DNA of 64,000 nt from a virus. Positions 1 to 64,000 of the stretch are shown piece by piece. Both the position numbers and the translations under genes were made by a program. The stretch is from positions 62,001-126,000 of IMG/VR virus record IMGVR_UViG_3300035182_002389; one strand, given 5' to 3'. The number at the start of each line of letters is the position of its first letter. The first letter of the stretch is position 1. The notes below the pieces were generated by a model. The model made no database searches, was not told the DNA's origin, and saw nothing but the letters and a program-made list of their open reading frames with translations.

Positions 1-181
1 CGCCGCGAAACGGGGAGCGCTCGTCATCGCGTCGAACTCCGACCACGCCGAGGTGCGCTGTCTCTACGAAGCGCGAGGGTTCTCCGTGACGGAGGTGCTC
101 GCGAAACGCAACGTCAACAGCCAGGGCGACGGGCGCGGCAAGATCAAGGAGTTGGTCTTCGTGCGCGACGGGCGCGCGTAG
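1..181 (+). CDS. DNA adenine methylase (D12/Dam class), C-terminal fragment
   Basis: The window opens inside a reading frame (codons from base 2) that ends with TAG at 179-181. The 59 visible residues contain ASNSDHAEVRCLYEARGF, then a block RNVNSQGDGRGKIKELVF. In D12-class N6-adenine methylases the same order is seen: a SN-D/H segment near the end of the catalytic domain, then an R-S/N-S-x-G-x-x-R-G-K-x-x-E-L block close to the C-terminus. The DPPY catalytic motif would lie upstream of the window. It would methylate adenine in DNA. It is followed 9 nt later by the next gene on the same strand. Confidence 0.6.
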   Translation, partial: AAKRGALVIASNSDHAEVRCLYEARGFSVTEVLAKRNVNSQGDGRGKIKELVFVRDGRA

Positions 182-190
182 GAGGTCGTC

Positions 191-736
191 GTGCCCTCGC
201 TCTTTGCGGTTCTCACCGTCATCTTCGCGATCTGGTTCTTCTTCGGCGATGTCGTCGACGCATGGCTGCTGCTCACGATCAAGGAACGCCTGAAGGCGCG
301 CGACGCAAAGAAGAAGGCAAAAGCGCTCGCCGACTCCATGGCCAAACCGAAGGACCATGGCCGCTGGCGCGTACTCGGCCGCTACGTGATCAAGTCCGAG
401 AGCGCGCCGAAGACCTTGAGGGCGCCGAAAGAGAAGCGCAACTACCGCATCGGCCGCGACGCGTTCGGGCGCTACACGAGGGTCTACGAGACGGATGCTC
501 CGCACGACCCGGAGCACCTCGCGCGCATCGAGGCGGAGCTGGACGCCGAGCTGTCGGGGCGCCGCGTCGACGACGAGGTCAAGAAGCTCTACCAGCCCAC
601 CAAGAGCGCGTCTTCGCCGTTCATTCGCGTCGTCGAGAAGTTTCCGACCGACGTGGTGCAAGGCGACCTCATCGTCCGCCGCGGCGTCTACTACATGTTC
701 GACGGCGGGCGCTTTCAACGGATGGACAAGGAGTAG
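191..736 (+). CDS. Membrane-anchored protein of unknown function
   Basis: 181 residues from a GTG start that has GGAGG five bases upstream. Residues about 3-23 form one hydrophobic segment, followed by a Lys/Arg/Ala-rich stretch (residues 30-60), so the bulk is predicted on the cytoplasmic side. The rest is charged, with no motif I recognise. It follows the methylase by 9 nt and precedes the next gene by 3 nt, so the three are probably co-transcribed. Confidence 0.7.
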   Translation: MPSLFAVLTVIFAIWFFFGDVVDAWLLLTIKERLKARDAKKKAKALADSMAKPKDHGRWRVLGRYVIKSESAPKTLRAPKEKRNYRIGRDAFGRYTRVYETDAPHDPEHLARIEAELDAELSGRRVDDEVKKLYQPTKSASSPFIRVVEKFPTDVVQGDLIVRRGVYYMFDGGRFQRMDKE

Positions 737-739
737 CTC

Positions 740-982
740 GTGAACGTCGCCGACCTGATGCACCAGCTCTCGAAGCTGCCGCCGCACTACAAGGTGTTCT
801 TCGCCGATCCGGGCGGCCGAAGCGCGCCCCACCAAGTCGCGCCCGTCCACGGTCTTCGGCAGGGCCACTATCTGAACTACGACGGCCATCAAGTTCTGCC
901 TGCCGCCGCGGCCGACGACCCCGAGGACGAGGTCGACGCAGTGGTGTTTCTCCGCGTCGCGCCTGAAGAGAAGAGGCGCTGA
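740..982 (+). CDS. Small hypothetical protein
   Basis: 80 residues from GTG; the upstream gene's AAGGAG just before its stop could serve as ribosome site. The protein is mixed charged and hydrophobic, with HYKVFFADPG near residue 21 and a C-terminal beta-like segment VDAVVFLRVAP. Small phage proteins of this general form exist but I cannot assign a family. It lies 3 nt from both neighbours in the same direction. Confidence 0.6.
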   Translation: MNVADLMHQLSKLPPHYKVFFADPGGRSAPHQVAPVHGLRQGHYLNYDGHQVLPAAAADDPEDEVDAVVFLRVAPEEKRR

Positions 983-985
983 ACC

Positions 986-1903
986 ATGAGCTTCACCGAA
1001 CCTCCCAAAGCCCATGCGGAGCCCGTTGCCACCGACGAAGAGCCGGCGAAAGAGCGGCACGGCAAGCTTACCCTCGTCGAGCCGCTGTTCATCGACCCCC
1101 GGCGCCGCTGCAAAATCTACCTGTGGCGGTGCGACTGTGGCAACGGCGTGCGCGCTTCGTTGAAGGACGTCCGCCACAAGCTCATCGCCTCTTGCCCGTC
1201 GAAAAGGTGCACGGGCGCGATGACTCCAAAACGCGTTCGTCGCGCGCCCGAGATCATCGCGTCGGCGCCCGAGATCATTGCGCCAGCGCCCAAGGCAGCA
1301 CCAGCGCCCAAGGTTGCGCCAGCGCTTGACTCTTCGCCGCCGACTCCCGATCGAGTGAGAAGCAAGAAGGTTGCGAGCAACGCCGAGCCCTCCGAGGTCG
1401 CCACGCGGTTTCAAGCTCTTCGGCGCCGCAAGCACTTCCTCGATCGCCTCCACGGCCTCCTTCAGCAGTACGAGCTGACCGTCGATGAGCAAGAGCAGCT
1501 CCTCTACGATCTCCTCTTCGACGTCACGACGCCCTCGAACGGGGCCGCACCTTCCACCGCTGCAACCCCTTCGGATGCGGCTCCGGCTCCGATCTTTACG
1601 CCCAAGGCGTCCTCGTGGCGCCTCATACCACCAACGTTCCCGCCTGTTAGGACCACCTTTCCCCCGATCCCGCGGTATCACGTCCTCGAATACTTGGTCC
1701 GCGAGGGGTGCACGAGGACTGCGGATGAGATGACCGTCGCCTTCTTCGGCGTGAGCCGATGCGACGTCCGATCCCGCGTCAAGACGCAGATCAAGGCCCT
1801 CTTCACCGCGGGCTTTTTGGAGCGCGTCGAAGACGGGTGGCGCGCGACGGAAAAGGGACGCAATCGGATCCACAACACATACGACTGGAAACGCTCGCTA
1901 TGA
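986..1903 (+). CDS. Two-part protein: N-terminal Cys segment and C-terminal winged-helix-like segment
   Basis: 305 residues. Residues about 30-75 hold WRCDCGNG and CPSKRC, a possible zinc-binding ribbon of the kind seen in small phage proteins. Residues 80-130 are a low-complexity APEIIA/APK linker with short tandem repeats. Residues 230-295 (LEYLVREGCTRTADEM...VKTQIKALFTAGFLERVEDGWRATEKG) look like a winged helix with a final beta wing. A DNA-binding role is likely but not shown. Its stop overlaps the next start in ATGA. Confidence 0.65.
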   Translation: MSFTEPPKAHAEPVATDEEPAKERHGKLTLVEPLFIDPRRRCKIYLWRCDCGNGVRASLKDVRHKLIASCPSKRCTGAMTPKRVRRAPEIIASAPEIIAPAPKAAPAPKVAPALDSSPPTPDRVRSKKVASNAEPSEVATRFQALRRRKHFLDRLHGLLQQYELTVDEQEQLLYDLLFDVTTPSNGAAPSTAATPSDAAPAPIFTPKASSWRLIPPTFPPVRTTFPPIPRYHVLEYLVREGCTRTADEMTVAFFGVSRCDVRSRVKTQIKALFTAGFLERVEDGWRATEKGRNRIHNTYDWKRSL

Positions 1904-2079
1904 CAGAAGCCAGCGCTGAGATTCGAGAGTTGATCGCGCGCGCAGAGCGCCGCCGCGTCGTCGCCGCGCATCTGCGCAAAGCCTTCAACACCTCGACGCT
2001 CTCCACGTCCGAAAAGACCCGCGCCGTGAGCGATCTTCTCGTCGAGCTGCGCGCGAAAAGTCGCACGAAGCGTCCGTGA
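1900..2079 (+). CDS. Small helical protein
   Basis: 59 residues. The ATG overlaps the previous stop (ATGA), which indicates translational coupling. The sequence is almost all helical, Arg/Ala-rich (IRELIARAERRRVVAAHLRK). Function unknown. Its stop TGA forms the first bases of the extended -10 (TGATATTCT) of the following gene. Confidence 0.55.
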   Translation: MTEASAEIRELIARAERRRVVAAHLRKAFNTSTLSTSEKTRAVSDLLVELRAKSRTKRP

Positions 2080-2092
2080 TATTCTTGCCCGC

Positions 2093-2287
2093 ATGAGCAT
2101 GATCGAGAATGGCCGCAAAGTCCGAAACTACATCCTCAAAGCCTTCCCGCGCGCCGCGTTCGCGAGCTACGCCTCCCGCGGCGACTTCGTCATCGAGATC
2201 CGCCTCCCCGGCGCCCTCCAAGACAAAGAAGCCATCGAGTTCGCGAAGGCCATCGGCACCGACCCACGACAGAGTTCGCTCTTCTAA
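2093..2287 (+). CDS. Small hypothetical protein with leaderless-type start
   Basis: 64 residues. The sequence TGATATTCT, seven bases, then ATG sits just upstream, so the start is placed by a -10 box and not by a Shine-Dalgarno site. The protein has RNYILKAFPRAAFASYASRGDFVIEIRLPG followed by a short helix and ends SSLF. A longer ORF in another frame (2109-2600) overlaps it; the codon usage here looks better over 2093-2287. Confidence 0.5.
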   Translation: MSMIENGRKVRNYILKAFPRAAFASYASRGDFVIEIRLPGALQDKEAIEFAKAIGTDPRQSSLF

Positions 2288-2600
2288 GAAGCCTCGCACT
2301 TCTGACCTGAAGCCGCTGCCGGCGCCCGAGGATGACCCGAGCCTCACTCCACTGCCCCTGGAGGGGGCGGCGAAGGCGTGGGGCATTGCTGACTTCGAGC
2401 AGGCGCTCGACGCGTCCTTTGCGGCGCTGAAGGCCATCCGTGCTGCGGCGAGCGGCACGTCGGGAGACATGGGCCCCGTCGGTATGAACGGCAGGGCGTT
2501 GAACTACTCCTACTCCGAGATGGCGGAGTGGGGGATCCAGTACGCGGCGCTCATCGAGCAGGCGAAGGCCGCGCGGCGCGGCGCAAAAAAGGCCCCATGA
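2109..2600 (+). CDS. Hypothetical protein, true start uncertain
   Basis: The ORF from 2109 encodes 163 residues, but residues 1-60 are Ser/Pro/Lys low complexity and lie over the 2093-2287 gene in another frame, so the first part may be a shadow. The convincing part starts near 2290 (SDLKPLPAPEDDPSLTPLPLEG...) and contains NYSYSEMAEWGIQYAALIEQAK with a Lys-rich tail. No standard start codon is well placed there; a CTG near 2306 is one option. Its stop overlaps the next ATG (ATGA). Confidence 0.45.
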   Translation: MAAKSETTSSKPSRAPRSRATPPAATSSSRSASPAPSKTKKPSSSRRPSAPTHDRVRSSKKPRTSDLKPLPAPEDDPSLTPLPLEGAAKAWGIADFEQALDASFAALKAIRAAASGTSGDMGPVGMNGRALNYSYSEMAEWGIQYAALIEQAKAARRGAKKAP

Positions 2601-2806
2601 CGAGGGTCGACGCGGCGATCTGCGCGCTTATGACGACGGTGCTCGTCGTCGGCGCTCTCTACCTCGCGCATGGGGCGCACCCCTACGCGGCGGCCTTCGT
2701 AGGCTTCATTGCTGGGCTGTTCGCGAACACGTTGTTTGACGGGCTGAGTGCATCAGGAGTCGCGACCTCGGGTCGCATGGAAGAGGGGCAACATGGCGAG
2801 AAGTGA
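2597..2806 (+). CDS. Small two-helix membrane protein
   Basis: 69 residues with hydrophobic segments at about residues 5-22 and 29-48, separated by GAHPYAA. ATGA overlap with the upstream gene. Small size, two helices and a charged tail resemble many phage inner-membrane proteins; a holin role cannot be claimed. It overlaps the VWA start by 14 nt. Confidence 0.55.
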   Translation: MTRVDAAICALMTTVLVVGALYLAHGAHPYAAAFVGFIAGLFANTLFDGLSASGVATSGRMEEGQHGEK

Positions 2807-3464
2807 GCTGACGGACATCACCTTCGTCCTCGACCGTTCGGGGTCGATGGGCACGATCAAGGCCGACACCATCGGCGGGTTCAACCAGTTCCTCGAAGAC
2901 CAGAAGAAGGCGGCTGGCGAGGCGCTGATGACGCTGGTGCAGTTCGACGACCAGTACGAGGTGCACTACGCGGGCGTGCCGATCGCCGCGGTGAAATCGC
3001 TCAACAACGACACCTTCGTGCCGCGCGGGTGGACTGCTCTCTACGACGCCATCGGCAAGACCGTGGTCGCGACCGGCAAGCGCATCGCCTCGATGCCCGA
3101 GGCGCAGCGCCCCGGCAAGGTGCTCATCGTCATCATGACCGACGGCGGCGAGAACAAGAGCGTCGAGTTCGTGGGCGAAGCGGGCCGACTCGCCGTGAGC
3201 GAGCTGGTCAAGCACCAGATGGACAAGTACGCCTGGGCGTTCCTGTTCCTCGGCGCGAGCCTCGACGCCCCGAAGGTCGCCGAAGGGCTCGGCATGGGCT
3301 TCAACAACGCCGTCGCCTACACGGCGAGCGGCAAGGGCGTGCAGAGCGTCATGCGGGGCGTGAGCCGCGGCACGGCGAACCTGCGGAGCGCCACGGGGCC
3401 CGTCGACAACCAGAACTTCACGAGCGCCTACATGAACCCGGACGACCCGCCGGCGAAACCGTAG
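2793..3464 (+). CDS. von Willebrand factor A (VWA) domain protein
   Basis: 223 residues, essentially a single VWA domain. The metal-ion-dependent adhesion site is visible: D-R-S-G-S at residues 14-18, a Thr near 81 in the RGWTALYDAI segment, and an Asp in IMTDGGEN near 117. Hydrophobic strands FVLDRS, LIVIMTD and AWAFLFLGA alternate with helices as in the fold. VWA proteins bind partner proteins through a divalent metal; in phages and plasmids they occur beside chaperone or tellurite-type systems, but no such partner is adjacent here. The ATG is preceded by GAGGGG. Confidence 0.85.
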   Translation: MARSELTDITFVLDRSGSMGTIKADTIGGFNQFLEDQKKAAGEALMTLVQFDDQYEVHYAGVPIAAVKSLNNDTFVPRGWTALYDAIGKTVVATGKRIASMPEAQRPGKVLIVIMTDGGENKSVEFVGEAGRLAVSELVKHQMDKYAWAFLFLGASLDAPKVAEGLGMGFNNAVAYTASGKGVQSVMRGVSRGTANLRSATGPVDNQNFTSAYMNPDDPPAKP

Positions 3465-3471
3465 CGATCGG

Positions 3472-3518
3472 CTTACCGCAAGTTGCTCCTTCCGACCATG
3501 ATCGATACCCTCATGCGA
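3472..3518 (+). promoter_or_regulatory. Degenerate palindrome CTTACCGCAAG plus -10-like TACCCT
   Basis: The 100-bp gap before the histone-like gene holds CTTACCGCAAG (3472-3482), the only copy of the palindrome family seen outside 20-61 kb. Further down is GATACCCT (about 3505). The start codon lies about 55 nt beyond, so this transcript would have a leader, unlike most palindrome-linked genes. Confidence 0.4.
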
Positions 3519-3564
3519 AACACGACGCCCGCTCCTTGGGCGCGCGAAACGAAGGGTGCCGATC

Positions 3565-4506
3565 ATGGCCGCGAAGAAGTCTGCGAAGAAGAAGACCGCC
3601 AAGAAGAAGGCGAAGAGCGCGAAGAAGCCGGCCGTGACGATGGCCGAGCGAGCGAAGGCCTCCAAGGCCCGCGCGCGCGCGAGGGCCCGCGGCAAGGCTT
3701 CGCGCAAGAGCAAGCGAGAGGCGGCGAGCCAAGATGCCGTGACGCTGAAGACGGTCGTGAACGCGCGCGGTGAGCGCGTCCCGGTCGATGCGAAGGGTTG
3801 GCCCGTCGGCACCTCGGCTTGGACGGCCCCTGCACACGCGACCAAGGGCACGGCGAAGAAGCACTGGATCAACTCGTACAAGCCGATCCGTGTGCCGCCG
3901 GCGAAGCGCGACGGCAACTTCTACTGGCTCACCGACAAGAACCAGATCGTCTACAACGCGACGGGCCTGCTCACCGAGACGCTCGCCTACGCGAAGCCCG
4001 AGGTCGCGAAACGCGTCATGCACCACGCAACCAAGGCCGCGAAGGCTTGGGCGAAGAAGTCCGCGGCGAAGATCGCGAAGCTCGCGAAGTCCGAGGGCAA
4101 GTCGACCATCGCGAAGGTGAAGCCCGCGAAGCGCACGGCGAAGAAGACCGCGAAGAAGACCGCCAAGAAGACCGCCCACCAAGGCCGCGTCCATCCGACC
4201 GCGGCAGTGAACGACAGGCCGCGCTACTGGATGCGCGTCGGCGGCAAGCTGAAGCCGAGCGGCGGCAAGGCGATGGGCATCTTCCCCCACGACAAGTGGG
4301 CCGTGACCTACCTGCTCGCGGGTGAAGACCCGAAGCGCGACGTGGGCGTGCTCTTCGTCAGCGCTCGCAAGAACACTGGCGCGAAGCGGGCGGCCAAAGC
4401 GAAGCTTGGCAAGACCCACAAGGGCTTCCGCATCCTCGCCGCGTTCTCGCCTGCTGTGTACGAGCGCAAGCGGGCCAAGGAGCGCGGGGTCATCATCCGC
4501 GACTGA
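3565..4506 (+). CDS. Histone-H1-like Lys/Ala-rich DNA-binding protein
   Basis: 313 residues. Residues 1-55 and about 145-215 are Lys/Ala repeats of the AKKTAKK type, the signature of H1-like nucleoid proteins. Between and after them lie two folded segments, NFYWLTDKNQIVYNATG near 115 and RYWMRVGGKLKPSGGKAMG near 220 to the end. The tails should bind DNA non-specifically; the folded parts are unassigned. ATG at 3565 is preferred over GTG at 3556. Possible roles are packaging DNA in the particle or competing with host nucleoid proteins. Confidence 0.75.
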   Translation: MAAKKSAKKKTAKKKAKSAKKPAVTMAERAKASKARARARARGKASRKSKREAASQDAVTLKTVVNARGERVPVDAKGWPVGTSAWTAPAHATKGTAKKHWINSYKPIRVPPAKRDGNFYWLTDKNQIVYNATGLLTETLAYAKPEVAKRVMHHATKAAKAWAKKSAAKIAKLAKSEGKSTIAKVKPAKRTAKKTAKKTAKKTAHQGRVHPTAAVNDRPRYWMRVGGKLKPSGGKAMGIFPHDKWAVTYLLAGEDPKRDVGVLFVSARKNTGAKRAAKAKLGKTHKGFRILAAFSPAVYERKRAKERGVIIRD

Positions 4507-4929
4507 CTAGCGACGCGCGCTCCGCCAGCGCCGCACGATGACAGGCACATGGGTGAGCCGGTCGTGCAGCGCGGCGTTGTAGCGGTGGATGCCGTCGTTC
4601 AGGTGCAGCAGCTTGTCCTTGCTGTTGGTCTGGTCGCCAGGGACGACATCGAGAGCGGGCAAGGGGATGCCCGCCTCGATGGCTTCGAGGGCCCTCTGTA
4701 GCCGCTCGGGCTTCCAGACCTTCTCGGGCGCGATCGCGCGAACGTCGGCCCACGTGAAGAACGCACGCTCGTAGAGGCCGTGGCTCACGATGGAGTCGCG
4801 GACAGCCTCCGGGTCGTTGATGTTGTTCAGACGGCGCTGGGCGTCCTGGGCGTCCAAGGCGAACGTGCGCGAGCCCTTCGGGGGCGGCGCGATGTCGGGG
4901 GTCGGGATCGGGGGCCTCGGACGGCGCAT
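4507..4929 (-). CDS. ParB-like (DGxHR) domain protein
   Basis: 140 residues. HLNDGIHRYNAAL near residue 112 matches the ParB/sulfiredoxin-fold signature D-G-x-H-R; a PxxxLDVVPG strand precedes it. In stand-alone phage and plasmid versions this domain is often a nuclease or CTP-binding switch. It is the only minus-strand gene between 1 and 18 kb. TAGGAT lies seven bases before the ATG, which suggests a leaderless transcript, and the gene diverges from the TTGACA promoter at 4993. Confidence 0.6.
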   Translation of the reverse strand: MRRPRPPIPTPDIAPPPKGSRTFALDAQDAQRRLNNINDPEAVRDSIVSHGLYERAFFTWADVRAIAPEKVWKPERLQRALEAIEAGIPLPALDVVPGDQTNSKDKLLHLNDGIHRYNAALHDRLTHVPVIVRRWRSARR

Positions 4930-4992
4930 GCCAGCGATCCTACGCGATCGGTGCGCTTTTGCGGCCGAAACTGCATTATGAGGTACATGCAC

Positions 4993-5021
4993 TTGACAGA
5001 TGATGTACGTTGTGAGAGTCT
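4993..5021 (+). promoter_or_regulatory. Promoter, TTGACA-17 bp-GAGTCT
   Basis: A perfect -35 (TTGACA, 4993-4998), 17-bp spacer and extended -10 (TGTGAGAGTCT, -10 at 5016-5021). The spacer contains ATGTACGTTGTG, shared with the promoters at 5432 and 14095, so the three probably belong to one class. It reads into the 5117 gene. Confidence 0.6.
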
Positions 5022-5116
5022 CGGATTCGCAATGAGGCGTGGCCGGGATAGGTCCGGCGGGCCAAGGCGAGGCGAGATTCGGCGAGGCTCCCTTCGGGGA
5101 GAGGACAGGTCAGGCC

Positions 5117-5338
5117 ATGAGCAGGAAGTATTACAGCGTCGAGGTAAGCCTCAAGGTGGCCTTCTTCGTCGATGGTGAGGCGGACGATGTTGCCATTCGC
5201 GACACTGTCGTTCAGGAGCTTTCAGAGGAGATGCACGACGTCGACTTCATGAAGCTCTACGACTTCGAGCCGCCTCCGTGGAAAGAGATCACGCGCAGGG
5301 AGGCTCACGAGATCGGGCTCGCCCACGAAGAGCGCTAG
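5117..5338 (+). CDS. Small acidic hypothetical protein
   Basis: 73 residues. Begins with a strand KYYSVEVSLKVAFFVDGEA, then an acidic helix (VQELSEEMHDVD). The same strand-acidic-helix plan recurs in the 57-residue protein at 9530, so they may be distant paralogs. The first gene after the 4993 promoter, with about 95 nt of leader containing GGCGAGGCGAG repeats. Function unknown. Confidence 0.6.
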   Translation: MSRKYYSVEVSLKVAFFVDGEADDVAIRDTVVQELSEEMHDVDFMKLYDFEPPPWKEITRREAHEIGLAHEER

Positions 5339-5431
5339 CTGAGGAGAGTCGAGGGTGAGGGCCGCTTCGGGCGGCAGGCTTGCGATAAGCCGAAGACGAC
5401 GACGGCGCAAAACGCGCCGAAAACGAATCGT

Positions 5432-5460
5432 TGGACAGGTTATGTACTTTGTGTGAAGCT
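5432..5460 (+). promoter_or_regulatory. Promoter, TGGACA-17 bp-GAAGCT
   Basis: TGGACA (5432-5437), 17-bp spacer with ATGTACTTTGTG, then GAAGCT (5455-5460). It matches the promoters at 4993 and 14095 in spacer sequence and lies 60 nt upstream of the helicase start, which has its own GAGGAG ribosome site. Confidence 0.5.
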
Positions 5461-5518
5461 CGCATCATTCTCGGCGTCGGCCCGCTGTGGACTCGACCCG
5501 AACCAGAGGAGCGACAAT

Positions 5519-7030
5519 ATGAGCGAGCAGATGTCCCTGACGGGGACAGATACAGGCGCGGCCGTGGACGCCGCGCGCACGTGGAGCCCGTACCAAAAGG
5601 CGGTGTTCCACTTCGTGCAGTTCGGAAAAGGGAACGCGGTCGTCCGCGCGGTGCCGGGGTCGGGCAAGACGACCACCATCGTCGAAGCGGCGAAGCTCGT
5701 TCCGCCCGGCAAGAAAGCCGCCTTCGTCGCCTTCAACGGCAAGATCGCCGAAGAGCTGAAGAAGCGTCTGCCTCGGGGCGTTCCGGCAATGACGACGCAC
5801 AGCTTCGGCCTTCGCGCGCTTCGCAACGTGAGGCCGCAGACGCAGGTGAAGCTCGACAAGGGCGACAAGATCGTCCGCAGCATCCTCGAAGGCTGGGACA
5901 ACAACCGGCGCATCGAAGACGTCGAGCAGGACCCGTACGCGTCCTACGACAACTTCCGCCTCGTGCGAAAGGCGGTGGGACTCGCGAAGGGGATGCTGCG
6001 TCACCGTTCGACCTTCCTCGACATGCTCGACGAGTTCGAGCTGGAGTCGAAGAATCTGACGGCCGACCAAATCTCGGAGGCCGTTCTTCGCACGATGCTC
6101 CAGAGCCGCGAAGACGAAGAGACGGCCGACTACGACGACATGATCTGGCTGCCGTGCATCAAGAAGGTGCCGGTCCCGAAGTTCGACTACATCTTCGTCG
6201 ACGAGACGCAGGACCTGAACGCGTCGAAGATCCACCTCGTGCTCAAGGCGGCCGAGGGCGGGAGGGTCATCGCGGTCGGCGACCCGCGCCAGTCGATCTA
6301 CAGCTTCGCCGGCGCCGACGTGAACACGATGGAGCGCGTGCAAGAGGCGCTGAACGCTGAAGTCTTGCCGCTCAGCGTGTCGTACCGCTGCGCAAAGAGC
6401 ATCGTGCGCGAGGCGCAGCGCATCGAGGCGACCATCGAGCACGCGGAGGGCGCCCCCGAGGGCCTCGTGCGCACGATCCGCATCGAGAAGATCGAGGGCG
6501 AGCTGCGCGGCGGCGATTTTGTCGTGAGCCGCTTGAACGCGCCCATCATCTCGCTCTGCTTCCGGCTCATCTCGCAAGGGCGCCCGGCGTACGTGCAAGG
6601 CCGCGAGATCGGCGCGAGCCTCAAGACCACGATCGACAAGAGCAAGGCCGAGACGGTCGAAGACCTCTTGAAGTTCATCGGCGAGTGGCACACCAAAGAG
6701 ATCCAGCGGCTCACGGCCAAGGGCGTCTCGACGGACTCGGTCGACGACCGCCGCGCGTGCATCGAGGCGCTCGCCGAGGAGAAGGCCGACATCTGGGAGG
6801 TCTACGAGGCCATCGACCGCGTGTTCGCGGACGCCGAGGACTCGGCGAAGATTCGCCTCTCCTCGGTCCATCGCGCGAAGGGGCTCGAAGCGAGCCGCGT
6901 CTTCGTTCTTCAGGACACCTTCTACCTCGAAGACACGATTGAGGAAGCGAACTTGGAGTACGTCGCCTTGACTCGCGCGAAGACCGAGCTGGTCTACGTG
7001 CAGGGCGTCAAAATCTACAAGGCGGGATGA
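5519..7030 (+). CDS. Compact superfamily 1A DNA helicase (UvrD/Rep type)
   Basis: 503 residues against roughly 650-730 for UvrD/Rep. Visible motifs in order: I AVPGSGKTTT (44-53), II FVDETQD (about 226-232), III GDPRQSIYSFAG (about 254-265), IV region SYRCAK (about 288), V SSVHRAKGLE (about 448), VI YVALTRAKTELVY (about 481). It should unwind DNA 3'-5' using ATP in replication or repair. The insert domains are shortened. ATG 5519 has GAGGAG upstream; the GTG at 5453 is an unsupported extension. Confidence 0.9.
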   Translation: MSEQMSLTGTDTGAAVDAARTWSPYQKAVFHFVQFGKGNAVVRAVPGSGKTTTIVEAAKLVPPGKKAAFVAFNGKIAEELKKRLPRGVPAMTTHSFGLRALRNVRPQTQVKLDKGDKIVRSILEGWDNNRRIEDVEQDPYASYDNFRLVRKAVGLAKGMLRHRSTFLDMLDEFELESKNLTADQISEAVLRTMLQSREDEETADYDDMIWLPCIKKVPVPKFDYIFVDETQDLNASKIHLVLKAAEGGRVIAVGDPRQSIYSFAGADVNTMERVQEALNAEVLPLSVSYRCAKSIVREAQRIEATIEHAEGAPEGLVRTIRIEKIEGELRGGDFVVSRLNAPIISLCFRLISQGRPAYVQGREIGASLKTTIDKSKAETVEDLLKFIGEWHTKEIQRLTAKGVSTDSVDDRRACIEALAEEKADIWEVYEAIDRVFADAEDSAKIRLSSVHRAKGLEASRVFVLQDTFYLEDTIEEANLEYVALTRAKTELVYVQGVKIYKAG

Positions 7031-7033
7031 CCC

Positions 7034-7438
7034 GTGAAGCCGATTCTGATCCGCACGTTCGAGAACATCACGCTCCGGTACGACTCGCGGTGCATGAACT
7101 GTCGCGAGCGCATCCTTCGCCAGAATCGCGCTTGGCGCGGTCAAGGGCGAGGAAAGATGCTTTGCACGCCGTGCCACACTGAGATCATCGAACAGCTCTA
7201 TCCGAGCACGTGCTCGTGGGCGCTTACGATCGTACACGTGACCATGTCGCCGATGATGCTTACCAAACACCGCCTGGCCGCCGTTCGATGCGGCAAGGCG
7301 CGCGTGTTCCGGCAGGACGAATACGTTTGCGAGCGGGCGAAAGACCACACGGGGCCCCATTCCAAGCTTCTCGATGCGAACACGGTTGCCGACTGGCTCG
7401 ACGCTGAAGAGCAAGCCGTGTCGGCGGAGGTGCCGTGA
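7034..7438 (+). CDS. Cys-rich small protein with HTGPH motif
   Basis: 134 residues from GTG. Residues 20-50 hold CMNCRERI and CTPCHTE, a probable zinc ribbon. Residues 85-110 hold C-x-x...C-x5-HTGPH, a Cys/His motif common in phage proteins of unknown function and repeated in the protein at 12963. Starts 3 nt after the helicase and its stop overlaps the next start, so it is in the same transcript. Confidence 0.65.
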   Translation: MKPILIRTFENITLRYDSRCMNCRERILRQNRAWRGQGRGKMLCTPCHTEIIEQLYPSTCSWALTIVHVTMSPMMLTKHRLAAVRCGKARVFRQDEYVCERAKDHTGPHSKLLDANTVADWLDAEEQAVSAEVP

Positions 7439-7905
7439 TGGGAACCTATCTCCACATCGCGTACGAGGCTTGGGACAAGTCGGAGAACGCGTGGCGCCAC
7501 CACTTCCACAACGAGCAGGACGGCTCGGCCGACAACCACCCGTTCTACACGGCGTTCAAGAACTACCCGCTCCACTTCTTCTTCCGCCTGCTCGCGGACG
7601 GCGAGCCGTACGACACGCCGTCGCTCCTGCCCGCCTACCCGGAAGAGGGTTTCACGTACAAGTGGCCGTACGCGGCCTCACCCGAGACCTGGAACGCGCT
7701 CGGCGGCGAATCCGACGGCGCGTACATCGCGACGCTCGGCGCTATCTTCGCGCGCATGAAGGTCCTCGACGCGCACGTCGGCGAAGAGGTCTGCAAGGTC
7801 ATGCGAGCCCCCGAGGTCGCCCTCTACCGCGAGCGCGTCCTCACCGTCTTCGCGGCCATGGTCCCGATGCCCTCCTACGGGCGTCTGCTTTGGAGGTTCT
7901 CGTGA
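7438..7905 (+). CDS. Hypothetical protein rich in aromatic residues
   Basis: 155 residues. The N-terminal half is very aromatic (YLHIAYEAWDKSENAWRHHF). The frame also allows GTG at 7435. Helices follow (ATLGAIFARMKVLDAHVGEEV). No family recognised. It overlaps both neighbours by 1-4 nt. Confidence 0.6.
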   Translation: MGTYLHIAYEAWDKSENAWRHHFHNEQDGSADNHPFYTAFKNYPLHFFFRLLADGEPYDTPSLLPAYPEEGFTYKWPYAASPETWNALGGESDGAYIATLGAIFARMKVLDAHVGEEVCKVMRAPEVALYRERVLTVFAAMVPMPSYGRLLWRFS

Positions 7906-8330
7906 GCCGATCCCCCGATTGCCTCGGTTGTCGAGGCGTGGAACCTGACCTCTGCGGCGAGTGCATGGCGCACCGTTGGCGCGAGGAGGGGCGCGCGCGA
8001 GAGCGAGCCCAGGTGGGCGCTCTCTTCTGCCGAATGCTCGGCAAGGTGATGGACATGGAGGCCATCCGCCGGCTGCTCGACAGCGTGCCGAAGGGCGAGT
8101 GGAAGACGTGCTCCGAGGAGGGGCCGTTTCGCGGCACCAACCGCCAGACGCACTCGGTGTGCATCTACAAGGACGATTTCTCCGAGTCCGACGAAGAGCA
8201 CCAGTGCATCACGACGGGCGTCGGCGACGACGAGAAGAATGCCTACGCCGTCGCGAACTTCGTCGCCCAATCGCACACCATCCTCACCGACCTCTTGGCC
8301 CTCTACGACGGCAAACCAGAGGCGCCGTGA
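7902..8330 (+). CDS. Hypothetical protein, tandem paralog of the next gene
   Basis: 142 residues from GTG in a GTGA overlap. An N-terminal CLGC...CGEC pair suggests a small zinc knuckle, followed by a helix and a domain RLLDSVPKGEW...GPFRGTNRQTHSVCIY...AVANFVAQSHTI. The gene immediately downstream encodes the same arrangement, so this is a tandem duplication. Function unknown. Confidence 0.65.
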   Translation: MSRSPDCLGCRGVEPDLCGECMAHRWREEGRARERAQVGALFCRMLGKVMDMEAIRRLLDSVPKGEWKTCSEEGPFRGTNRQTHSVCIYKDDFSESDEEHQCITTGVGDDEKNAYAVANFVAQSHTILTDLLALYDGKPEAP

Positions 8331-8743
8331 CGGACTCCCCCTACTGGAAGGCCATGGCGAAGGGGCTTCACTGCGAGCCGAGCCCGGCCAAACCGTGCCC
8401 GCGGTGCGGAATGCCAACGCCTCGAAGCGTCTGCCTCGGGTGCGACAACAACGACCTGCGCCGCGAGCTGGACAAGGCCCGCGAGCTGCTGCGCCTCATC
8501 GACGCGTCCCAGATTCGCGCGATGCTCGCGAAGGTTCCCCAGGGCATCTGGGAGGCTGTGCAGGACGAAGGGCCGCCTCGGGGTCGTCGGATCGTGACGA
8601 CGAGCGTGTACGCGCGTCGGCACCAAGAGAAGCCCGAACAGGTCACCTTCGGCATCGGCACCGACCACAAGAAGGCGCGCGACATCGCCGATTTCATCGC
8701 GTACGCGCACATGACGCTCGTCACCCTCGGAGGCCGACTGTGA
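8327..8743 (+). CDS. Hypothetical protein, tandem paralog of the previous gene
   Basis: 138 residues from GTG (GTGA overlap). CPRCG and CLGC near residues 24-40 parallel the Cys pairs upstream. The domain MLAKVPQGIWEAVQDEGPPRGRR...DIADFIAYAHMTL aligns with RLLDSVPKGEW...AVANFVAQSHTIL of the preceding protein. Divergence is considerable, so the duplication is not recent. Confidence 0.65.
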   Translation: MTDSPYWKAMAKGLHCEPSPAKPCPRCGMPTPRSVCLGCDNNDLRRELDKARELLRLIDASQIRAMLAKVPQGIWEAVQDEGPPRGRRIVTTSVYARRHQEKPEQVTFGIGTDHKKARDIADFIAYAHMTLVTLGGRL

Positions 8744-9219
8744 GCCGCGGACCCAACACGCCCGGCAAGGTCGGCCGCCTTGCGCACGCGAAGTACCAAG
8801 GGGCTGCCGCGGAGAACGTCAGCCACGCCCAAGGGGCCTCGGCTTGGTCGGTCGGCGCCGAGCATCAGCGAGCCCTCGATCTTCACGACATCGATCGCTG
8901 TCTCGCTGAGCCTCGCTTGAGCCAGGGCGCGCACATGAAGCTGCGCGCGTGGAAGGAGTACCTCGCGAACGTTCCAACGCGAGCGCTCGCTGCCGGCAAC
9001 CGCGAGAACCTCGACCGCATGGTGAAGGTCGTCGAGATGTGGGCGGCCGGCGTCGAGGTCGTGAGCGATCTCGAAAAGAACCAGAAGCGCTGCGCGCTCG
9101 GCCGCATCCACAACGCCGAGGTGCGCCGCGCGAGCAACGCGGTGATGGACCGAGCGTTCGCGAAACCCGGCGAAGCTCCCCGTCCCCCGCGGCGCGCCAC
9201 CTCCGACAACGACGACTGA
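8740..9219 (+). CDS. Hypothetical protein
   Basis: 159 residues from GTG (GTGA overlap). Residues 60-140 are helical (MKLRAWKEYLANVPTRALAAGNRENLDRMVKVVEMW), and the tail is Pro/Arg-rich, ending DNDD. No motif recognised. Confidence 0.55.
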   Translation: MSRGPNTPGKVGRLAHAKYQGAAAENVSHAQGASAWSVGAEHQRALDLHDIDRCLAEPRLSQGAHMKLRAWKEYLANVPTRALAAGNRENLDRMVKVVEMWAAGVEVVSDLEKNQKRCALGRIHNAEVRRASNAVMDRAFAKPGEAPRPPRRATSDNDD

Positions 9220-9227
9220 GGCCTTCG

Positions 9228-9527
9228 ATGAAGCCCTACGGCTACTACAACATGAATCTCATGTACGAGACGAGCTGCTCGCGCTGCCTTCAGCCGCTCG
9301 GGCGAGGCGCTCGCGTCTGGTACAGTAAATCGCTCGGCCAGGCGCTCTGCCCCGACTGCTTCGTCGTCGAATACCCGACCGACGAGGTGAAGATCCGACC
9401 GCAGGATCTGACGCCCGTCGAGATCCAGATCAGGGACGCTCCCTCGCGCTCGATGGCCCGGCGCCTCGCCGAACAAGCAGGTCTGCCGCCGCCTCGGTTC
9501 GAGAGCGCCCCAAAGAAAGAGGAGTGA
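9228..9527 (+). CDS. Small zinc-ribbon-like protein
   Basis: 99 residues with CSRC (about 17-20) and CPDC (about 44-47), spacing typical of a zinc ribbon. The middle contains LGRGARVWYSKSLGQALCPDCF, a form seen in many small phage proteins. A Glu/Lys-rich tail follows. Likely DNA- or protein-binding; unproved. Confidence 0.6.
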   Translation: MKPYGYYNMNLMYETSCSRCLQPLGRGARVWYSKSLGQALCPDCFVVEYPTDEVKIRPQDLTPVEIQIRDAPSRSMARRLAEQAGLPPPRFESAPKKEE

Positions 9528-9529
9528 GC

Positions 9530-9703
9530 ATGCTCGTGAAGGTCCAGTTCGTGATGGAGGTCGAGGTCGATCACCCCGGAGACGAAGAGGAGGCGTACGA
9601 CTACGTGAGCGACGAGCTGGAGCAGCGCGTCTGCACGGCAAAGGACCCCAGCGTCAACGTGATGCGCATCCACTCCTCACTGCTGCCGAAAGGGAAGGTC
9701 TGA
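9530..9703 (+). CDS. Small acidic protein
   Basis: 57 residues, just after GAGGAG. Starts with a strand KVQFVMEVEVD, then an acidic helix EEEAYDYVSDELEQ. Same plan as the 73-residue protein at 5117. It sits 3 nt before ssb, so may be co-expressed with it. Confidence 0.5.
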   Translation: MLVKVQFVMEVEVDHPGDEEEAYDYVSDELEQRVCTAKDPSVNVMRIHSSLLPKGKV

Positions 9704-9706
9704 ATC

Positions 9707-10252
9707 ATGGCCGAAGGTCTCAACCGCGTGCTTCTCATCGGCAACCTCGGCGCGGACCCGGAGCTGCGCTACGGACAGGGCTCGGGCAACGCGTTCCTCA
9801 CGCTCCGCATCGCGACGTCGGAGAGCTACTTCGACAAGCGCAGCAACGAGCGGCGCGAGAAGACGGAGTGGCACGACGTGACGCTGTTCGGCAACGCGGC
9901 CGAACCGCTCAGCAAGTTTCTGCGTAAGGGGCGCCAGGTCTTCGTCGAGGGGCGCTTGGAGACCAGTAACTACGAGAAGGACGGGCAGAAGCACTATCGT
10001 ACGCGCGTCATCGCGTCGCGCGTGACGCTGCTCGGCTCCGCACCTTCGCGCGAGGATTCGCCCTCGCCTCGGCCCGACCCGAGCCGGCGCGCGCCGGTGA
10101 CCTCGCAGCGCCGCGAGCCGCCGGACCTCGGCGATTACGATCCGCACGGCGACTACGGCACGCGAGGCGCTCCCGCGCTGCCGAAGGGACCTGCGCGTGA
10201 CGACGATTTCCCGACGCCGTTCGACGGCGACGAAGACGACATCGCCTTCTAG
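9707..10252 (+). CDS. ssb: Single-stranded DNA-binding protein
   Basis: 181 residues. The OB-fold occupies 1-110: LNRVLLIGNLGADPELRY, FLTLRIATSESYFDK, EWHDVTLFG, LRKGRQVFVEGRLET. A Pro/Arg-rich linker follows, and the acidic tail ends DEDDIAF, close to the DDDIPF tip that binds SSB partner proteins. It coats ssDNA during replication and repair. Size matches bacterial SSB. Within the early operon, near helicase and ATPase genes. Confidence 0.95.
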   Translation: MAEGLNRVLLIGNLGADPELRYGQGSGNAFLTLRIATSESYFDKRSNERREKTEWHDVTLFGNAAEPLSKFLRKGRQVFVEGRLETSNYEKDGQKHYRTRVIASRVTLLGSAPSREDSPSPRPDPSRRAPVTSQRREPPDLGDYDPHGDYGTRGAPALPKGPARDDDFPTPFDGDEDDIAF

Positions 10253-10259
10253 GAGCGCC

Positions 10260-11045
10260 ATGAGCACCCGTTCGCGTGAAGCCATCGCCATCGAGGGGCG
10301 CCTGACCGCCTATCAGACGCCCGCGCGCAGAGAGGCCATCGCAACCCTTCCCTCGGACGCGCGCAGCGGGTTCACGCTCCTCGATGGCGCCGTGCCCGTA
10401 TCCGCCGGCGAAACGGCGCTCGTGCTCAGTACGCGTGAGCTGGACGCGCTCGCGCCGTTCGAGCCGACCTCGACGCGCATGCGCAACTTCTACGCGTGGG
10501 CGAAGAGGGACTGTGCGACGAGCCGTGCGACGAGCCGTGCGCTGCACGCCGCGCGCACGAAGACGGGCGGCTTCTACGTCTGGTTCTGCTCGACCGACGA
10601 GGCGCTCGCGTTCCTGCGCCTCATCGAAGCCGCCGCTTGGAAGCAGCTCCTGCAAGCGATGACGGACGCCGACAAGACAGGCGTGCACGAGGCCGCGTTC
10701 TGGCTCCAGCGCGCCTCTCAGAACCCCGTGGCGTGGCTCCTTGCGGCAGAAGCGCTCGCGAACGCGGGCCTCGACAGGTACGCCGAGACGCTCTCGTCCC
10801 TCGCGCGTGCGCAGGCGCCCGAGGCGTGCGCGGTCATCGACATGCTGATGATCCACCGCGCCGAGGAGGCCGAAGTCGACCCTCGCTACGCTTCAGCGCC
10901 CGCCGACCGTGAAGCGGACATGCGTCGAGCGTTCGCGCGGCGCGAGGCGTGGCGCAAGCTTCACTGCGAGCCCGCGTGCGACGGCGTGTGGGGCACGGGC
11001 TGCAAGGGATGCCACGAGGCCATCCCGGAAGACTTCGAGGGTTGA
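10260..11045 (+). CDS. Hypothetical protein with Cys-rich C-terminus
   Basis: 261 residues. Helical, TPR-like stretches around 125-185 (VHEAAFWLQRASQNPVAWLLAAEALANAG) and a C-terminal CEPACDGVWGTGCKGCHEA block that could bind zinc. A short direct repeat in the DNA near 10507 gives ATSRATSRA. Preceded by AGGAG eight bases from ATG. No family recognised. Confidence 0.6.
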   Translation: MSTRSREAIAIEGRLTAYQTPARREAIATLPSDARSGFTLLDGAVPVSAGETALVLSTRELDALAPFEPTSTRMRNFYAWAKRDCATSRATSRALHAARTKTGGFYVWFCSTDEALAFLRLIEAAAWKQLLQAMTDADKTGVHEAAFWLQRASQNPVAWLLAAEALANAGLDRYAETLSSLARAQAPEACAVIDMLMIHRAEEAEVDPRYASAPADREADMRRAFARREAWRKLHCEPACDGVWGTGCKGCHEAIPEDFEG

Positions 11046-11048
11046 ACG

Positions 11049-11303
11049 ATGGCTTGCGACAAGTCACCAGACCGCGCGCACGTCTCAGGGCGCGCGGAGA
11101 CCGACGAGGAGAAGCGAGCCATCCTCGGCCACATCTACGAGGCGTGGATCAAGGTGCCGACGGCGCGCCTCGGCCAAGTCATCGTCGCGAGGGTGCCCGG
11201 CGTGTACCCCAACGCCTCGCTCTTCTACATCGAGGACGAGAGGCTCGCGTCCGAGATCGAGGATGACGCGACGCTCACCGAGAAGCTGATCGGCGGCAGA
11301 TAG
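11049..11303 (+). CDS. Small hypothetical protein
   Basis: 84 residues. Helix EEKRAILGHIYEAWIKVP and strands RLGQVIVARV...ASLFYIEDERL. Nothing diagnostic. It lies 3 nt after the preceding stop and its own stop abuts the next start. Confidence 0.55.
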   Translation: MACDKSPDRAHVSGRAETDEEKRAILGHIYEAWIKVPTARLGQVIVARVPGVYPNASLFYIEDERLASEIEDDATLTEKLIGGR

Positions 11304-11579
11304 ATGCCCGCCGTACTTCTCAAGTTCGAGGACATCGCCCCGCGGCACGTGGCGCTCTTGCGCGAGACGGCGCGCAGAGCCCACAAGCTCTACTACCCCG
11401 ACCGATGGGCGAGCCGAGATGCAGAAGACATTGCCGCGTGGAAGCTCCTGATGGATCGAGGGCTCATCGAGAAGAAGGAGGGGACCATCGCGACCGGCGA
11501 GACTCCTTGGCAGCCCGTCGAATACCTCGACGCTGCCGATGCCGGCCACAAGTTGCTCGAAGCCTACCGCCCGAGGTGA
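11304..11579 (+). CDS. Small hypothetical protein
   Basis: 91 residues. The N-terminal half is helical (HVALLRETARRAHKLYYP), then WKLLMDRGLIEKKEG suggests a winged-helix-like turn. Start immediately follows the preceding stop codon. Function unknown. Confidence 0.55.
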   Translation: MPAVLLKFEDIAPRHVALLRETARRAHKLYYPDRWASRDAEDIAAWKLLMDRGLIEKKEGTIATGETPWQPVEYLDAADAGHKLLEAYRPR

Positions 11580-11582
11580 GCC

Positions 11583-11882
11583 ATGAAGACGACGCAGAAA
11601 CGCGGGATCACGGAGACGACCGTCACCTTTCGGATGTCGAGCGCGCTCAAAGAGGAGGTCGCCTCTTTCGCGCGCGAGCGTGGCGAGACGATGACGGCGT
11701 TCGTCTGCCGCGCCTTGCACGACGCGACCAGACCCGGCGTCCGCGCCGAGGTCATCGAAGAGAAACTCGCCGCCCGCATGAGCGAGCGCGAAGGAGAGCT
11801 TCGCGAGCAGCTCCTCGAAACCCAAGCCGACCTCGACGCCGCGAAACGTGTCATCGCGCGTCTGAAGGGGATCGGGCCATGA
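11583..11882 (+). CDS. Ribbon-helix-helix DNA-binding protein with coiled-coil tail
   Basis: 99 residues. ETTVTFRMSSALKEEVASFARERGETMTAFVCRAL (about 11-46) has the strand-helix-helix pattern of Arc/MetJ/CopG regulators. A long charged heptad-like helix follows (about 55-95). Such proteins bind operators as dimers; here the tail may form a longer assembly. A candidate reader of the palindromes described below, though nothing links them directly. Confidence 0.7.
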   Translation: MKTTQKRGITETTVTFRMSSALKEEVASFARERGETMTAFVCRALHDATRPGVRAEVIEEKLAARMSEREGELREQLLETQADLDAAKRVIARLKGIGP

Positions 11883-12295
11883 ACGGGCGTACGGGAATCT
11901 TCCAGCCTCGCCTCGGGGACTACGGTCGCTGCACGGCGCGCCATCGCGTCGGCGACAAGACCTTCCGCTGCTCGAACAAGGGCAGGCGCGTCGAGCGTTT
12001 CGTCGGCGGCGAAGACCAGTGGACGATCATCTGCCCCCTGCACGGGCTCACCAAGGAAGAGGAGCGCATGGGTAAGGAGAACTACGGCGAGGGCGAGGAT
12101 CGCGACGTCCCCGAAGAACCGTACCGCCAACAGCACGACATCTGGTGCGACGCGCGGCCGACCGACGTCCACTGCCAGTGGGTCGAGAACGTCGGCATGA
12201 CGGTCATCGACTGCGTGGCGGCTCGGAGGCGCGAGTTCCTGAGCGACCGCAACGCCCGTCCTCGCGCGCATGACGAAGGTGAGGGCGTGCCGTGA
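11879..12295 (+). CDS. Cys/His-containing hypothetical protein
   Basis: 138 residues. GRCTARHRVGDKTFRCSNKG and IICPLHG near the N-terminus look like metal ligands; a second group, WCDARPTDVHCQW, lies near residue 90. The C-terminus is basic. ATGA overlap with the RHH gene. No family recognised. Confidence 0.55.
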   Translation: MNGRTGIFQPRLGDYGRCTARHRVGDKTFRCSNKGRRVERFVGGEDQWTIICPLHGLTKEEERMGKENYGEGEDRDVPEEPYRQQHDIWCDARPTDVHCQWVENVGMTVIDCVAARRREFLSDRNARPRAHDEGEGVP

Positions 12296-12504
12296 GCGCG
12301 GACCTGTGCACCGTCTGCCGCCTTCGGCCGAAAGACGGGATGCTCTTCTGCGAACCGTGTCGCAGGAGCTACGACAAGGCCCTGATGAGCGACACCACCA
12401 TCTACGGCGCGATTCGATGGGCGGCGGAACGCGCTCGTCGCTTCGCGCGTGAGCAGGCGCGCGAAGGTCAGGTCCGCTACCTGCGCGGCAAGAGGCTCGC
12501 ATGA
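12292..12504 (+). CDS. Small zinc-knuckle protein
   Basis: 70 residues from GTG (GTGA overlap). CTVCRLRPKDGMLFCEPCRRSY (6-27) contains two CxxC pairs, then an Arg-rich helix. Typical of small phage zinc-ribbon proteins that bind nucleic acid or a host protein. Confidence 0.6.
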   Translation: MSADLCTVCRLRPKDGMLFCEPCRRSYDKALMSDTTIYGAIRWAAERARRFAREQAREGQVRYLRGKRLA

Positions 12505-12713
12505 GCTTGCTCTACGATCTCACGAACTGCGAGCACCCCGACGATCGACGCGCGCAGGCGATGCTCACGAACGGGGTCATGCAGTGGTGCGCTTGCTGCG
12601 GCGCGTGCCGTCTTCTGCAAGGGCAGCATCCGGGACCGTGGCGGCGCCCCGATCTCGTGGAGGCTGCCATTCGCCGCGTCGTTGCGGCAGCGAAAGACGA
12701 GGATGCTTCATGA
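12501..12713 (+). CDS. Small Cys-rich protein
   Basis: 70 residues. NCEHPDDRR and WCACCGACRLL supply Cys/His ligands. C-terminal helix LVEAAIRRVVAAA. Four-base overlaps on both sides. Confidence 0.55.
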   Translation: MSLLYDLTNCEHPDDRRAQAMLTNGVMQWCACCGACRLLQGQHPGPWRRPDLVEAAIRRVVAAAKDEDAS

Positions 12714-12961
12714 AGGTCTACATGGTCGACGGGCCCTACAAGGTCTTCGTCACGTGCACGTGCATGAAGTGCAAGGCCGAGTACCCAGCCTCGACGCCCG
12801 AGGTCATGCGCGGCCCGGGGCTCGTCGAAGACATCGGCATCTACCGCACCCCGTGCCCGAAGTGTGGTGAGGCCGAACGTGTGATGACCGTCGGCACGCC
12901 GGAACCCTTCAAGGGCCCATCGCCGTGGGCCGGCAAGACCGGCATCGAAAGTTGGCACTGA
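12710..12961 (+). CDS. Small zinc-ribbon protein
   Basis: 83 residues. CTCMKCKAEYP (17-27) and TPCPKCGEAE (about 49-58) form a classic two-knuckle zinc ribbon. The tail ends GKTGIESWH. Overlaps the upstream stop. Function unknown. Confidence 0.6.
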   Translation: MKVYMVDGPYKVFVTCTCMKCKAEYPASTPEVMRGPGLVEDIGIYRTPCPKCGEAERVMTVGTPEPFKGPSPWAGKTGIESWH

Positions 12962-12962
12962 C

Positions 12963-13910
12963 ATGAGCGACCCTCGCGAACCGACCAAAGAAGACCGCAT
13001 CTACGCGGCACGCGTGACGGGTACCTACCACCACGAGTCCATCAAGAGCTGGATCGAGACGGGCGTTCAAACGGAGGGAACGCCGTCGGAGGATCAGGAA
13101 ACGACCTACGAGCTGGCCGACCGCTTCGCGCGGGTCCGTCTCGAAGGCCGCGCGGCGGGATTCCACGTCGGCTACGAGGACGCCCTGCACAACGTCGAGG
13201 GCGCCATCGCATCGAGCTACTGCTGGCCGGGCGACTGGCGCGAGCACGAGCTGGATCCTGTCCGGTGCGCGAAGGGCATCATCGAAGAAGCATGCAAGGA
13301 GATGCCGGACGCCGAGACGGCGACCGCATGGGTCTGGCGCTTCGAGATGAACGAGGAGCTGTTCGCGGCCGACGAGCGCGGGTTCCGACGCGGCGCCAAG
13401 GTGTGCGGCGCCGTTCTCGGCGACATGTTTCATGGAACGGAGCACGAGACGCTCTGCGAGCTTCCTCGCGAGCACACGGGGCTGCACGAGAAGACGGACG
13501 TCAACGCGCGCTCGACCGTCTCGTGGGGCTCGTGGGGCATCACGGAAGTCGCCCCGCAAGTGATCCCGGAAGTGATCCCGGAAGTCGTCTCGAAGAAGCG
13601 CGAGCCCTGCGATTGCGACCAAGGCTGGGTCCGTCGCTACCTCCCCGACCGCGAGGAGCGCTGTCGCAAATGCAATCCCCTACGCCACAGGGTCGACGAG
13701 TTCGGGCCCGACAGCAACGGGCGCTGCACGGCGTGCCTTTCGCGCGCTGCGTCCGAGCGCCGCATCCCGGACCGAAAGATCCCCTGCCCCGCGCACGGGC
13801 ACATGGGCGACGGGGCTCGGTGCCGCCAGTGCGAGACCCGGCCCGCTGTCGGCGAACCTCCCATCGGTCTCGACGGTCTCTGTGCAGAATGCTGGAAGAA
13901 GGGGCGATGA
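12963..13910 (+). CDS. Multi-knuckle Cys-rich protein
   Basis: 315 residues. The N-terminal half is helical and acidic. The middle has C-x-C...C-x5-HTGLHE (about 150-180), the same Cys/His motif as the protein at 7034. A triplet repeat VIPE/VIPE/VVSK follows. The last 110 residues hold five Cys pairs (CDCDQG, CRKC, CTAC, CPAH, CRQC, CAEC). Probably several small zinc sites for nucleic-acid or protein contact. Confidence 0.6.
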   Translation: MSDPREPTKEDRIYAARVTGTYHHESIKSWIETGVQTEGTPSEDQETTYELADRFARVRLEGRAAGFHVGYEDALHNVEGAIASSYCWPGDWREHELDPVRCAKGIIEEACKEMPDAETATAWVWRFEMNEELFAADERGFRRGAKVCGAVLGDMFHGTEHETLCELPREHTGLHEKTDVNARSTVSWGSWGITEVAPQVIPEVIPEVVSKKREPCDCDQGWVRRYLPDREERCRKCNPLRHRVDEFGPDSNGRCTACLSRAASERRIPDRKIPCPAHGHMGDGARCRQCETRPAVGEPPIGLDGLCAECWKKGR

Positions 13911-14098
13911 CCTTCTTTGGCAACTACGAGAAGAGCACATGCTGCTTCTGCAAGCGGAGCATCTCGAAGACGAACTGCTCGAAACACGGGGCCGCGTGCT
14001 GGCCGAAGTACGTCGTCGTGATGCTCGCCATCCACGGGGAAGGCTGGGCGCACGAGATTCTTCACGGGCGCAGCTACCCCGTCGAAGAAGTAGATTGA
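13907..14098 (+). CDS. Small zinc-finger-like protein
   Basis: 63 residues; CCFCKRSISKTNCSKHGAAC (12-31) supplies four Cys and a His. Its stop TGA lies inside the TTGACA -35 of the next promoter, so the two units are fused at this point. ATGA overlap upstream. Confidence 0.55.
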   Translation: MTFFGNYEKSTCCFCKRSISKTNCSKHGAACWPKYVVVMLAIHGEGWAHEILHGRSYPVEEVD

Positions 14099-14123
14099 CA
14101 GGTACATTACTTAGTGCGACTAT
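14095..14123 (+). promoter_or_regulatory. Promoter, TTGACA-17 bp-GACTAT
   Basis: TTGACA at 14095-14100, 17-bp spacer, extended -10 TGCGACTAT (-10 at 14118-14123), nine bases to the ATG of the ATPase gene. No Shine-Dalgarno fits between, so translation may start on a leaderless or nearly leaderless mRNA. Its spacer ACATTACTTAGTG resembles the spacers at 4999 and 5438. Confidence 0.65.
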
Positions 14124-14132
14124 CGGCCCAAG

Positions 14133-15083
14133 ATGATCGAGTCCATCACGGTCAAGAACCCGAAAGCGACGGCGGTCGGCTGGTTCGAGAAGGTGTTCCC
14201 GCAAGGGCTCACCATGAAGTTCTCCCCCGGGCTCAACGTGCTCTGGGGCGCGAACGGCTCGGGGAAAAGCACCATCCTTCGCCTGATCGCGAAGATGCTC
14301 CACTGCGAGCAGGGCTACGAGCCCGTCGTCACGAGCGAGTCGATGCGCTCGTTGACGCCCAGGTACGCAGACCGTTCCTCTTCGTCCAAGGAGGCGACGA
14401 GGAAGGAGAGGTTCGACGCCGTGCAGCTCGTGCACTCGGGCCTCGGCACCTGCCTGTTCGACCCCGACCACAAGGTCGGCCTCATCGGCGGCGCGTTCGA
14501 TGACGATTTCTTCTCGCAGGGGCTCATGAACACGATGTTCCGGGGCTCGTCGGGGCAGGGCACCATGCACCGCTTCGATCGGGTGCTCGTGCGCGCGATG
14601 TCCGGCAAGGCGCCCGAGGTCGTCTGGAAGGTGCGCAAGGAAGACGCGACGAAGCCTCTCAAGGCCGGGGCGTCGGACTACGACATCGAGCGCCACGAGC
14701 AGGCGAAATGGGTCCTCGACACGCTCGCGGGCGACCCCACCATCGCGGACGCGGAGCGCCCCACGTTCATGATGGACGAGCCCGACCGCAGCCTCGACAT
14801 CCTGCGCCAGAAGAGCATCTGGCACATGCTGCGATGCGCCTCGCAGCGCTCGCAGATCATCGTCGCCGCGCACTCGCTGTTCGCGCTCGGTCTCCCCGAG
14901 GCGACGTACCACAAGCTCGGGGCGCCGGGCGCTCCCGCGGACCTCTACTACGACCGCTCGCTCGCGCAGGTCGCGGAGCTGCCCACGTGGCCTTCGATGA
15001 AGATCGAGATGAGCGCGGGCCAGAAAAAGGCCATCGACGCGGCCGTCAAGGACCAAGAGAAAAACAAGGACCCGTTCGGATGA
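14133..15083 (+). CDS. SMC/RecF-like AAA ATPase
   Basis: 316 residues. Walker A GANGSGKST (39-47), Walker B TFMMDEPD (about 211-218) and an H-loop IVAAHS (about 244) indicate an ABC-type ATPase head without a long coiled coil, similar to OLD/RecF-like stand-alone heads. The DEP is followed by DRSLDI, in the D-loop position. Likely acts on DNA ends or in genome protection. First gene after the 14095 promoter, followed by several tiny genes. Confidence 0.8.
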   Translation: MIESITVKNPKATAVGWFEKVFPQGLTMKFSPGLNVLWGANGSGKSTILRLIAKMLHCEQGYEPVVTSESMRSLTPRYADRSSSSKEATRKERFDAVQLVHSGLGTCLFDPDHKVGLIGGAFDDDFFSQGLMNTMFRGSSGQGTMHRFDRVLVRAMSGKAPEVVWKVRKEDATKPLKAGASDYDIERHEQAKWVLDTLAGDPTIADAERPTFMMDEPDRSLDILRQKSIWHMLRCASQRSQIIVAAHSLFALGLPEATYHKLGAPGAPADLYYDRSLAQVAELPTWPSMKIEMSAGQKKAIDAAVKDQEKNKDPFG

Positions 15084-15271
15084 CCGTTCTGCACCTCGGC
15101 CCCGCTGTCCTGCCCGCGTGGACGTGGCCCGAAGAGGCCACCTACAACACCTGGCACATGGAGCTTCGCAACGACAAGCTCGACCTGCACCACGGCTTCT
15201 ACCTGCTGCTCGCCTACCTCTCGGGCGCGTACTACCCCACCGCCACCATCTCGGAGGGAAACGAGCCGTGA
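15080..15271 (+). CDS. Small hypothetical protein
   Basis: 63 residues, Trp/Tyr-rich (WTWPEEATYNTWHMEL, then HGFYLLLAYLSGAYYP). One marginally hydrophobic helix. ATGA overlap with the ATPase gene. Function unknown. Confidence 0.5.
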   Translation: MTVLHLGPAVLPAWTWPEEATYNTWHMELRNDKLDLHHGFYLLLAYLSGAYYPTATISEGNEP

Positions 15272-15489
15272 GCGCCCTGAACTGCACTGGCCCGCGCGAC
15301 GGGCAGCCTTTCGCCGAGCGGTGCGGGCTGCCGGCAGCGTACCGCACGCCGAGCGGCGATCGGTGCGAGGCGTGCGCCGAGCGCGAGAAGGCTGCCATCC
15401 GTGACGGCGCGTGCATCCTCGCGATCCTGGCCGACAAGAAGGGCGTTTCACGTGAAACGTTGCTCGCGAAGTACGTGAGGATCCAATGA
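15268..15489 (+). CDS. Small protein carrying a parS-like palindrome in its gene
   Basis: 73 residues from GTG (GTGA overlap). CTGPRDGQPFAERCG and CEACAER suggest a zinc site. The last third reads GVSRETLLAKYV, which is encoded across the 16-bp palindrome at 15444. It is unclear whether the protein or the DNA site is under selection. Confidence 0.5.
   Translation: MSALNCTGPRDGQPFAERCGLPAAYRTPSGDRCEACAEREKAAIRDGACILAILADKKGVSRETLLAKYVRIQ
15444..15459. promoter_or_regulatory. parS-like centromere palindrome CGTTTCACGTGAAACG
   Basis: A perfect 16-bp palindrome whose inner 14 bases equal the core of the bacterial ParB target parS (consensus TGTTTCACGTGAAACA; only the outer base on each side differs). 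It lies in the coding region of the 15268 gene. No parA-parB pair is in the window. It could seed ParB binding for partition, mimic host parS, or be chance. Confidence 0.4.
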
Positions 15490-15845
15490 GCGACGACGCA
15501 ATCATCGAACCGCCCGCGCCCGCGACCATCGAAAGTTCCGCGTCCACCGAGGAAGGCGTTTCCGAAGCCTTTGATGTGAGCAACGTCGTGCATCTCGTGC
15601 CTCGCGCGCACGAGGACAAGTGGCCCGAGGCGACCGAGTTCCTCAAGCAGCTCGTCGCGATGTCCGAGCGCGGAGAGCTTGCCCAGATCGGCATCGTCTT
15701 CGAGCGCGTCGACACGGTGTCGAGCTTTCGCGCCATCTTCCGGCCGGGGTCGAGGCCGGCCCGTCTCCTTGGCGAGCTGGAAGTCATGCGCACCGCCATC
15801 GCCATCCACCTCTGCCCGCGCCCCACGACCGAGGTCAAACCATGA
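15486..15845 (+). CDS. Hypothetical protein
   Basis: 119 residues; an acidic Pro/Ala N-terminus, then a compact domain NVVHLVPRAHEDKW...IGIVFERVDTVSSFRAIF. Four-base overlap at each end. Function unknown. Confidence 0.55.
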   Translation: MSDDAIIEPPAPATIESSASTEEGVSEAFDVSNVVHLVPRAHEDKWPEATEFLKQLVAMSERGELAQIGIVFERVDTVSSFRAIFRPGSRPARLLGELEVMRTAIAIHLCPRPTTEVKP

Positions 15846-15955
15846 CCGACAAGCACGAGCCCGCGCGCCTCGATTTCGACCGGATCCGCGAGCGAAGTCG
15901 CAACTCGAAACCATCTGCCCAACGAATAAATCGCCGTTATACGCAGGACCGATGA
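15842..15955 (+). CDS. Very small basic protein
   Basis: 37 residues, rich in Arg and charged throughout. It starts in an ATGA overlap and its stop overlaps another ATG at 15952. Could be the stump of a longer gene cut by the repeat that follows. Confidence 0.35.
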   Translation: MTDKHEPARLDFDRIRERSRNSKPSAQRINRRYTQDR

Positions 15956-16086
15956 ACTCGACGTATAACGCGAGCGCGAGACGGGACGAAAAGGACGGCC
16001 TTCGGCCGAGCACGGGCTTCGCCCGAGGACGCGCCTTCGGCGCGAGAACGGCCTGCGGCCGAGGCGAAAAGGAACGACGAACATGA
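15952..16086 (+). CDS. Short ORF made mostly of repeat family C
   Basis: 44 residues. ATG overlaps the preceding TGA (ATGA). After MNSTYNAS the frame runs entirely through the family C repeat and stops just after the next ATG at 16083. If translated, the product is encoded by the repeat; it may equally be the remnant of a gene replaced by it. Confidence 0.25.
   Translation: MNSTYNASARRDEKDGLRPSTGFARGRAFGARTACGRGEKERRT
15978..16070. repeat. Repeat family C, copy 1
   Basis: GC-rich repeat made of short stem-loops: GGCCTTCGGCC, GGGCTTCGCCC, GCGCCTTCGGCGC and GGCCTGCGGCC, preceded by GACGAAAAGGA. Other copies lie at 51571-51657 and 63652-63756. Each block can form a UUCG-type hairpin. Confidence 0.8.
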
Positions 16087-16466
16087 CGTATGACGAGATT
16101 TCGCCGACCATGCGCCAGGCCCTCGCGACCTGGGAGGCGTTCCGGCGCCTCGGGTTCTCGGCCGCCGACATCTTCTCGATGATTGCGAAGACCCTCGCGC
16201 GCGAGGAGGACGGCCGCGTCGTCGAGGTCTTGGCCTTCTTCATCGCCCTCCGATCGCAGGGTCGAGAGTTCTCCATCACCATCGGCGAGATCGAGGACGC
16301 GGACGCGGCCGAAGCCGAGTGGGCCCGTGTCGCGAACGCTCTACCAGGCATGGACGAAGAAACGGTCCGCCGCATCTGGTTCGAGAGCGAAATCTGCGGC
16401 CGGCTCGTCGCGCTCGGTCAGTCGCTCGCGGCCAAGGGCTTTCACATCCCCATCCTCGGCAACTGA
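16083..16466 (+). CDS. Hypothetical helical protein
   Basis: 127 residues, mostly helical: QALATWEAFRRLGFSAADIFSMIAKTLARE, then EVLAFFIALRSQGREF. No motif. It follows repeat C directly, without a recognisable Shine-Dalgarno in the last bases (GGAACGACGAAC). Confidence 0.55.
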   Translation: MTYDEISPTMRQALATWEAFRRLGFSAADIFSMIAKTLAREEDGRVVEVLAFFIALRSQGREFSITIGEIEDADAAEAEWARVANALPGMDEETVRRIWFESEICGRLVALGQSLAAKGFHIPILGN

Positions 16467-16468
16467 AC

Positions 16469-16606
16469 ATGCTCGACGTCCAGAAGCTTCGCGAGGAGTT
16501 TGAGAAGGCCGCGGCGCTGCTCGCTTCGATGCCGCCGTGGTTTCAGACCATGAGAGCGAGGCGCCTCGCCTACCTCCAGTACATCGCGAACCAGAAGAAC
16601 CTGTAG
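16469..16606 (+). CDS. Very small helical protein
   Basis: 45 residues, one continuous helix-turn-helix-like unit (QKLREEFEKAAALLASMPPWFQTMRARRLAYLQYI). It lies 2 nt after the preceding stop. Function unknown. Confidence 0.4.
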   Translation: MLDVQKLREEFEKAAALLASMPPWFQTMRARRLAYLQYIANQKNL

Positions 16607-16623
16607 GCCCGAGGAGCAAGACC

Positions 16624-16890
16624 ATGTGCGAGTGCATTCAGCGCGCGAACGAGATGTTCAAAGAGCACAACATTCGCATCGTCACGCCCATGACGATCGA
16701 CGACAAGCGCAGGCTTGGCCCGCTTGCGAAGGCGACCATCCTCACCGAGAGGCTCGACAAGAAGAAGCGCGGCAACCCGATGTCGCTGGTCGCGACCTTC
16801 TGCCCGTTCTGCGGCGTCAAGTACGACGCAGGCAAGGACGAAGACGTGGAGGTCATCGCCGAGTCAAAACCTCGCGCGAAAGTCGTCTGA
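16624..16890 (+). CDS. Small zinc-binding-like protein
   Basis: 88 residues. N-terminal MCECIQRANEMFKEHN and, near residue 63, CPFCGVKY. The combination of CEC and CPFCG is frequent in small phage proteins annotated only as hypothetical. AGGAGC precedes the ATG. Confidence 0.55.
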   Translation: MCECIQRANEMFKEHNIRIVTPMTIDDKRRLGPLAKATILTERLDKKKRGNPMSLVATFCPFCGVKYDAGKDEDVEVIAESKPRAKVV

Positions 16891-16892
16891 TC

Positions 16893-17093
16893 ATGTCGAA
16901 GAACAAAATCGTCGCCGCGCTCGTGCACTTCATCAACTTCGGCATCAGCTCCGACAGCTACTACTCGTGCGGGGAGGGCAAAGAGCACCTCAAGACCGCC
17001 AAGGCCTTCTGGGACGATCAGCACCGGCTCTGCTTCACGATGAAGGGCAAGACCTACAAGTTCGCGTTCGAGTGCGTCGAGGAAGCGACGTGA
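16893..17093 (+). CDS. Small hypothetical protein
   Basis: 66 residues; IVAALVHFINFGIS then aromatic/Cys residues and two strands (HRLCFTMKGKTYKFAFECVEE). Two bases after the previous stop; its stop overlaps the next GTG. Confidence 0.5.
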   Translation: MSKNKIVAALVHFINFGISSDSYYSCGEGKEHLKTAKAFWDDQHRLCFTMKGKTYKFAFECVEEAT

Positions 17094-17413
17094 AGGACCC
17101 CATGCCGAGAGACCTCGCCAAGCTCAAGCTCTTCACCGTTTCCGTTTCTCTGAACTTCGACATGGCCGTCTTCGCGGGCGACGAGAAGGAGGCTCGCAAG
17201 GTCGCGCAGCGGCACTGGTCGACCGACGCCGCAGGCCTCGCGGTCGAGCCCGATTTCATGCCCGTCGAGATGACCGAGCAACGCCACACGCGCGGCGACT
17301 GCGACCTCGACATGTTGCCGTGGGCCCCCGAGGGCACCATCTGCGAGAGCGGATGCGAGAACCCGCAGCGCACGCTCGACGAGTACCTGACCGAGCGCGG
17401 CCTCAAGGGATGA
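17090..17413 (+). CDS. Hypothetical protein
   Basis: 107 residues from GTG (GTGA overlap; an in-frame ATG lies four codons later). LKLFTVSVSLNFDMAVFAGDEKEARKVAQRHW has the same strand-then-acidic-helix plan as the small proteins at 5117 and 9530. The C-terminal half has Cys residues and an ERGLKG end. Confidence 0.5.
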   Translation: MKDPMPRDLAKLKLFTVSVSLNFDMAVFAGDEKEARKVAQRHWSTDAAGLAVEPDFMPVEMTEQRHTRGDCDLDMLPWAPEGTICESGCENPQRTLDEYLTERGLKG

Positions 17414-17417
17414 CGCC

Positions 17418-17843
17418 GTGTTCTTGCGCCACGTGAAATATCACTACGTCATCTACGGCGACGGGGACAGCAGCTACGGGCCCATCACGCCGAAGCGTCT
17501 GTCGCCGGGCGCCAAACGATTCTGGAACCGTTATGGGCTCGGGGATGCGGAAGAGGCCGTCGTCGCGTACGAGAACGGCAGGCTCGTCGGCTTTTTTCGC
17601 TTCTCGGTCGGTGAGAGGTTCCGTCTTCGCACCGATCCGATCGCCATCATGCGTCTGGTCGCGGGCGGCACGTGGGTCGACACTTCGGCGCGCCGGCGAG
17701 GGCTCGGCAAACGCATGTGGAAGTACGCCATCGAGCGTACGAAGCCTGCGGAGATCGACGTGTCCGTCGTCAGTCGAGGGGGAGGCGCGCTCATTCAGAG
17801 CCTCCAACGCGACTACCACACGCTTCGATGGGACACGTACTGA
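17418..17843 (+). CDS. GNAT-family N-acetyltransferase
   Basis: 141 residues. The acetyl-CoA-binding motif A is visible as GTWVDTSARRRGLGKRMWKYAI (about 77-98), preceded by strand EEAVVAYENGRLVGFFRF. It should move an acetyl group to an amine; substrate unknown. GTG start. First of several GNAT-fold proteins in the window. Confidence 0.75.
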   Translation: MFLRHVKYHYVIYGDGDSSYGPITPKRLSPGAKRFWNRYGLGDAEEAVVAYENGRLVGFFRFSVGERFRLRTDPIAIMRLVAGGTWVDTSARRRGLGKRMWKYAIERTKPAEIDVSVVSRGGGALIQSLQRDYHTLRWDTY

Positions 17844-17873
17844 GCGGCAAGCGAAAGTGGTATCGTTTTCGCC

Positions 17874-18770
17874 ATGCTCCCGCACGGCACGATCTACCTC
17901 TCGGGCGCGAGGACCCGTACGCTCGACGCGCAGATGCGGTACGCGAACGACCACGCAAACACGTGGGACGAGGTGCCGCCCATCGGCATCTTGCTCACGC
18001 CGAAGACGGCCGACCGTGACGACGATCTGCGCCCCGGGATGCAGAACGTCTACCACTACGTCGGCATCGACAACGGTTGCTTCACGCCGAGCGGACGCGC
18101 GAGGTTCGCTCAGCTCGGAATGAGTGGCTACCTCGCGCTCGGACAGAGGGCCTTGTCGCTCTGGGGCGACCACGTGCTCTTCATCACGGCGCCCGACGTG
18201 CCGGGCGATTGGGCAGGCACCCTGCGTGCGAGCTTGCCTGTGCTCCCCGCCCTGCGAAGGGCGATGCCCCACTGCGCGGCCATCGTGCTTCAAGACGGCG
18301 CGACGCCCGCGAACATCCCGTGGGACGAGATCGATTGGGTCTTCATCGGGGGCTCGACCGCGTGGAAGGTGTCGGCCTTCGCGCACGCATGCTCAAAAGA
18401 GGCCCACCGTCGCAGAAAAGGCGTTCACATGGGGCGCGTGAACTCGCTCCAGCGCCTTCGGGTCGCAAGCGAGTTCGGGTGCACGTCGGCCGACGGGACC
18501 TACTTGCGCGAGGAGATGATCACGGGCGGCCTCGTCGGGCTCAAGAAGGCCTTGAACATCGCCGTCGACCTTCGAGACCCTCGCGATCGCGCGCGCGGGG
18601 CCAAGCTCATCAAGGAGGCGCTCGCCAAGTACGGGCCCGAGACCGTCGAGGGCCGGGCGATTCGCACGCCCATGCAGGCGTACGAGGCGCGCGCCATCGA
18701 GACGATCTTCACCTGGGCCCGCGACTCCTGGGCTCGGGCGGGCGGGCTACGGGCGCTGCACGGACGCTAG
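17874..18770 (+). CDS. DpdA-like DNA/RNA guanine transglycosylase
   Basis: 298 residues. The segment VFIGGSTAWKVSAFAHA (about 157-173) and KGVHMGRVNSLQRLRVASEFGCTSADGTYL (about 183-211) match my memory of phage and bacterial DpdA, which exchange guanine in DNA for a 7-deazaguanine. The TIM-barrel layout also fits: APDVPGD (about 106-112) and VLQDGATPANIPWDEIDW before the GG motif. Start: GGTATCGT, seven bases, ATG, a leaderless arrangement. No folE, queD, queE or queC gene is in the window, so the base precursor would come from the host or elsewhere on the element. It ends in a CTAG overlap with a convergent gene. Confidence 0.7.
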   Translation: MLPHGTIYLSGARTRTLDAQMRYANDHANTWDEVPPIGILLTPKTADRDDDLRPGMQNVYHYVGIDNGCFTPSGRARFAQLGMSGYLALGQRALSLWGDHVLFITAPDVPGDWAGTLRASLPVLPALRRAMPHCAAIVLQDGATPANIPWDEIDWVFIGGSTAWKVSAFAHACSKEAHRRRKGVHMGRVNSLQRLRVASEFGCTSADGTYLREEMITGGLVGLKKALNIAVDLRDPRDRARGAKLIKEALAKYGPETVEGRAIRTPMQAYEARAIETIFTWARDSWARAGGLRALHGR

Positions 18771-19144
18771 ACGGGTGCTCGGCGTCGCCATGGCCACGCT
18801 TCCGGCCCGGGGAGCGTCTGGAGACTCCCAGAGGGCAGCTTGACCCTCCGGCCGAACGTCCACGCGGCAGGGTCCGAAAGTCCGTCCACGAAGCGCTGGA
18901 GGTCCCGCGGCACGCCATAGGAGTAGATCACGACCTCAGCCGGCACCGATCGCCGGCCGTCGAGGATGGCCTCGACGACCCGGTGGGCGCCGTCGAGCAC
19001 GTAGAAGCGGCCCGCGCCGATGGCCGCGAGCTGCACAGGCTCGCCCGCATGCTCGCTCACGAGGCCTCGGCGCACGTGAGCGAGCGTATGGACGATCTTC
19101 TCGTCGGTCTGGTAGAGCCGTCGAAGGCTGATCGAAGACGGCAC
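18767..19144 (-). CDS. ParB-like (DGxHR) domain protein
   Basis: 125 residues from GTG with GAAGAAGAGG upstream. A strand RFYVLDGAHRVVEAI (about 47-61) carries the D-G-A-H-R signature; before it PVQLAAIGAG fits the preceding ParB strand. Convergent with the DpdA-like gene. No helix-turn-helix domain, so this is not a full ParB. The third of the window's ParB-like genes lies at 41030, the fourth at 51161. Confidence 0.6.
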   Translation of the reverse strand: MPSSISLRRLYQTDEKIVHTLAHVRRGLVSEHAGEPVQLAAIGAGRFYVLDGAHRVVEAILDGRRSVPAEVVIYSYGVPRDLQRFVDGLSDPAAWTFGRRVKLPSGSLQTLPGPEAWPWRRRAPV

Positions 19145-19154
19145 AGGCAACCTC

Positions 19155-19385
19155 TTCTTCCCCGTTCCCGTTCCCGTTCCCGTTCCCGTTCCCAGCGCGC
19201 CAAAGGCGCGCGTTCCCGTTCCCGTTCCCGTTCCCGTTCCCGTTCCCGTTCCCGTTCCCGTTCCCAGCGCACCAAAGGCGCGCGTTCCCGTTCCCGACTC
19301 CCGAGCGAGACGAGATCGGGCAGCGGGAACGCTCGCTTCGCGAGCTGGAACGGGAACGCTCGCTTTGCTCGCTGGAACGAGGACG
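19155..19385. repeat. Repeat family B, copy 1: GTTCCC arrays
   Basis: Two tandem arrays of GTTCCC units (about 19157-19195 and 19208-19265) separated by the palindromic CGCGCCAAAGGCGCG, then degenerate GGGAACGCTCGC(TT)GCGAGC blocks. 230 bp without a gene. Arrays of a 6-bp unit can expand by slippage. Related copies at 19957, 50998, 51517 and 62524. Confidence 0.85.
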
Positions 19386-19386
19386 A

Positions 19387-19926
19387 TCAGGCCGACTTGA
19401 CCGCGAGCGCGGGCACGTCGTCGGGCGTGAGCAGGACGACGGACTTGTCCGTCGTCGCCCGGATGGCGCTGAGCAGGTCTGCGCCCTTGAGCGCGCGCAC
19501 CGGCACGTTGGCGAGCGTCCCGCCCTGCTGGTAGCCGCCGAGGGTGTAGTCCGGGATGACGATCGTGTAGCCGTTCTGCGCGAGGAGCTTGAAGACGTCC
19601 GCGGCCGACTGGCCTGCCGGAATCGTCTGCCCAGCGGCCGGCGACAGCATCGAGATTTCGATGGCCGTCATCGTCGAGTTCGCGCCCTGCTTGTAGCCGA
19701 ACGCGCCGAAGCCGTAGCCCCCGCCGCTCATGAGCAGATCCGCGTCGGACTTCGCGAGCTTGACGGCCTGCACTTCGGGGAGCTTGTACTCGGGCGTCGC
19801 GGCCACGGGCGGCGGCAGCGCGGGCGCACCTCCCGCCGTCGGGGCGGCCGGCTTCTTCTTGTAGTAGTAGACGCCGACACCGATGGCGCCGGCACCGGCG
19901 AGGAGGAGGAGCGTAGAGGTCTTCAT
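19387..19926 (-). CDS. Single-anchor membrane protein, unknown C-terminal domain
   Basis: 179 residues. Residues 4-21 (STLLLLAGAGAIGVGVYYY) form a Gly/Ala-rich membrane helix followed by KKK, so the C-terminal part is predicted on the cytoplasmic side. A Pro/Ala linker (25-45) leads to a mixed alpha/beta domain with GYTIVIPDYTLGGYQQGG and KSVVLLTPDDV. A member of the window's anchor-plus-linker family. Confidence 0.65.
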   Translation of the reverse strand: MKTSTLLLLAGAGAIGVGVYYYKKKPAAPTAGGAPALPPPVAATPEYKLPEVQAVKLAKSDADLLMSGGGYGFGAFGYKQGANSTMTAIEISMLSPAAGQTIPAGQSAADVFKLLAQNGYTIVIPDYTLGGYQQGGTLANVPVRALKGADLLSAIRATTDKSVVLLTPDDVPALAVKSA

Positions 19927-19956
19927 GGGTTCTCCGAGGGACAGGGACGTGATGAG

Positions 19957-20006
19957 AAATCGGGAACGGGGACGGGAACGCTCGCTGCGCGAGCTGGAAA
20001 AGGGGA
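19957..20006. repeat. Repeat family B, copy 2
   Basis: CGGGAACGGGGACGGGAACG followed by CTCGCTGCGCGAG, located between two minus-strand genes. A short degenerate version of the B array at 19155. Confidence 0.6.
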
Positions 20007-20010
20007 CGGA

Positions 20011-20961
20011 TTACGCCGACGCGGCGGCGTAGAGCTTGTCGAACTCGTCTTGGTTCCAGCCGACCAGAAGGTCGCCGTTCATGTCGATCACGGGGATGGC
20101 GGTCGTTGCGCCGTTGGTCGCGGTGCCGAGCTTCGTCCACATCGTGAGGTTGTTCTGCGAGCAGGTCGCGTCGCCGCACGCCACGTCCGCGAACGTGTAG
20201 GGGATGCCGGCCGCGTCCGCGTAGGCTCTGGCGGCCTTCGTATGCCCACACCACGTCGCGCCGTAGATGGTGATGGCCGGTTCGACCTTCGTCGCCGGCG
20301 CAGGTGGCGTCGAGCTTGCGGGAGGCGTGTCCGATCCGGTGGGAAAGAGCGGAGGCGGCGCATTGTCTGCGGGCGGGGCGTTGTCCGTCGGCCTCGGCGC
20401 GAAGAGTTCGAGGCCGGCTCGAAAGCGCGACGAGAAGGCGGGCTGCAACGCCTTCAGCGCGGCCGGGCGAAACGCGATGAGGGCAGCCGCAGACTTGAGC
20501 ACGGTCGGTTGCAACTGTGCCTGCATCGTGCGCATCGCGCTGAAGCCGACCGGGGCTTGCCACGGCGTGAACCCGGTCGCGGCGTTCTGAAGCGCGTCGA
20601 TGACCACGCGGTTCTGGAGCAGCGGGGCCGATCGGAAGCTCTGCGAAGACGCGGGGCGCACGAGCTGCATCGTGCTCATCTGGACTTGGTCGGGGGCCTG
20701 GGCAGGCACGGGCGGAGGCTGCGCAGGAGGAGACGGCGACGGCGACGGCGCCGGCAGCGTGGCGATGGTCGGGCCCACCCACGCGCATTTTCCGCTTGGG
20801 TCGCACGCGTACTGCTGCGAGACCCCGTCCGGGAGCGTTCGTACGTCGCCGTCCTTCGCCGTGGTCGCAGGCGCCGAGGGCGTCTTCGTCTTCTTGTAGA
20901 GGACGTACGCGACGCCAACACCGGCGGCGCCGAGGAGCAGATGGAGAGGCTTGATCGACAT
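20011..20961 (-). CDS. Membrane-anchored glutaredoxin-like protein
   Basis: 316 residues. Residues 5-23 (PLHLLLGAAGVGVAYVLY) are a membrane helix followed by KKTK. Residues 25-225 are a Pro/Ala-rich region with WAPVGFSAMRTM. The last 90 residues are a glutaredoxin fold: ITIYGATWCGHTKAARAY (CGHT near 238), then TAIPVIDMNGDLLVGWNQDEF, with the cis-Pro IPVI and GG-like G-W features. The redox motif has one Cys in CxxT, so it would work by a monothiol mechanism. A second protein at 60628 has the same C-terminal domain. The palindrome GGCTTGCGGTAAGCC lies just upstream. Confidence 0.75.
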   Translation of the reverse strand: MSIKPLHLLLGAAGVGVAYVLYKKTKTPSAPATTAKDGDVRTLPDGVSQQYACDPSGKCAWVGPTIATLPAPSPSPSPPAQPPPVPAQAPDQVQMSTMQLVRPASSQSFRSAPLLQNRVVIDALQNAATGFTPWQAPVGFSAMRTMQAQLQPTVLKSAAALIAFRPAALKALQPAFSSRFRAGLELFAPRPTDNAPPADNAPPPLFPTGSDTPPASSTPPAPATKVEPAITIYGATWCGHTKAARAYADAAGIPYTFADVACGDATCSQNNLTMWTKLGTATNGATTAIPVIDMNGDLLVGWNQDEFDKLYAAASA

Positions 20962-20971
20962 GAGGGTCCTC

Positions 20972-20986
20972 GGCTTACCGCAAGCC
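20972..20986. promoter_or_regulatory. Palindrome, upstream of 20961 gene
   Basis: GGCTTACCGCAAGCC, ten bases from the start codon of the glutaredoxin-like gene on the minus strand; a member of the 15-bp palindrome family. Confidence 0.6.
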
Positions 20987-20993
20987 TACACGT

Positions 20994-21416
20994 TCATCCG
21001 CGCGCGAGGTACTTCACGCATTCGGGGCCGATTCCGCTGGCGATGCTGGCCGGCACCGTGAGCCGCCTTCCACAGCGCCCGCAGCGGCCCTCGTGCCAGA
21101 CCTGGACCATCGGCGGCATCCGGCCCGCGGCGATGTATTTCCAGACCCACTCGAACGCCTTCGCGCTCGGGGCGCCTTCGCCGATCGTGCTCTTGTACGA
21201 GTGACGGTAGGCGCCGTCGGGAAAGACCGTGCCGAGGAACTGGAAGTCCGTCTCGTTCGACGAGCCCCGCAGCACGCCGACGAAGGTCGGCATCGTCGGG
21301 TTCTTTCGCCAGAGTCGGTAGGTGAAGCGCGTGCCCGTCTTTTCCGAGACGAGCGTGACCACCGCGCGACCCGCGAGCATGAAGTCGCGGATCTGTTTCG
21401 GGTCGTGCATCTGCAT
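20994..21416 (-). CDS. DUF6011-like protein with C-terminal treble-clef-like zinc motif
   Basis: 140 residues. The C-terminal CGRCGRRLTVPASIASGIGPEC (about 113-134) matches the motif C-x-x-C-x-R-x-L-x(n)-G-I-G-P-x-C that occurs in many phage proteins. The N-terminal part has strands YRLWRKNPTMPTFVGVLRG. Probably binds nucleic acid or acts as adaptor. Two further relatives of the motif are at 44053 and 45778. In the minus-strand operon after the spike genes. Confidence 0.7.
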   Translation of the reverse strand: MQMHDPKQIRDFMLAGRAVVTLVSEKTGTRFTYRLWRKNPTMPTFVGVLRGSSNETDFQFLGTVFPDGAYRHSYKSTIGEGAPSAKAFEWVWKYIAAGRMPPMVQVWHEGRCGRCGRRLTVPASIASGIGPECVKYLARG

Positions 21417-21433
21417 GGGAGGATCCTTCGTGT

Positions 21434-22564
21434 TCAGACGAGCGTGCCGTCGGCGTAGACCCACGCCGTGCCATTCCACCAGATCGGTTTGCCGTTGGCT
21501 CCGAGGGAGGTGTCGAAGTACGGCAGGCCGATGTTCTGCCCCGCGGCGAGAGGCGGACGCTGCGCAGTCGGACCCGCGAACGAGATGCCGCCCGGCAGGT
21601 TCACGAGCGTGCCCGTGAAGCCCACGGTCGGCGGGGTCACCGGCGAAGAGGTGCCGATGATCCAGAGCTGCGTCGTGCCGTCGCCCGAGACGACGTTTGC
21701 GGGAGACTGGCCGGGATTCAGCAGCGAGAGGATGCCGATGGCGTTCGGCGCGATGGCGATGATCGGGGCCGTCGAACCTGGATCGATCACGGAGGCGTTG
21801 TACAGCGCGACGATGACGCCGGGCCCGCCTCCCGTGTTCGGGGCATCCATCAGCGCCCGGCTCCCGAGGTTGCTCAGCGCCGCGCCAAGCTGGAGCACGA
21901 GCGCAGGAGGTTCGGCGGGGTTCGGCGCGTCGAAGGCGAAGGTTGCGAGCGAGGAGGGGATTCCTCGCACGGTCATCGAACCGACGATGCTGCTCAGGTT
22001 GCGAAGCTGCACGCCTTCGGGCGCTTCGAGCCGGTTCATGTCGGGGTTGCTGAAGGCCACCGACCGAAGGGTCGCGAGCTTCATGTCGTAGACGCCGAGC
22101 GGAATCGAGAACGGTCCCGACGTGACGCAGTCGATCCAGACGTCGATGGGCGAGGCGCTGAGGGCGATGAGGTCCATGACCTCGCCCCAGGTGTGCGCGT
22201 AACGAACGTCGGTCGGCGGCGCGTCCGGCTTGAAGATGATGCTGACCGGGTTCTCGTCGATCGCAGGAGCGTCCACGATACTCGTGCGAATCCACCGACC
22301 GATGCCCGTCGCATCGTGCGAAGTGGCCTGCTTTGCGCACAGGGCGCCCATCGCATCGCGTGCTTGCGGACCGTTGCAGGTCGACAGGACGTTGACGCCC
22401 GTGACCGCCGGCGCCGGGACGTGGAAGCTCAACCTATAGTAGCGTTCGAGGCTCTCCACGTGCGCGAGGCAGCCATCTTCGAGGCCGCTCGTGTCCGTGT
22501 TCTGAAGATCGCACGTCGTCTCGACGCGCAGAAATCCCGGGAACGGATTGTAGCCTTCCGTCAT
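21434..22564 (-). CDS. Spike/fibre-like protein, paralog pair 1 (short copy)
   Basis: 376 residues. It starts MTEGYNPFPGF, followed by DLQNTDTSGLEDGCLAHV and RYYRLSFHVPAP. The next gene upstream (22631-24220) shares this N-terminus almost word for word, so the N-terminal 90 residues are a common attachment module. The remainder is beta-rich with Asn and Gly turns. A start at 22573 (MVFMTEG) is possible and fits the TAGATC box better; the paralog supports 22564. Probable exposed structural protein or adhesin. Confidence 0.65.
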   Translation of the reverse strand: MTEGYNPFPGFLRVETTCDLQNTDTSGLEDGCLAHVESLERYYRLSFHVPAPAVTGVNVLSTCNGPQARDAMGALCAKQATSHDATGIGRWIRTSIVDAPAIDENPVSIIFKPDAPPTDVRYAHTWGEVMDLIALSASPIDVWIDCVTSGPFSIPLGVYDMKLATLRSVAFSNPDMNRLEAPEGVQLRNLSSIVGSMTVRGIPSSLATFAFDAPNPAEPPALVLQLGAALSNLGSRALMDAPNTGGGPGVIVALYNASVIDPGSTAPIIAIAPNAIGILSLLNPGQSPANVVSGDGTTQLWIIGTSSPVTPPTVGFTGTLVNLPGGISFAGPTAQRPPLAAGQNIGLPYFDTSLGANGKPIWWNGTAWVYADGTLV

Positions 22565-22600
22565 GAAGACCATCGTCCTCGATCTACGCGGGCGAGACAA

Positions 22601-22615
22601 GGCTTACGCCAAGTC
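22601..22615. promoter_or_regulatory. Palindrome, upstream of 22564 gene
   Basis: GGCTTACGCCAAGTC between two spike-like genes on the minus strand, 37 bases from the downstream start. Confidence 0.5.
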
Positions 22616-22630
22616 TCACCCGGCCCAGGT

Positions 22631-24220
22631 CTACTTCGACCAGACCTGCCAGTAGACCGTCTGCGCCGCGTCCGCCGCCCCGCCCTTGCTCGTGATCGTG
22701 AAACTGACGCCGGCATTCACGTTCGAGAGGTAGAGAAAGCCCGTCGGCGCGACGCCGTTCGACTGGTAGCTGTACGTGACCGGCGTGCTGCCGCTGATTG
22801 CGGGAAGAAGAACGGTGAGCGCGCCGGCGCCATCCAGGGGGCCCTCACCGCTCGCAAGCGGTACGAGCGCCTTGAGCGCGTCGATTGCGTTCTGCACCGA
22901 TCCGCCAGGGCCGGTGAACGTGGGGAAGAGCACGGGCTGACCGGCAAGGACCGTCGCCCCAGGCGCCGGCGCACCCGGCGAGTTCAGGGCGCGCAGCTCG
23001 ATGTTCTCGCTGTCGAGGATCGTGACCACCGCGTAGCTGCCGCCACCAATCCCGATGAAGTCGCCCACGTGCAGGCACTGCGTCGAGTCGAACTTCGGCG
23101 TGATGGTCGACCAGAAGGCGGGCTGCACGAACGGCGTGATGAGATTCGCTTTGACCAGCGTGGGGGTGTGGGCCGCGTCGTCGTACGAGGCCTGCACGGC
23201 CTGGCTCAGCGTCGCCGCGAACCCGAACGGGCCCTGCCACGCGGGCTGGTTCGGCACGCCGTAGAACCACGTCGAGTCGTAGATGAAGTAGAGCCCAGCA
23301 CCCGGAGGACCCTTGAACGTGTTGTCGTAGCTGGTCGGTCCGAACGCAGGACCTGTCGAGCTGAACGCGATGAAACCGATGCCCGCGCCCGGCGCCGGTC
23401 CGCACTCGACGATCGGGATCGGGAACGAGCCGATGTCGAATGCAAGGTCGTTGAAGGACGCGACGAGGACGCCGCCTTGCGGCAAGTAGAGGCCAGAACG
23501 CGCGGTCGTCGCGACATTCTGGAGCCGAGCGCCTCTTGAGAAGGTGAGCAGGTTCGCGTCGTCCTGGATGATGCAGGGGCCCGTGCGCGCGTCGAGCTGA
23601 ATGACCAGGCCGTCTGTCACCTCGTAGAGATTTCGGATGACTCCGCCGAGGGGCTGGCGGAGGATCAGGTTCGGCGAGACGCCGCTCGGGCCCGTCGGGA
23701 TGTTCGCGCCCGCGAGGGTGAGGCGACCTTGGCCGTCCATCGGCACGGTCCACGGCGCGGGGGTCGCGGGCGGCATGAGCGAGTCGTCGACCTCGACGAT
23801 CAAGGCTCCGTTCGCGAGCGCAACCTGCGCCGCGACCTCGACGTCGGTCGCGAAGACATTGCCCTCGCTCACGCCGTTCGGGCGGTAGATGATCGTGCCC
23901 GAGCCCGAGGGCGAAGCTGTCGAGTCGAGGATCGAGGTGCGCACCCACCGCCCGATGCCGGTCGGGCTGTGCGCGCTCTGCCCCGGCTGCACGCAGGGGG
24001 CTCCGAACGCGTCGAGCCCGTCGGGCCCGTTCCAGGTCGAGAGCACGTTGACGCCGTCGACCGCGGGCGCGGGGACCTTCGTGCTCAGGCGGTAAAACCG
24101 GCCCGTGTCGACCACATATGCGAGGCAGCCCTCTTCGAGCCCGTCGGTCGACGAGTTCTGAAGCTCGCACGTCGTGGGCGCGGTGAGAAAGCCCGGGAAC
24201 GGGTTGTAGCCTTCGGTCAT
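22631..24220 (-). CDS. Spike/fibre-like protein, paralog pair 1 (long copy)
   Basis: 529 residues. The N-terminus MTEGYNPFPGFL...TTCELQN...LEEGCLAYV repeats that of the 376-residue neighbour; then a long beta-rich body with repeated short strands and a small beta domain at the C-terminus (VTYSYQSNGVAPTGFLYLSNVNAGVSFTI). Start fixed by a leaderless arrangement: GTGTACGCT, seven bases, ATG. Shared N-terminus with different bodies suggests alternative receptor-binding proteins. Confidence 0.65.
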   Translation of the reverse strand: MTEGYNPFPGFLTAPTTCELQNSSTDGLEEGCLAYVVDTGRFYRLSTKVPAPAVDGVNVLSTWNGPDGLDAFGAPCVQPGQSAHSPTGIGRWVRTSILDSTASPSGSGTIIYRPNGVSEGNVFATDVEVAAQVALANGALIVEVDDSLMPPATPAPWTVPMDGQGRLTLAGANIPTGPSGVSPNLILRQPLGGVIRNLYEVTDGLVIQLDARTGPCIIQDDANLLTFSRGARLQNVATTARSGLYLPQGGVLVASFNDLAFDIGSFPIPIVECGPAPGAGIGFIAFSSTGPAFGPTSYDNTFKGPPGAGLYFIYDSTWFYGVPNQPAWQGPFGFAATLSQAVQASYDDAAHTPTLVKANLITPFVQPAFWSTITPKFDSTQCLHVGDFIGIGGGSYAVVTILDSENIELRALNSPGAPAPGATVLAGQPVLFPTFTGPGGSVQNAIDALKALVPLASGEGPLDGAGALTVLLPAISGSTPVTYSYQSNGVAPTGFLYLSNVNAGVSFTITSKGGAADAAQTVYWQVWSK

Positions 24221-24247
24221 GCGTCCGAGCGTACACGAGCGCGCTCA

Positions 24248-24262
24248 GACTTGCGACAAGTC
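24248..24262. promoter_or_regulatory. Palindrome GACTTGCGACAAGTC, upstream of 24220 gene
   Basis: Perfect palindrome apart from the three central bases. On the minus strand it lies 16 bp before the -10 TACGCT of the long spike-like gene. Confidence 0.7.
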
Positions 24263-24270
24263 GGACGAGG

Positions 24271-25647
24271 TCAGCGGATGCGCGTCATCGAAGCCGCGGC
24301 AAAGCCGCTGTTCACGCCTCCGCCGAAACCGGCCGCGTTGGTTGCGAGGTCGAGATTCGCGATGGTGAAGTTGCGCACCGTCGTGAGCGCGGGAGGCGCA
24401 ACCGTCGTGTCGTAGGCCGCCCCAGAAGTCGCCCCGTTCAACTTGAAATCGTAGGTCGCGGTGTCCGCACCGCGAGCCTGCACGCCCCCAGTCCACGTTG
24501 AGGGGAGGCACTGAACGACCCCGCAGCGAACCTCGAAGACGTACGAGCCCGCGACCGCCGAGAGGCCCGCGATGGAGTTCGAGGGACCGTTGACGAAGAA
24601 GCTCGCGCCTCTATCGACTTGGACGGCCGCGTTGGACCAATCCATGAACAGGACCTCGGTCCCAAACACGAAACATCCCGGATGGCCGAGATTCACGGTG
24701 ACGCCTTGAAATAGCGTTCCTTGGCTGAAGATGGTGAAGCCTGGTTCCCCGAAGCCGGGAGCGATGAGGAACAGGCCTCCGCGCCACTGCCACGAAGCCG
24801 GACCCGACGCTCCGAAGGTGATGGCTCCAGCCCCCGTCGGGCTACAGCAGTTGTAGGTCAGAACATTGCCCGACATGTACGTGCCAAACACCGTCGAAGA
24901 GAACCGGCAACTGAACATGTAGAGGTGGGCGTCGTTGCCCACGAAACTGTCCACGATCGTCGACGAGCGGAAATCGCAGAACTGCGCGAACATGCCGTTC
25001 GGTGCGACGAAGATCACGGCTCCCTTCGCATGAAAGCGAACCGCTCCCGTGAACACCGTCATCGTGTAGACGGAGAACGCGTCCGCGCTCACCGGAGCCA
25101 CCTCCGTCGCGAGAATCGTGACCGTGGAAGGCAGAACGCGAAACGTCGGGCAAAGCCGGTAGTGGCCGGCCACCCCGTTCCACGCGGTGACGACCTTGCC
25201 GATCCAGGCGTAACAGTTCGCGGTCGAGTCGTAGAAGAGCGCGCTGCCGACGTAGGCGTCGAGGTTTGCGTTGACCGAGATTTCGAGCGCGAGCCCCGAA
25301 GCCTGCGAGCGCTGATGGTCGACCGTGAGCACGCCGCTCGCGACCGACGTCAGCGTTCCCTGAATGATGACCTGTCCGCCCGACTGGAGATACGGCTCGA
25401 AAGTCAGGTCTTCGGCGACCGTCGCATCGAGGAACGTGATGGTCACGACCGCCGAGACGATCGGCGAGACGCCGTAGCGCTTGATGAATGCTGCGAACGT
25501 CTTCAGTGGCGCGGTCGAGGAGAGGCCGGTGTTCGCGTCGCTGCCGGTCGCGTTGCTGATCCAGATGGACAGGGCGGAGGAGATCGTCGCCGTCGACGTC
25601 TGCTGGATGAACTGCGAGATGCTCCCGGGGCTGTTGACGACGTTCAT
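24271..25647 (-). CDS. Beta-helix spike-like protein, paralog pair 2
   Basis: 458 residues. N-terminal NVVNSPGSISQFIQ, then SIWISNATGSDANTGLSSTAPLKTFAAFIKRYGVSP, the N-terminal cap form of right-handed parallel beta-helix proteins (V/I-S-x-T-G-S-D-x-N-x-G). Its body has many strand-turn repeats. The neighbour at 25667 is a clear paralog. GGAAGAAA precedes the start, 19 bp after the upstream gene, so it is in the same operon. Candidate tailspike-type fibre, possibly binding a surface polysaccharide. Confidence 0.7.
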   Translation of the reverse strand: MNVVNSPGSISQFIQQTSTATISSALSIWISNATGSDANTGLSSTAPLKTFAAFIKRYGVSPIVSAVVTITFLDATVAEDLTFEPYLQSGGQVIIQGTLTSVASGVLTVDHQRSQASGLALEISVNANLDAYVGSALFYDSTANCYAWIGKVVTAWNGVAGHYRLCPTFRVLPSTVTILATEVAPVSADAFSVYTMTVFTGAVRFHAKGAVIFVAPNGMFAQFCDFRSSTIVDSFVGNDAHLYMFSCRFSSTVFGTYMSGNVLTYNCCSPTGAGAITFGASGPASWQWRGGLFLIAPGFGEPGFTIFSQGTLFQGVTVNLGHPGCFVFGTEVLFMDWSNAAVQVDRGASFFVNGPSNSIAGLSAVAGSYVFEVRCGVVQCLPSTWTGGVQARGADTATYDFKLNGATSGAAYDTTVAPPALTTVRNFTIANLDLATNAAGFGGGVNSGFAAASMTRIR

Positions 25648-25666
25648 GGGTTTCTTCCTCTACCGA

Positions 25667-27013
25667 TCAAACCAGAGCCGCGGAGCCGTTCAGTCGAGAC
25701 GTGCTGCCGCCAAACCCAGAGACACCTGCCGCGGCATCGAGATGAGCAAAGGTGTACGTCACCTCGGCGGCTTGGATCCCCGAGCCCGGAACGTAGGGAG
25801 ACCCTTGCGTCTGCAACGGCAGCCCGATTTTGAAATCGTACGATGCAGTAGCCTGCCCTCGCGCATACACGCTTACGGCCCACGACGCCCCGAGATGCTG
25901 GGCGACGCCGCTCTCTCCTCGAATGACGTAGCTGCCCAACGCGGTGCTTGTCCCCGAGAGCTTTGAGATGCTGAACAAGCCTCCGTTGTCGAAACGAAGG
26001 GCTTGAACGGGCCAGTCCTGAACCATGGCATCGCCGATGAAAACCTGAGCGCATTGAGCGTAAGAATCGATCTCTCCGCCCTGCACCGTGAAGCCCGTCA
26101 AAAGGGTCACGGGAGTGCGGAAGGTAAGGTTGTTGATCGCCCCACCGCCAAGCAGATAGTAGGTCTGACCGTTGGAGTCGACGGGCCCTAGACTTGCCGC
26201 CGTCACCAACGCGTTCGAGATGAAGGATCCAGATCCAGTGGCGTATGTGAACGCCCCAGAATAGCGGACGTTTGCGGCGCACCCATACTTCGAGCTGCTT
26301 GTGAAGAGGGCCGGCTGATTGGTCGCGCTGGAGAAATCGGCGTTGATGACCCACATCGCACTGACGCTCGACCAAGTCTCGTTGCCTTGCGCCTGGATGT
26401 TGAACGCCCCCGAGAACTTCGTGAACGATACGAGATTGTAGGTATTGCCGTTCGCGACCGTTGCGACCTCCGTCGGAAACGGTCCGACAGCGACGCCGCA
26501 CTGAACGAGGGGCGTGAGGCGAACCTTGTTCGATCCCGTGTCCTTGATCGGCCAAGCGACCGCGCCGGTTCCCGACCCACTGGTCATGACGATCATGTTG
26601 ATCCCGACGTAGGTTGCCCACGTCTTCGTCGAATCCGTGATTTCGAGCGACGTGTTCGTAGTCGCGTTCCTCTGCGTCGGAACCGCCGTCAGCGAGCCCG
26701 AAGCAACAGTCGTCTGAGTGCCTGCCAAGACCACGGTTCCGCTCGAACCGACGATGGGCGAAAAGAAAATGTCCTCCGTCACCGTCGCGTCCAAAAACGT
26801 GATGATCAGCGAGGCGTTGACGATCGGCGAGACACCGTAGCGCGACACAAACGCGGCGAAGGTTGCGAGCGGCGCCGCCGCCGAGGTCCCCGCGTTCGCG
26901 TCGTTGCCGGTCGCGGCGCTCACCCAGATGCTCAGCGGCGTCGAGATGACGCCGCTCAGGGACGGCGAGAAGAACTGGTTGACGGAGCCGGGGCTGTTGA
27001 TGATGTCGGTCAT
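25667..27013 (-). CDS. Beta-helix spike-like protein, paralog pair 2
   Basis: 448 residues. TDIINSPGSVNQFF and SIWVSAATGNDANAGTSAAAPLATFAAFVSRYGVSP align with the neighbour. The body differs more: VVLAGTQTTVASGSLTAV and repeating YNLVSFTKFSG-type strands, as expected for a beta-helix. The palindrome at 27045 lies 32 bp upstream of the start and no -10 box is obvious, so the RBS-like AAGAGGCAACG may be used. Confidence 0.7.
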   Translation of the reverse strand: MTDIINSPGSVNQFFSPSLSGVISTPLSIWVSAATGNDANAGTSAAAPLATFAAFVSRYGVSPIVNASLIITFLDATVTEDIFFSPIVGSSGTVVLAGTQTTVASGSLTAVPTQRNATTNTSLEITDSTKTWATYVGINMIVMTSGSGTGAVAWPIKDTGSNKVRLTPLVQCGVAVGPFPTEVATVANGNTYNLVSFTKFSGAFNIQAQGNETWSSVSAMWVINADFSSATNQPALFTSSSKYGCAANVRYSGAFTYATGSGSFISNALVTAASLGPVDSNGQTYYLLGGGAINNLTFRTPVTLLTGFTVQGGEIDSYAQCAQVFIGDAMVQDWPVQALRFDNGGLFSISKLSGTSTALGSYVIRGESGVAQHLGASWAVSVYARGQATASYDFKIGLPLQTQGSPYVPGSGIQAAEVTYTFAHLDAAAGVSGFGGSTSRLNGSAALV

Positions 27014-27044
27014 GGGCGTTGCCTCTTCGAGTCCTTGTGGGTTC

Positions 27045-27059
27045 GACTTGCTGCAAGCC
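27045..27059. promoter_or_regulatory. Palindrome, upstream of 27013 gene
   Basis: GACTTGCTGCAAGCC between the fibre gene and the spike gene on the minus strand. Confidence 0.55.
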
Positions 27060-27064
27060 GCCGA

Positions 27065-29782
27065 TTACAGGAGCACCGGCGCTGCGATCTGAACGAGGAC
27101 CGTGCCATTGGTCCCGTCGGCCGCGGCGAGGAGGCCCACGCGCAGGATCCAGTCGCCCTTCACGTACGCGCTCACGTCGAGGGTGAGCTTGCCAGGCGAT
27201 TTCGCCATGAAGACCGGCTGACCTGCGTTGGCCGCGAGGGGTGCTGCGGCCCACACGGTCGCACCCGCGGTCGTCGTGATCTTGCCGCCCGTCTGGATGA
27301 CGACGGAGCCCGGGAAACCGCCCGAGACCGTCGAGAGGCCGAGCGCGTAGCCTGCGAGGGCGCCCTGGCCGCCGACTCCGTCATTGGCCGCGTCGGTGTT
27401 GAAGACCTTTGCCGTGCCCGCGACGTCCTTGTAGAAGACTGGCGAGCCAATGCCGACCATCGCTTCGCCGGCCACCTCGGTGACAACGGTCGTCGATGCT
27501 GCGGCGCCCGAGTGGGTGTGCAGAGCATCCGCGTTCGACGTCGAGCCGGCCGTGAGCGTGTCGAGGTTCGCGGCGGTGACCTGCCCCACGCCGGATACGT
27601 TGTGCACGTGCACGCCGGCAATCGCGAAATTGTCCGTCGCCGTTGCGCTGCCGCCCGGCAGGTCGATGTAGCCCGTCGCGGCGCAGCTCAGGACGATGCC
27701 CGCCTGCACGACGGTGTTCGACGAGAGCTTGACGGAGTTGGTGTTCGCCGCGCCGAGGACGACGTCGCCCTTGGTCGCGCCGTTGCCGGCGTTGAGCGTG
27801 ACGTTGCCGCCCGTCGTCGTGCCCGCACCGCCCGTGAGCGTGACGCCGCCGCCCGTCGTCGTGCCTGCACCGCCCGCGATGGACGTCAGGCCGCCGACCC
27901 CTGCTGCGCCCGAGCCGGCCGCGATGGTAAGCGCGCCGCCCGTCGTCGAGCCCGAGCCTGCCGTGAGGCCGACCGTGCCGCCGCTGCCTCCCGCGCTCGC
28001 GCCCGCCGTGAGCGTGAGGTTGCCTCCAACTGTTCCGCCGGCCGCCGCAGCCACCGCGGCGTTGCCGCCCGCGCCCGCCGCGGAGCTGCCTCCCGTGAGG
28101 CTCGCCGCGCCGCCCGCACCGCTTGCTGCGCCTGCCGCGCCGCCGTTGATGGAGACTGCGCCGCCCGTGCCCGAGGTCGTCGAGGTGCCACCGTTCAATG
28201 TGAGCGCGCCCGAGGCCGCGCTGTCGGCGCCGCCGGCCGAGATCGTCAGGCTGCCGCCCACCGTCGCGCCCGTAGAGGCCGCGACGCCGAACGAATAGGT
28301 GCCCGCGCCCTGCGTCTTGGTGAAGGTCGTCGTCTGGTTCGAGATCGAGAAAACGCCCGAGTTCAGCGCGGCGCCCGTGCCGTGGATCTTGACGAAGCCG
28401 TGCGTCGAAGTGCCGCCGCCGATGAAGATGCTGTCGGTCGTGTAGCTCGCCGTGATCTGCGTACCGATCGAGATGGTGCCGCTCGACGAGACGCCGGTGC
28501 CGCCGTCGATGTTGACCGAACCGCCGCCGGCAGTGTCCGCGATGCCGCCCGCGATCTGAATGGCGCCGCCGACGAAGGTCGCGCCCTTGCTGTTGCCACC
28601 GAGGACCAGGACCGCGCCGCCCGTACCGATGGTGTTCGCGTCGCCGCCGTAGACGTGCACGGCGCCGCCCGTGCTGCTGACGGTGCCCCAGCCTTGGCCA
28701 CCCGTCAGCTCCAATGCGCCACCGACGCCCGACGTCGCACCACCACCGCCGGCCCACACCGAAGTGATGGCACCGTTGCCGGTCGCGCCCGCGTCGCCTG
28801 CGTACAGCAGCAGCGTCCCGCCGCTACCGCTACCGAACCCAAAGCCCGATGAGAAGCTTGCTCCGCCGCCCACATCGTTCGCGCTGTTCGCCGATCCGGC
28901 CCAGATGTCGAGACCGCCGCCATCGCCAGCCGTCGAGCTGCGCACGTACAGCTCGTAGCTGCCGGCGCCGTTGGTCCGCTCGAACCGCGTCGCCTGATTG
29001 AAGATCGTCGTGATCCCCGAGTTCAGAGGCGCCGACGCGATACCGTGAAGGAGGATCGTGCCGTTGGCCGACGTCCCTCCACCGATATGGATGTTGTTGG
29101 TCGTGTACGTCGCGAGAGCCTGTGTACCGATCTTGACGTCGCCCGTCGCGATTGTTGCGACCGTGCCCTTGCCGCCGTCGATGAGGACGTTGCCGCCGGT
29201 GCCCGCGCCAGCGATGTTCGGACCGCCGTAGACATGCGCATCGCCTGCGGTCGACCCTGCGCTCGTACCGCTACCCCCGCGCAGCTCCGAGTTGCCGCCC
29301 GTGAGACCGCCGGTGCCGCCCGCCATGAAAAGCGCGCCACCGACGCCCTGACCCGCCGTACCACCCGCATACCCTCCGAAGATGGAAGCTCCGCCGCCCA
29401 ACGTGTCGTTGGAGGAAAAACCTGCCGAGATGTCCACCGCACCGCCCGTGACACCAGAGCCGCCGCGCAAAGACGCATCGCCGCCCGTGCCGAGCGTGGA
29501 AGCGCCTGCCGTGAGGCTTGCTGCGCCGCCTGTGCTCGCGGTCGAAGAGGCGCCGCCCGTCAGCGAAAGGCCTCCGCCGACCCCGGCCGTCGCGCCACCC
29601 GCGCCCGCTGTCACGCTGAGCGCGTAGCCGACCCCAGTGCCCGCGCCAAAGGGAGCGCTCGTCACCGCGAGCGCGCCGAACGCGTCGATACCGTTGTAGA
29701 CCGACAGCGATTGCGCGGTCTTCAGGCGCGAGTTGACGCCGGCTTGGCTCGTGATCGGGAGGGTCAAGATCGTCGCGGCCAT
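27065..29782 (-). CDS. Giant Gly-rich repeat protein, fibre-like
   Basis: 905 residues. After a short N-terminus the protein consists of dozens of units of about 10-12 residues, GGALxLTGGxGxxxTGG, up to residue about 680. The repeat resembles Gly-rich beta-solenoid fibres, not collagen (no Gly-X-Y). The last 220 residues have a non-repetitive domain with VHNVSGVGQVTAANLDTL and a C-terminal SGGFPGSVVIQTGGKITT, possibly for trimerisation. Upstream of the spike genes. The length of the repeat could vary by recombination between copies. Candidate tail or side fibre. Confidence 0.7.
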   Translation of the reverse strand: MAATILTLPITSQAGVNSRLKTAQSLSVYNGIDAFGALAVTSAPFGAGTGVGYALSVTAGAGGATAGVGGGLSLTGGASSTASTGGAASLTAGASTLGTGGDASLRGGSGVTGGAVDISAGFSSNDTLGGGASIFGGYAGGTAGQGVGGALFMAGGTGGLTGGNSELRGGSGTSAGSTAGDAHVYGGPNIAGAGTGGNVLIDGGKGTVATIATGDVKIGTQALATYTTNNIHIGGGTSANGTILLHGIASAPLNSGITTIFNQATRFERTNGAGSYELYVRSSTAGDGGGLDIWAGSANSANDVGGGASFSSGFGFGSGSGGTLLLYAGDAGATGNGAITSVWAGGGGATSGVGGALELTGGQGWGTVSSTGGAVHVYGGDANTIGTGGAVLVLGGNSKGATFVGGAIQIAGGIADTAGGGSVNIDGGTGVSSSGTISIGTQITASYTTDSIFIGGGTSTHGFVKIHGTGAALNSGVFSISNQTTTFTKTQGAGTYSFGVAASTGATVGGSLTISAGGADSAASGALTLNGGTSTTSGTGGAVSINGGAAGAASGAGGAASLTGGSSAAGAGGNAAVAAAAGGTVGGNLTLTAGASAGGSGGTVGLTAGSGSTTGGALTIAAGSGAAGVGGLTSIAGGAGTTTGGGVTLTGGAGTTTGGNVTLNAGNGATKGDVVLGAANTNSVKLSSNTVVQAGIVLSCAATGYIDLPGGSATATDNFAIAGVHVHNVSGVGQVTAANLDTLTAGSTSNADALHTHSGAAASTTVVTEVAGEAMVGIGSPVFYKDVAGTAKVFNTDAANDGVGGQGALAGYALGLSTVSGGFPGSVVIQTGGKITTTAGATVWAAAPLAANAGQPVFMAKSPGKLTLDVSAYVKGDWILRVGLLAAADGTNGTVLVQIAAPVLL

Positions 29783-29824
29783 GCTCTCGGGCTCCTTGTC
29801 GGGCGGTGCTCCGCCATCGTAGCC

Positions 29825-29839
29825 GACTTACGACAAGCT
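29825..29839. promoter_or_regulatory. Palindrome GACTTACGACAAGCT between divergent genes
   Basis: Located between the divergent genes 29782 (minus) and 29868 (plus), 18 bp before the plus-strand -10 TACACT. Confidence 0.6.
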
Positions 29840-29867
29840 CCATAGCTCCGCGTGGTACACTCGGGCC

Positions 29868-30116
29868 ATGGCCGCCCGTCGCTCCTCCCTCTCCTCGCTG
29901 CCGCAGTACAGCTCCATCGGCAGCTACACGATCCTCTACCTCGACAAGAAGGGCCACGCGCTCTGTGCGCGTTGCGCGAACAAGCCCGGCGCCGAGATCG
30001 TCCGCGAGAGCACGTACGACGAAGGGCCGGCCATCGAGTGCGACGGCTGCGGCAAGAAGATCAAGTCGTCGTACGGCGTCGCCGTCAGCGCCCGACCCGT
30101 GTCGAAGAAGCGCTGA
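29868..30116 (+). CDS. Small zinc-ribbon-like protein, leaderless start
   Basis: 82 residues. CARCANKPGAEIVRESTYDEGPAIECDGCGKK carries two CxxC pairs (about 35-62), a zinc ribbon of a kind common in phages. GGTACACT, six bases, ATG predicts a leaderless mRNA. Isolated between minus-strand genes. Basic tail. Confidence 0.6.
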   Translation: MAARRSSLSSLPQYSSIGSYTILYLDKKGHALCARCANKPGAEIVRESTYDEGPAIECDGCGKKIKSSYGVAVSARPVSKKR

Positions 30117-30138
30117 GGCTCCGCGGGCTGACGGTCCG

Positions 30139-30567
30139 TCAGCCGCGTCGAACACGCGCGAGGGTGACGACCTTCGCCGAGAAGTTCTCGCGCGCGTCGT
30201 ACACATCGTCTTCGCTCGTTCGGATGCGCGAGTCGAGGGCGCGTTTTGGGCTGTGGGGGATGAGCCGCAGCGGGACGGTCTTGTAGATGGTCCTGCTCAA
30301 GCGCCGTTTCCATCGGCGAATGAGCCCGTCCGCATCGTGTTCGCCTTCCGCATCGTAGAGATGATCGCCGACGCGAACGACGACGTGCACAACGACGTAC
30401 CAAGCGTCGTCTTCGCGGTGCATGTACACCCCCCGCTCGTCGTCCGTTCGGATGATCAGGTCATAGAGCTGAGGGTCTTGCACGCCCATGCGCAGCATGG
30501 CTTGTTGAAGGCCGATCGCGTACGACCAGCACGCGCCCGTGGTCCAGCGTTTGTCTGAGCGCGCCAT
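30139..30567 (-). CDS. Papain-like (predicted Cys peptidase) small protein
   Basis: 142 residues. TGACWSYAIGLQQAM (about 10-24), then VVHVVVRVGDHLYDAEGEH (about 67-85) gives a Cys...His...Asp triad in the order of the papain/NlpC fold. The proteins at 44819 and 61637 have the same arrangement. Substrate unknown. Starts two bases from the palindrome at 30569, which overlaps the stop of the upstream PLD gene; no separate promoter seen, so likely expressed with PLD. Confidence 0.5.
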   Translation of the reverse strand: MARSDKRWTTGACWSYAIGLQQAMLRMGVQDPQLYDLIIRTDDERGVYMHREDDAWYVVVHVVVRVGDHLYDAEGEHDADGLIRRWKRRLSRTIYKTVPLRLIPHSPKRALDSRIRTSEDDVYDARENFSAKVVTLARVRRG

Positions 30568-30568
30568 C

Positions 30569-30583
30569 GGCTTACAGCAAGTG
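30569..30583. promoter_or_regulatory. Palindrome overlapping the PLD stop codon
   Basis: GGCTTACAGCAAGTG; the TAA stop of the phospholipase D gene lies inside it and the next gene starts two bases away. Unlike the others it has no room for a -10 box behind it. Confidence 0.5.
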
Positions 30584-31519
30584 CCCCGCGGCGATGTCGG
30601 CGGCAATGGCAACTTCGACCTTCGCTAGCTCCTGCACGTTCGTGACGATGACGCCCAGCTCGCGGTTGCGCGTCATCGATCCGGTCGAGAAGTTCACCGA
30701 GCCGATGTACGCCGCGGAGCCGTCCGCGAGGACGACTTTTGCGTGGATGTAGGGGCCGAGGCCCGAGTGTCCCGAGGATGGTGCGCCGCTCACATACACC
30801 TTGCCGCCCGCGGCCTTCACCATCGCGACGGAAGGGTTCGCGGCCGGAAGGTTCCCGGGCGCGTTCGCGACGACGAGGCGCACCTGAACGCCCTTTGCCA
30901 CCGCAGCGATGAGCCCTCTTGCGACGTCGTGGTCGCTGAACTCTTCGCCCTCGACGTCGAGCGTGTGTTTCGCCGACGCGATGAGCGTCATGATCTTCAG
31001 CTTCGCGTTGTCAGGCGCGACGACGAGCGCGCCCGAGGCGACGATTGGCTTGCCTGCGAAGTCGGCTGCGAAGATGGCTTCAGCTTCTGCAACATCAGCC
31101 GGGATCGTGTCGATGACGAGGTACTCGCGGTTGTGCATCGGCCCGGAGATGGACGCGTTCATCGTCATGATCCACGCGACCTTGCCGTCGAGGAGGACGC
31201 ATTTCTCGTGCGTGTACGCGAAATGCGGCGAGGCCCAAGCAACCGACACCTTCGCGCTCGTGAGCGCGGCGAACGCGAGAGAGTTCGGGCTCTCGCCCGG
31301 CGTCGAGAACGCGAAGTGCTCATTGAGCACGACCTTCACGTCGAGCCCTCGCGCGTGCGCGGCGATGATCGCGCCCAGCACCTCGTGCGAGGTGAGCATG
31401 TACATCGTGACGTGGACGCTTTTGTTTGCCGCGTCGATGGCTGCGATCAGCTCCGCGCCGTTATGGCCGTTCGGCTCGACGAGAATCGAGACGCCGCCCG
31501 CAGCCAGATCGTCGACCAT
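30572..31519 (-). CDS. Phospholipase D superfamily protein
   Basis: 315 residues with two HKD motifs, H104-x-K106-x4-D111 (HEKCVLLDG) and H259-x-K261-x4-D266 (HAKVVLADG), each followed by a G/N-rich strand (YIGSVNFST). The two halves form the complete active site of PLD enzymes. Members cut or transfer phosphodiesters in phospholipids or in DNA; no signal peptide is seen. Given the phospholipid enzyme at 34433, a lipid substrate is possible, but nuclease activity is equally open. Leaderless start: TAGGCT, seven bases, ATG. Confidence 0.85.
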   Translation of the reverse strand: MVDDLAAGGVSILVEPNGHNGAELIAAIDAANKSVHVTMYMLTSHEVLGAIIAAHARGLDVKVVLNEHFAFSTPGESPNSLAFAALTSAKVSVAWASPHFAYTHEKCVLLDGKVAWIMTMNASISGPMHNREYLVIDTIPADVAEAEAIFAADFAGKPIVASGALVVAPDNAKLKIMTLIASAKHTLDVEGEEFSDHDVARGLIAAVAKGVQVRLVVANAPGNLPAANPSVAMVKAAGGKVYVSGAPSSGHSGLGPYIHAKVVLADGSAAYIGSVNFSTGSMTRNRELGVIVTNVQELAKVEVAIAADIAAGHLL

Positions 31520-31555
31520 GTGCGCGAGCCTAGCAGATGTCCGACAGACTTGGCG

Positions 31556-31879
31556 TCAGATGACCTTGCCGTCCGGGGAGTAGGCCTTGAGCACACGGTA
31601 GCCCTCGAAGAAGTCCGTCACGGCCCTCTTGTAGTTGTCGTACTCGGAGTGGCCGTAGGGCTCGCGCGTCTCGGAATCGAACCGCGTGATGCGCCAACCG
31701 CCGGGACGGCTCGGATCGGGCGACAGAAGCAGGATGGTGTTCTCGTAGTCGGGGTGCGCGGTGACGGCCATCATGGGCTGCGGCGGCAGCGCTGCGTAAT
31801 GCGCGGCGAGCCTGCGCGTCATGACGCCCACGGCTCGCGAGCGAAGCACGCGACGTCGCATTTCTTCCGAGATGGCCAT
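31556..31879 (-). CDS. Hypothetical protein
   Basis: 107 residues. N-terminal Arg-rich helix (EEMRRRVLRSRAVGVMTRRLAAHY), then a small beta domain with YENTILLLSPDPSR and WRITRFDSETREPYG. ATGA overlap with the upstream membrane-anchored gene, so co-translated with it. Function unknown. Confidence 0.55.
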   Translation of the reverse strand: MAISEEMRRRVLRSRAVGVMTRRLAAHYAALPPQPMMAVTAHPDYENTILLLSPDPSRPGGWRITRFDSETREPYGHSEYDNYKRAVTDFFEGYRVLKAYSPDGKVI

Positions 31880-32940
31880 CAGACAACCCTCACGCGATAC
31901 GTGCCCACGTTCGCGTCGGGCGAAGCGACCGCGAAGTCTGCGCTCCTGCCCTTCGGGTCGGCGGCGAGTCGGTCCAGCTCCGAAGCGTTGAAGAACACCG
32001 CCAAACCTTTGCGCTTTGCCGAGTCCACAACCGACGACGCCTGAATGGTGGGCCCGGAGATCGAGGGGAAGGTCGTGGTGATGTACTCGGCGGCGCCCGG
32101 GACAGGATCGTTCGGGCGGGTCTGCCAGATGTAGCCTTTGTCGATCGCGTCGGCGGCGATCTTTGCGCCGTACGCCGTCACGACGGTTTTGGTCGGATCC
32201 TTCGGGTCCTTCACGTACGCGGGCGGAAGAGGCTCGCTGGTCGCTCTCACGCGCACGTTGAAGAGCTTGCCGTTCGGCGATGCGATCCAACCGTCCGGGT
32301 CCTTCGTCGTCCCGAACGTCAGCATCTTCGGCGTCTTGTAGGCTGCGATGTCGTCGAGGTCGTAGCGCGCGAGGTAGACCGCGGCCTTGCCCTTGTCGAC
32401 CGTCGCCCGGATGGTCTTCGACCCGTTGTACCACGTCGGATCGTTGCGAGCGTCCGACACGTCCGAGTCTGCCATGATGTGAAATACGGCGCCGTCGCCC
32501 TCGTGATTGAGGATGTAGTTCTTGTACGCATCGCCGAAGAGGACGCGCTCCCCCTCCGCCGTGAGAACGAGCCCGTCGGGCCGCCACGGGTCGTACTCGT
32601 AGAGCTGCCCCATGCGAAACTGATCGGGCGCCGCTGCGGCGCTCTCTCGGGCCGGCGTGCCGGAAGGCTGCACCGGAAGACCGAACAGCCCAGGGAGGGC
32701 CGAGAGATCGGGCCACCCGGGCGTCGAGCCGTCCGCGAACGAAGCCCTCTCGCCTGCGGGAGCAACCACGGGCGCCGCGCTCGGAGCCTGACCTTGCAGC
32801 TCCAGAGGTGCCGGGGCCGAACCTGGCGGAGCCGACGCTCCGCTCTGCTTCGTGTAGAGCCAGTAGCCGCCGATCGCGACCGCGCCGAGGCCCACGGTCC
32901 ACAGGAACGCGCTCGACCCGCTGCCCTTGCCGTCCGACAT
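31879..32940 (-). CDS. Single-anchor membrane protein
   Basis: 353 residues. Residues about 9-28 (SAFLWTVGLGAVAIGGYWLYTK) are the membrane helix, then a Pro/Ala linker, then an alpha/beta domain of about 260 residues ending RVRVV. The fold is not recognised. Start: TACGAT, seven bases, ATG 32940, with the palindrome at 32960 behind it; the ATG at 32949 lies inside that -10 and is rejected. Member of the anchor-plus-linker family. Confidence 0.65.
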   Translation of the reverse strand: MSDGKGSGSSAFLWTVGLGAVAIGGYWLYTKQSGASAPPGSAPAPLELQGQAPSAAPVVAPAGERASFADGSTPGWPDLSALPGLFGLPVQPSGTPARESAAAAPDQFRMGQLYEYDPWRPDGLVLTAEGERVLFGDAYKNYILNHEGDGAVFHIMADSDVSDARNDPTWYNGSKTIRATVDKGKAAVYLARYDLDDIAAYKTPKMLTFGTTKDPDGWIASPNGKLFNVRVRATSEPLPPAYVKDPKDPTKTVVTAYGAKIAADAIDKGYIWQTRPNDPVPGAAEYITTTFPSISGPTIQASSVVDSAKRKGLAVFFNASELDRLAADPKGRSADFAVASPDANVGTYRVRVV

Positions 32941-32959
32941 GAACGGCATCGTACCTTCT

Positions 32960-32974
32960 GACTTGCGGCAAGTC
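32960..32974. promoter_or_regulatory. Palindrome GACTTGCGGCAAGTC shared by divergent leaderless genes
   Basis: Sits between 32940 (minus) and 33015 (plus). To the minus side the -10 TACGAT lies 8 bp off; to the plus side TACTCT lies about 30 bp off. Both genes start 6-7 bases after their -10. Confidence 0.7.
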
Positions 32975-33014
32975 GACGCTCGTCATCGACGTCGAGGCCG
33001 CGTACTCTCTGCGA

Positions 33015-33665
33015 GTGGACCGCCGCACCGACAAACGACGCCTGCTCGAAGCTTCCCGCAGCGCCTGGCAAATCGGAAAGAAGGCCGACCGCTACGTGAG
33101 CCAGCAGCGACACCTCGACGCCGCCGATGCGCATTTCAACGCGCACCTCCTGGAGCGTCGATTTCTCGACCGATACGGCAAGGCTCCGCTCGGCGACCGC
33201 TACCCGTTCGACGAACACCTACGCCAGCGCGAGCGCCACTTCGACGCCGTCGCCGAGGTCGAAGCGTGGTGGAAGAAGCGCAACGATCTGACCGTGAGGC
33301 TAGGCGAGTACAGCATCGCGGCGCGTTACGAGCAAAAGACGAATCTGCCGTGGCGCGCCGTCGAATCGCTGCGCCTCGAAGGTCTGTTCGCGGCGCGCGC
33401 CATCAACCTGCGCCACGATCTCATCGATCACGAGGGCCGCTTCAGCCGCTCGACCGACCACTCGGACATCGAGCGCGTCCGCGAACGCCACGCGGAAGCT
33501 CTCGCGGCCTTCCGGCGCGACAAGACCGGGCGCTACATCCTCGACATGAAGGAGCTGGCCGCCGCGCACGCTGCGACCCCCAAGGACCGCTACGGGCGCG
33601 TGCTTGGTCCCCTGTCGAAGTACGAGCGGGCGCGGGCCGCGCAAGGCGGCCGGAGCATGAGCTGA
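33015..33665 (+). CDS. Hypothetical helical protein, GTG leaderless start
   Basis: 216 residues, highly charged and helical (RRLLEASRSAWQIGKKADRYV, then RHFDAVAEVEAWWKKRND). TACTCT, six bases, GTG. No motif recognised. It is the only plus-strand gene between 30.1 and 37.4 kb. Confidence 0.55.
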   Translation: MDRRTDKRRLLEASRSAWQIGKKADRYVSQQRHLDAADAHFNAHLLERRFLDRYGKAPLGDRYPFDEHLRQRERHFDAVAEVEAWWKKRNDLTVRLGEYSIAARYEQKTNLPWRAVESLRLEGLFAARAINLRHDLIDHEGRFSRSTDHSDIERVRERHAEALAAFRRDKTGRYILDMKELAAAHAATPKDRYGRVLGPLSKYERARAAQGGRSMS

Positions 33666-33709
33666 CTCGAACGTGTTCAAAATCGTGCGCGAGGCTCGAC
33701 GACTGAGCT

Positions 33710-34027
33710 TCAACGCAACGACGACCGAGCCTCGGCGTAGTAGCGGTGCGCGAAGTCGTCGGCCATCGAAGCAAACTTCTCGACGTCCGAGCCCTCGATC
33801 TTGATCGGGTTGATGCCCGAGCCGAGGAGCCATTTCGTCCCGTGCTCGGGGAGCGTCGAGTAGTGGATCACGCTCGATGACGCGTCCATGTAGAAGTAGA
33901 GCTGCATCTGCCCGTCGGGCGACGTCGCGATAGAAGGCTTGCTCTTGGTCGCCTTCTTCGGGACCTTCCAGCCGCGCGCCTTCAGGGACAAGAGGATGTT
34001 GTTGATCGCGACGTCGATGGTCTGCAT
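33710..34027 (-). CDS. Hypothetical protein
   Basis: 105 residues; TIDVAINNILLSLKARGWKVPKK followed by beta strands (QMQLYFYMDASSSVIHYS) and a helix (FASMADDFAHRYYAEARSSL). No family seen. It follows the upstream gene by 6 nt. Confidence 0.5.
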   Translation of the reverse strand: MQTIDVAINNILLSLKARGWKVPKKATKSKPSIATSPDGQMQLYFYMDASSSVIHYSTLPEHGTKWLLGSGINPIKIEGSDVEKFASMADDFAHRYYAEARSSLR

Positions 34028-34033
34028 GGCGGC

Positions 34034-34363
34034 CTACTTCGAGCGGCGAAGGCTGCTCTTGTGCGACATCGGAATCGAGAGCGACAGCGGAGCGTCGCCT
34101 GCGCGAACATCGTACACGACAGTTCCCGGCGCGCCGACCTCGTCGTTCTTTCGCGACCAGCGAGCGAGCAACTGTCTCACCTTGCCGCGGACCTCTACGA
34201 CGTCGATGCGCGTTGTGTCGTCGCCGATGTTCGACGGCTCTTGGACGTGCACGTCGAACTCTCGGTAGAGACGGGCGAGATCCGAATAGCCCGTAGCGCC
34301 GGCGCCCAGATGACCGCGCGGAAAGTAGTAGAGCAGACCGTAGTTCGGAGCTTTGGGCGCCAT
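34034..34363 (-). CDS. Hypothetical protein
   Basis: 109 residues. Begins MAPKAPNYGLLYYFPRGHLG; later strands VHVQEPSNIGDDTTRIDVVEVRGKV. TACGAC, eight bases, ATG lies upstream, another leaderless-type start. Function unknown. Confidence 0.5.
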   Translation of the reverse strand: MAPKAPNYGLLYYFPRGHLGAGATGYSDLARLYREFDVHVQEPSNIGDDTTRIDVVEVRGKVRQLLARWSRKNDEVGAPGTVVYDVRAGDAPLSLSIPMSHKSSLRRSK

Positions 34364-34432
34364 GGGCGTCCGTCGTACGCGCTCAAGCGAGAAGCCTCAA
34401 CGCCGTCCACCAACCCCCACGGTTCTCTTCCA

Positions 34433-34972
34433 TCACGTCGCTGGAAGCGGCCGAAACCCGTACTTTCCGAGCGCGTAGAACATGAGCAACGCGCGGGCTG
34501 AGAGGAACGGAATCGCTGTCCCTTCGGTGCGCAAGTACGCCTGCGCCACCGTGATCGCGGGCAGCGCAAAGACCGTCTTCGTGCGCAGCGCAAAGGCGCC
34601 CGTGAGCGTCAGGTCGATCGCCCAATCAAGGTTTCCGCCCAGCTCCGAGGTCTGCCCCGTCGCCCGCGCGACTCGGCCGTCCGCTTCGTCCGCGGCGATG
34701 GAAGCCAATGCCCACCACGGCGAGCCGCCCGTGAGATAGGCGAGCCCGGCCACGTAGCCCGCGACGCTGATCGCGTTCGGCAGATTGAAGGGGCTCGGGG
34801 CAGGCTCGGCCGAGGATGCCGGCGGGCGCGCGGGACCGCCCACGCTCGATGTCACATCAGCGGTGGACGCGATGCCAGCGGTGGATGCGATGCCAACGCT
34901 CGACGTGGGGCCTCGCGGACGCAGCCAGTCGAATCCATAGCACGCAGAAAGGTCGGGTCTCACCGGCGCCAT
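34433..34972 (-). CDS. CDP-alcohol phosphatidyltransferase (phospholipid synthase)
   Basis: 179 residues. Residues 95-120 fit the full family signature D-x2-D-G-x2-A-R-x8-G-x3-D-x3-D exactly: D95, D98, G99, A102, R103, G112, D116, D120. Hydrophobic helices flank it (PNAISVAGYVAGLAYLTG before; AIDLTLTGAFAL and LPAITVAQAYL after), so it is an integral membrane enzyme, slightly shorter than PgsA/PssA. It would transfer a phosphatidyl group from CDP-diacylglycerol to an alcohol such as glycerol phosphate, serine or inositol. The N-terminal 60 residues are a low-complexity extension (STAGIASTADVTSS). Start chosen at TAGAAT, seven bases, ATG. Confidence 0.8.
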   Translation of the reverse strand: MAPVRPDLSACYGFDWLRPRGPTSSVGIASTAGIASTADVTSSVGGPARPPASSAEPAPSPFNLPNAISVAGYVAGLAYLTGGSPWWALASIAADEADGRVARATGQTSELGGNLDWAIDLTLTGAFALRTKTVFALPAITVAQAYLRTEGTAIPFLSARALLMFYALGKYGFRPLPAT

Positions 34973-34998
34973 GGCATCCATTCTACCTGTGAAGATCC

Positions 34999-35544
34999 TC
35001 AGCGACCACGTCGGACTGACACGCTCTGCCACGAGCCCGCCATCGCGCGGCTCAACGGCATGCCGTGCAAGGATCCGCTCCACAAGCGCAACGGAGAGCG
35101 CTCGACGGACTCGATCGCCGAGAGGCGAAAGAGCGCGACGCTCCAGTGTCGATACCCCTCCGCACTGTCGTCGCAGATGACTGCGTCGACGCGGCGAGCG
35201 CGAAAGAACGGAGCGCCCTCGTACAAGTCGAGGTTCTCGTAGGTCGCGTGCTTCTCCCACTCCCACAGGGCCGCGCGCTCGCGCGTCGCGATGTGCTTCT
35301 GGAAGGCTCGAACCGAGGAGCGTTCGAGGTCGAGGATGTCGACGACGTTGCTGCTCGGTCGCAGCATGATCTTCCAGATCGTGCACGAGGGCTTCTGACC
35401 GTGGAACCTTGCGTACGCGTACGCGGCGATGGGGTTCGCCGTGAGCCAGAGGATGCCGTTGCCGTTGAGCGCGAGGCGGTCGTAGTCCTCGCACGTGCCG
35501 TGGTAGAGCGGTTGTCGCCAAACGCGGGAACGTGCGGAGGACAT
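34999..35544 (-). CDS. ADP-ribosyltransferase-like protein
   Basis: 181 residues. QPLYHGTCEDYDRLALNGNGILWLTANPIAAYAYARF (about 11-47) has the Y-H-G-T and L-T-x-x-P-x-x-A-x-x-Y-A pattern of ADP-ribosyltransferase folds in phage and polyvalent proteins. Catalytic Glu not located with confidence. Might modify a host protein or nucleic acid. Two further proteins with a similar N-terminus lie at 43503 and 55903. Confidence 0.5.
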   Translation of the reverse strand: MSSARSRVWRQPLYHGTCEDYDRLALNGNGILWLTANPIAAYAYARFHGQKPSCTIWKIMLRPSSNVVDILDLERSSVRAFQKHIATRERAALWEWEKHATYENLDLYEGAPFFRARRVDAVICDDSAEGYRHWSVALFRLSAIESVERSPLRLWSGSLHGMPLSRAMAGSWQSVSVRRGR

Positions 35545-35599
35545 GGTCGTTCAATCTGCGTTCGAGGCCGATGAGCAAGACAGGAAGAGAGCGAGAACG

Positions 35600-35707
35600 C
35601 TCGGGGGCTGCGCGCCCCCGAACCCCGCGCCACCTGCGGTGGGGCTCCTGTTGGGGCTCTGCCCCAAACCCCGCTGAGGGGCGCTCACAGCGCGCCCCTC
35701 AGACTCC
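35600..35707. repeat. Repeat family A, copy 1
   Basis: A 105-bp cassette: GGGGGCTGCGCGCCCCC, CACCTGCGGTGGGG, GGGGCTCTGCCCC and GAGGGGCGCTCACAGCGCGCCCCTC stem-loops in a fixed order, ending CAGACTCCC. It abuts the stop codon of the minus-strand gene 35708-36718. The strong hairpins may act as a terminator. Copies also at 39023, 40286, 49330, 50061 and 60495. Confidence 0.9.
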
Positions 35708-36718
35708 CTACTGCTGAAGCTCTTGCAGGCGCTGGTCGGCCATCTGCGCCAGCTCGCTGCACCCATTCGCGGCAGCCGCGTCGCGCGTCTGCTGGATGGC
35801 GCCCTGATTCTGAGAGTTCATCACTTGGTCGAGGACGTTGCGGTACGCGTCCGCGACGTAACCGTTCGTGCAGCCGACCTGGCCGAACGGCGTGTTGATG
35901 AGCGAGGCCTGCATGCGCTGCTTCGCGTACGTGGCCAGCTCGCTGCAACCGTTTGCTTGGGCGACGTTGAGCGTGTCCTGGAGCTGCGTCTGGTCGGTTG
36001 CCCGACTGACCTGATCGAGCACGCCGCGATACGCGGACGCCACGAGTCCGGCCGAACAGACGACCGGGCCGAAGGGCGTGTTGAACGCGAGCGACTGAAG
36101 CCGCTGCGTCGCTGCATCCGTGAGCGCGGGGCAGTTGTGCGACTGCGCGATGTCGATGATCTGCTGGAGCGCGTCCGCGTCCTGCGAATCGTGAATCCGG
36201 TCGAGGACGTGATCCTGGTCGTCGTACGTCTCGTTGTTCGAGCAGACGATTCGGCCCATCGGCGTCTCGATGGTGAACGCGAGCATTCGGTTGTCGATGG
36301 CCTGCGTCAGATCATCGCAGCCGAGCGATTGGGAGACGTTGCGCGCGTAGTTGAGGTCTTGCATGTTCGACGACGATCGCGCCCCGTCAAGCACGCTGCG
36401 GTAGGCGTTGAGCACGCTCCCGCTCTCACACGCGACCGGCCCAAAGGGCGTGTCGGTCGTCGCCACCGGCGTGGCCGGCGTCGGTTCGGCCGGCTTGGGC
36501 GTGTTGTGGATGACGTCGGGCTGCACGACGGGCGGGACATACGCGGGCGGCGCGGGCGGCGCAGGGAGGACGGGCGTGCCCGGGAGCTTCTGCGAGGGCA
36601 CGATGGGCGGAGCGGCTGCGGGCGCCGCCGCCTTCGACGATTTCGCGATGAGGACGACCGCTGCGATGGCCGCGATGCCGCCGCCGACGAACAGAATCTT
36701 CTTGGTGTTCGGGTCCAT
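35708..36718 (-). CDS. Single-anchor membrane protein with four Cys-pair repeats
   Basis: 336 residues. Residues 6-28 (KKILFVGGGIAAIAAVVLIAK) are the membrane helix, then a Pro-rich linker to residue 85. Four tandem units of about 62 residues follow, each starting N/D/E-T-P-F/M-G-x-V-x-C and holding NGCSELA or similar about 40 residues later. Each unit thus carries two Cys that could pair in a disulphide. AGGAAG ribosome site. The palindrome at 36751 lies upstream. Repeat modules on a membrane anchor suggest ligand or cell-wall binding. Confidence 0.7.
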   Translation of the reverse strand: MDPNTKKILFVGGGIAAIAAVVLIAKSSKAAAPAAAPPIVPSQKLPGTPVLPAPPAPPAYVPPVVQPDVIHNTPKPAEPTPATPVATTDTPFGPVACESGSVLNAYRSVLDGARSSSNMQDLNYARNVSQSLGCDDLTQAIDNRMLAFTIETPMGRIVCSNNETYDDQDHVLDRIHDSQDADALQQIIDIAQSHNCPALTDAATQRLQSLAFNTPFGPVVCSAGLVASAYRGVLDQVSRATDQTQLQDTLNVAQANGCSELATYAKQRMQASLINTPFGQVGCTNGYVADAYRNVLDQVMNSQNQGAIQQTRDAAAANGCSELAQMADQRLQELQQ

Positions 36719-36750
36719 GTTCTTCCTCACCGCTCTCTGATGTGCGGACA

Positions 36751-36765
36751 GCTTATCACAAGCCG
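36751..36765. promoter_or_regulatory. Palindrome, upstream of 36718 gene
   Basis: AGCTTATCACAAGCC; minus-strand reading GGCTTGTGATAAGCT. It directly follows the stop codon of the 36767 gene. Confidence 0.55.
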
Positions 36766-36766
36766 G

Positions 36767-37390
36767 CTACCGACCAATGGACGCGTCGTAGTCCTTCTCT
36801 TCGCGCATCGGCGGCCTGTAGTGCACGTCGACCTTGATGCCGAACTTCGCGACCAGTGCTTCGACGGCCAACTGGTCGATGGACCGCGTGCGCCGATCGA
36901 TCTTCCCCCTGAGCTGACCGCCTTGCCCGAACCGGCCGAACATGAAATGCGGGTGATGTCTCGGCAGAAAATCCGGCACGATGTAACCGCGACAGAGAGA
37001 GCCGTCCTTCTCCCAGACGTACATGTGAATGTGGTCGGGATGGCTCATCGCCGTCGATGAGGAGTTCTTCGGGTACGGCCCGTGTGCGCGTCCTTGCGGC
37101 GGTCGAGGCGTCAACAAAGGCTTGCCGCCCACCTTCAACGCGCCGGCGCCGACGATGTACTGCCCGTCCTTGCGGCTCTCGACCATCATCTGATCGGTCG
37201 GTTTCGAGGATCGCATCTCCGCCGACGCGTACGGCTCGAACATGTTGATCTCGCCGAGCACCTTCACGCGCTCTTTGCCGCGGTAGGCGATGAAGGGGAA
37301 GCGTGCGCGCACGAGCGCCGCAAGCTCAGCGTCCCGCAGCTCCTTGAACCGAAGCTGCTCGGCCGCCGAGAGGTCGTCCCAATACTTCAT
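36767..37390 (-). CDS. Hypothetical protein
   Basis: 207 residues. Starts with a charged helix (WDDLSAAEQLRFKELRDAELAALVRARFPF); His-rich middle SHPDHIHMYVWEKDG and RHHPHFMFGRFGQGG. Start TAATCT, six bases, ATG. Not assigned; His-rich stretch could bind metal. Confidence 0.5.
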   Translation of the reverse strand: MKYWDDLSAAEQLRFKELRDAELAALVRARFPFIAYRGKERVKVLGEINMFEPYASAEMRSSKPTDQMMVESRKDGQYIVGAGALKVGGKPLLTPRPPQGRAHGPYPKNSSSTAMSHPDHIHMYVWEKDGSLCRGYIVPDFLPRHHPHFMFGRFGQGGQLRGKIDRRTRSIDQLAVEALVAKFGIKVDVHYRPPMREEKDYDASIGR

Positions 37391-37436
37391 GGCGCAAGAT
37401 TACTCACAAAGCCGCGTCGCGTATACGTGCCGGCGG

Positions 37437-37451
37437 GGCTTGTGACAAGCC
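37437..37451. promoter_or_regulatory. Palindrome GGCTTGTGACAAGCC between divergent genes
   Basis: Perfect 15-bp palindrome between 37390 (minus) and 37492 (plus), both with -10 boxes 6-7 bases before their ATG. Confidence 0.7.
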
Positions 37452-37491
37452 AGCCTTGGCATGCGTCAGGGCGCGTGCGAAGCTCTCCGCC

Positions 37492-37854
37492 ATGGCCAAG
37501 ACCTCGCTGCAACCGTGGGAGCGCAAGCTGAGCCCCGAAATCCGATCCCGCATCGAGGCGGGTCGCACCCGCGACCTGAAGGACAGGCTTCGTGCGACGT
37601 CGAACGTCATGGCCTCCACCGCCTACGCGTTCTTGGAGACCGCGAAGGAAGACCGAAAGCTCTTCGAGCTTCTCGCGAACCATTTCCACGGCGACCCCTA
37701 CTACATGAGCAAAGAGCGCGCGTGGCACGCGGCCAGCCACGTGATGCAGGCGCTGCGCGCCGAAGCCAAGAAGCTCATGAAACACGCCACGTACGCCAGC
37801 TCGATGGCGCGAGGGGCCGAGCGCAAGCTCTCGAAGCTCGGCGCGCGCCAGTAG
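37492..37854 (+). CDS. Hypothetical helical protein
   Basis: 120 residues, all helical and charged (LSPEIRSRIEAGRTRDLKDRLRATSNVMASTAYAFLETAK, then basic). GAAGCT, seven bases, ATG. No family recognised. Confidence 0.55.
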   Translation: MAKTSLQPWERKLSPEIRSRIEAGRTRDLKDRLRATSNVMASTAYAFLETAKEDRKLFELLANHFHGDPYYMSKERAWHAASHVMQALRAEAKKLMKHATYASSMARGAERKLSKLGARQ

Positions 37855-37885
37855 ACGTCGACGATCGCTCCCCCATTTCGCGCCC

Positions 37886-37900
37886 GACTTCCGACAAGCC
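37886..37900. promoter_or_regulatory. Palindrome GACTTCCGACAAGCC, 6 bp before -10
   Basis: Followed by GTGATAGAAT (extended -10), six bases, ATG of the 37917 gene. Confidence 0.65.
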
Positions 37901-37916
37901 GTGATAGAATCAGCGG

Positions 37917-38246
37917 ATGTCGAGCCTGTCGCCGCACACCTTCACCGATTCCGATCACCACGTCCTCGACCGCGCCTCGCGCGAGTGGTGGAAGCTCGGA
38001 TGGGACTGCCTCGATTTCACGCTCTCCCACATGCGATGGGTGCGCGGTCGAGAGGGCATCGAAGTGTGGTCGACCGCGCGCGGCATCGACGTCTTCCACG
38101 TGATCGACGGTTCGCGCACCACACTTCGACCTGGAGGGTTTCGCGCGGGCAAGGCCCACGAGATCCTCAAGGTGCTCGCGCCCGTCCTCCATGCGCCGAC
38201 CTCTTCCATCGCGCCGACTTCTTCGCGCCGCGGCTCGCTGCGCTGA
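37917..38246 (+). CDS. Hypothetical protein, leaderless start
   Basis: 109 residues, aromatic N-terminal half (SREWWKLGWDCLDFTLSHMRW) and a strand pair (GIEVWSTARGIDVFHVID). TAGAAT, six bases, ATG. Function unknown. Confidence 0.55.
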   Translation: MSSLSPHTFTDSDHHVLDRASREWWKLGWDCLDFTLSHMRWVRGREGIEVWSTARGIDVFHVIDGSRTTLRPGGFRAGKAHEILKVLAPVLHAPTSSIAPTSSRRGSLR

Positions 38247-38256
38247 CGCGGGCCTC

Positions 38257-38976
38257 TCACCCCTCGACGTTGCGGAGCACGGTGTTGACGACTCGCTTGC
38301 GGTCGCGCGGCGACCAGTAGGGCGAGTAGAGACGCCATGTCTCACTCTGCTTCAGCATCACGCTCAAGCCTTCGCTCTTGCCGAACAGCTTCACGAACCG
38401 CTCGTACGCGGGGAGGATGTTCGACAGCTCGTCGAGGATGTTGATCAGGTACGCGGACACCTCTTTGCGCTGCGCGTAGTGCGTGCGCGGATCGTGCTCG
38501 ACTCTCCCTCGGGCCGCAGCGAACGCAGCGTCCGCTCCAGGGCCTGCCGTGTACGTCGGTCGAATCCCAGGGTCCGAGGCGTGACCAAGCTCGTGGATGA
38601 GCGTCTTGTAGAACTGCGAGGCGATGAGATCGCTGCCCGCAGCGGAGCGGTGAAGCTCGCTTGCGGGCACGCTGCCGTTGAACAGCAGCACGACGACGGG
38701 TTTGCCGTCGGGGGCGTGGCCGTAGCCGCCCTCGTGGACGTAGGCGCGCTCGTTCATGCGCCTCGCCAAGAGGACGATGTAGACCGTCTTCGACCATCCT
38801 CGGGCGTCGAGGATCTCGTACGGCTTGCCGGCCAAGAGCGTCTGGTCGCCGAGCGCGCCCGAATGCCCCTTCGTCTTCTCTGCGACGACGTCCTGAAGCT
38901 CTTTCGCGAGCCGCCTCGCCGAAGGCTTGTGGACCGGCAGCGTGCGGGCAAACCGATCGGCGGAAGAGTTCATCAT
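38257..38976 (-). CDS. Zinc metallopeptidase (zincin) protein
   Basis: 239 residues. LIHELGHASDP (HELGH at 128-132) is the HExxH zinc site; a later Glu in KEVSAYL (about 174) could be the third ligand. Before it lie the strands VYIVLLA and VVVLLFNG typical of zincins. It resembles the small metallopeptidases found as PolyVal modules of phages and conjugative elements. No signal peptide. TAGGCT lies ten bases before the ATG. Starts at 38976 or the adjacent 38973 ATG. Confidence 0.75.
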   Translation of the reverse strand: MMNSSADRFARTLPVHKPSARRLAKELQDVVAEKTKGHSGALGDQTLLAGKPYEILDARGWSKTVYIVLLARRMNERAYVHEGGYGHAPDGKPVVVLLFNGSVPASELHRSAAGSDLIASQFYKTLIHELGHASDPGIRPTYTAGPGADAAFAAARGRVEHDPRTHYAQRKEVSAYLINILDELSNILPAYERFVKLFGKSEGLSVMLKQSETWRLYSPYWSPRDRKRVVNTVLRNVEG

Positions 38977-39022
38977 CTCGGACTCAAGCCTATCAGAGCC
39001 AAATCGAATCGAGAGCGAGACG

Positions 39023-39133
39023 CTCGGGGGCTGCGCGCCCCCGAACCCTGCGCCACCTGCGGTGGGGCTACTGTTGGGGGCTCTGCCCCCAAACCCCCGC
39101 TGAGGGCGCTTTCAGCGCGCCCTCAGACTCCCC
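39023..39133. repeat. Repeat family A, copy 2
   Basis: Cassette with GGGGGCTGCGCGCCCCC and GGGGGCTCTGCCCCC hairpins, ending CAGACTCCC. It lies inside the 3' end of the minus-strand gene 39068-39709 and supplies that gene's C-terminus and stop codon. Confidence 0.9.
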
Positions 39134-39709
39134 GCCGACATACCCCCATTCGAGGATCGAGTCGCCGTTCGTGTAGAGCGTGCGCGCGGGGACGACCTTG
39201 CTCACGATGGCGTAGTGGCCGCGCATCGGGCCTTCGCCGTGTGAGGCGGCATACGCGCGGTCGAGCGCCACCCAATCGCCCGGGTTGATGGTCGCGCGCC
39301 GAACCTTCTCGGGCGGCGGCATGGCGCGCAGTTGCGCGAGCGAGGCCACGATCGAGTCGTAGAGAGCAGATTTGGAGTGCGCGCCGTAGACAGCCCTGCG
39401 CGACGGCGGGAGCTGTCCGCGACGAAGCAGAGACGCGCGGTCGGCCTCCATCTGACGGATCTGCGCATCGCGGTTCGCGGGCAGCTTGATCGTCGCGCGG
39501 TAGATGCGCACCGGGCGGTTCGGATGGCCCCGCATGCGGCGGACAATCCCCCACGTGACGAGGTCCGTGCCGTCGCCGACGCCGTAGTACCGAGGGCCAA
39601 GCGACGAGTAGACGTCCTCAGGGTAGACGCTGCCCGCCGTGAGGTCGTGCAGCGGTGCCGCCTCGCGGCCGGGCGCTCTGTGGTCGATCCGGTAGTCGTC
39701 GTTGCTCAT
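39068..39709 (-). CDS. ADP-ribosyltransferase-like protein, C-terminus encoded by repeat A
   Basis: 213 residues. PVRIYRATIKLPANRDAQI (about 64-82) and GDWVALDRAYAASHGEG...YAIVSKVVPARTLYTNGDSILEWGY match the pattern seen in ART-like phage proteins (R at the strand start, then I-x-P-G-D-W-V-x-x, then L-Y-x-x-G-x-x-I-x-E-W-G-Y). The last 20 residues (ESEGALKAPSAGVWGQSPQQ) come from repeat A, so the original end was lost or replaced. ATGA overlap with the next gene. Confidence 0.6.
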   Translation of the reverse strand: MSNDDYRIDHRAPGREAAPLHDLTAGSVYPEDVYSSLGPRYYGVGDGTDLVTWGIVRRMRGHPNRPVRIYRATIKLPANRDAQIRQMEADRASLLRRGQLPPSRRAVYGAHSKSALYDSIVASLAQLRAMPPPEKVRRATINPGDWVALDRAYAASHGEGPMRGHYAIVSKVVPARTLYTNGDSILEWGYVGGESEGALKAPSAGVWGQSPQQ

Positions 39710-39960
39710 GACGTCTTTCGACGAAGGATCGCGAGAAAGTAGCGCACGACATAGAGCCGCGCGCTCTCGGAGAACGTTGCGACCGAGCGGCCTTGCGGAC
39801 TTTTCGGTCGGAGCATGTCGATCTCGTTCAGGACGACGTCGATGGAGACGAGCTTGTGGCGCGCGATGGTCTCGATCGCCTCCCAGAACTCGGGCTCCAG
39901 CGACACGCTGGTGCGCTTGCCGCGAAGACTCACGTTGCGGACGTTGGCAGAGCGAGGCAT
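39706..39960 (-). CDS. Ribbon-helix-helix regulator (RHH_4 type)
   Basis: 84 residues. SVSLEPEFWEAIETIARHKLVSIDVVLNEID (about 18-48), after RNVSLRGKRT, matches RHH_4, a ribbon-helix-helix family mostly known from alphaproteobacteria. Likely a dimeric DNA-binding repressor. ATGA overlaps on both sides place it between an ART-like gene and the 39960 gene in one operon, so it may autoregulate the unit. Confidence 0.7.
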   Translation of the reverse strand: MPRSANVRNVSLRGKRTSVSLEPEFWEAIETIARHKLVSIDVVLNEIDMLRPKSPQGRSVATFSESARLYVVRYFLAILRRKTS

Positions 39961-40274
39961 CAGCGACCGATCGATCTGGCCCAGAGGTAGGTGCCCTTGG
40001 AGATGGTGTAGAAGGTGTCCCCCTTCCACGCTCGGTACTCGGACTTTTCGGCCTTCTTCTTGAGGTTGGCCTCGTAGATGCGCTGCTCGTCGCCATCCAT
40101 CCGATTGAACTTCACGCGGTCGAAGAAGTCGCGCCAGTTCGGCTTGACCTCCTCCACACGATCCGCGTACTGGCCGACCCACTCCAGCTCCGTCATCACG
40201 CCTTCGGGGAAGCGAAGCAGGCGCGCCGACGTGCCGATCGAAGAGAGTGAGGAGGAGGTCTTTCTCGAAGCCAT
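39960..40274 (-). CDS. Hypothetical protein
   Basis: 104 residues. LEWVGQYADRVEEVKPNWRDFFDRVKFNRMDGDEQRIYEANLKKK is a helical body; YRAWKGDTFYTISKGTYLWARS follows. AAGAGG ribosome site. First gene of the ATGA-linked trio with the RHH and ART-like genes. Function unknown. Confidence 0.5.
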   Translation of the reverse strand: MASRKTSSSLSSIGTSARLLRFPEGVMTELEWVGQYADRVEEVKPNWRDFFDRVKFNRMDGDEQRIYEANLKKKAEKSEYRAWKGDTFYTISKGTYLWARSIGR

Positions 40275-40285
40275 GGAAACCTCTT

Positions 40286-40447
40286 GCGAGCGAAACGAGA
40301 GCGAGACGAGACGAGAGCGAGACGAGAGCGAGACGAGAGTGGGGGCTGCGCACCCCCACACCCCGCGCCACCTGCGGTGGGGCTACTGTTGGGGGCTCTG
40401 CCCCCAAACCCCCGCTGAGGGCGCTTTCAGCGCGCCCTCAGACTCCC
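40286..40447. repeat. Repeat family A, copy 3, with GAGACGAGAGC array
   Basis: GAGACGAGA/GCGAGACGA tandem units (40286-40338), then a full A cassette ending CAGACTCCC at 40447. On the minus strand the end of the lipoprotein gene runs into the cassette and stops there. Confidence 0.85.
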
Positions 40448-40975
40448 GCCGTTGCGGGCCTTGAGCGTCGCGATCTTCGACACGAGCGTGTCGTAGCCGC
40501 GCGGCGTCGGGACGGCCTTCGGAGCGGTCGCCATCATCGGACCCGGCACGCTGCTGGAGGGCGCGGCGACGGGCGCGGGGGCCTGCATGAGCACCTTGAA
40601 CTCGTCGACGACGGCCTGGAGGTTCTGCACGGCCGTCATCAGGTCGGCGATGACCTTCGAGAAGTCGGGGTTGCTCTGCTTCAGGTCGGCGGCGGCCTGC
40701 ACGGAGGCCTGCAAGGCGTCGACGGCGCTGTTGACCGCGAGAACGCTCTCGTCGAACTTCGCCTGCGCGACGGCCTGCTTGTCGGCCGGGATGGCGGGCT
40801 TGATGCTGCCGAACACGACCTCGGCGATCGAGAGGATGGTGCTGATCGACTGGATCAGGCTCTCGGTCTGCGCGACCGGGTCCTTCTGGAAGTTCGACCA
40901 CCACGTCGAGCAACTGGTGAGCGAGAGCACGGGGACGATGAGCGCGATGGCGGTGAACTTGTAGAGCTTTCGCAT
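40427..40975 (-). CDS. Lipoprotein, possible spanin-like
   Basis: 182 residues. N-terminal signal (LYKFTAIALIVPVLSLTSCS) ends in a lipobox LTSC, so it should be lipidated at the Cys and, in a Gram-negative host, sorted to the inner or outer membrane. The rest is a helical, coiled-coil-like body (VFGSIKPAIPADKQAVAQAKFDESVLAVNSAVDALQASVQ) and a Pro-rich segment. The stop codon lies in repeat A (tail GGSLRAR). TAGGCT, nine bases, ATG. A spanin role is only one possibility. Confidence 0.65.
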   Translation of the reverse strand: MRKLYKFTAIALIVPVLSLTSCSTWWSNFQKDPVAQTESLIQSISTILSIAEVVFGSIKPAIPADKQAVAQAKFDESVLAVNSAVDALQASVQAAADLKQSNPDFSKVIADLMTAVQNLQAVVDEFKVLMQAPAPVAAPSSSVPGPMMATAPKAVPTPRGYDTLVSKIATLKARNGGSLRAR

Positions 40976-41029
40976 GGTAGGGCAAGCCTATCCGCAAAGG
41001 CGGTGCGCATCTACGATCGCGCCGAAAAT

Positions 41030-41665
41030 CTACCTCGGCACGATCCAGAGCACGTCCGTGTACTTGACTCCGAGATCGGAGAGGACCGCAAGCCGGTGGA
41101 ACCCATCGAGGATAGCGCCCTGAACGTCCACCAGAACGGGCCAAGGCTTGCCGCCGCGCTTCAACTTGTCGGCGATGGCGTCGTATCGTTCGAGGTGGCT
41201 CATCTCGTCGGAGTCGCCGGAGTCATCAGCGCCTTCGCCGAACGCGTAGACGTTTCGAGAAGCTGGCGCAAAGAGCGCGATGGGCACGCCGCGCACGAGG
41301 TACACGCGACGCTTTGCGATCTCCTGGACGGCGCGCCATTGCACTGAACGTGCAAGTATCGCAGCGACCGATCTTGTCGCAGATGAGACCTCTCGCTTGG
41401 GCGAGTTTTGGATCCAACACAAACGAGGCCACTCCGAAGAAGCGGCGTACGCGGTCGCGCATTTGTTCGCGAGAGCGTGCGTTTTGCCCTCCCCCCGCAT
41501 GAAGGCGTACACGCCCGCATAGGCTCTCGACGGGCTCTGTGACATGCCTTCCACGCGCAGCCGACGGTACTCGGCCGAGAAATGTTCCAGCGTCACGTTC
41601 GACGCCCGGAAGAGCCCCGTCGACTTGACGAAGGCTCGGTACTCTTTGCGGATCTCGCTGAGCAT
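41030..41665 (-). CDS. ParB-like (DGxHR) domain protein with helical N-terminal part
   Basis: 211 residues. AILDGFHRLAVLSDLG (near 188-203) has the D-G-F-H-R signature; the preceding strand is PWPVLVDVQG. The N-terminal 160 residues include helices (EIRKEYRAFVKSTGLF) and a segment VYLVRGVPIALFAP. Leaderless: TAATCT, six bases, ATG. One of four ParB-like genes in the window. Confidence 0.6.
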   Translation of the reverse strand: MLSEIRKEYRAFVKSTGLFRASNVTLEHFSAEYRRLRVEGMSQSPSRAYAGVYAFMRGEGKTHALANKCATAYAASSEWPRLCWIQNSPKREVSSATRSVAAILARSVQWRAVQEIAKRRVYLVRGVPIALFAPASRNVYAFGEGADDSGDSDEMSHLERYDAIADKLKRGGKPWPVLVDVQGAILDGFHRLAVLSDLGVKYTDVLWIVPR

Positions 41666-41710
41666 GAGGTCAGATTATCCGCGAAGGCGGCGCACATCCA
41701 TGGCGCGACG

Positions 41711-41725
41711 AGCTTGTGGTAAGTT
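41711..41725. promoter_or_regulatory. Degenerate palindrome AGCTTGTGGTAAGTT overlapping a -10
   Basis: A weak family member in which TAAGTT doubles as the -10, eight bases before the ATG of the 41734 gene. Confidence 0.45.
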
Positions 41726-41733
41726 CGAGCCCC

Positions 41734-42222
41734 ATGAACTCTGTGGTCCTCAGTTCAGGCAACAGCTTCATCGTTCACGGGCGCGGGGCGTTCCGTGAAA
41801 GGCGCTTCCACTCGGGGAGCGAAGCGGCCCTCTACGCGGCCAAGAAATCCATGGCGGGCCATGGCCTCGTCCTGATCGACGTTGTCGAGGCGCCGCGCGG
41901 CGCCGTTCAAGGATCGCTCTGGAAGACCTTCGGGCGAGGCGCGCATCGCGCCTTGCAGACCCTCAAAATCTTCGTCGAGCACCGCCCGAACGAACACCTG
42001 TCGAGCTTCCAAGGCTCCGTCGATCCTGCGGTCACGGGCTATCGCATCTCCTCGCGCAAGCTCGGATCGGGCCACCGGACCATGGTCAAGGACCTCGGCC
42101 GGGCGTTCAAGGAGGCCATCTGGGGCAGCTTGCGGACCGGCGAGGCCGCCGTCATCTGGGAGGTCAGTCGCGACGGCAACAACCGCTCCCCGTACACCGT
42201 CTCGGCCGAGCAGGTCCAATAG
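41734..42222 (+). CDS. Hypothetical protein
   Basis: 162 residues. Strand-rich start (VVLSSGNSFIVHGRGAFRERRF), helix (EAALYAAKKSMAGHGLVLIDVVEAP), later strand VIWEVSRDGNN. No family. The gene is flanked by minus-strand genes on both sides. Confidence 0.5.
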   Translation: MNSVVLSSGNSFIVHGRGAFRERRFHSGSEAALYAAKKSMAGHGLVLIDVVEAPRGAVQGSLWKTFGRGAHRALQTLKIFVEHRPNEHLSSFQGSVDPAVTGYRISSRKLGSGHRTMVKDLGRAFKEAIWGSLRTGEAAVIWEVSRDGNNRSPYTVSAEQVQ

Positions 42223-42231
42223 AGCTTCGCC

Positions 42232-42624
42232 TTACATTCGAGGCTCGCGGATCATGACGCCGGGAAGAAAATCCGGGGCCTTCTCCAGCTTGAAGCCGAA
42301 CCGCTCGTAGTAGGCCACGAGTCGAGCGCGCTGCTTGTGCTCTGGATAGAGCGCGATTCGATACCCTCGCTCGTCGGCGAAATCCGTGAGCGCCTGGACT
42401 GCGCGCGATCCGAGGCCTTGGCCGCGCATCTTCATCGGCACCTTGAGGTCGATGAGCATGACGATGGGCGGGCCAGCCTTGTACTCCACGAGCGCTGTCG
42501 CGAACTCGCCGCGAACACCGAGCGTTCGACGCACGGTTGCACTGAATCGAGCCAGCTCGTCGGCGCGTGCGCGAGAGGGTGAGCGGTGCACGGGAGTCAG
42601 CCTACCGGCAACGGTGATGCGCAT
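42232..42624 (-). CDS. GNAT-family N-acetyltransferase
   Basis: 130 residues from the ATG at 42624, preceded by GAGGGGGTGG. VMLIDLKVPMKMRGQGLGSRAVQALTDFADERGY (about 66-99) is the acetyl-CoA-binding region with R-G-Q-G-L-G; YPEHKQRARLVAYYERFGFKLEK is the typical C-terminal helix-strand (N-x-x-A-x-x-x-Y-E-x-x-G-F). An upstream start at 42663 is possible but adds only basic residues. Confidence 0.75.
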   Translation of the reverse strand: MRITVAGRLTPVHRSPSRARADELARFSATVRRTLGVRGEFATALVEYKAGPPIVMLIDLKVPMKMRGQGLGSRAVQALTDFADERGYRIALYPEHKQRARLVAYYERFGFKLEKAPDFLPGVMIREPRM

Positions 42625-42704
42625 CCACCCCCTCGCTCTCGCCCTCACAATCTGATGCCTCATCCGAGGCCGCTGCCGAGCCTGGGGCGGGCCCAGGCGG
42701 GGAC

Positions 42705-42733
42705 GGGGCATCAGATTCTACGATGAGCAGGTG
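42705..42733. repeat. Direct repeat, left copy (29 bp)
   Basis: Identical over 29 bp to 43063-43091, with further similarity for about 15 bp. An 11-bp inverted copy of its middle (AATCTGATGCC) lies at 42651-42661, so a hairpin is possible. The two copies flank the 42755 gene. Confidence 0.8.
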
Positions 42734-42754
42734 GTTGCGGCGGCGCGCCTCAGC

Positions 42755-43015
42755 TCACGTGAAGGTCTTGAGGTACTTCAAACCGGCGATCTCATCGGGC
42801 TCGTACTTCTCAGCTCCGAAGAGATCGAGCGTCGCATCGCGATAGTCGTGGATAGCGCCAGATGCGATTTGCTTCGCGTCGGACGCTGTTGCTACGAGAC
42901 CGTCTCGCGAGGGGGCCACCTTCGCCACCATGTCGAGGCGCTGAGCCCGCGAAAGAACGCTGCCCCACAGGATGCCGCAGAGCTTTTTCTCAATGGTCAC
43001 AGCGCGTCGGGCCAT
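42755..43015 (-). CDS. Small protein flanked by direct repeats
   Basis: 86 residues. Basic N-terminus (MARRAVTIEKKLCGILWG), helices, then LDLFGAEKYEPDEIAGLKYLKTF. TTGAAC, 17 bp, TACCCT, seven bases, ATG is the best -35/-10 pair with a leaderless start. Flanked by 29-bp direct repeats, so it may have arrived as a unit. Confidence 0.5.
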   Translation of the reverse strand: MARRAVTIEKKLCGILWGSVLSRAQRLDMVAKVAPSRDGLVATASDAKQIASGAIHDYRDATLDLFGAEKYEPDEIAGLKYLKTFT

Positions 43016-43062
43016 ACGAGCGAGGGTAGATCGTCAAAGCGGAAAGTTCAACGAAGCGGGCC

Positions 43063-43091
43063 GGGGCATCAGATTCTACGATGAGCAGGTG
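43063..43091. repeat. Direct repeat, right copy (29 bp)
   Basis: Same sequence and orientation as 42705-42733, 358 bp apart. Confidence 0.8.
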
Positions 43092-43126
43092 AGTGCGGTG
43101 GCGCAGCTCATGGCAGATTTCTCGCC

Positions 43127-43390
43127 ATGTCCAAAGACAAGGCCAAGGCGCAGCTCGTTGACGAACTGATGCACCGTTACAAGCACATGACCGACCTCGA
43201 AGCCTACGATCTCGTCGAGCGCTTCGAGCGCGTCATCAAGCCGAACCTGCCCGCCGCCGCGAACTTCATCCGGCTCGAAGACGCGGCCCTCGCGGCGAGC
43301 TTGGATCTGGGGCTCGGCACTTCCTACGGAACGAGCTACCGACACCGCGGAACGCCGACGAGTCTCAGCGTCCCTCACCGGCGCCGCTGA
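43127..43390 (+). CDS. Small helical protein
   Basis: 87 residues. A charged helix pair (AQLVDELMHRYKHMTDLEAYDLVERFERVI), then a low-complexity tail with GTSYGTSYRHRGTP. CAGATT, seven bases, ATG. Function unknown. Confidence 0.5.
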   Translation: MSKDKAKAQLVDELMHRYKHMTDLEAYDLVERFERVIKPNLPAAANFIRLEDAALAASLDLGLGTSYGTSYRHRGTPTSLSVPHRRR

Positions 43391-43395
43391 CGTTC

Positions 43396-43410
43396 GACTT
43401 GCGGCAAGCC
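43396..43410. promoter_or_regulatory. Palindrome GACTTGCGGCAAGCC
   Basis: Upstream of the micro-ORF at 43430; TGCGACGAT, seven bases, ATG follows. Confidence 0.55.
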
Positions 43411-43429
43411 GCATGCGACGATGCGGGCC

Positions 43430-43489
43430 ATGGCTGCCAAACGCCGCACGAAGGAGTGCGGCGGCGCAGTTCCGCCTCACGCCTCGTGA
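43430..43489 (+). CDS. Micro-ORF, 19 residues (MAAKRR...), possible stump of a longer gene
   Basis: MAAKRRTKECGGAVPPHAS. The first residues copy the start of the 44053 gene (MAAKRRAKFGK), including a leaderless-type context. Its stop TGA is the TGA of TGATACGAT, the -10 of the next gene. May be a real microprotein or the remains of a duplicated gene. Confidence 0.3.
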   Translation: MAAKRRTKECGGAVPPHAS

Positions 43490-43502
43490 TACGATCGCGA
43501 AC

Positions 43503-43865
43503 ATGGTCACGATCCGCGCCGTGCGCGCCCCTACGGACTACATCTTCTTCCATGCGACTCGGCACAAGTCGCCCAGGAAAAGCGGCCCTGTCTACCTGAC
43601 GCCAGATCGCGCGAGAGCCTCAACGTACGGCCCGAACATGTTCGTTGGCGCGCTCACGAAAAGCGTCAACCTGCTTTTCGCAACCTCCGGCGACGAGATC
43701 GTAGACGCGGTCGGCGGCGATTCCTCCGAACAGGTCGTCGGCGAGGTTGTCGACCTACTGCGCGATCGTGGGGACGTCGACGGCTTCTGGATCAAGCGCC
43801 CGAACGATCTCGAAGAGATCCTTCTGCTCGACGCGAGTCTCCTGAAGTGGAGGGCCGCCCGTTGA
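43503..43865 (+). CDS. ADP-ribosyltransferase-like small protein
   Basis: 120 residues. DYIFFHATRHKSPRKSGPVYLTPDRARASTYGP (about 12-44) shows the F/Y-H-x-T...L-T-P-x-x-A-x-x-Y pattern of ART-like folds. C-terminal LEEILLLDASLLKW could hold the E-x-E-like segment (EEILLLD). Leaderless: TACGAT, seven bases, ATG. See also 34999 and 55903. Confidence 0.45.
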   Translation: MVTIRAVRAPTDYIFFHATRHKSPRKSGPVYLTPDRARASTYGPNMFVGALTKSVNLLFATSGDEIVDAVGGDSSEQVVGEVVDLLRDRGDVDGFWIKRPNDLEEILLLDASLLKWRAAR

Positions 43866-44041
43866 GCGCGCAAACTCCCGACGCCCCCTTCGATTGGGAC
43901 TGCGCTGCCCGCGGACACGACATGTCCGGCGGCTGCGCGGCGTGCGGCGAAGACGCCTACGTGATTGTCGATGCCTTGCTCGCCGAAAACGCAGAGCTGC
44001 GCGCCAAGTTTGCCCGATACGAAACGCCCGAAGCATCGTAA
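43862..44041 (+). CDS. Small Cys/His protein, TTG or GTG start
   Basis: 59 residues if the TTG overlapping the preceding stop (TTGA) is used; GTG at 43847 is the alternative. WDCAARGHDMSGGCAACGED is a likely zinc-binding cluster. Its TAA stop opens the -10 (TAAGAT) of the next gene. Confidence 0.45.
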   Translation: MSAQTPDAPFDWDCAARGHDMSGGCAACGEDAYVIVDALLAENAELRAKFARYETPEAS

Positions 44042-44052
44042 GATTCGACATC

Positions 44053-44523
44053 ATGGCTGCCAAGCGCCGCGCGAAGTTCGGCAAAGAGGACATCGGAGCC
44101 ATCACCTACGTCAGCGCAGGGTCGCCCGCGGCGATGGAGTTCGGCCTGGTCGGCAACGTGCGGTGCACGGCGTGCGGCACGCGCATCTCACACGTCTACA
44201 TGACGGACGTCGGACCGCTCGGCGGCGATTGTCTCGCGACCATCACAGGGGACGAGACCACGCGCGCTGCCGTTCGCGGGCTCGTCACCAAACTGCGCAG
44301 TCTTCCTTGGATCGAGCTGTACAAGTTCGAGGTCGAGCAGACGGGGCCGCGCACCACATGCGTCCGCGCGTACTGGCAAGAGTCGGGACGCCTCTACGTC
44401 ATCTGGTGCGGGGCTCTTGTGCCCGACATCGCGGCGTCCATCATGCGCGACCGGATCGCCGCATGGGCCGAGGAGCGCGGCTTGATGGGACGCCCCGTCA
44501 GCATCGTCTCCGCGAAGCGGTGA
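44053..44523 (+). CDS. Small zinc-binding protein, DUF6011-like motif
   Basis: 156 residues. RCTACGTRISHVYMTDVGPLGGDCLATITG (about 36-65) is a C-x-x-C...G-x-D-C motif like the CGRCG...GPEC proteins. The rest is alpha/beta. TAAGAT, eight bases, ATG. Shares the start MAAKRR with the micro-ORF at 43430. Function unknown. Confidence 0.55.
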   Translation: MAAKRRAKFGKEDIGAITYVSAGSPAAMEFGLVGNVRCTACGTRISHVYMTDVGPLGGDCLATITGDETTRAAVRGLVTKLRSLPWIELYKFEVEQTGPRTTCVRAYWQESGRLYVIWCGALVPDIAASIMRDRIAAWAEERGLMGRPVSIVSAKR

Positions 44524-44527
44524 GCCG

Positions 44528-44809
44528 TCAGCGGAACACGCGGTTTCGGCAACTGCGGATGGTCTCCTCGTAGGACGTCGCCTTCGCGGGCATGTACGCG
44601 CCGATGGACCCGTCCCAGGTCTTGCCGACGAACACGGCGTGCCACGGTTTCGCGATGCCTGCGCGGTTGTAGAGGATGACGAACGTCCCCTTCGGGCCCT
44701 TCCAGGCCTCGTAGACCGCCCACTGTTTGTCGTCGTACGCGATGCCGTGCCGACGCATGTCGGCGAGCGTGACGGTCGCGGGCTCTGCGAAGTCGGCGAT
44801 GACGGACAT
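44528..44809 (-). CDS. Hypothetical protein
   Basis: 93 residues. Alpha/beta, AYDDKQWAVYEAWKGPKGTFVILYNRAG and KPWHAVFVGKTWDG. TAGGAT, six bases, ATG. No family recognised. Confidence 0.5.
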   Translation of the reverse strand: MSVIADFAEPATVTLADMRRHGIAYDDKQWAVYEAWKGPKGTFVILYNRAGIAKPWHAVFVGKTWDGSIGAYMPAKATSYEETIRSCRNRVFR

Positions 44810-44818
44810 GGGCCAATC

Positions 44819-45196
44819 CTATCGCCGAACAGAAGCGCGCGCGAGAAGCGCTTGCGCTTCGCGGATCTCGCTCGCCTTGTAGGCGTACAGCGGCTTGCTT
44901 GCGCCCATGTACTTGCGTCGCAACTTCGCCTCCGAATCGAAGTGCTCGATCGTGGGCTTCACGAGATCGAACCATCGGTCCTTGAGACTCGCGATCGTCT
45001 TGCGCCCTTCGACGTCGATGGCCTCGTTTGTCGCCGGGTCGAGGACGAACACGTGCGCGACGCTCGGCAACGAACGACTCCATCGCGAGCCTTCATCGAC
45101 CAGCGCGGCCAGCGGAAATCCTGTCCGACGATGAAGGGCAATCGCGAAGTACGCGCAGCCTTCGAGCATGTAGTAGTCAAGAACCGCGTTGCTCAT
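44819..45196 (-). CDS. Papain-like (predicted Cys peptidase) small protein
   Basis: 125 residues. EGCAYFAIALHRRTGFPLAALVD (about 12-34), then SVAHVFVLDPATNEAIDVEGRK (about 45-66): Cys, His and Asp in the order and spacing seen at 30139 and 61637. The arrangement is common in phage proteins of unknown role. Start three bases after the previous stop, in operon with the 45197 GNAT gene. Confidence 0.5.
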   Translation of the reverse strand: MSNAVLDYYMLEGCAYFAIALHRRTGFPLAALVDEGSRWSRSLPSVAHVFVLDPATNEAIDVEGRKTIASLKDRWFDLVKPTIEHFDSEAKLRRKYMGASKPLYAYKASEIREAQALLARASVRR

Positions 45197-45556
45197 TCAC
45201 CCCTCGCCGCGGCGACGCATGGACGCGTACCAGCGTGAGCCGTGCGCCGACCAATCACCACGCAGCTTGATCGAAGGGTCAATGCGCCGGGCCTCTCGAA
45301 AGAGGGCGGTCGCGACGCCGCGGCCCCGATAGGCGGGGTCGGCCTCGATGTGGGCGATGCCTCCTCCCGAGTACCACTGCAAGAGGCCGACGACCTTGCT
45401 CCCGCGCGTGATGCGTCCGAAGCCTTCGACGCCTTCGAGCGGCGTCTTCTCGGTGCCGGCCGAGCGATGCCCGGATACCGTCGCCGCGACGTGCGAATCG
45501 CTGCTCTCGTCGTACTCGTGCGAAAAGGCGACCTTCTTGCGAGCTTCCTTGGCCAT
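45197..45556 (-). CDS. GNAT-family N-acetyltransferase
   Basis: 119 residues. GIAHIEADPAYRGRGVATALFREARR (about 67-92) is motif A with R-G-R-G-V-A; the C-terminal end is short (HGSRWYASMRRRG) so only part of the fold is kept. TAACCT, six bases, ATG. Substrate unknown. Confidence 0.7.
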   Translation of the reverse strand: MAKEARKKVAFSHEYDESSDSHVAATVSGHRSAGTEKTPLEGVEGFGRITRGSKVVGLLQWYSGGGIAHIEADPAYRGRGVATALFREARRIDPSIKLRGDWSAHGSRWYASMRRRGEG

Positions 45557-45570
45557 GATTCGAGGTTATC

Positions 45571-46101
45571 TCACCCGAGCGACGAACCGTAGATGGACGT
45601 GACGAGGCGATCCGGGCTCTCGACGTCCTCTTTACGGGCGCCTCGAACGCGAGCTTCGAGCGCGCTGGCCTGCGCGGCGGCCATCGGCAAGCCCGCAGCG
45701 ACGCGCCCCGCATCCGTCAGGCGAATCCCTCGATCGATGGTCAAGAGACCTTTCTTTTCGAGCGCTTTGGCCGCTGTTCAGCCCGCGCCGGCGGGGTTCT
45801 GCATGCTGAAGATCAGGTCGCGACGCTCGACGAGCGCAAGATCCTCGATGACCTTCTTCTGCGCGGGCGGCAGACAGCCCTCCTTTTCGCGAAGGGCACG
45901 GCGCGCGGCGGCAAGCTCGGCGCGGAACGCTGCGAGCCCCTCGCCGCCTTCGAGCGTCGCTGCGCAGTCCATACCGACGATCATCTTGCGACCGTCCGAG
46001 TGCTCGACGTAGACGGGGACGTCGATGCGCTGGCCGCACCGCTCGCAGAACGTGCGGAACTTCTTTGCGCCGAGCGCGTGCCAGCGGCCCTTGGAGGACA
46101 T
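45571..46101 (-). pseudogene. Zinc-motif protein gene interrupted by an in-frame TGA
   Basis: The frame starts at 46101 (TAGGAT, seven bases, ATG; palindrome at 46117) and reads FCERCGQRIDVPVYVEHSDGRKMIVGMDCAATLEGG, a C-x-x-C...G-x-D-C motif. A TGA occurs at 45778-45780 after NPAGAG. In the same frame the sequence continues for 68 more codons as coherent protein (TAAKALEKKGLLTIDRGIRLTDAGRVAAGLP...) to TGA at 45571. The second part looks like a winged-helix end (LLTIDRGIRLTDAG). Either one nonsense mutation has occurred, TGA is read through, or there is a sequencing error. A TGG (Trp) would fit. Confidence 0.6.
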
Positions 46102-46116
46102 GGGCGCAATCCTAGC

Positions 46117-46131
46117 GGCTTGTCAGAAGTC
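46117..46131. promoter_or_regulatory. Palindrome, upstream of 46101 gene
   Basis: GGCTTGTCAGAAGTC; on the minus strand it lies 4 bp before the -10 TAGGAT. Confidence 0.55.
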
Positions 46132-46176
46132 GGCGCGCTCTTTTTCGATCCAGGAGCGCGTGGCACGTTTGGCGTC

Positions 46177-46463
46177 ATGAATCGCTACAGCCGCCGAGGT
46201 GAGACGGACAAGGACGACATCATCGCGACCTCTCCTACGACGCTGCTCTTCGTCTCGCCGCCTACGAGGCGCTCTACGACCACCTCAAGCGCGATCCGGC
46301 CATGCTCGCGAAGGTGCCGAAGCGTCAGTAGGGCGTCCCCTGGGAGCCCGAGGACGGGCCGATGGAGCCCGGCGATCGGCTCATCTACGAGCTGAAGGTC
46401 GACCCGGCGTGGCTGCATCGGGCCGCATCGAAGATCGCGAAGGGTCTCGGCGGCGTTCTCTGA
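46177..46463 (+). pseudogene. Decayed gene: frameshift near 46215 and in-frame TAG at 46329
   Basis: MNRYSRRGETDKDD starts at 46177, but the coherent protein then continues in another frame: DLSYDAALRLAAYEALYDHL, then KVPKRQ, a TAG at 46329-46331, and GVPWEPEDGPMEPGDRLIYELKVDPAWLHRAASKIAKGLG to TGA at 46463. Two lesions in 290 bp argue for a pseudogene. The neighbouring minus-strand gene at 45571 is also interrupted, so this 0.9-kb stretch may be decaying or contain errors. Confidence 0.55.
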
Positions 46464-46479
46464 GCGCAGGCAGCGCGTG

Positions 46480-46494
46480 GACTTGTGCCAAGTC
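46480..46494. promoter_or_regulatory. Palindrome GACTTGTGCCAAGTC, 9 bp before -10
   Basis: Followed by GTGATAATCT and, seven bases on, the ATG at 46515. Confidence 0.65.
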
Positions 46495-46514
46495 CTCGTG
46501 ATAATCTGCTCTCC

Positions 46515-46910
46515 ATGGCCTCCAAGCATTCGATGCGCGGTTCGCTGACCTCCCTCGATCCCGTCGAACCGGCGCCGGAGGTCACGATCGAGCTGCTGCC
46601 GCAGTACAGCCGCGCGTCGAACGGCAAGAAGACGCTCTCGCGCGTCGTCTCGTCCGTTCGGGTGCACTGGCTCGGCACCGGGCAGTGGCCGTCCAAGCCG
46701 CGCGTCCAGGTACTTCGCGAGCGAAGCGTCGCCGAGCTGACGAACGTCGGTGGGACCTTCGTCGGAGACGCAACCAAGACGGAGATCAAGGCGGAGATCC
46801 TCCTGCGCGTCGAGCGCGAGCTTCGCCGCCTCCACATCGTGCCGTCTCGCGTGCGCGTGAGCTGGGTGAAGGCCATCTCCTCCATGCCGTCGAGCCTCTC
46901 GATCGGGTGA
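46515..46910 (+). CDS. Hypothetical protein
   Basis: 131 residues. Strand-rich: VTIELLPQYSRASNG...SSVRVHWLGTG, then EIKAEILLRVERELRRLHIVPSRVRVSWVKAI. Basic overall. TAATCT, seven bases, ATG. Linked by overlap with the GNAT-like gene downstream. Confidence 0.5.
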   Translation: MASKHSMRGSLTSLDPVEPAPEVTIELLPQYSRASNGKKTLSRVVSSVRVHWLGTGQWPSKPRVQVLRERSVAELTNVGGTFVGDATKTEIKAEILLRVERELRRLHIVPSRVRVSWVKAISSMPSSLSIG

Positions 46911-47422
46911 TGGTCCACGCGCCGCGCTTCTCGTTCCGCGTCGACCCGAAGACGGGCGCTGTCCGCGGCCATCTTTCGAGCGTGCCGTCGATCAGCTCCA
47001 TCGGCTTCTACCCGGCGTCGTTCGGGCGAGACAGCTACGTGCGCGGCAAGGAGGCGCCCGAGTTCCTCCGCGTCGAGCTGGTGAAAGAAGGCGAGAAGGC
47101 GCCCGGGTTCGTCCTCGCACGCAAGCTCGACGCAAAGGACGTCAACAAGCACTGCCGGCAAGGGCTCGAAGAGCTGAGCCGCTCGCCGATCGTGTACCTC
47201 GTCTACGCTTCGGCCGTGCACCACCCGCATCGCGGCCAGGGGCTCGGCGCGCTACTCTACGCAACGGCGCTGGTCCTCGCGAGCGTGGAGGGCGCGCCCA
47301 TCGTTGCCGACGACTGCTTCGGTGGCATCACGAGCGAGCTTGCTTCACAGGTCTGGCGAAGCCGCGCGCTCGCCGAGGTCGCGCACGTGCGAGGCAACGT
47401 TGCCGTCTTGAAGCGTCAGTAG
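46910..47422 (+). CDS. GNAT-like protein, paralog family (1 of 3)
   Basis: 170 residues. SAVHHPHRGQGLGALLYATALVLASVEGAPIVADDCFGGITSELASQVWRSRALAEVAHVRGNVAVLKRQ is the CoA-binding region (R-G-Q-G-L-G) plus a long characteristic tail. The tail recurs in the 55382 and 58092 proteins. The first 80 residues differ. Starts one base from the preceding stop; GTG at 46907 also possible. The element carries three such genes. Confidence 0.65.
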   Translation: MVHAPRFSFRVDPKTGAVRGHLSSVPSISSIGFYPASFGRDSYVRGKEAPEFLRVELVKEGEKAPGFVLARKLDAKDVNKHCRQGLEELSRSPIVYLVYASAVHHPHRGQGLGALLYATALVLASVEGAPIVADDCFGGITSELASQVWRSRALAEVAHVRGNVAVLKRQ

Positions 47423-47907
47423 GTGACGCCCGCGACCTCGGCCGCGTCGACGTGCGAGCCCACGCTGTCGTGCCAGGCGATCGTGACCGTCACGGGCTTT
47501 GCGTCCATCACCGTGAAATCGGGCGCGTCGATCGGGGAGCGGTAGGCCAGCACGCCCGAGGGGCTCACGTCGATCTTGTCGACGACGGCGCCAGAGGCTG
47601 CCGGGATGAACTTCACCCCTGCGCCGATGGGCAACTGGTTCGGCGTCGCGATGCCGCCACTGAGGACCACGGGCAGGGTCGTCTCGGCATACGGGCCCGA
47701 GCCCGGCGAGGTCCCCTTGAGCGGAGGGAAGGTCGGGGGCGCGTTCTTCACCGCGCTCACGTTCGAGCCGCCGGCGGGCGCCGTGTTCGCGGTCCCGCGG
47801 TTCTTCAGGAGCAGATAGCCGACCGCGACGACGCCAGCGGCTCCGAGCAGGAGCAGCGTCGTGTTCGATCCGGGCGAGGTCTTCGGGCTGAGCGAGTCGC
47901 CGGACAT
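47416..47907 (-). CDS. Single-anchor membrane protein
   Basis: 163 residues. Residues 15-34 (NTTLLLLGAAGVVAVGYLLL) form the membrane helix, then KNRG and a Pro/Ala/Gly linker, then a beta-rich domain (PVVLSGGIATPNQLPIG...KPVTVTIAWHDSVG). AAGGAAG upstream of the ATG. Convergent with the GNAT-like gene, with a 7-bp overlap of ends. Confidence 0.6.
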   Translation of the reverse strand: MSGDSLSPKTSPGSNTTLLLLGAAGVVAVGYLLLKNRGTANTAPAGGSNVSAVKNAPPTFPPLKGTSPGSGPYAETTLPVVLSGGIATPNQLPIGAGVKFIPAASGAVVDKIDVSPSGVLAYRSPIDAPDFTVMDAKPVTVTIAWHDSVGSHVDAAEVAGVTY

Positions 47908-47932
47908 CAGTTTGTCTTCCTTGCGACCCGCT

Positions 47933-48340
47933 TCAGGACGGCGTGTAGCCGAGCGCTGCCGCCAGATCGGCGATCTGCTTTGCGGCGGCCGTAAAACCGT
48001 TCGCGACGAGCTTGTTGTAGTACGACTCGTAGAGGAACTTGCCCGTCGATGCCGTCGCGGTCCCCGCCTTCTGCATGAGGACGGCCTTGTCGTAGTTGCC
48101 CTTCACCATGTCCCAATCGCTCGACAGATCGGCGATCGTCGTCGTCGATGGAGACGCTACGGGCGCGGCCGGCGTGGAAGGCGCGGCCGGCGTGGAAGGC
48201 GCGGCGGGCGCAGCAGGCGCAGCCGGTGTGGAAGGAGCAGCGGGCGCGATCAACGACTGCGCCGCGGTGCTCTTGCGAGTGAAGAGGTAGATCGCGGCGC
48301 CGGCAACGCCGACCCCCAACAGAAGGTGAATGGTCTTCAT
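47933..48340 (-). CDS. Single-anchor membrane protein with Ala-Pro repeats
   Basis: 135 residues. Residues 4-21 (IHLLLGVGVAGAAIYLF) then TRK, a linker of repeating PAAPSTPAAP (about 30-65) and a helical C-terminal domain (TGKFLYESYYNKLVANGFTAAAKQIADLAAALGY). GGAAAGG upstream. Third member of a cluster of anchored proteins here. Confidence 0.65.
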   Translation of the reverse strand: MKTIHLLLGVGVAGAAIYLFTRKSTAAQSLIAPAAPSTPAAPAAPAAPSTPAAPSTPAAPVASPSTTTIADLSSDWDMVKGNYDKAVLMQKAGTATASTGKFLYESYYNKLVANGFTAAAKQIADLAAALGYTPS

Positions 48341-48359
48341 TGGTCTGCGTTCGCCTTTC

Positions 48360-48617
48360 CTACAACCCGAGGGAGGTCTTCACGTGCTTCATTGCGGCGA
48401 GCGCGTCGTCGCGCTCTTCGCGCGGGCTCTCTTCGTCTTTCGCCGCTTCCTTGAGCCACCACCAGAAGGTCTGGAGCTGCTTTGCGTTCTTGAACGTCAC
48501 GTACGATCCGTTGCGATCGTACTCGTACTTCGCGTCCGACATGTCCACCGCGAGGGTGATGAAGTGCTTGATCGCCATCGGCGCAAAGCGGACCGTCGCC
48601 GGGAAGGTGAGGCTCAT
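48360..48617 (-). CDS. Small hypothetical protein
   Basis: 85 residues. Strands SLTFPATVRFAPMAIKHFITLAVD and YVTFKNAKQLQTFWWWLKEAAK, then a charged helix. TACGTT, nine bases, ATG, with the palindrome at 48637 just behind. In front of the anchored-protein gene 47933. Confidence 0.5.
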   Translation of the reverse strand: MSLTFPATVRFAPMAIKHFITLAVDMSDAKYEYDRNGSYVTFKNAKQLQTFWWWLKEAAKDEESPREERDDALAAMKHVKTSLGL

Positions 48618-48636
48618 GGTTCGCCCAACGTATCAC

Positions 48637-48651
48637 AGCTTGTCGCGAGCC
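48637..48651. promoter_or_regulatory. Palindrome, 6 bp before -10 of 48617 gene
   Basis: AGCTTGTCGCGAGCC; minus-strand reading GGCTCGCGACAAGCT, then GTGATACGTT. Confidence 0.6.
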
Positions 48652-48663
48652 ACTCTCAAACGC

Positions 48664-49236
48664 TCAGCCCTGTGCGGTGTTGGAGGCCCAGAGGACTTCC
48701 TGCGACGGACCGTAGACGACGAGGTTGCCGTCGTCCTGCATCGCGAGGAGCGCGCCGGGATGGCCGTCTGTCCCGGTTGCCCAAAGGGCGGCTCCCGCGT
48801 CGTTGTAGACGACCGCATTGCCGTCCTCTTGCATGATGAGGAACGACTTTCCGTCGCTCCGCGTGTCCGAACTCCACAGCGCCGCGCTGCCTGCGTAGAG
48901 CACGAGGTTGCCGTCCGACTGCATCGTCAGGTGGTAGGCCCCGTTGCAGGAGGCCATGGTGCTGCCGTTGTTCACCCTTTGCATCGCCGAGATGTGCGCG
49001 CCGCCGCCCGTGCAGTACGGGTTCGTCGGCACGCCCGGCACGGGACCGGCCGGCGCAGGGGCCGGCGCAGGGGCCGGCGCAGGGGCCGGCGCGGGAGCCG
49101 GCGCAGGGGCGCTGAGCACAATCCTCTTCGTGATCGAGGGCATGGCCACGAGCGCGGGCTTCTTGTTCTTCGAGTGCAGGTAGTACCCGACGACCGCGAG
49201 CGCCACGCCACCGCCGACGAGGTAGGAGGTCTTCAT
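48664..49236 (-). CDS. Single-anchor membrane lectin (B-type mannose-binding fold)
   Basis: 190 residues. Residues 3-20 (TSYLVGGGVALAVVGYYL) form the membrane helix, a (PA)n linker spans about 43-65, and the last 110 residues are a bulb-lectin domain with three Q-x-D-x-N-x-V-x-Y signatures: QSDGNLVLY, QEDGNAVVY, QDDGNLVVY. Each binds one mannose-type sugar in plant and bacterial homologs. Start at 49236 chosen because TACGAT lies seven bases upstream; the ATG at 49245 overlaps that box. A carbohydrate-binding, surface-exposed role is likely. Confidence 0.8.
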   Translation of the reverse strand: MKTSYLVGGGVALAVVGYYLHSKNKKPALVAMPSITKRIVLSAPAPAPAPAPAPAPAPAPAPAGPVPGVPTNPYCTGGGAHISAMQRVNNGSTMASCNGAYHLTMQSDGNLVLYAGSAALWSSDTRSDGKSFLIMQEDGNAVVYNDAGAALWATGTDGHPGALLAMQDDGNLVVYGPSQEVLWASNTAQG

Positions 49237-49268
49237 GGTCGCCATCGTACCACGGCGATCGCCCGCAT

Positions 49269-49283
49269 GACTTGTCGCAAGCC
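49269..49283. promoter_or_regulatory. Palindrome GACTTGTCGCAAGCC
   Basis: Between the lectin gene and repeat A4; on the minus strand the lectin -10 lies 21 bp away. Confidence 0.6.
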
Positions 49284-49329
49284 TGAGCGCGATTGAGCGT
49301 TTGACGTCATCCAAATCCGAATCCGAACC

Positions 49330-49459
49330 GCTGAACGAGACGAGCGAGAGAGCGGGGGCTGCGCACCCCCACACCCCGCGCCACCTGCGGTGGGGCCACT
49401 GTTGGGGGCTCTGCCCCCAAACCCCCGCTGAGGGCGCTCTCGGCGCGCCCTCAGACTCC
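49330..49459. repeat. Repeat family A, copy 4
   Basis: GAACGAGACGAGCGAGAG lead followed by the A cassette (GGGGGCTGCGCACCCCC, GGGGGCTCTGCCCCC, GAGGGCGCTCTCGGCGCGCCCTC) ending CAGACTCC. It abuts the promoter of the M23 gene. Confidence 0.9.
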
Positions 49460-49481
49460 TGCCGTGATACCCTACCCTTCA

Positions 49482-50060
49482 ATGGCCAAGCGGGCGATCC
49501 TCCCCTACGTGCTCGGCGGAGCGGCGCTCCTCGGCGTCATCGTTCTTGCACGCCGAAGCAGCGCCCAGGCGCTCGCCCCAAGTCCGAGCGTGCGCACGTG
49601 GCCCGTGGTCCCCAACCGGGGCACCATCAGCGGGTTTGGGGCTCCGCGCCCTGCGGGAAAGTACCCCGCGCGCTACCACGCCGCCGTGGACGTCGGCGCG
49701 CAGGACGGGGACAAGGTCGTCGCGATCGACGACGGCGAAGTGCTCAAGCTCGTCACGGGCTACCAGATTGGCGCAGGCCTTCAAGCGGTCGCCATCCGTC
49801 ACCCCGACGCCGACTACATCTACGCCGAGATCCAGGTGACGGCGGTGCCCGGCCAGCGTGTCAAGGCGGGCGACGTCATCGGCGTCGTGCGCCAGAACGA
49901 CTCTGGTCCGGGGCACCAGATGCTTCACCTCGAAGCGTGGCAGACCGGGATGGTGCCGGACGCTTTCAAACCGTGGTACGTGGGCCAGGCCGCGCCGCCG
50001 GGCCTGCTCGACGTAGGCAAGATTCTCGCGCCCCTCGCGAACACGGGAGTGAAGCCGTGA
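49482..50060 (+). CDS. Single-anchor M23/LytM-type peptidase
   Basis: 192 residues. Residues 5-24 (AILPYVLGGAALLGVIVLA) form the membrane helix, followed by RR. The peptidase domain begins at about 45 with GTISGFG; H66 and D70 (RYHAAVDVG) give HxxxD, and GHQMLHLEAW (H145, H149) occupies the site of the usual HxH, so the second ligand set is slightly altered. It would cut peptidoglycan peptide bridges. TACCCT, eight bases, ATG. Same orientation as the esterase downstream; their original 4-base overlap has been split by repeat A5. Confidence 0.8.
   Translation: MAKRAILPYVLGGAALLGVIVLARRSSAQALAPSPSVRTWPVVPNRGTISGFGAPRPAGKYPARYHAAVDVGAQDGDKVVAIDDGEVLKLVTGYQIGAGLQAVAIRHPDADYIYAEIQVTAVPGQRVKAGDVIGVVRQNDSGPGHQMLHLEAWQTGMVPDAFKPWYVGQAAPPGLLDVGKILAPLANTGVKP
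50044..50060 (+). repeat. 17-bp direct repeat, left flank of repeat A5
   Basis: CGGGAGTGAAGCCGTGA, containing the stop of the M23 gene. An identical copy at 50205-50221 contains the start of the esterase gene. Confidence 0.85.
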
Positions 50061-50204
50061 CCTTCATCCGAGCTGTTGAGAAGATCGCTCGGGGGGTTGC
50101 GCACCCCCCGAACCCCCGCGCCACCTGCGGTGGGACTTTTGTTGGGGCTCTGCCCCAAACCCTGCTGAGGGGCGCTTCCAGCGCGCCCCTCAGACTCCCT
50201 GCCG
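50061..50204. repeat. Repeat family A, copy 5, inserted with target duplication
   Basis: A 144-bp segment with the A cassette, ending CAGACTCCCTGCCG. It is bracketed by identical 17-bp repeats, which restores a GTGA stop-start overlap when removed. This defines the ends of the element: about CCTTCATCCGAGCTGTTGAG on the left and GACTCCCTGCCG on the right. Confidence 0.85.
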
Positions 50205-50221
50205 CGGGAGTGAAGCCGTGA
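50205..50221 (+). repeat. 17-bp direct repeat, right flank of repeat A5
   Basis: CGGGAGTGAAGCCGTGA, identical to 50044-50060; its last bases GTGA are the start of the esterase gene. Confidence 0.85.
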
Positions 50222-50997
50222 GCCGCTCTCTTTCCGTCAAGGCCTCGCGCTGGTCAACCACGGAGATCGCCATGGCGGTCGGCGGAGGACTCCTTGCTGT
50301 CGCGGCTTTTGCGATCGCGAAGAAGACCTTCGAGCAACGCCCCCTCGCGGTCGGCAACTACTTCTTCCCGTTCCACGACGCCGAATACCTCAGCCCCGGG
50401 CAGAGTCTGGGTGGACAGGCCTTCGTCCCTCCCGGCGCGCGAGACAACGCCCGCCTCCTCGTCTACCTGCACGGCAACAACGACGGCGGCATGATGCACG
50501 GCGGGATGGGCGCGACCGACACGGCCTACGACCTTCGCAAGATCGTGCCTTCGGACACCATCGTCGCGGCGCCCAGCCAGACGCGAAACGCCTCGGGCGC
50601 GGGGCTCTGGGCGGGCTTCAACCTCGACGAGTTCGTTGCCGCGGTCGAGCGCGCGACAGGGGCCACGATCGACAAATCGCGCGTGATTCTCATGGGCCAC
50701 AGCGGCGCCGGATGCAGCTCGGTCGGCGGCCTCTTCGGCAAGCTCGGGGTCATCAAACCGCAGCTCGTCGCCGTCGTCGACGTCTGCGCGGGGCCCATGT
50801 ACGGAGAGGCATACGGCAGGCTCGCCGAACAAGTTCCCGTGCGCGTGTTCTACCAAACGCGCACGTGGTCGCGAGACTTCGCGGGCTTCCAAGCGGGCTT
50901 GAGGGGCCGCGCGACCTTCGAGGAGGTTCAGACCCCAGCCGGGCAGAGTCCCCACAGCGCCATCGTCCCCATCGTCGCGAAGATGGTGCTCACGTGA
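50218..50997 (+). CDS. Single-anchor alpha/beta-hydrolase (esterase/lipase-like)
   Basis: 259 residues from GTG. Residues 16-35 (EIAMAVGGGLLAVAAFAIAK) form the membrane helix. LLVYLHGNNDGG (81-91) is the oxyanion strand; LMGHSGAG (158-165) is the nucleophile elbow with Ser162; QSPHSAIVP near 246 supplies the His. The acid is not assigned. It would cleave ester bonds; combined with a membrane anchor this could be a virion lipase or a cell-envelope esterase. Confidence 0.8.
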   Translation: MSRSLSVKASRWSTTEIAMAVGGGLLAVAAFAIAKKTFEQRPLAVGNYFFPFHDAEYLSPGQSLGGQAFVPPGARDNARLLVYLHGNNDGGMMHGGMGATDTAYDLRKIVPSDTIVAAPSQTRNASGAGLWAGFNLDEFVAAVERATGATIDKSRVILMGHSGAGCSSVGGLFGKLGVIKPQLVAVVDVCAGPMYGEAYGRLAEQVPVRVFYQTRTWSRDFAGFQAGLRGRATFEEVQTPAGQSPHSAIVPIVAKMVLT

Positions 50998-51160
50998 GTC
51001 TCCCCCTTCCCGTTCCCGTTCCCGTTCCCAGCGTGCCGAAGGCGCGCGTTCCCCCTTCCCGAATCCCGCGCCGAAGGCGCGTCTCGGTCCTGCGAGCCCC
51101 CACAAGACGAGATCGGGAACGCTCGCTGCGCGAGCTGGCAACGGGAACGGGGACGGAAGC
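50998..51160. repeat. Repeat family B, copy 3
   Basis: CCCGTTCCCGTTCCCGTTCCC array, GCGCCGAAGGCGCG palindrome, then GATCGGGAACGCTCGC(TGC)GCGAGC and GGGAACGGGGACGG. Fills the gap between the esterase and ParB-like genes; no gene seen in it. Confidence 0.8.
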
Positions 51161-51511
51161 ATGAGAAAGCTCACCTTCTCGCACGACGACCCGTGGCCGG
51201 ACGGGCTCGTCGTGAAGTTCTACCTCGTGCCCTTTCCTTACCGCCGCAAGCCCGTCATCACCGTGCGCGAGGAGGCGGCAAGGCCGCAGCGCATCGCAGA
51301 CGTCCCCATGACTCTGCTCAACGCGTCACAGCGCGGCGTGACGGACACGGGGCTCGCCAAAGCCCACAAGGTGACCGCCCTTCCTCGCGCGTACGAGGAA
51401 GAGGACGGCCGCTACACCATTGCCGACGGCCACCACCGCGTCGTTGCCGCGTGGCTGCGCGGCGAAGATCAGGTCCGCATTCGCATCATCGGACTGCCTC
51501 GCAAGAAGTGA
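51161..51511 (+). CDS. ParB-like (DGxHR) domain protein
   Basis: 116 residues. RYTIADGHHRVVAAWLRGE (about 85-103) is the D-G-H-H-R signature; the preceding strands HKVTALPRAYEEEDG fit the ParB fold. The start follows repeat B3, which may hide its promoter. The smallest of the four ParB-like proteins, containing only the core domain. Confidence 0.6.
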   Translation: MRKLTFSHDDPWPDGLVVKFYLVPFPYRRKPVITVREEAARPQRIADVPMTLLNASQRGVTDTGLAKAHKVTALPRAYEEEDGRYTIADGHHRVVAAWLRGEDQVRIRIIGLPRKK

Positions 51512-51516
51512 GACGA

Positions 51517-51657
51517 GATCGGGAACAGGAACGCGCCTTCGGCGCTGGGAACGGGAACGGGAACGGGCGAGACAAGACGAAAAGGACGGCCTGCGGCCGA
51601 GCACGGGCTTCGCCCGAGGACGCGCCTTCAGCGCGAGGACGGGCTTCGCCCGAGGGT
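51517..51657. repeat. Repeat family B (copy 4) joined to family C (copy 2)
   Basis: 51517-51570 is GATCGGGAACAGGAACGCGCC...GGGAACGGGAACGGG (B); 51571-51657 is GACGAAAAGGACGGCCTGCGGCC and further TTCG/TCGG hairpins (C). The two families lie end to end between convergent genes. Confidence 0.85.
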
Positions 51658-52230
51658 TCAATGATAGTCGTACTCGATGCCCTGTGCGCGCATCGCGCGA
51701 CGCAGGTCTTCGATGCCCATGCGACCGGCCGCGGCGAGATTCTTCTGGAGCCACGCGTAAAAGCGCTCGGCGTCCTTCTTCTTGACGGCGTAGTAGAGGG
51801 TGTCCTGGTAGAGACTCGTGCCGCCTTGCAGAAGCGAGCTTCGATCGAGCGGCCAGCTTGACCGGATCGAGAAGCGGTGCGGGGTCGCGTCGATCGAGAT
51901 GCGGTCGCCGTTGTCGAGCTTGTGGCTCAGGTGAATCGCGGTCGACATCGGCTCGACGTCGATCGCACGAAGCTCGCGCTCCTCGACGTGGAACCCGTAG
52001 CGGTGCGCGAGAGCTTGGGCGTACGAGCGAGCGTGCGCGTACGTCGGCGCTTGCAGCAGGATGTCGCCGAGACGGTCGAGCGCCGACCCCTTCTCCGACG
52101 ACGCGGTGAGCTGCAAGATCCGCTTGCCGCGCTTGCCTGCGAGGGCCGTGTCGGTGACGACCAGCGAGTTCGCATAGCGATGGACACGCAGCGTGCCCAC
52201 GTGTGCGGTACGACCGATTTCGATGGGCAT
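51658..52230 (-). CDS. Hypothetical protein
   Basis: 190 residues. Two beta-rich halves: VGTLRVHRYANSLVVTDTALAG and STAIHLSHKLDNGDRISIDATPHRFSIRSSWPL, and a helical end (AERFYAWLQKNLAAAGRMGIEDLRRAMRAQG). No family. Runs towards the repeat at its 3' end. Confidence 0.5.
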   Translation of the reverse strand: MPIEIGRTAHVGTLRVHRYANSLVVTDTALAGKRGKRILQLTASSEKGSALDRLGDILLQAPTYAHARSYAQALAHRYGFHVEERELRAIDVEPMSTAIHLSHKLDNGDRISIDATPHRFSIRSSWPLDRSSLLQGGTSLYQDTLYYAVKKKDAERFYAWLQKNLAAAGRMGIEDLRRAMRAQGIEYDYH

Positions 52231-52239
52231 GGGGTCCTG

Positions 52240-53535
52240 TTAGATCCTGACCGGCACGAGAGCCTTGTCGGAGGGAAGCAGTGCGAGGCGCATGCCGGGC
52301 ATCTTCCCGGTCGCGACCACGTCACCATTCACGAACGTGAGGGTCTGCCCGACAACGGGAACGGGCTGCCCTGCTGCCACGGCCGCACGAAGGTCCTGGA
52401 GCAGCGCGTCCGAGATGGCCAGCGATCGGCCGCCGTCGAGCGCCGAGGCGATCTTCCCCGCGTTGAGCTGCGGGGTCTGCTGGATCAGAGGCGCGCTGCC
52501 CGTGAAGGCCCGTCCGCGCACACCGGCCGTCGCCGCGACCGGCAGGACGTTCACGCCGATGTCATAGGGAGCGCTCGGATCGACGCCCTGCACGTCGTGG
52601 AGATCGAGGAGCACGTTCAGGCTCACCAGCGCGTCGATGAGCGCCTTCTTCTCGGCGTCGGACAGCTCCGAAGCAAGAACGGTCATCGACACGGGGGGAG
52701 GCGTGTCGAGAGGAATGGGCGTCATGCCGCCGCCCGGCCCGACTCCACCCGGCCCGACAGGCGGCCTCCCAAGCCCCGGCGGCGCGGACGGCACCGGAGG
52801 CGGCGGGGGAGGCGTCGGGTTGAACGCGGGGCCCGCGCCCTTGAGCACGCTTGCGGCCTCGTTCGGGCGCAGAAAGAGCAGATCGGTCGGATCCGTCGAC
52901 GTCGGCGTCGAGGAGGTCCTGATCGTTTTCCCGTCCGCGCTCACGAACACGTACAGGCCGGGGAACGCGGGAACACTCGGCGAAGGCTTCGGGCACTGGT
53001 CAGGAGGCGTGCCCATCAGGCAGGGCGACGACGTGCTCGTCGGAATCTCTGCGCGCGGCGTGTTCGCGCTCTGGATCCAGACGAGAATCGAGTCGCTCGC
53101 ATCGGGCGCCTGCATCGCGTACGTCCGCGCCAGCGGCTGATAGCCGGGAGGAGGGGCCATCCCCATTCCCGGGGAGTAGACGGCCTTGGAAATCTGCACG
53201 GGAAGCAGCGCAAGCGGGACGCTGTTCGGCGTCTCGATGGCCCCTCTCCGGTTCGTCGCGAACGCGTTGTAGTCGCTGCCGACACCGGGAGGAGGCGGCA
53301 GGACGGGCGCGATCGAGGTCGCCTTCGAGAGCGCCTTCCACATGCCGACCTTCTCGTCGGCCGTCAGCTCGCCCGTCGCGGTCGAGGGACCGAGATTCGC
53401 GCCGCCCGGAGCCAGCACGTTGCGCATGCCTTGGGCGCCCGCTCCGCCCGACGAGGGCTGGCCCGCGTACCACTTGTAGAGCAGCACGCCGCCGACGGCA
53501 GCACCACCGAGCATCAGGAGCGAGCTTGCCTTCAT
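52240..53535 (-). CDS. Single-anchor membrane protein, large
   Basis: 431 residues. Residues 5-21 (SLLMLGGAAVGGVLLYKW) form the membrane helix. A large Pro-rich middle (about 230-300) separates an N-terminal domain with LPLALLPVQISKAVY and ILVWIQSANTPRAEIP from a C-terminal helical domain (VLASELSDAEKKALIDALVSLN). Start: TACGCT, seven bases, ATG; palindrome at 53560 behind. Function unknown; largest member of the anchor-plus-linker family. Confidence 0.6.
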   Translation of the reverse strand: MKASSLLMLGGAAVGGVLLYKWYAGQPSSGGAGAQGMRNVLAPGGANLGPSTATGELTADEKVGMWKALSKATSIAPVLPPPPGVGSDYNAFATNRRGAIETPNSVPLALLPVQISKAVYSPGMGMAPPPGYQPLARTYAMQAPDASDSILVWIQSANTPRAEIPTSTSSPCLMGTPPDQCPKPSPSVPAFPGLYVFVSADGKTIRTSSTPTSTDPTDLLFLRPNEAASVLKGAGPAFNPTPPPPPPVPSAPPGLGRPPVGPGGVGPGGGMTPIPLDTPPPVSMTVLASELSDAEKKALIDALVSLNVLLDLHDVQGVDPSAPYDIGVNVLPVAATAGVRGRAFTGSAPLIQQTPQLNAGKIASALDGGRSLAISDALLQDLRAAVAAGQPVPVVGQTLTFVNGDVVATGKMPGMRLALLPSDKALVPVRI

Positions 53536-53559
53536 GGCGTCGAGCGTATTCTTCCGTTC

Positions 53560-53574
53560 GGCTTGCGACAAGTC
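53560..53574. promoter_or_regulatory. Palindrome GGCTTGCGACAAGTC between divergent leaderless genes
   Basis: Between 53535 (minus, -10 TACGCT 13 bp away) and 53601 (plus, -10 TACGAT 16 bp away). Both genes encode anchored proteins, so one operator may control a pair of them. Confidence 0.7.
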
Positions 53575-53600
53575 GATAAGGCTCGTGATACGATCCCGGG

Positions 53601-54125
53601 ATGGCGAACACCGGGCTCATCGTCGGCGGCGTCGGCATCGCAGCGCTCGCTGCCTACGCGGCATTCGGCAAAGAGAAGCCGCGATTTGCCGACGAGCCGA
53701 TGCCGCGGCCGGGACCGCGATCTACGGGGCCGACCTCCATGCGCTTGGGCCCGTCCTCGATGCGCTCCAGCGTCGTCCAAGGCGCGCCGCGGCCTCAGCC
53801 GGCCCCCTCCGTCGAGACGCGCGAGCCGGCGTCGGGGAGGCCTACGACCCACAAGCGAGCGTTCCAGATCGGACCCTATCAGGTGTCGATTCAGGACGGC
53901 CCCTACCACTACGCTTCTCCGGGCGAAACCGTCGAGATCGGCATCTTCCTGCGAGGGTCGCTCATCAACCCGAAGCGCATCGGCCTGCACAAGTACGCGA
54001 AGTTCTGGGAGAAGGGCAACAACCCCGTGGGCGTCCACGTGCCCATCGCCGCCGCCAACCAGCTCCTTCGCGACATCGAGCGGCATGCCGGTTACAAGGC
54101 TCAGCCCCTGAAGAGGAAATCGTGA
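53601..54125 (+). CDS. Single-anchor membrane protein
   Basis: 174 residues. Residues 5-21 (GLIVGGVGIAALAAYAAF) form the helix, then KEKPR and a Pro/Arg linker to about 85. The C-terminal 85 residues form a beta-then-helix domain (YQVSIQDGPYHYASPGETVEIGIFLRGSLI). TACGAT, six bases, ATG. Followed by a GTGA overlap. Confidence 0.6.
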   Translation: MANTGLIVGGVGIAALAAYAAFGKEKPRFADEPMPRPGPRSTGPTSMRLGPSSMRSSVVQGAPRPQPAPSVETREPASGRPTTHKRAFQIGPYQVSIQDGPYHYASPGETVEIGIFLRGSLINPKRIGLHKYAKFWEKGNNPVGVHVPIAAANQLLRDIERHAGYKAQPLKRKS

Positions 54126-54754
54126 CGCCTTCCGCGCTCTCGCTGTGGCCGTGGAAGGGGCAAGAGCGATACTGGCCCTCCGTCGCGGGGTTTCATCTCG
54201 AAGCGCGCGGGTACGGCAAGTACGGCGACGCGAGCGCCGTCGAGTACCGCTACGAGGGGCGCGGCAAGCAGTTCGCGAACCTCGTCGTCACGTTCAGCGC
54301 GCACCGCCACGAAGCGACGGACGGCAAGGCGCCGATCGCGTGGAAGGCAGAATCCTACGGGCCGAAGATCGACGGCACCGTCGCGACGCTCGAAGAGATC
54401 CCGAGGAAGCTCGCCGCGCTCGCGCGATGGGCGCTTCAACGCAAGCACGCCGCGAACGCGTACTTCGCCAAAGCTCTGCCGAGCAGCACGCACTGGAACG
54501 TGAACCACGACGTCGAGTTCTTCGGCGCGACGTACAAGAACCCGCACAGCGACGCGTACATGTCCGTCACCTTCGACGATCCCGCGAGCTTGCTCCTCGG
54601 GCAAAGGGACACGGCCCACATCCGATTCGCGCGCGGCAGCGACTATCAGGGGGCGTACGGGACGAGCCAACACATCGTCACCTACGGCACCCTCGACGAG
54701 ATGCGTGGCGTGCTGAAGATCGCCGAGACGCACTGGAAGGCGTGGAACCGATGA
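54122..54754 (+). CDS. Hypothetical protein
   Basis: 210 residues from GTG (GTGA overlap). Aromatic strands (YEGRGKQFANLVVTFSAHRHEA, then HDVEFFGATYKNPHSDAYMSVTFDD) around a helix (EIPRKLAALARWALQRKHAANAYF). Co-expressed with the anchored protein upstream and the Gp49-like gene downstream. Function unknown. Confidence 0.5.
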   Translation: MTPSALSLWPWKGQERYWPSVAGFHLEARGYGKYGDASAVEYRYEGRGKQFANLVVTFSAHRHEATDGKAPIAWKAESYGPKIDGTVATLEEIPRKLAALARWALQRKHAANAYFAKALPSSTHWNVNHDVEFFGATYKNPHSDAYMSVTFDDPASLLLGQRDTAHIRFARGSDYQGAYGTSQHIVTYGTLDEMRGVLKIAETHWKAWNR

Positions 54755-55377
54755 CCAACCACAAAGAAGCGCTCGCCAACCTCGAATCTCGCGAGGCGAA
54801 GGTCGCGTACGCGATCAAACACAAGCTGCGCGTGTCGGTCCGTCCCACCCGAGATCGGCACAGGTTCGTCTTTCGCATCGTCACGCCCGATCGCCAGGTG
54901 CTCGACACGTTCGACTGCTCTCGGGCGAACTACGCGCGCATCTCCCGAGCCGGCGCGGACATGGACAAAATCAGCAACGAGCCCGTTCGTCGGTGGCGGC
55001 TCTACGAGACCGCCTCGGGCAACTCTCCCGTGCGCGACTACCTCCTCACGCTCACCGAAGACGAGCAGAGCCGCGTCCGCGCGAAGATGCACATCATCAA
55101 GACCCAGGGCCTCTCGAAAGCCATTCGCATGGCCGCAGAAAAGAGCGACCTCTACGAGATCCATGCCGACGCGAGCAATCGAGCCCTGCGGCTCATCTTC
55201 GCTCCCGAAGGCAAGCGGGGCCACGTTCTGCTCGGCCTCAACGCTTTTGAGAAGCGGTCGCAGAAGACGCCGCGCAGTGCCATCGACACCGCTCTCGCCC
55301 GCCTCGCCGACTGGCGCGAACGACACGAGAAGAGGCGCAGGACAAGCTCGCTCGGGCGCGTCTCTGCCCGGCGGTAG
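54751..55377 (+). CDS. Protein with C-terminal Gp49/HigB-like toxin domain
   Basis: 208 residues. Residues about 90-195 match the phage-derived Gp49-like (HigB/RelE superfamily) pattern: SPVRDYLLTLTEDEQSRVRAKM, DLYEIHADASNRALRLIFAPEG, VLLGLNAFEKRSQKTPRSAIDTALARLADW. The N-terminal 85 residues are unrelated and include FDCSRANYARI. No antitoxin gene is adjacent: the next genes are a GNAT-like and an ART-like protein. ATGA overlap upstream. Confidence 0.65.
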   Translation: MTNHKEALANLESREAKVAYAIKHKLRVSVRPTRDRHRFVFRIVTPDRQVLDTFDCSRANYARISRAGADMDKISNEPVRRWRLYETASGNSPVRDYLLTLTEDEQSRVRAKMHIIKTQGLSKAIRMAAEKSDLYEIHADASNRALRLIFAPEGKRGHVLLGLNAFEKRSQKTPRSAIDTALARLADWRERHEKRRRTSSLGRVSARR

Positions 55378-55381
55378 GTCC

Positions 55382-55906
55382 ATGACCATTCGCTTCACCG
55401 TCGACAAGAAGAGGAAGATCGTCCGCGCTGTCTTCGCCAAAGAGAGCGAGCCGCCGACGTATGCACTCGCCTTCTTCTACAAGATCCGCCGCGCCGATCC
55501 CTACCTCGGCATGGGCGTGCGACTGCTCGTGAAGGGAGAGAGGGGTCGCATGGGGGCTATGATCCTTTCTCTCACCACGCCTGCGCCCGGGGAAATGTCC
55601 ACCGCGTGTGAGAAGGACTACCGCGCGCTGAGGCCCGCGCTCTTTCAGGCGCGCACTCCCCTCTACCGCGTTCGGTCCTCGGACGTGCGCTCGCCCTACC
55701 AAGGCTCCGGTTTTGGCGTCCTCATGTACGCCGCGGCCATCGTTCTCGCCGACCTCCAGGGCACCGGCATCGCCGCCGACGAATGCTACATGGAAAAGGG
55801 CTACGAGGGCATCACGAGCGAAGCCGCACGCCGCGTCTGGGACTCGCGACGGCTCGCGAAGATCGCCAACGTGCGCGGCAGCGTCGCGTTCCTTCGACGC
55901 TCCTAG
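55382..55906 (+). CDS. GNAT-like protein, paralog family (2 of 3)
   Basis: 174 residues. YRVRSSDVRSPYQGSGFGVLMYAAAIVLADLQGTGIAADECYMEKGYEGITSEAARRVWDSRRLAKIANVRGSVAFLRR (about 98-172) corresponds to the same part of the 46910 and 58092 proteins; the G-S-G-F-G takes the place of R-x-x-G-x-G. The N-terminal half is related to that of 58092 (ITxTVDKxRKI...). CTAG overlap at the end with a convergent ART-like gene. Confidence 0.65.
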   Translation: MTIRFTVDKKRKIVRAVFAKESEPPTYALAFFYKIRRADPYLGMGVRLLVKGERGRMGAMILSLTTPAPGEMSTACEKDYRALRPALFQARTPLYRVRSSDVRSPYQGSGFGVLMYAAAIVLADLQGTGIAADECYMEKGYEGITSEAARRVWDSRRLAKIANVRGSVAFLRRS

Positions 55907-56268
55907 CGCCTCGGCCGCTTGAGATCGACGATTTCGAGCACCTTGATGCGATTCGGATCGAACATGATCCAGTTGTCGTCGAGGTGCACGCTGTCGTAGC
56001 CGAGCTGCGTGAGCTGATCGAGCAGGTATCGATCGTACTCTTTCCAGCCCGCGGTCTTCTGCGCCCGGAGCACGACCTTCATCAGATAGTTGAGACTGCC
56101 TGCGCCGCTCTCGCCGCGCAGGATCACGTCCTTGTCCTCGCTGAACCAGAAGATCCCGCCCATCGCGGAGAAGCTCCGCTGAAAGCGTCGAATGGGGTGC
56201 GAGCCGCCATGATAGGCGATAACCGTTCGCTCGGGCGCGAGGCTCGTTCCGAGGGAGGCCTTGCTCAT
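55903..56268 (-). CDS. ADP-ribosyltransferase-like small protein
   Basis: 121 residues. VIAYHGGSHPIRRFQRSFSAMGGIFWFSEDKDVILR (about 16-50) is the Y-H-G-x...G-I-F-F-S/T pattern of ART-like domains in phage proteins; LKVVLRAQKTAG fits the following strand. Starts inside the end of the 56265 gene (overlap), so translated with it. Confidence 0.5.
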   Translation of the reverse strand: MSKASLGTSLAPERTVIAYHGGSHPIRRFQRSFSAMGGIFWFSEDKDVILRGESGAGSLNYLMKVVLRAQKTAGWKEYDRYLLDQLTQLGYDSVHLDDNWIMFDPNRIKVLEIVDLKRPRR

Positions 56269-57350
56269 CGACCGGACCCCGGCAGAGGACGGCGCTTCCA
56301 ACCCTTCACGCGGGCGGCGTCTTCGGCGATCTCCTTCTGGATCGTCTCGATGCTGCGGTCGATCTTGCGCATCCGAGAGCCCCACTCGCCGTCGTAGCGC
56401 CGGTCCGAAGGTGTGATGACCTCCTTCTGGCCGCGGTAGTTCTCGATGGTCAGAGAGGGCTTCAGGCGCAGCTCGGCGCGGTTCTCTTGCATCCGCGCCT
56501 CGGTCGGCCGAAGGACCTTCGCGATGTACTCGATCGTGCCTTGCGGGCTCAGCTCAAAAGGCGGGCAGTGAAAACCGAAGCAGGGGCCCGTGTGCCACGA
56601 CATTCCCTGCGCGCCCTTGTAGCGCGTGCCGCTCACGCTCCACCCGTGGCGCATCATCATGCGCTCGTGGAGCTTCACGTTGCTGAAGCACGCGGGGCAA
56701 GTGCCGGTGTCTTCGAGCGAGCGCGCGCTCACGGGACGAAGGGCCGCAGCGACCGACTCTGCCCCAAGCTTCGTGATGGCTTCCGCAGCCTTTGCCTTCA
56801 ACCCGCTCTTGTACGCGAAGGTCCAGAACCTATCGGAGCCCGTTTCGGTGAGCGGCTCGACGCGGCCCGTGTAACTCAGCTTCGGCGTGAAGACGACGTC
56901 TCCCGATTCGGTGCGCACTCGATACCCGGGCATCCCGCGCCACACCTCGCGCAGCTCGACGCCGTGCCTGCCGCCCACGTACGGCCCGATACCTCGCGTC
57001 GCCATCTGCCCCGCGCCGAGCGCGATGGGAGGGCCCTTGCTGCTCCACGAGAGGAGGGTCTGCCGAAGGATCGTGACGAGGGTCGCGGCCTGCTCGCGCG
57101 TGCCGACCAGCGCGATGATCGGGTCCTTGCCGCCGAGGCCGACGAAATCCGCGGCAATGCCCGCGTGCGCGGCGACGGGTTTGAGGAACGCGCCCGCCTT
57201 CTCCCCGTCGAGCGACGCGGGCACGACCTCTTGCCCGATCGCCCAGCCGAGCAAGGGAAGCGCCTCGGCCAAGGCGGCGGGATCGAACCCGCCCTTGATC
57301 CCTTTGGCCGCTTTCGTGAGAAAAGCGAGCGCGTTCTTCGAGAGCGTCAT
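56265..57350 (-). CDS. Protein with Cys/His metal site, polyvalent-protein-like segment
   Basis: 361 residues. DTGTCPACFSNVKLHERMMMRHGWS (about 214-238) and GPCFGFHCPPFELSPQGT (about 254-271) resemble a recurring block in phage and plasmid proteins (T-C-P-x-C-x-x...K-L...H-G-Y/W...C-F-G-x...P-x-E-L-S), likely a zinc site. The first 190 residues are alpha/beta and the end is basic (KGWKRRPLPG). Function unknown. Confidence 0.6.
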   Translation of the reverse strand: MTLSKNALAFLTKAAKGIKGGFDPAALAEALPLLGWAIGQEVVPASLDGEKAGAFLKPVAAHAGIAADFVGLGGKDPIIALVGTREQAATLVTILRQTLLSWSSKGPPIALGAGQMATRGIGPYVGGRHGVELREVWRGMPGYRVRTESGDVVFTPKLSYTGRVEPLTETGSDRFWTFAYKSGLKAKAAEAITKLGAESVAAALRPVSARSLEDTGTCPACFSNVKLHERMMMRHGWSVSGTRYKGAQGMSWHTGPCFGFHCPPFELSPQGTIEYIAKVLRPTEARMQENRAELRLKPSLTIENYRGQKEVITPSDRRYDGEWGSRMRKIDRSIETIQKEIAEDAARVKGWKRRPLPGSGR

Positions 57351-57360
57351 GGCGGGTCTT

Positions 57361-58008
57361 TCAGAGGAAGGCGGCGACGGGGTAGCTGCCGAGATAGTCG
57401 CTCTGCACGGCGTCGTAGTCGATGTTGATCCCCGCCGCGATCGTTCGGTTGCCGGGGTAGAGCTGGAGCATCTGGTAGCCGCGCACGTCGACGTCGGGCG
57501 CGCGGCCGGCCGTCTTCCAGTAGCGCGAGACCGAGAGCGAGTGGTAGAGCTGGCTGCTCGTCAGCGGCACGCCGGGCTCGCAGTAGATGCCGAGGGCCGC
57601 GCCGAACATCCCGCCCGCGACTGCCCCCTTGTACCAGGCGTTCGCGTAGGCGATGCACGCCTCCGCCGTCCCTGCATTGGCCAAATCCAACCAGAGACAA
57701 CCTCCCGCGGGATAGCCCATCGAGATGGCGTACGAAGCTGCGGCTTGGCCGTCCGCGAACCCGATCGACTCGCTCCAGCCGCTCGTGCGCCCGAACTGCA
57801 CGAGCATCACGCCGAGCCCCGCTTGGGTGAGCGCGGCCAGCTCCGTTTTTCCGATCGCGAACGGCGACGACTGCCCCGCGAGCGGGACGTACCGCACGCC
57901 GAACTTCATGCCGGCCTTCACGAGCGTTGCGGCCTGGGCCGCGCTGAGCGCCTCGATCGTGTCGAACCCGAGCATGCCCACGGAGAGAGGCTTCAGGGAA
58001 AGGGTCAT
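57361..58008 (-). CDS. DUF1906-like glycoside-hydrolase-fold protein
   Basis: 215 residues. SVGMLGFDTIEALSAAQAATLVKAGMKFGVRYVPL (about 10-43), then ELAALTQAGLGVMLVQFGR, DGQAAASYAISMGYPAGGCLWLDL and GYQMLQLYPGNRTIAAGINIDYDAVQ match the TIM-barrel layout of DUF1906/Rv2525c-like proteins: first strand G-x-D, strand RY, then the lone WxDL, and the final DYD. Such domains hydrolyse or bind glycans. GGAGGAACGACG ribosome site; a GTGGTACGAT box follows the palindrome at 58049. Confidence 0.7.
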   Translation of the reverse strand: MTLSLKPLSVGMLGFDTIEALSAAQAATLVKAGMKFGVRYVPLAGQSSPFAIGKTELAALTQAGLGVMLVQFGRTSGWSESIGFADGQAAASYAISMGYPAGGCLWLDLANAGTAEACIAYANAWYKGAVAGGMFGAALGIYCEPGVPLTSSQLYHSLSVSRYWKTAGRAPDVDVRGYQMLQLYPGNRTIAAGINIDYDAVQSDYLGSYPVAAFL

Positions 58009-58048
58009 CGTCGTTCCTCCTTCAATCCACCGCGGCCGATCGTACCAC

Positions 58049-58063
58049 GGCTTATCGCAAGCC
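58049..58063. promoter_or_regulatory. Palindrome GGCTTATCGCAAGCC between divergent genes
   Basis: Between 58008 (minus) and 58092 (plus). On the minus strand the -10 TACGAT lies 6 bp away. Confidence 0.65.
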
Positions 58064-58091
58064 GAGGCGATTCGTGCGACCATTGCGATCG

Positions 58092-58598
58092 ATGAACGCG
58101 TTTCGCTACACCCTCGACAAGACGAGGCGCATCGCGCGCGTACAGCTCTCGGGCGACGACCAGGCCGTCGCCCTCGCGTCGTTCGAGAAGTCGGAGGAGT
58201 TCCCGTTCGGCAAGATGTGCGTTCGGCTTCTTCGGCGCGGCAGCGCGATGTACGTCGGCGAGATGCAGCTCAACCCTCGTAGGCCTCACGTCCGCGACAT
58301 GGACCCTACCTGTCTCAACCACTACGAGCGGCTCCGGCCGGCCCTCTACCGCGCCAACGTCGCCCTCTACCGCGTGAGGTCTTCGGACATCTACCTCACC
58401 CATCTCTGGCGCCACGGCTACGGCGTGCTCATGTACGCGGCGGCGCTTCTGCTCGCCGACATGCAAGGGACCGGCATCGGATCGGATGAGTGCTTCTACG
58501 GCTCGACGAGTCGGCGCGCCGGGCGCGTCTGGGAATCGCGGCGCCTCGCTTCGATCGCCGACGTGATGGGCGACATCGCGTTTCTCAAGCGGCGCTGA
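58092..58598 (+). CDS. GNAT-like protein, paralog family (3 of 3)
   Basis: 168 residues. YRVRSSDIYLTHLWRHGYGVLMYAAALLLADMQGTGIGSDECFYGSTSRRAGRVWESRRLASIADVMGDIAFLKRR (about 93-167) aligns with the 55382 protein; the CoA-loop is degenerate (RHGYG). The first 90 residues (FRYTLDKTRRIARVQLSG) also align, so these two are close paralogs. GACCAT, eight bases, ATG. Acetyltransferase activity is doubtful. Confidence 0.65.
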   Translation: MNAFRYTLDKTRRIARVQLSGDDQAVALASFEKSEEFPFGKMCVRLLRRGSAMYVGEMQLNPRRPHVRDMDPTCLNHYERLRPALYRANVALYRVRSSDIYLTHLWRHGYGVLMYAAALLLADMQGTGIGSDECFYGSTSRRAGRVWESRRLASIADVMGDIAFLKRR

Positions 58599-58616
58599 GG
58601 TGATACGGTGACCGCC

Positions 58617-58952
58617 ATGGGCAAGAGCCTCCAGAAGTACGCGTCGAGCTTGCGGCGCCCGCGGTTCGTGCACGACTGCAACCGCTGCATCTTCCTCGGA
58701 GGCTCCACGATCGAGGGCGGTCGGCCGGCCGACTTCTACTGGTGCCCCGATCGGCGCAACGAGACCATGAGCAGCATGATCGCGCGCTACGGCGACGACG
58801 GGCCCGAGTATCTCTCGTCCTCGCCGCCCGAGGCCTTCGCCGACCCGCTGTACCTGCTCCAGAAGCGGAAATGGTACAGGACTCTTCTGCGTCGCGCGCA
58901 TCGCGCGGGGCTCTACGCGAACAAGCACAACTACAACCTCTCGGAGCCTTGA
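58617..58952 (+). CDS. Small Cys-containing protein
   Basis: 111 residues. FVHDCNRCIFLGGSTIEGGRPADFYWCPDRRNE (about 17-49) has C-x-x-C...C, a possible zinc site, then aromatic/basic residues (KRKWYRTLLRRAHRAGLYANKHNYN). TACGGT, seven bases, ATG. Overlaps the next gene by one base. Confidence 0.55.
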   Translation: MGKSLQKYASSLRRPRFVHDCNRCIFLGGSTIEGGRPADFYWCPDRRNETMSSMIARYGDDGPEYLSSSPPEAFADPLYLLQKRKWYRTLLRRAHRAGLYANKHNYNLSEP

Positions 58953-59494
58953 TGAGCGACCTCAAGCAAATCCAAGAGGCCATCTGGGGGGATCGCGAGA
59001 CCCTCTCACACCTCGAAGGCGCCTACCGAAACTTCTTTCAGACGCGCGACGTCGGCGTCTTGCGACCGTCCAAGACCCTCGTGTACGCGCTCGCGAAGAA
59101 GTACGGCGCCAGCTTCGACGTCGTCCAGGCCGCCATCGGCAAGCTCGTCGCCAACGTCCAGTACGAGATGATGGTCGACTACGTCGCGCGTCTGCCCCAC
59201 ATCCGAGGCCATCTTCGCGAACTCGCCCTTCTCACCTACTCGCCCGATGGCGCGCTCGGGTCGATGAAGAAGCTCACGCCCGAGGTCGAAGAGAGCCTCC
59301 GCTCTTTCTACGCGCCCCTTCGCTGGAAGAGCCCCATGGGCTTGGAGCTGCTCAGCGGCGCGGTCTCGAAGGAGAAGCGCAAGCTCCAAGGCCTTTCGAG
59401 CATGGGCCGAACCGCTCCTTCACCGTTCTCGGAGCCCGCGTCTCTCGGTCCCGTCACCTACCCCGCGCGCCGCAAACCTTCCAGCTCAAACTGA
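58952..59494 (+). CDS. Hypothetical protein
   Basis: 180 residues, mainly helical (KQIQEAIWGDRETLSHLEGAYRNFFQT, then SFDVVQAAIGKLVANVQYEMMVDYV) with a Ser/Pro-rich end. No motif. Starts in the TGATGAG overlap of the 58617 gene. Confidence 0.5.
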   Translation: MSDLKQIQEAIWGDRETLSHLEGAYRNFFQTRDVGVLRPSKTLVYALAKKYGASFDVVQAAIGKLVANVQYEMMVDYVARLPHIRGHLRELALLTYSPDGALGSMKKLTPEVEESLRSFYAPLRWKSPMGLELLSGAVSKEKRKLQGLSSMGRTAPSPFSEPASLGPVTYPARRKPSSSN

Positions 59495-59505
59495 ATCGGA
59501 GTCAC

Positions 59506-59727
59506 ATGGACAAGCTCACTCTTCTCGGTCTTGGCCTCATGGGCGCAGGCGTCGCGACCAAGCTCATCGAGCCGCCCAAGATGGGACAGTCCGCAGAAGT
59601 CATGCGCGGATACGGCGCGCTCGAAATCGTTCTCATCGGCGGCGGCGCGTCGCTCGCCTTCTACGGCGCGTTCGTGAAGGGCAAGACGCCCATGCTCACG
59701 AGCGGACCGCCGTCGTCCTACCGCTGA
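59506..59727 (+). CDS. Small two-helix membrane protein
   Basis: 73 residues; hydrophobic segments about 4-20 (LTLLGLGLMGAGVATKLI) and 39-57 (ALEIVLIGGGASLAFYGAF), with a basic loop and tail. Small membrane protein; holin-like size but no proof. Follows the 58952 gene by 11 nt. Confidence 0.55.
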   Translation: MDKLTLLGLGLMGAGVATKLIEPPKMGQSAEVMRGYGALEIVLIGGGASLAFYGAFVKGKTPMLTSGPPSSYR

Positions 59728-59731
59728 ACCG

Positions 59732-60076
59732 TCAGTAGTTGTCGATGTAGCGCTTCGCTTCGCGCAACGTCGCCAGGTACTTGCCGCCGCCCGAGTCGGG
59801 GTAGTGAACGCACCAGCCGTGCTTGTCGTGCTCGATCTCCCACCCCTTGTAGATGGTGATCTTCCCACGCTCAGGCACAAACGTGTAGCTCGGGAGCCGT
59901 GCTGTGAGAGACGCCTTTCGGGCGGCCTCCTCACGCTCCGCGGCTTCGCGCGCAGGGCGCTCTGCCTCCCAGCGGAGGTCGGCGAGTCGATCGGCCTCAT
60001 CGGCCGCGGCCAGCTCCGCGGGCGTGTAGCGTGCCGAAGAGACGGAGCGGCTCACAGGACGCTTTCGGATCGTCAT
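59732..60076 (-). CDS. Hypothetical protein
   Basis: 114 residues: a charged Ala/Arg/Glu-rich helix (ELAAADEADRLADLRWEAERPAREAAEREEAARKA), then a short beta domain (KITIYKGWEIEHDKHGWCVHYPDSGGGKYLATLREAKRYID). Convergent with the membrane protein gene; GGGGAG upstream. Confidence 0.5.
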   Translation of the reverse strand: MTIRKRPVSRSVSSARYTPAELAAADEADRLADLRWEAERPAREAAEREEAARKASLTARLPSYTFVPERGKITIYKGWEIEHDKHGWCVHYPDSGGGKYLATLREAKRYIDNY

Positions 60077-60080
60077 CGAG

Positions 60081-60440
60081 TCATCTCCCCGAGGAGTGAA
60101 CATTGAGCGTCACCATCACGACCTTCTCGCCGCCGTAGTCGTACGTGTCGACGCTCGGCGCATACTTCGCGACGGCCCCTCGCGCGTCCGTGTGGACCTT
60201 GCGCACGCCGGCGGCCCTCAGCGTTTTTGCGATCCAGTTGGCCGCGCGCAGCTCCAACTTCGCGTCGCCCGAGTCGACGCGGATGCCGCCCGCGTCGTAC
60301 CCTTCGACGTGCAGGGTCTCGGCCGAGAGTGCGACGAGGCGCACGCGGCTGCGAGGCTTCATGTAGCCGGCCTTCACCATCGCAGCGTCGAGCCTGCGTT
60401 GAAGTTCCATGCGGGCGAGGATGGTTTCGGCGCGACTCAT
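60081..60440 (-). CDS. Hypothetical protein
   Basis: 119 residues. N-terminal helix (ILARMELQRRLDAAMVKAGYM), then four strands (RVRLVALSAETLHVEG...DAKLELRAANWIAKTLRA...KVVMVTLNVHSSG). TACGCT, six bases, ATG, with a palindrome at 60466. No family recognised. Confidence 0.5.
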   Translation of the reverse strand: MSRAETILARMELQRRLDAAMVKAGYMKPRSRVRLVALSAETLHVEGYDAGGIRVDSGDAKLELRAANWIAKTLRAAGVRKVHTDARGAVAKYAPSVDTYDYGGEKVVMVTLNVHSSGR

Positions 60441-60465
60441 CCTCGAAGCGTAGACGATCCCGATC

Positions 60466-60480
60466 CGCTTGTCGCAAGCC
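60466..60480. promoter_or_regulatory. Palindrome CGCTTGTCGCAAGCC, upstream of 60440 gene
   Basis: On the minus strand, 15 bp before the -10 TACGCT. Confidence 0.6.
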
Positions 60481-60494
60481 GCACAGCACGGAGA

Positions 60495-60612
60495 ACGAGA
60501 ATCGCTCGGGGGCTACGCGCCCCCGAACCCCGCGCCACCTGCGGCGGGGCTATTGTCGGGGCTCTGTCCCGAACCCCGCTGAGGACGCTCACGGCGCGCC
60601 CTCAGACTCCCG
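60495..60612. repeat. Repeat family A, copy 6
   Basis: A cassette with slightly diverged hairpins (GGGGGCTACGCGCCCCC, GGGGCTCTGTCCCG) ending CAGACTCCC, lying just downstream of the minus-strand 60628 gene. Confidence 0.85.
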
Positions 60613-60627
60613 CCGTCATAACAACTC

Positions 60628-61197
60628 CTACGCGTGCGATGCGACAGCGTAAGCCGCGTCGAAGGTCGGCTGATCCCAGCCCACGTAGATCGCGCCGTTG
60701 AGGTCGATGACCGGGATCGCGGTCGCTCCGCTCGGGGGGTTGCCGAGCTTCTTGAACAGCTCGTACGACGTCGTCGGATCCGCGAGGTCGCCGAATGCGT
60801 ACGGCAGACCGCGGCCCTCGAAGTACGCCCTCGCGCGTTTGGTGCGCGGGCAGCTCGTCGTGCCGTAGATGGTCAGCGGGACGACGACCTGCGGAAGAAC
60901 GGGCGACGGAGGCGGAGGCGGAGCGGGCGCCTGAACGGGCACCGGCACGACCGCAGGGGTCAGAGAGCACGACGGCACCTTGTCGGTCGGGCCTCCCGAA
61001 GACGGCACGCCGTCCAAACCCGTGAAGGTCCAAGACCCGTCCGAGTGCACCTCGATCGAACCTCCGTCCGTGGTTGCGAGGGTCGCGACGACCCAAGGCA
61101 TCGGCGCCGGCTCGGCCCGAGGAACGAACCTTTCGTAGCTGTAGCCATACGCCCCGACGGACGCGTGGGTCTTTCCGCAAGAGGCGCAGGAGGGCAT
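60628..61197 (-). CDS. Glutaredoxin-like protein with Cys-rich N-terminus
   Basis: 189 residues. PSCASCGKT (2-10) is a zinc-knuckle or redox motif. Residues about 48-65 form a small hairpin, then a Pro-rich linker (81-105). The last 80 residues are a glutaredoxin domain: LTIYGTTSCPRTKRARAYFEGRGLPY with CPRT (116-119) and TAIPVIDLNGAIYVGWDQPTFDAAYA. Its domain is nearly that of the 20011 protein, but the anchor is replaced by the Cys motif. Start: TATGCT, seven bases, ATG 61197. Confidence 0.75.
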   Translation of the reverse strand: MPSCASCGKTHASVGAYGYSYERFVPRAEPAPMPWVVATLATTDGGSIEVHSDGSWTFTGLDGVPSSGGPTDKVPSCSLTPAVVPVPVQAPAPPPPPSPVLPQVVVPLTIYGTTSCPRTKRARAYFEGRGLPYAFGDLADPTTSYELFKKLGNPPSGATAIPVIDLNGAIYVGWDQPTFDAAYAVASHA

Positions 61198-61223
61198 GCG
61201 CGAGAGCATAGACGATCTTCGCA

Positions 61224-61238
61224 GACTTGTCGCAAGCC
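61224..61238. promoter_or_regulatory. Palindrome GACTTGTCGCAAGCC between divergent genes
   Basis: Between 61197 (minus, 15 bp to its -10 TATGCT) and 61294 (plus). Confidence 0.7.
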
Positions 61239-61293
61239 GTGTAGAAGGCGCCGCGAAGCATTCCTCGCGCCCGCGCCATGATAGGATCCGCCC

Positions 61294-61635
61294 ATGGCCG
61301 ACCCGACTGCCGATCCGACGCCCGCACCTGCCGACCCGACGCCCTCGCCCTCCGACCCTATTCCGGCCCCACTGCCCACGGTCGATCCGGCGAAGATCCT
61401 CCCCTTCGTCAACGCGCTGCGAGCGCTCGCGACGGGGCGCAAGGGCGTTATCGTGCTCGGGGCCATCGCCTTCTGCATCGTCGTCTACTTCAAGGACCCG
61501 ACCAAGCTCACGCAACTCCTCGCGTTCCTCGGCGTGCTGCTCCCTTCGTTCTTCGGCGCGCAGGCGTACGAAGACGGCAAGAAGCAAGAGGCGCTCGCCA
61601 CTGCGAAGCGGTTCGCCACACCGGGCCAAGGGTGA
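61294..61635 (+). CDS. Membrane protein with Pro/Asp-rich N-terminus
   Basis: 113 residues. Residues 1-34 are a repeat of (A/S)DPTP units, then hydrophobic segments about 50-65 (GVIVLGAIAFCIVVYF) and 72-88 (LTQLLAFLGVLLPSFFGA), then a charged tail. TAGGAT, six bases, ATG. Two membrane helices and small size fit a holin or small virion membrane protein, unproved. Confidence 0.6.
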   Translation: MADPTADPTPAPADPTPSPSDPIPAPLPTVDPAKILPFVNALRALATGRKGVIVLGAIAFCIVVYFKDPTKLTQLLAFLGVLLPSFFGAQAYEDGKKQEALATAKRFATPGQG

Positions 61636-61636
61636 G

Positions 61637-62104
61637 ATGGCTTCGCGCATGTCTGACGCCGACGCGGCTCGCGTCGTCGACGCCATCCGACGAGCCCCCT
61701 ACCGGGCCCGCATGGGAGGGTACTGCTACCCGTGGGCGATCGCGATTCGACGTGCTCTATTGCCCCAGGGCCGTCTTTGCATCGCCGTCAACGACCCCAT
61801 CTTCGTCGCGAGCCGAAACAAACGCCTCGTCGGACATGCCGCGGTTCGATTCAAAGACCGATGGTTCGACGGTGAAGGGGAGACGTCCCTCGGCGCTCTG
61901 AAGGATTGGGCCATGCTCGACGAGCATGACCCGGCCTACGCTCTCGCCGCGGGCGTCGACCTCACACGGTGGGCCTTGCTCGCGGACAAGGTCGGCGTCT
62001 ACGAGGTCACGGAGAAGGAGCTGATCGCGCTCGTTCCCAGCGCCCGAATCGACGCTGCTGACATCGAGAAGGCGATCAAGCGCGTCCGCCCTGAGATGCG
62101 CTGA
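61637..62104 (+). CDS. Papain-like (predicted Cys peptidase) protein
   Basis: 155 residues. RMGGYCYPWAIAIRRALLPQ (about 28-47) and HAAVRFKDRWFDGEGETSLGALKDW (about 67-91) show the Cys...His...Asp arrangement of the 30139 and 44819 proteins; in particular the His-x-x-V-R-x-x-D-x-x-[FY]-D-x-E-G segment. Starts one base after the preceding stop, so it is in the same operon. Substrate unknown. Confidence 0.55.
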   Translation: MASRMSDADAARVVDAIRRAPYRARMGGYCYPWAIAIRRALLPQGRLCIAVNDPIFVASRNKRLVGHAAVRFKDRWFDGEGETSLGALKDWAMLDEHDPAYALAAGVDLTRWALLADKVGVYEVTEKELIALVPSARIDAADIEKAIKRVRPEMR

Positions 62105-62155
62105 AGAACGAGCGAAGATGATGTAGAGTCCCACCTCGGGGAAGGCTCGGGAGAC

Positions 62156-63124
62156 ATGGCCGAACATCTCATTTTCGACGGGCACAACCTTGCCGTGCGG
62201 TGCGCGCACGCCATCGAGGCGGCAGGGCTCACGAACGCGGACGGCGTGCCGACCGGCGAAGCGTTCGCCTTCCTCAAGGCCCTCGGCGGCTTCAAGACGC
62301 GCTTCCCACTCGCGAAGGTCACCGTCGTGTGGGACGGGTCGAGCCACAAGCGCAAGGCCGTCTTCGACGGGTACAAGGCCAGCCGCGGGATGCTCCGCAA
62401 GACCTTCCCCGTCGAGTACCTGAAGGGTCTTCTGCCCTTCCTTTCCGTTCGTCAGGCCATGAGCCCGACCGACGAGGCGGACGACGTCATCGGCGTCCTC
62501 GTGCGCGTTCGCTCCAGCGCAGAGCGAGATCGGGAACGCTCGCCTTCGGCGAGCTGGGAACGGGAACGGGAACGGGAAGAAGACCGCTTCACCATCGTCA
62601 CGACCGACTGCGATCTCCTTCAAACCGTCACGCCGAAGGTCCGCGTCCTCATGCCGCCAGCGGGCGCTGCAAAAGATCGCCGCGAGACCTTGTACGGCGA
62701 GATCGAGGTGCTTGCCGAGTACGGCGTGCCTGTCGGCCAGCTCCTCGACCTTCGCGCGCTCGCGGGAGACGTCTCCGACGAGATCCCCGGCGTGCCCGAG
62801 CTGGGGCCCAAGCGCGCCGCAAAACTCCTCACCTTCCACGGATCACTCGACGCCGTCTTCGAGGAGGCGCTGCGTGACAAGGCTCGCAAGCGCAAAGGCA
62901 TCCTCGCCTCGCCGATGACGGACCTTCAGCGCAAGAACCTGCGCGAGCACGAAGGAATCGTTCGACGCAATCTTGCGATCATGCGCCTCTCGGACGTCGA
63001 CGAGATCACGTACACCGAAGGCGCTTTCAAGGCTCTTCAAGCGGCCGTGCTTCTCCAGAAGCTCGACATCAAGGTCGACCCCATCCTCGACTTGTTCTTC
63101 CCGAAGCAGACCGCGTTCGCGTAG
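62156..63124 (+). CDS. 5'-3' exonuclease (FEN/Pol I N-terminal domain type) with in-frame repeat B
   Basis: 322 residues. LIFDGHNLAVR (4-14), TDEADDVIGVLVRV (about 104-118), IVTTDCDLLQTV (about 145-156) and GVPVGQLLDLRALAGDVSDEIPGVPELGPKRAAKLL (about 188-223) are the Asp-rich metal motifs and the helix-hairpin-helix of flap/5' exonucleases. It should remove RNA primers or 5' flaps. Residues about 121-143 are encoded by repeat family B (ERDRERSPSASWEREREREE), inserted where related enzymes are short. It sits on its own transcript with a GGGAGA ribosome site. Confidence 0.85.
   Translation: MAEHLIFDGHNLAVRCAHAIEAAGLTNADGVPTGEAFAFLKALGGFKTRFPLAKVTVVWDGSSHKRKAVFDGYKASRGMLRKTFPVEYLKGLLPFLSVRQAMSPTDEADDVIGVLVRVRSSAERDRERSPSASWEREREREEDRFTIVTTDCDLLQTVTPKVRVLMPPAGAAKDRRETLYGEIEVLAEYGVPVGQLLDLRALAGDVSDEIPGVPELGPKRAAKLLTFHGSLDAVFEEALRDKARKRKGILASPMTDLQRKNLREHEGIVRRNLAIMRLSDVDEITYTEGAFKALQAAVLLQKLDIKVDPILDLFFPKQTAFA
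62524..62578. repeat. Repeat family B, copy 5, inside the exonuclease gene
   Basis: GAGATCGGGAACGCTCGCC...GGCGAGCTGGGAACGGGAACGGGAACGG. Same sequence as the intergenic copies at 19957, 50998 and 51517; it keeps the reading frame. Confidence 0.85.
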
Positions 63125-63161
63125 CGGTGCTTCAGGGCGTACGCTTCCTTTCGAGGTAAGC

Positions 63162-63350
63162 ATGCCCAACAGTCGAACGCGCATTTGCTCACTCACGTGT
63201 CCCGAGCGCGTCGATTGCGAGGTGTGCGGCAAAAAGCTCTGCCACGCGCACGAGCCTCACCACGCAGATGGCTCCGTCGCAAGTTTTTCCGACGGCCACT
63301 ACCTTACGCCGACAGGCGTCGTCTGCGTCGCGCGTCACGCGCGAGGATGA
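63162..63350 (+). CDS. Small zinc-finger-like protein
   Basis: 62 residues. CSLTCPERVDCEVCGKKLCHAHEPHH (about 9-34) supplies five Cys and four His. GAGGTAAGC precedes the ATG and a TACGCT box lies further up. Possibly DNA-binding. Confidence 0.5.
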   Translation: MPNSRTRICSLTCPERVDCEVCGKKLCHAHEPHHADGSVASFSDGHYLTPTGVVCVARHARG

Positions 63351-63351
63351 G

Positions 63352-63633
63352 TCAGTCGTCTTCATCGACGGAAATCCACCATCCCTCGGCGTGCTTGAAG
63401 CCCGCAGGGACGTGCCAGACGTAGAGCGGGTCGCCTTTGCGCGATCGCCCCGTCGTCAAAGAGGGGCGAACCGAGACGACGTAGTACGTGCGCGTCGGAT
63501 CTTTGCCGGCGACGCTCTTCGCGAGCGCTGCGAGCAGGCGCTCTTCGTTGCCTGCGCCAACCTCATGCGGACCGTCCACGATGGTCGAGTTCTTTACGCC
63601 GTGGACGACGACCGCGAGGGCTCTTTTCGACAT
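63352..63633 (-). CDS. Hypothetical protein
   Basis: 93 residues. Alpha/beta: MSKRALAVVVHGVKNSTIVDGPHEVG, TYYVVSVRPSL, WWISVDEDD. TAAAAT, six bases, ATG, among the clearest leaderless starts in the window. Function unknown. Confidence 0.5.
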   Translation of the reverse strand: MSKRALAVVVHGVKNSTIVDGPHEVGAGNEERLLAALAKSVAGKDPTRTYYVVSVRPSLTTGRSRKGDPLYVWHVPAGFKHAEGWWISVDEDD

Positions 63634-63651
63634 GGGCGTATTTTACTTTGA

Positions 63652-63756
63652 GACGAGACAAGAGCGAGACTCAGACGAAAAGAACGACCTTCGGTCGAGC
63701 ACGGGCTTCGCCCGAGGACGCGCCTGCGGCACGAGGACGCGCCTTCGGCGCGAGGA
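63652..63756. repeat. Repeat family C, copy 3
   Basis: GAGACGAGACAAGAGCGAGAC lead, GACGAAAAGAACGACC, then TTCGGTCG, GGGCTTCGCCC, GCGCCTGCGGC and GCGCCTTCGGCGC hairpins. Adjoins the end of the last gene. Confidence 0.85.
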
Positions 63757-64000
63757 TTAGCTTAGCCAGTTCTGCACGGCCTGAAAGAGCCGAGGGGCCT
63801 TCCTCTGCATCGCGGAAGGGTCGAGCGCCCACCACGCGGCGGCATCCATCGCGCCCTCGAAGTTGCCCGCGAGCGCGTGGTAGGCCGTGATGGGCCGGTT
63901 CATCGACCCAAGGACTGCAATGACCTCTCGACCCGCCTCGGGGTTCAACGAGAAGGCGGCGTGGGCAGCTTCGTGCGCTGCGACCTTGCTGCCGCCGTGC
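63757..64000 (-). CDS. Zinc metallopeptidase-like protein, partial
   Basis: Enters from the right edge of the window and ends with TAA at 63757-63759. The visible 80 residues begin HGGSKVAAHEAAHAAFSLNPEAG, containing an HEAAH (HExxH) zinc site close to the window edge; helices follow (DAAAWWALDPSAMQRKAPRLFQAVQNWL). The start and the third zinc ligand are not visible. A second zincin next to that at 38257. Confidence 0.5.
   Translation of the reverse strand, partial: HGGSKVAAHEAAHAAFSLNPEAGREVIAVLGSMNRPITAYHALAGNFEGAMDAAAWWALDPSAMQRKAPRLFQAVQNWLS

Follow-up and report, generated by a model that had tools for sequence, protein, structure and literature searches.

Canonical phage DpdA (the 9g/CAjan type, PHROG 887 and 7068) is a phage-borne enzyme with a fold resembling that of tRNA-guanine transglycosylase (TGT), a length of about 300 aa and a genomic position beside preQ0-synthesis genes. 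Such genes are lacking in the DpdA-only phages, which form the third, largest and least understood group in a survey of 2019 and number 76 (Hutinet 2019, PMC6884629). In Mycobacterium phage Orion, the single mycobacterial example tested, 7-deazaguanine was undetectable, showing that DpdA by itself does not guarantee modification, and in phage 7-11 it amounted to ~0.02% of G (PMC6884629). Pantoea phage MED16, which carries dpdA alone, contains dADG at ~0.13% of G (PMC8306585). The transporter YhhQ is a member of the QPTR/COG1738 family. Transport of preQ0 and preQ1 has been demonstrated for the E. coli protein (PMC5372724), and Vut_1/COG1738 transporters supply the tRNA queuosine synthesis of bacteria, where Vut_1-TGT fusions occur (PMC11130926). 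YhhQ is found in ~9% of bacterial dpd islands (PMC11888242), while EC151 and Seuratvirus phages encode a preQ0 transporter alongside full synthesis (PMC8310023). Among phages, YhhQ did not correlate with any of the surveyed groups (PMC6884629).

The locus described here resembles the DpdA-only phages in that a DpdA-like gene is present without preQ0 genes. The window, i.e. the entire 64,000-nt stretch of DNA analysed, covers positions 62001-126000 of a 202,518-bp IMG/VR virus record (65% G+C) that is listed as 'linear' and may be incomplete, which limits calls of absence. As claimed by the original prediction, it contains an open reading frame with the motifs GGSTAWK and HMGRVNSLQRL...DGTYL, which starts with ATG and encodes the protein P0001 (Table 1). 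P0001 yields no useful match in Pfam or NCBIfam and matches PHROG 15826 (E 8.3e-42), whose label is 'unknown function'; an HMM of the short family delimited below recovers it from the record with E 2.8e-57. A codon-usage gene model retains the frame as the final gene of a plus-strand run that converges with minus-strand genes. Together with the PHROG match, the phage homologues and the at least 528 viral loci that encode the family (found with an alignment query; P0001 alone matched none of these contigs), this argues for a real gene and not a chance frame. The GNAT-family acetyltransferase encoded upstream is not among the conserved neighbours of short-family relatives in the clustering of neighbouring ORFs, and no role in base modification is therefore claimed for it. 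The small convergent gene downstream was considered as a DpdB/ParB partner and dropped, as it has no Pfam match. A helicase at window positions 5519-7030 showed distant matches only.

Table 1. Features at and around the P0001 gene, in window coordinates.
Feature	Position	Strand	Basis
Short DpdA-like (TGT-superfamily) transglycosylase, P0001, 298 aa	17874..18770	+	PHROG 15826, AF2 model, profile-profile comparison
D66 codon, IDNG motif, predicted active-site Asp	18069..18071	+	58/58; pairs with Asp of DSGAF in canonical DpdA
D108 codon, APDVPGD motif, predicted base-binding Asp	18195..18197	+	58/58; pairs with canonical LDVIGD
Q140 codon (QDG), predicted base-binding position	18291..18293	+	58/58 invariant
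G159-G160 codons, GGSTAWK	18348..18353	+	58/58; pairs with GG of canonical DpdA
H185-N190 codons (HMGRVN)	18426..18443	+	H185, G187, R188, N190 58/58; H185 pairs with His of LHGFG
D207-G208 codons (SADGT), D207 predicted nucleophile	18492..18497	+	58/58; pairs with Asp of canonical SVDS
C-terminal extension, residues 214-298, mostly helical	18513..18767	+	Not found in other members by phmmer among the loci fetched
GNAT-family acetyltransferase, ~30 bp upstream of the P0001 gene	17418..17843	+	PF00583 E 6.8e-8
Small convergent gene, ParB-like by eye	18767..19144	-	PHROG 17560 E 0.0079 only

The proposal that this gene encodes a DpdA-type transglycosylase stands at the level of the superfamily, on the evidence of fold and profile comparison, and falls for canonical DpdA: PHROG 15826 is the only PHROG that P0001 matches, PHROG 887 and 7068 remaining unmatched, and a canonical-DpdA HMM gives it 0.8 bits. 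The AF2 model of P0001 (pLDDT 87.3, pTM 0.83) aligns best to a tRNA-guanine transglycosylase (Z 15.8, rmsd 5.1, 252 residues). A relative of 201 aa, modelled with pLDDT 93.6 and pTM 0.90, superposes on tRNA-guanine transglycosylase over 193 of its 201 residues (Z 15.6, rmsd 2.8), and TGT is found in every entry among the best 50 structural alignments of both models. Foldseek matches include 7ui4, the solved DNA preQ0 insertase DpdA, and other TIM barrels (ribulose-phosphate epimerase, aldolases) with similar scores, so the fold alone would not settle the assignment. Profile-profile alignment of the short family with 95 canonical phage DpdA sequences using hhalign gives E 1.6e-8 with the motifs in register. 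The paired motifs are D-[S/N]-G (D66NG facing DSGAF), P/L-D-V-x-G-D (P-D108-V-x-G-D facing LDVIGD), GG (facing GG), His (H185 facing the His of LHGFG) and the catalytic Asp (D207 facing the Asp of SVDS). PF01702 (TGT) does not match P0001, hhalign with the single E. coli TGT sequence does not match the short family, and a sequence search against PDB chains returned no match; the link to TGT is thus carried by structure and by canonical DpdA. P0001 is a TGT/DpdA-superfamily protein of a separate short family and not a canonical DpdA. The core of this family is ~200 aa long, compared with ~300 aa for canonical DpdA, whose profiles miss it.

Fourteen positions are invariant in 58 of 58 family sequences, and P0001 has all 14; among them are D66, P107-D108, Q140, GG159-160, H185, G187, R188, N190 and D207-G208. 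By its alignment with canonical DpdA, D207 is the probable nucleophile of P0001, and Q140 presumably corresponds to Gln203 of TGT. In tRNA-type TGTs, a CxCxxC...H zinc site lies C-terminal to the nucleophile. This site is missing in P0001, which has no Cys after residue 203. The bacterial and archaeal TGTs (PF01702) are the closest solved fold, and relative to them P0001 lacks both the Pfam match and the zinc motif and represents the core only; the short family appears to have lost the zinc-binding part and to have kept a core of about 200 aa. What follows the core in P0001 is particular to this protein: residues 214-298 are modelled mostly as helices, form an extra C-terminal region of ~85 aa in comparison to the SEA-PHAGES relatives and, used as a phmmer query, matched only themselves among all loci fetched.

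Homologues of P0001 were detected in 23 phage records. Those of isolated phages include ReqiPine5 gp03, Sonali gp81, Majeke gp54, Aoka gp40 and R6L gp10, and further ones occur in two Synechococcus phages, SHIN8 and R29Z. Four SEA-PHAGES proteins with 37-38% identity to P0001 (Majeke gp54, StevieRay gp54, Aoka gp40 and Sonali gp81) are labelled 'DpdA-like tRNA-guanine transglycosylase'. The DpdA of Orion is absent from the homologues found for P0001, and Orion, 7-11 and MED16 therefore look like carriers of other DpdA types. Sonali, SHIN8 and R29Z encode the short enzyme together with a canonical DpdA (PHROG 887) and preQ0 genes, which separates the two families and hints that their roles are not simply interchangeable. 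The annotation of Escherichia phage SHIN8 splits the short gene into two ORFs that overlap (locus L015, 4875-5467), suggesting a frameshift in that copy.

Canonical DpdA lies beside preQ0-synthesis genes, whereas the short family lies beside a transporter. All ORFs flanking the short gene were clustered into families for 88 viral loci, a non-random sample that combines the best 80 matches of one query with eight phage records, counts Sonali and ReqiPine5 in both sets, includes many fragmentary contigs and derives from a seed alignment that took in transporter-bearing phages; in 58 of these 88 loci a transporter family on the same strand adjoins the short gene. It is positioned upstream in 34 cases and downstream in 19 (not classed, 5), and the two genes usually overlap or are separated by at most 50 bp. 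PF02592 (Vut_1, the YhhQ/QPTR family of queuosine-precursor transporters) matches 29 of the 29 transporter members scanned, and by this family membership the phage proteins probably transport preQ0/preQ1. After dereplication at 80%, the transporter is present in 37 of 63 viral clusters. On the tree its presence requires at least 17 changes, at least seven of which are forced by well-supported branches: the pairing has arisen or disappeared repeatedly. As an intended unbiased check on the neighbour counts, the Vut_1 Pfam model was applied to whole records, with matches in 28 of 46 that carry the short enzyme versus 3 of 46 that carry canonical DpdA (p 3.0e-8). The transporter is less frequent (14/80) beside the remoter family members that bacterial genomes encode. 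In the SEA-PHAGES relatives Vut_1 is encoded upstream in all but Sonali, while the copy in the window has none.

Synthesis genes are distributed in the opposite way. They accompany 12 of the 30 loci without the transporter versus 3 of the 58 with it (p 9e-5; dereplicated, 9/25 versus 1/37, p 7e-4), and 70 of the 88 viral loci have a transporter or preQ0-synthesis genes. For canonical DpdA the figure is 72 of 80 loci with preQ0-synthesis genes, which is biased upward because the seeds took in phages with Que genes. In the locus next to P0001 in the tree (L088), QueC overlaps the short gene. DNA methylases, RusA and SSB were read by eye near the short gene in several loci, some of them being annotated. 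Since the relatives adjoin an importer in most of the sampled viral loci, these phages probably import the base instead of making it. The same logic of import followed by exchange applies where QPTR/COG1738 (YhhQ) occurs with bacterial TGTs or dpd islands, but the share of ~9% in bacterial dpd islands contrasts with 58 of 88 for the viral short-family loci, and the survey that found YhhQ uncorrelated with phage groups contrasts with a transporter tied tightly to the short family here. This tight linkage is a new finding; in the literature covered, which is partial, no description of this family or of its association with a transporter was found, and the subfamily may already be named.

The window phage itself has neither arrangement. 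The absence of folE, queD, queE and queC noted for the 64 kb holds and applies to all 202,518 bp of the record: TGT PF01702, QueC PF06508, PTPS/QueD PF01242, GTP_cyclohydroI PF01227 and Radical_SAM PF04055 had no match in it, nor did the transporter families QueT PF06177 and Vut_1 PF02592, and local profiles for QueC, QueD, QueE, FolE, canonical DpdA and the phage Vut_1 transporter gave nothing convincing. The suggestion that precursor genes lie elsewhere in the genome is thus unsupported by Pfam and local-profile searches of the other 138 kb of the record. Its alternative, the use of a base from the host or from outside, fits the family, in which most relatives adjoin a YhhQ-type transporter, and not directly the window phage, which lacks one. 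Given a record without transporter and synthesis genes, P0001 would draw on the preQ0/preQ1 pool of its host or on a host transporter. Provided that the record is complete, the window phage would accordingly carry an orphan short enzyme that has its predicted active-site residues intact and is supplied by the host.

Taken together, the short family is best read as a salvage-fed base exchanger that replaces guanine in phage DNA by a free 7-deazaguanine, with the window phage depending on its host; we assign this reading a probability of roughly 60%. A free 7-deazaguanine would enter the cell pool by import or by host synthesis. D207 would then attack a DNA guanosine at C1' and become covalently bound there as guanine leaves, and the incoming 7-deazaguanine (preQ0 or a close relative) would be joined at the vacated site, where the modified base may hide sites from host nucleases. 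In most viral relatives the base would be supplied by the importer and in some others by preQ0-synthesis genes; in the window phage, a host pool of preQ0/preQ1 or a host transporter would take this part, and, as its record has neither gene, function would depend on the host. The analysis establishes the gene, its family, fold and conserved residues, the genomic linkage and the lack of supply genes in the record. The DNA target, the preQ0-type substrate, the exchange chemistry and the protective role, including the avoidance of restriction proposed in the original prediction, are putative.

DNA is favoured over tRNA as the target since profile comparison places the short family closest to DNA-inserting DpdAs and the neighbours include genes of DNA metabolism and methylation. 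The phage could instead import preQ0, preQ1 or queuine for insertion into GUN anticodons and tune translation, as do YhhQ and TGT in bacteria. The tRNA TGTs being the closest solved folds and Vut_1/COG1738 feeding tRNA queuosine synthesis in bacteria, sometimes as a fusion to TGT (PMC11130926), would agree with this; P0001, however, is unmatched by PF01702, lacks a CxCxxC...H zinc site C-terminal to its catalytic region and, at the profile level, resembles DNA-type DpdA and not E. coli TGT, which together with the DNA-modification and DNA-metabolism genes nearby makes a tRNA target unlikely. If DNA is the target, the outcome may still differ, in the form of rare site-specific insertion, a different incoming base or the removal of 7-deazaguanine placed by others. 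The retention of the short enzyme beside canonical DpdA in some phages would suit such a role, as would the PAPS-reductase-like genes that ReqiPine5 (locus L009, 4589-5506) and R6L (L012, 6337-7380), which are unrelated to each other, carry close to the short gene. The usual partner is nevertheless a Vut_1 importer or preQ0 synthesis, which fits 7-deazaguanine insertion best, and we regard these other outcomes as very improbable.

A further explanation leaves the enzyme intact and the DNA of the window phage normally unmodified for want of precursor, making the gene a relic or a conditional one. Supply genes were not found in the record, as this would lead one to expect, but the reading frame and all invariant residues are kept in P0001, and preQ0 is made by many bacteria. 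The described phages point in both directions, with 7-deazaguanine undetectable in the DpdA-only Orion and scarce in 7-11 (PMC6884629) but dADG present in MED16 with dpdA alone (PMC8306585). On balance, a relic or conditional gene appears quite unlikely.

The salvage-fed exchanger can be extended to a more tentative proposal, to which we give somewhat less than even odds: an importer and a minimal DpdA-like enzyme would form a widespread two-gene phage cassette through which DNA modification depends on scavenged 7-deazaguanine, even in hosts such as mycobacteria that are unable to make the base, with the jumbo phage of the window as a streamlined user wholly reliant on its host. The same phage would then be modified or unmodified according to the supply in its surroundings, and laboratory medium could mask the modification. 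An importer-tied short DpdA family would explain phage DNA modification without base synthesis, and a family that is unlabelled in hundreds of viral contigs would gain a testable function. A ready comparison is offered by Mycobacterium phages StevieRay and Brusacoram, which belong to one species and form a natural deletion pair. In StevieRay the transporter (gp53) is intact and the short DpdA (gp54) is present, whereas in Brusacoram the first 60 transporter residues are the same, the protein is then truncated and the short DpdA is absent. As the loss of two neighbours can be a single deletion, the pair serves as a test system and not as independent evidence of linkage.

Several observations were made alongside. 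Upstream of the short gene in L088 (~7200-7810), an ORF reads as a radical-SAM protein (CPKHCPWC; CxxxCxxC by eye), and ORFs from its cluster are also found close to the short gene in L040, L044, L086, L089 and L090. Plasmids carry the short family too (171 records, of which 135 are from Pseudomonas). On pQBR103 (L258, 4776-5654) the short gene adjoins a UvrD-type helicase and its vicinity lacks a transporter, and on an Azospirillum plasmid (L260) a transporter lies directly downstream of it. In Vibrio phage PS25B.1 (L263, 2232-3465), a canonical-type DpdA of 255 aa overlaps an annotated preQ0 transporter gene, so transporter pairing occurs outside the short family too.

Within the record, (GGGAAC)n hexamer repeats are present at window positions 19161-19296 and at other intergenic sites. 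The 12-mer GGGAACGGGAAC has 50 sites in the 202-kb record, 44 of which are intergenic, compared with an intergenic share of ~12.5%. A tRNA-Pro (CGG) call at 49005-49110 overlaps a 12-bp tandem repeat (49048-49110) and may be a repeat artefact or an unusual tRNA. At 21434-24220 on the minus strand, two neighbouring proteins, the 529-aa copy of which has no PHROG match, share a nearly identical start (MTEGYNPFPGFL) and are thus likely tandem paralogues.

Follow-up and report, generated by a model that had tools for sequence, protein, structure and literature searches.

The palindromic element described here recurs across a 64,000-bp window (bases 62,001 to 126,000) of the 202,518-bp virus record IMGVR_UViG_3300035182_002389, in a region where two genes for ribbon-helix-helix (RHH) proteins are also found. 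A coding-potential script called 318 genes in the record, covering 87% of the DNA. Judged from the set of encoded proteins, the record looks like the genome of a tailed phage: it encodes a collagen-like tail-fiber protein, lysis domains, RtcB, SSB, a 5'-3' exonuclease, and a UvrD helicase. The majority of the large proteins are without a database relative, and the vWA protein has ∼32% identity to homologues from 150-kb enterobacterial phages. A search of the record for an integrase or a match to the phage integrase family found none, and hence there was no sign of a lysogenic state requiring genome-wide silencing.

Results

The pattern GRCTT-N5-AAGYC was present in 54 copies in the record, while any different spacer length between 0 and 14 gave 0 to 2 copies. 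Alignment of the intergenic copies produced the consensus cGRCTTRYSRYAAGYCg, in which the core was restricted to GRCTT-N5-AAGYC because the inner pair was variable. A 17-bp weight matrix (PWM) with a cutoff of ≥12 bits detected 75 sites in 202.5 kb, compared to 1.3 in the Markov-3 simulations used as a null. When ≤2 mismatches were allowed, the window contained 35 matches versus 8.3 ± 2.9 in shuffles. The palindrome is real and well beyond chance. An origin of the copies by chance or through codon usage had nothing in its favor except the high G+C content and was ruled out by four nulls (Markov, reversed pattern, shifted spacer, and synonymous shuffle), each of which fell short roughly 10- to 100-fold; we consider its probability to be negligible.

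Perfect copies could be folded as a 6-bp stem with a 3-nucleotide (nt) loop, as would be the case for RNA hairpins acting as terminators, processing sites, or promoter-stem-loop cassettes. Covariation between the paired positions was absent, however. Positions 2 and 14 formed Watson-Crick pairs in 36 copies versus 38.7 expected for independent positions, with 21 A/C nonpairs, and the same independence was observed for positions 6 and 10. Furthermore, none of the convergent gaps contained a site and no Rfam family was matched in the window. As the half-sites varied independently and showed no compensatory pairing, the hairpin reading was rejected as very improbable. The independence of the paired positions indicated instead that the palindrome is a predicted DNA site for a dimeric protein that would read the two half-sites separately and is not an RNA signal. 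An earlier note on this DNA had proposed a site for a dimeric factor as opposed to a -35 box, and the two-fold symmetry, fixed spacer, and independent half-sites agree with this prediction; a symmetric DNA site with a fixed spacer is the form taken by operators of dimeric transcription factors.

The sites in the window are listed in Table 1 together with candidate binders. Of the 20 positions listed previously, 17 scored ≥12 bits, those at 30569 (11.4) and 48637 (8.9) were borderline, and that at 41711 (5.5) failed; the weak site suspected near 3472 was recovered 2 bp to the left. All 17 passing sites were intergenic, many of them in divergent gaps as had been stated, but the claim that every copy lies at a gene border did not extend to the whole record, in which 28 of 75 sites were inside genes. 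The supposed absence of sites from 4 to 19 kb was incorrect, as strong sites were detected at 5377, 7467, and 11051 and the actual hole starts only after the last of these. The listing was also incomplete, two weaker sites (30499 and 43556) having been overlooked.

Table 1. Palindrome sites in the window and genes for candidate DNA-binding proteins (coordinates are those of the window unless marked as record)
Feature	Sequence	Coordinates	Strand	PWM score	Remarks
Palindrome site	GGCTTACCGCAAGTT	3470..3484	.	15.9	Tandem intergenic gap
Palindrome site	GGCTTGCGATAAGCC	5377..5391	.	22.4	∼40 bp upstream of TTGGACA...ATGTAC promoter-like element; missing from earlier list
Intragenic palindrome site	GGCTTGGGACAAGTC	7467..7481	.	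19.4	29 nt into a gene
Intragenic palindrome site	GGCTTGCGACAAGTC	11051..11065	.	22.9	Overlaps start codon region, 2 nt past gene's first base
Site-free stretch		11066..20971	.		Longest in the record (9.9 kb); from gap list
Palindrome site	GGCTTACCGCAAGCC	20972..20986	.	21.9	
Palindrome site	GGCTTACGCCAAGTC	22601..22615	.	17.7	
Palindrome site	GACTTGCGACAAGTC	24248..24262	.	22.8	14 bp upstream of -10 TACGCT of leaderless-type minus-strand gene
Palindrome site	GACTTGCTGCAAGCC	27045..27059	.	20.7	
Palindrome site	GACTTACGACAAGCT	29825..29839	.	14.3	Divergent gap
Weak palindrome site	GGCTTGTTGAAGGCC	30499..30513	.	12.0	Missing from earlier list
Palindrome site	GACTTGCGGCAAGTC	32960..32974	.	22.7	Divergent gap; -10 TACGAT of minus-strand gene 6 bp away
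Palindrome site	AGCTTATCACAAGCC	36750..36764	.	17.0	
Palindrome site	GGCTTGTGACAAGCC	37437..37451	.	21.7	Divergent gap
Palindrome site	GACTTCCGACAAGCC	37886..37900	.	20.5	-10 TAGAAT of leaderless-type gene 4 bp away
Palindrome site	GACTTGCGGCAAGCC	43396..43410	.	23.1	
Weak palindrome site	GACTCGGCACAAGTC	43556..43570	.	12.5	Missing from earlier list
Palindrome site	GGCTTGTCAGAAGTC	46117..46131	.	21.0	Divergent gap; -10 TAGGAT of minus-strand gene 2 bp away
Palindrome site	GACTTGTGCCAAGTC	46480..46494	.	16.0	-10 TAATCT 7 bp away
Palindrome site	GACTTGTCGCAAGCC	49269..49283	.	22.5	Divergent gap
Palindrome site	GGCTTGCGACAAGTC	53560..53574	.	23.6	Between two divergent leaderless-type promoters, -10 boxes 11 and 14 bp away
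Palindrome site	GGCTTATCGCAAGCC	58049..58063	.	23.2	Divergent gap
Palindrome site	CGCTTGTCGCAAGCC	60466..60480	.	16.9	
Palindrome site	GACTTGTCGCAAGCC	61224..61238	.	22.8	Divergent gap
Arc-like RHH protein, 99 aa, candidate binder		11583..11882	+		phrog_582, E 0.0012; just within site-free stretch
RHH_4 ribbon-helix-helix protein, 84 aa, candidate (dimeric) binder		39706..39960	-		PF13467, E 4e-15
MarR-family protein, dimeric candidate		record 12,550-13,083			Resembles solved MarR regulators in sequence
569-aa protein with sigma region 4-like HTH		record 51,439-53,148			
ECF-type sigma factor		record 150,287-150,865			
HTH_3 protein, dimeric candidate		record 199,203-200,069			

Record-wide, 47 of the 75 sites were intergenic, although intergenic DNA makes up only 13% of the record. 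Of the 21 divergent gaps, 14 contained a site, as did 32 of the 211 tandem gaps, whereas none was present in the 18 convergent gaps; the convergent gaps are short, and only about two of them were expected to hold a site. The density of sites was ∼11-fold higher in intergenic than in coding DNA, and the equal frequency that the earlier note had named as contrary evidence was thus not seen, yet the number of coding sites was itself far above chance. An association with promoters was examined by masking the palindromes and stratifying the gaps by length. A -10-like box was detected in 33 of the site-bearing gaps versus 25.6 expected (odds ratio, 2.9; P = 0.006). This enrichment, together with the frequent occupancy of divergent gaps, is a property of operators and supported the association with promoters reported previously. 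A promoter-overlap test taken alone gave a weak result (P ∼ 0.1), and in tandem gaps no bias in site position toward the downstream start was found.

Around 50 genes had a -10 box 5 to 8 nt ahead of the start codon, compared to 26 for the reversed motif. In 17 of these leaderless-type promoters, a palindrome preceded the -10 box at a distance of -6 to 19 bp. The proposal that these distances differ by one helical turn was rejected, as no phasing was detected over this range (Rayleigh P ∼ 0.5), and the absence of phasing leaves both a fixed-geometry activator and the one-turn pattern unsupported. The unphased distances suit occlusion of the promoter better than activation.

Called genes contained 28 sites scoring ≥12 bits. 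Twelve intragenic sites scored ≥20, whereas synonymous codon shuffling gave a mean of 0.08. Nearly all of the intragenic sites were in two reading frames, and the encoded peptides differed. The excess over the synonymous shuffle and the use of two frames with different peptides indicated that selection acts on the DNA, and a codon or peptide artifact was rejected on the same grounds. No difference in strength was observed between intergenic and intragenic sites. A regulon bound purely to promoters is excluded by the number of these intragenic sites and by their equal strength.

The distances between the 75 PWM sites had a mean of 2.72 kb and a coefficient of variation (CV) of 0.58. Uniform placement gave a CV of 0.98, placement with the numbers of coding and intergenic sites maintained gave 1.09, and placement of one site per gap gave 0.94; the observed value was never reached in 2,000 runs of any of these three nulls. 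The spacing test was conceived after the data had been seen. At other score thresholds, P values for evenness ranged from <0.0005 to 0.045. A PWM-free check with the 54 strict copies gave a CV of 0.73 (P = 0.011), and 101 copies with ≤1 mismatch had a CV of 0.64. Evenness was pronounced in the left 64 kb (CV, 0.45; P = 0.0003), a gene-dense region in which most sites are intragenic, and was not significant for 64 to 135 kb at 12 bits (P = 0.11) or for 130 to 202 kb at 18 bits (P = 0.26). The intergenic sites by themselves were randomly spaced (CV, 0.99). Intragenic sites, on the other hand, had their nearest neighbor at a median distance of 1,989 bp versus 927 bp expected (P < 0.001) and thus lie in the stretches that the intergenic ones leave empty. 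As yardsticks, the annotated C1 operators of phage P1 were clustered (CV, 1.36), as were matches in D29 to a stoperator consensus, each with at least 2 mismatches (CV, 1.2 to 1.3). No palindromic element with even spacing in a phage genome turned up in a search of the literature.

The earlier note had suggested that the regulator be sought among the RHH genes at 11583 and 39706. The latter does encode an RHH_4 protein, while the former is weakly Arc-like (Table 1). The promoters of the RHH_4, HTH_3, and ECF sigma genes had no site directly on them. One site is located 6 nt into the gene that follows the MarR gene, and another precedes the sigma-region-4/HNH gene by ∼80 bp. A clear site for autoregulation was not found at the promoter of any candidate gene, and no clear regulator was singled out. 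MexR, a MarR-family repressor, binds GTTGA-N5-TCAAC (PMC9892617); as this operator shares the 5-N5-5 geometry, the phage MarR-family protein is a reasonable lead but no more than that. Encoded outside the window, it is a candidate binder equal to or better than the RHH proteins. A single-sequence structure model of this MarR candidate (pLDDT, 51) was too poor for a fold search. Searches of the record for homologues of MatP, Noc, and full ParB found none; a ParB_N match in a 140-aa protein was below the threshold (E = 0.05), and its single-sequence model was also poor (pLDDT, 41).

Discussion

The mechanism best supported by these results is one of dispersed operators that would combine promoter occlusion with roadblocking or long-range silencing, with an architectural or segregation role close behind. 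We give a nearly even chance to the palindrome being the predicted operator of one dimeric, phage-encoded repressor or silencer acting on the whole genome. A single dimeric protein, most likely made by the phage, would bind ∼75 sites along the record, roughly every 2 to 4 kb. Sites that overlap a -10 box or immediately precede one would exclude RNA polymerase from the promoter, and those within genes or operons would serve as roadblocks or as loading points from which silencing could reach further, with the result that long uncovered stretches of phage DNA would be avoided. Repression, roadblocking, and the phage origin of the binder are what we infer from the placement of the sites. Their spread over the whole record points to a silencer acting genome-wide and not to a switch for late genes.

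Such a switch, in which the palindromes are operators of an activator or switch controlling structural and effector genes as one late regulon, was the interpretation of the earlier note. Between 81 and 126 kb of the record, all sites of ≥12 bits are indeed intergenic and many genes look leaderless with their own promoters. Against this, sites are found throughout the 202.5-kb record, including its operon-rich left part and the interior of genes, the distance to the -10 box is neither fixed nor phased, and the -10 boxes of site-bearing promoters are not visibly weaker. Neither the geometry of an activator nor a restriction to late genes was thus observed, and we regard a late regulon as quite unlikely. 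A more serious competitor, though one we hold to be clearly less probable than not, is an architectural or segregation site, from which a dimer would bridge, anchor, or condense the chromosome or block host division over phage DNA. Intergenic placement would then merely spare coding sequence, and effects on promoters would be secondary. This reading draws on the low CV compared to the three nulls, on the hole-filling by intragenic sites among randomly spaced intergenic ones, and on the regularity of both the left 64 kb and the PWM-free strict pattern. Noc, SlmA, and MatP, sequence-specific proteins on dispersed chromosomal sites, are cellular precedents. It does not predict the enrichment in divergent and promoter-bearing gaps, however; the only relevant homology detected was the subthreshold ParB_N match, and evenness did not reach significance in each subregion at each threshold. 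Silencing and architecture need not be mutually exclusive, as KorB performs both.

It is possible, although we would not expect it on balance, that the palindromes form a site-specific architecture or silencing system with a selected, near-even spacing of about one palindrome per 2 to 4 kb, placed in intergenic DNA where possible and otherwise in coding sequence, by which one phage protein would cover, bridge, or silence a 200-kb chromosome. If true, this system would be a viral counterpart of nucleoid-organizing or nucleoid-occlusion sites. Dispersed operators have been described for a small number of phages and plasmids, and both of the phage sets that were measured for comparison were clustered; the new element is the presence of intragenic sites apparently selected to hold an even spacing across a 200-kb viral chromosome. 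Should this hold, it would provide an instance, open to direct testing, of control or organization on a chromosome scale by one viral DNA-binding protein.

Several known systems share features with these sites. The operator OB of KorB from plasmid RK2 (IncP) is dispersed over one replicon at both promoter-close (4 to 10 bp) and distant (45 to >1,000 bp) positions and serves in repression and DNA partition (PMC11790492). The phage sites likewise occur near to and far from promoters, but they number ∼75 and have another sequence, and the record has no KorB/ParB homologue above the threshold. KorB itself, a CTPase clamp of the ParB family, has an operator of 16 bp. In the cluster A mycobacteriophages L5 and D29, operators and stoperators are present at promoters and in transcribed regions and are proposed to stop initiation and elongation (PMC9283540, PMC6550527). 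The sites in the present record resemble these in their number across a phage genome and in their occurrence at promoters and, well above expectation, within genes, where they would act as stoperators if the binder is, as we infer, a repressor. A stoperator is an asymmetric 13-bp site that is bound by a monomer and follows the direction of transcription, whereas the sites described here are palindromic and evenly spaced, in contrast to the clustered D29 matches. Phage P1 also has sites dispersed over a large genome, with one repressor and ∼18 annotated operators, but the C1 operators are 17 bp, clustered, and mostly at promoters.

The large phage SPbeta also has a 15-bp element, the operator SPBRE, that recurs in its promoter regions; it was recognized in silico long before its repressor, MrpR, and around ten promoter regions are bound (PMC10516654). 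SPBRE is not known to show an intragenic or spacing pattern like that of the present sites. MrpR has a tyrosine-recombinase fold, and a phage-integrase-family match was not found in the present record. MexR PII has the same 5-bp arms and 5-bp spacer (PMC9892617), but MexR works at a single locus and its operator sequence is different, and the phage MarR protein is only a candidate binder.

As far as shown by the collections searched, the motif appears to be private to this phage lineage. Records of distant relatives obtained by a search with the RtcB ligase (73 to 363 kb) each contained 0 to 2 copies; the two largest have just 15 and 6 proteins in common with the present record, and a comparable palindrome of their own was sought in both and was absent. 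When five other proteins were used as queries, no close relative was detected, and none of the 38 IMG/VR contigs matching the exact 15-mer had clustered sites. The phage may have adopted or mimicked the site of a host chromosomal protein, so that the binder would be host encoded. In favor of this explanation, 4 of 55 bacterial contigs with one exact 17-mer were from Myxococcota. We nevertheless consider it unlikely, as 12 whole bacterial genomes (4 Myxococcota and 8 other matches) had ∼2 to 9 copies per Mb, mostly near the reversed control, versus 267 per Mb in the phage.

Promoter-like elements and sigma-related genes

Approximately 50 genes of the record were preceded by an extended -10 box of the TGnTAnnnT type whose end lay 5 to 8 nt 5' of the start codon, with the distance peaking sharply at 6 to 7 nt. 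The location of these boxes so close to the start codons implied, from the sequence, that leaderless mRNAs would be produced. Leaderless-type genes were clustered in the 84- to 126-kb region of the record, and Shine-Dalgarno starts were used in other regions. A second promoter-like element, TTGACA-NNNN-ATGTAC-N-TTGTG, which has an unusual -10, was observed in a few copies 5' of other genes, a helicase gene and a sigma-like gene among them.

Two sigma-related genes were noted. Both the TTGACA...TTGTG element and the 15-bp palindrome (GRCTT-N5-AAGYC) were detected 5' of the gene for the 569-aa protein. No palindrome was present between the phage-encoded ECF-type sigma factor gene and its divergent partner.

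ParB-like protein, tRNAs, and other repeats

The gene of a 140-aa protein with a sub-threshold ParB_N match had a leaderless-type start and was in the opposite orientation to its neighbours. This protein contained a ParB box-like stretch (DGIHRYNAAL...VPVIV) and no HTH domain. Only two tRNAs were predicted in the record.

Intergenic G+C-rich inverted repeats (GGGGC-N5-GCCCC, CGCGC-N5-GCGCG, and GCTCG-N5-CGAGC) were overrepresented throughout the record and, judged by sequence, look like terminator hairpins. Short GGGAAC-type tandem repeats were also observed 5' of start codons.

Locations of features in the window, the whole record, and separately numbered pieces of the record (L006, L008, L010, and L011)
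Feature	Location	Strand	Remarks
140-aa protein	window 4,507-4,929	-	ParB_N match below threshold
569-aa protein	L008:11439-13148 (record 51,439-53,148)		HNH/zinc-finger-like N-terminus; lone sigma-70 region 4-like HTH
ECF-type sigma factor	L011:4287-4865 (record 150,287-150,865)	-	regions 2 and 4
Leaderless-type extended -10	window 24,220; 37,917; 46,101; 53,601; 61,294		examples; ~45 more in record
TTGACA-NNNN-ATGTAC-N-TTGTG	window 4,993; 5,432; 14,095; record 16,621; 51,397; 57,446		
tRNA-Pro(cgg)	window 49,005-49,099		95 nt; predicted, perhaps false
tRNA-Gln(ttg)	L010:19865-19937		predicted
G+C-rich inverted repeats	L006 ~3,990-4,030; window ~49,350-49,470		examples
GGGAAC-type tandem repeats	L010 ~590-620 (record 126.6 kb); window ~51,135-51,160
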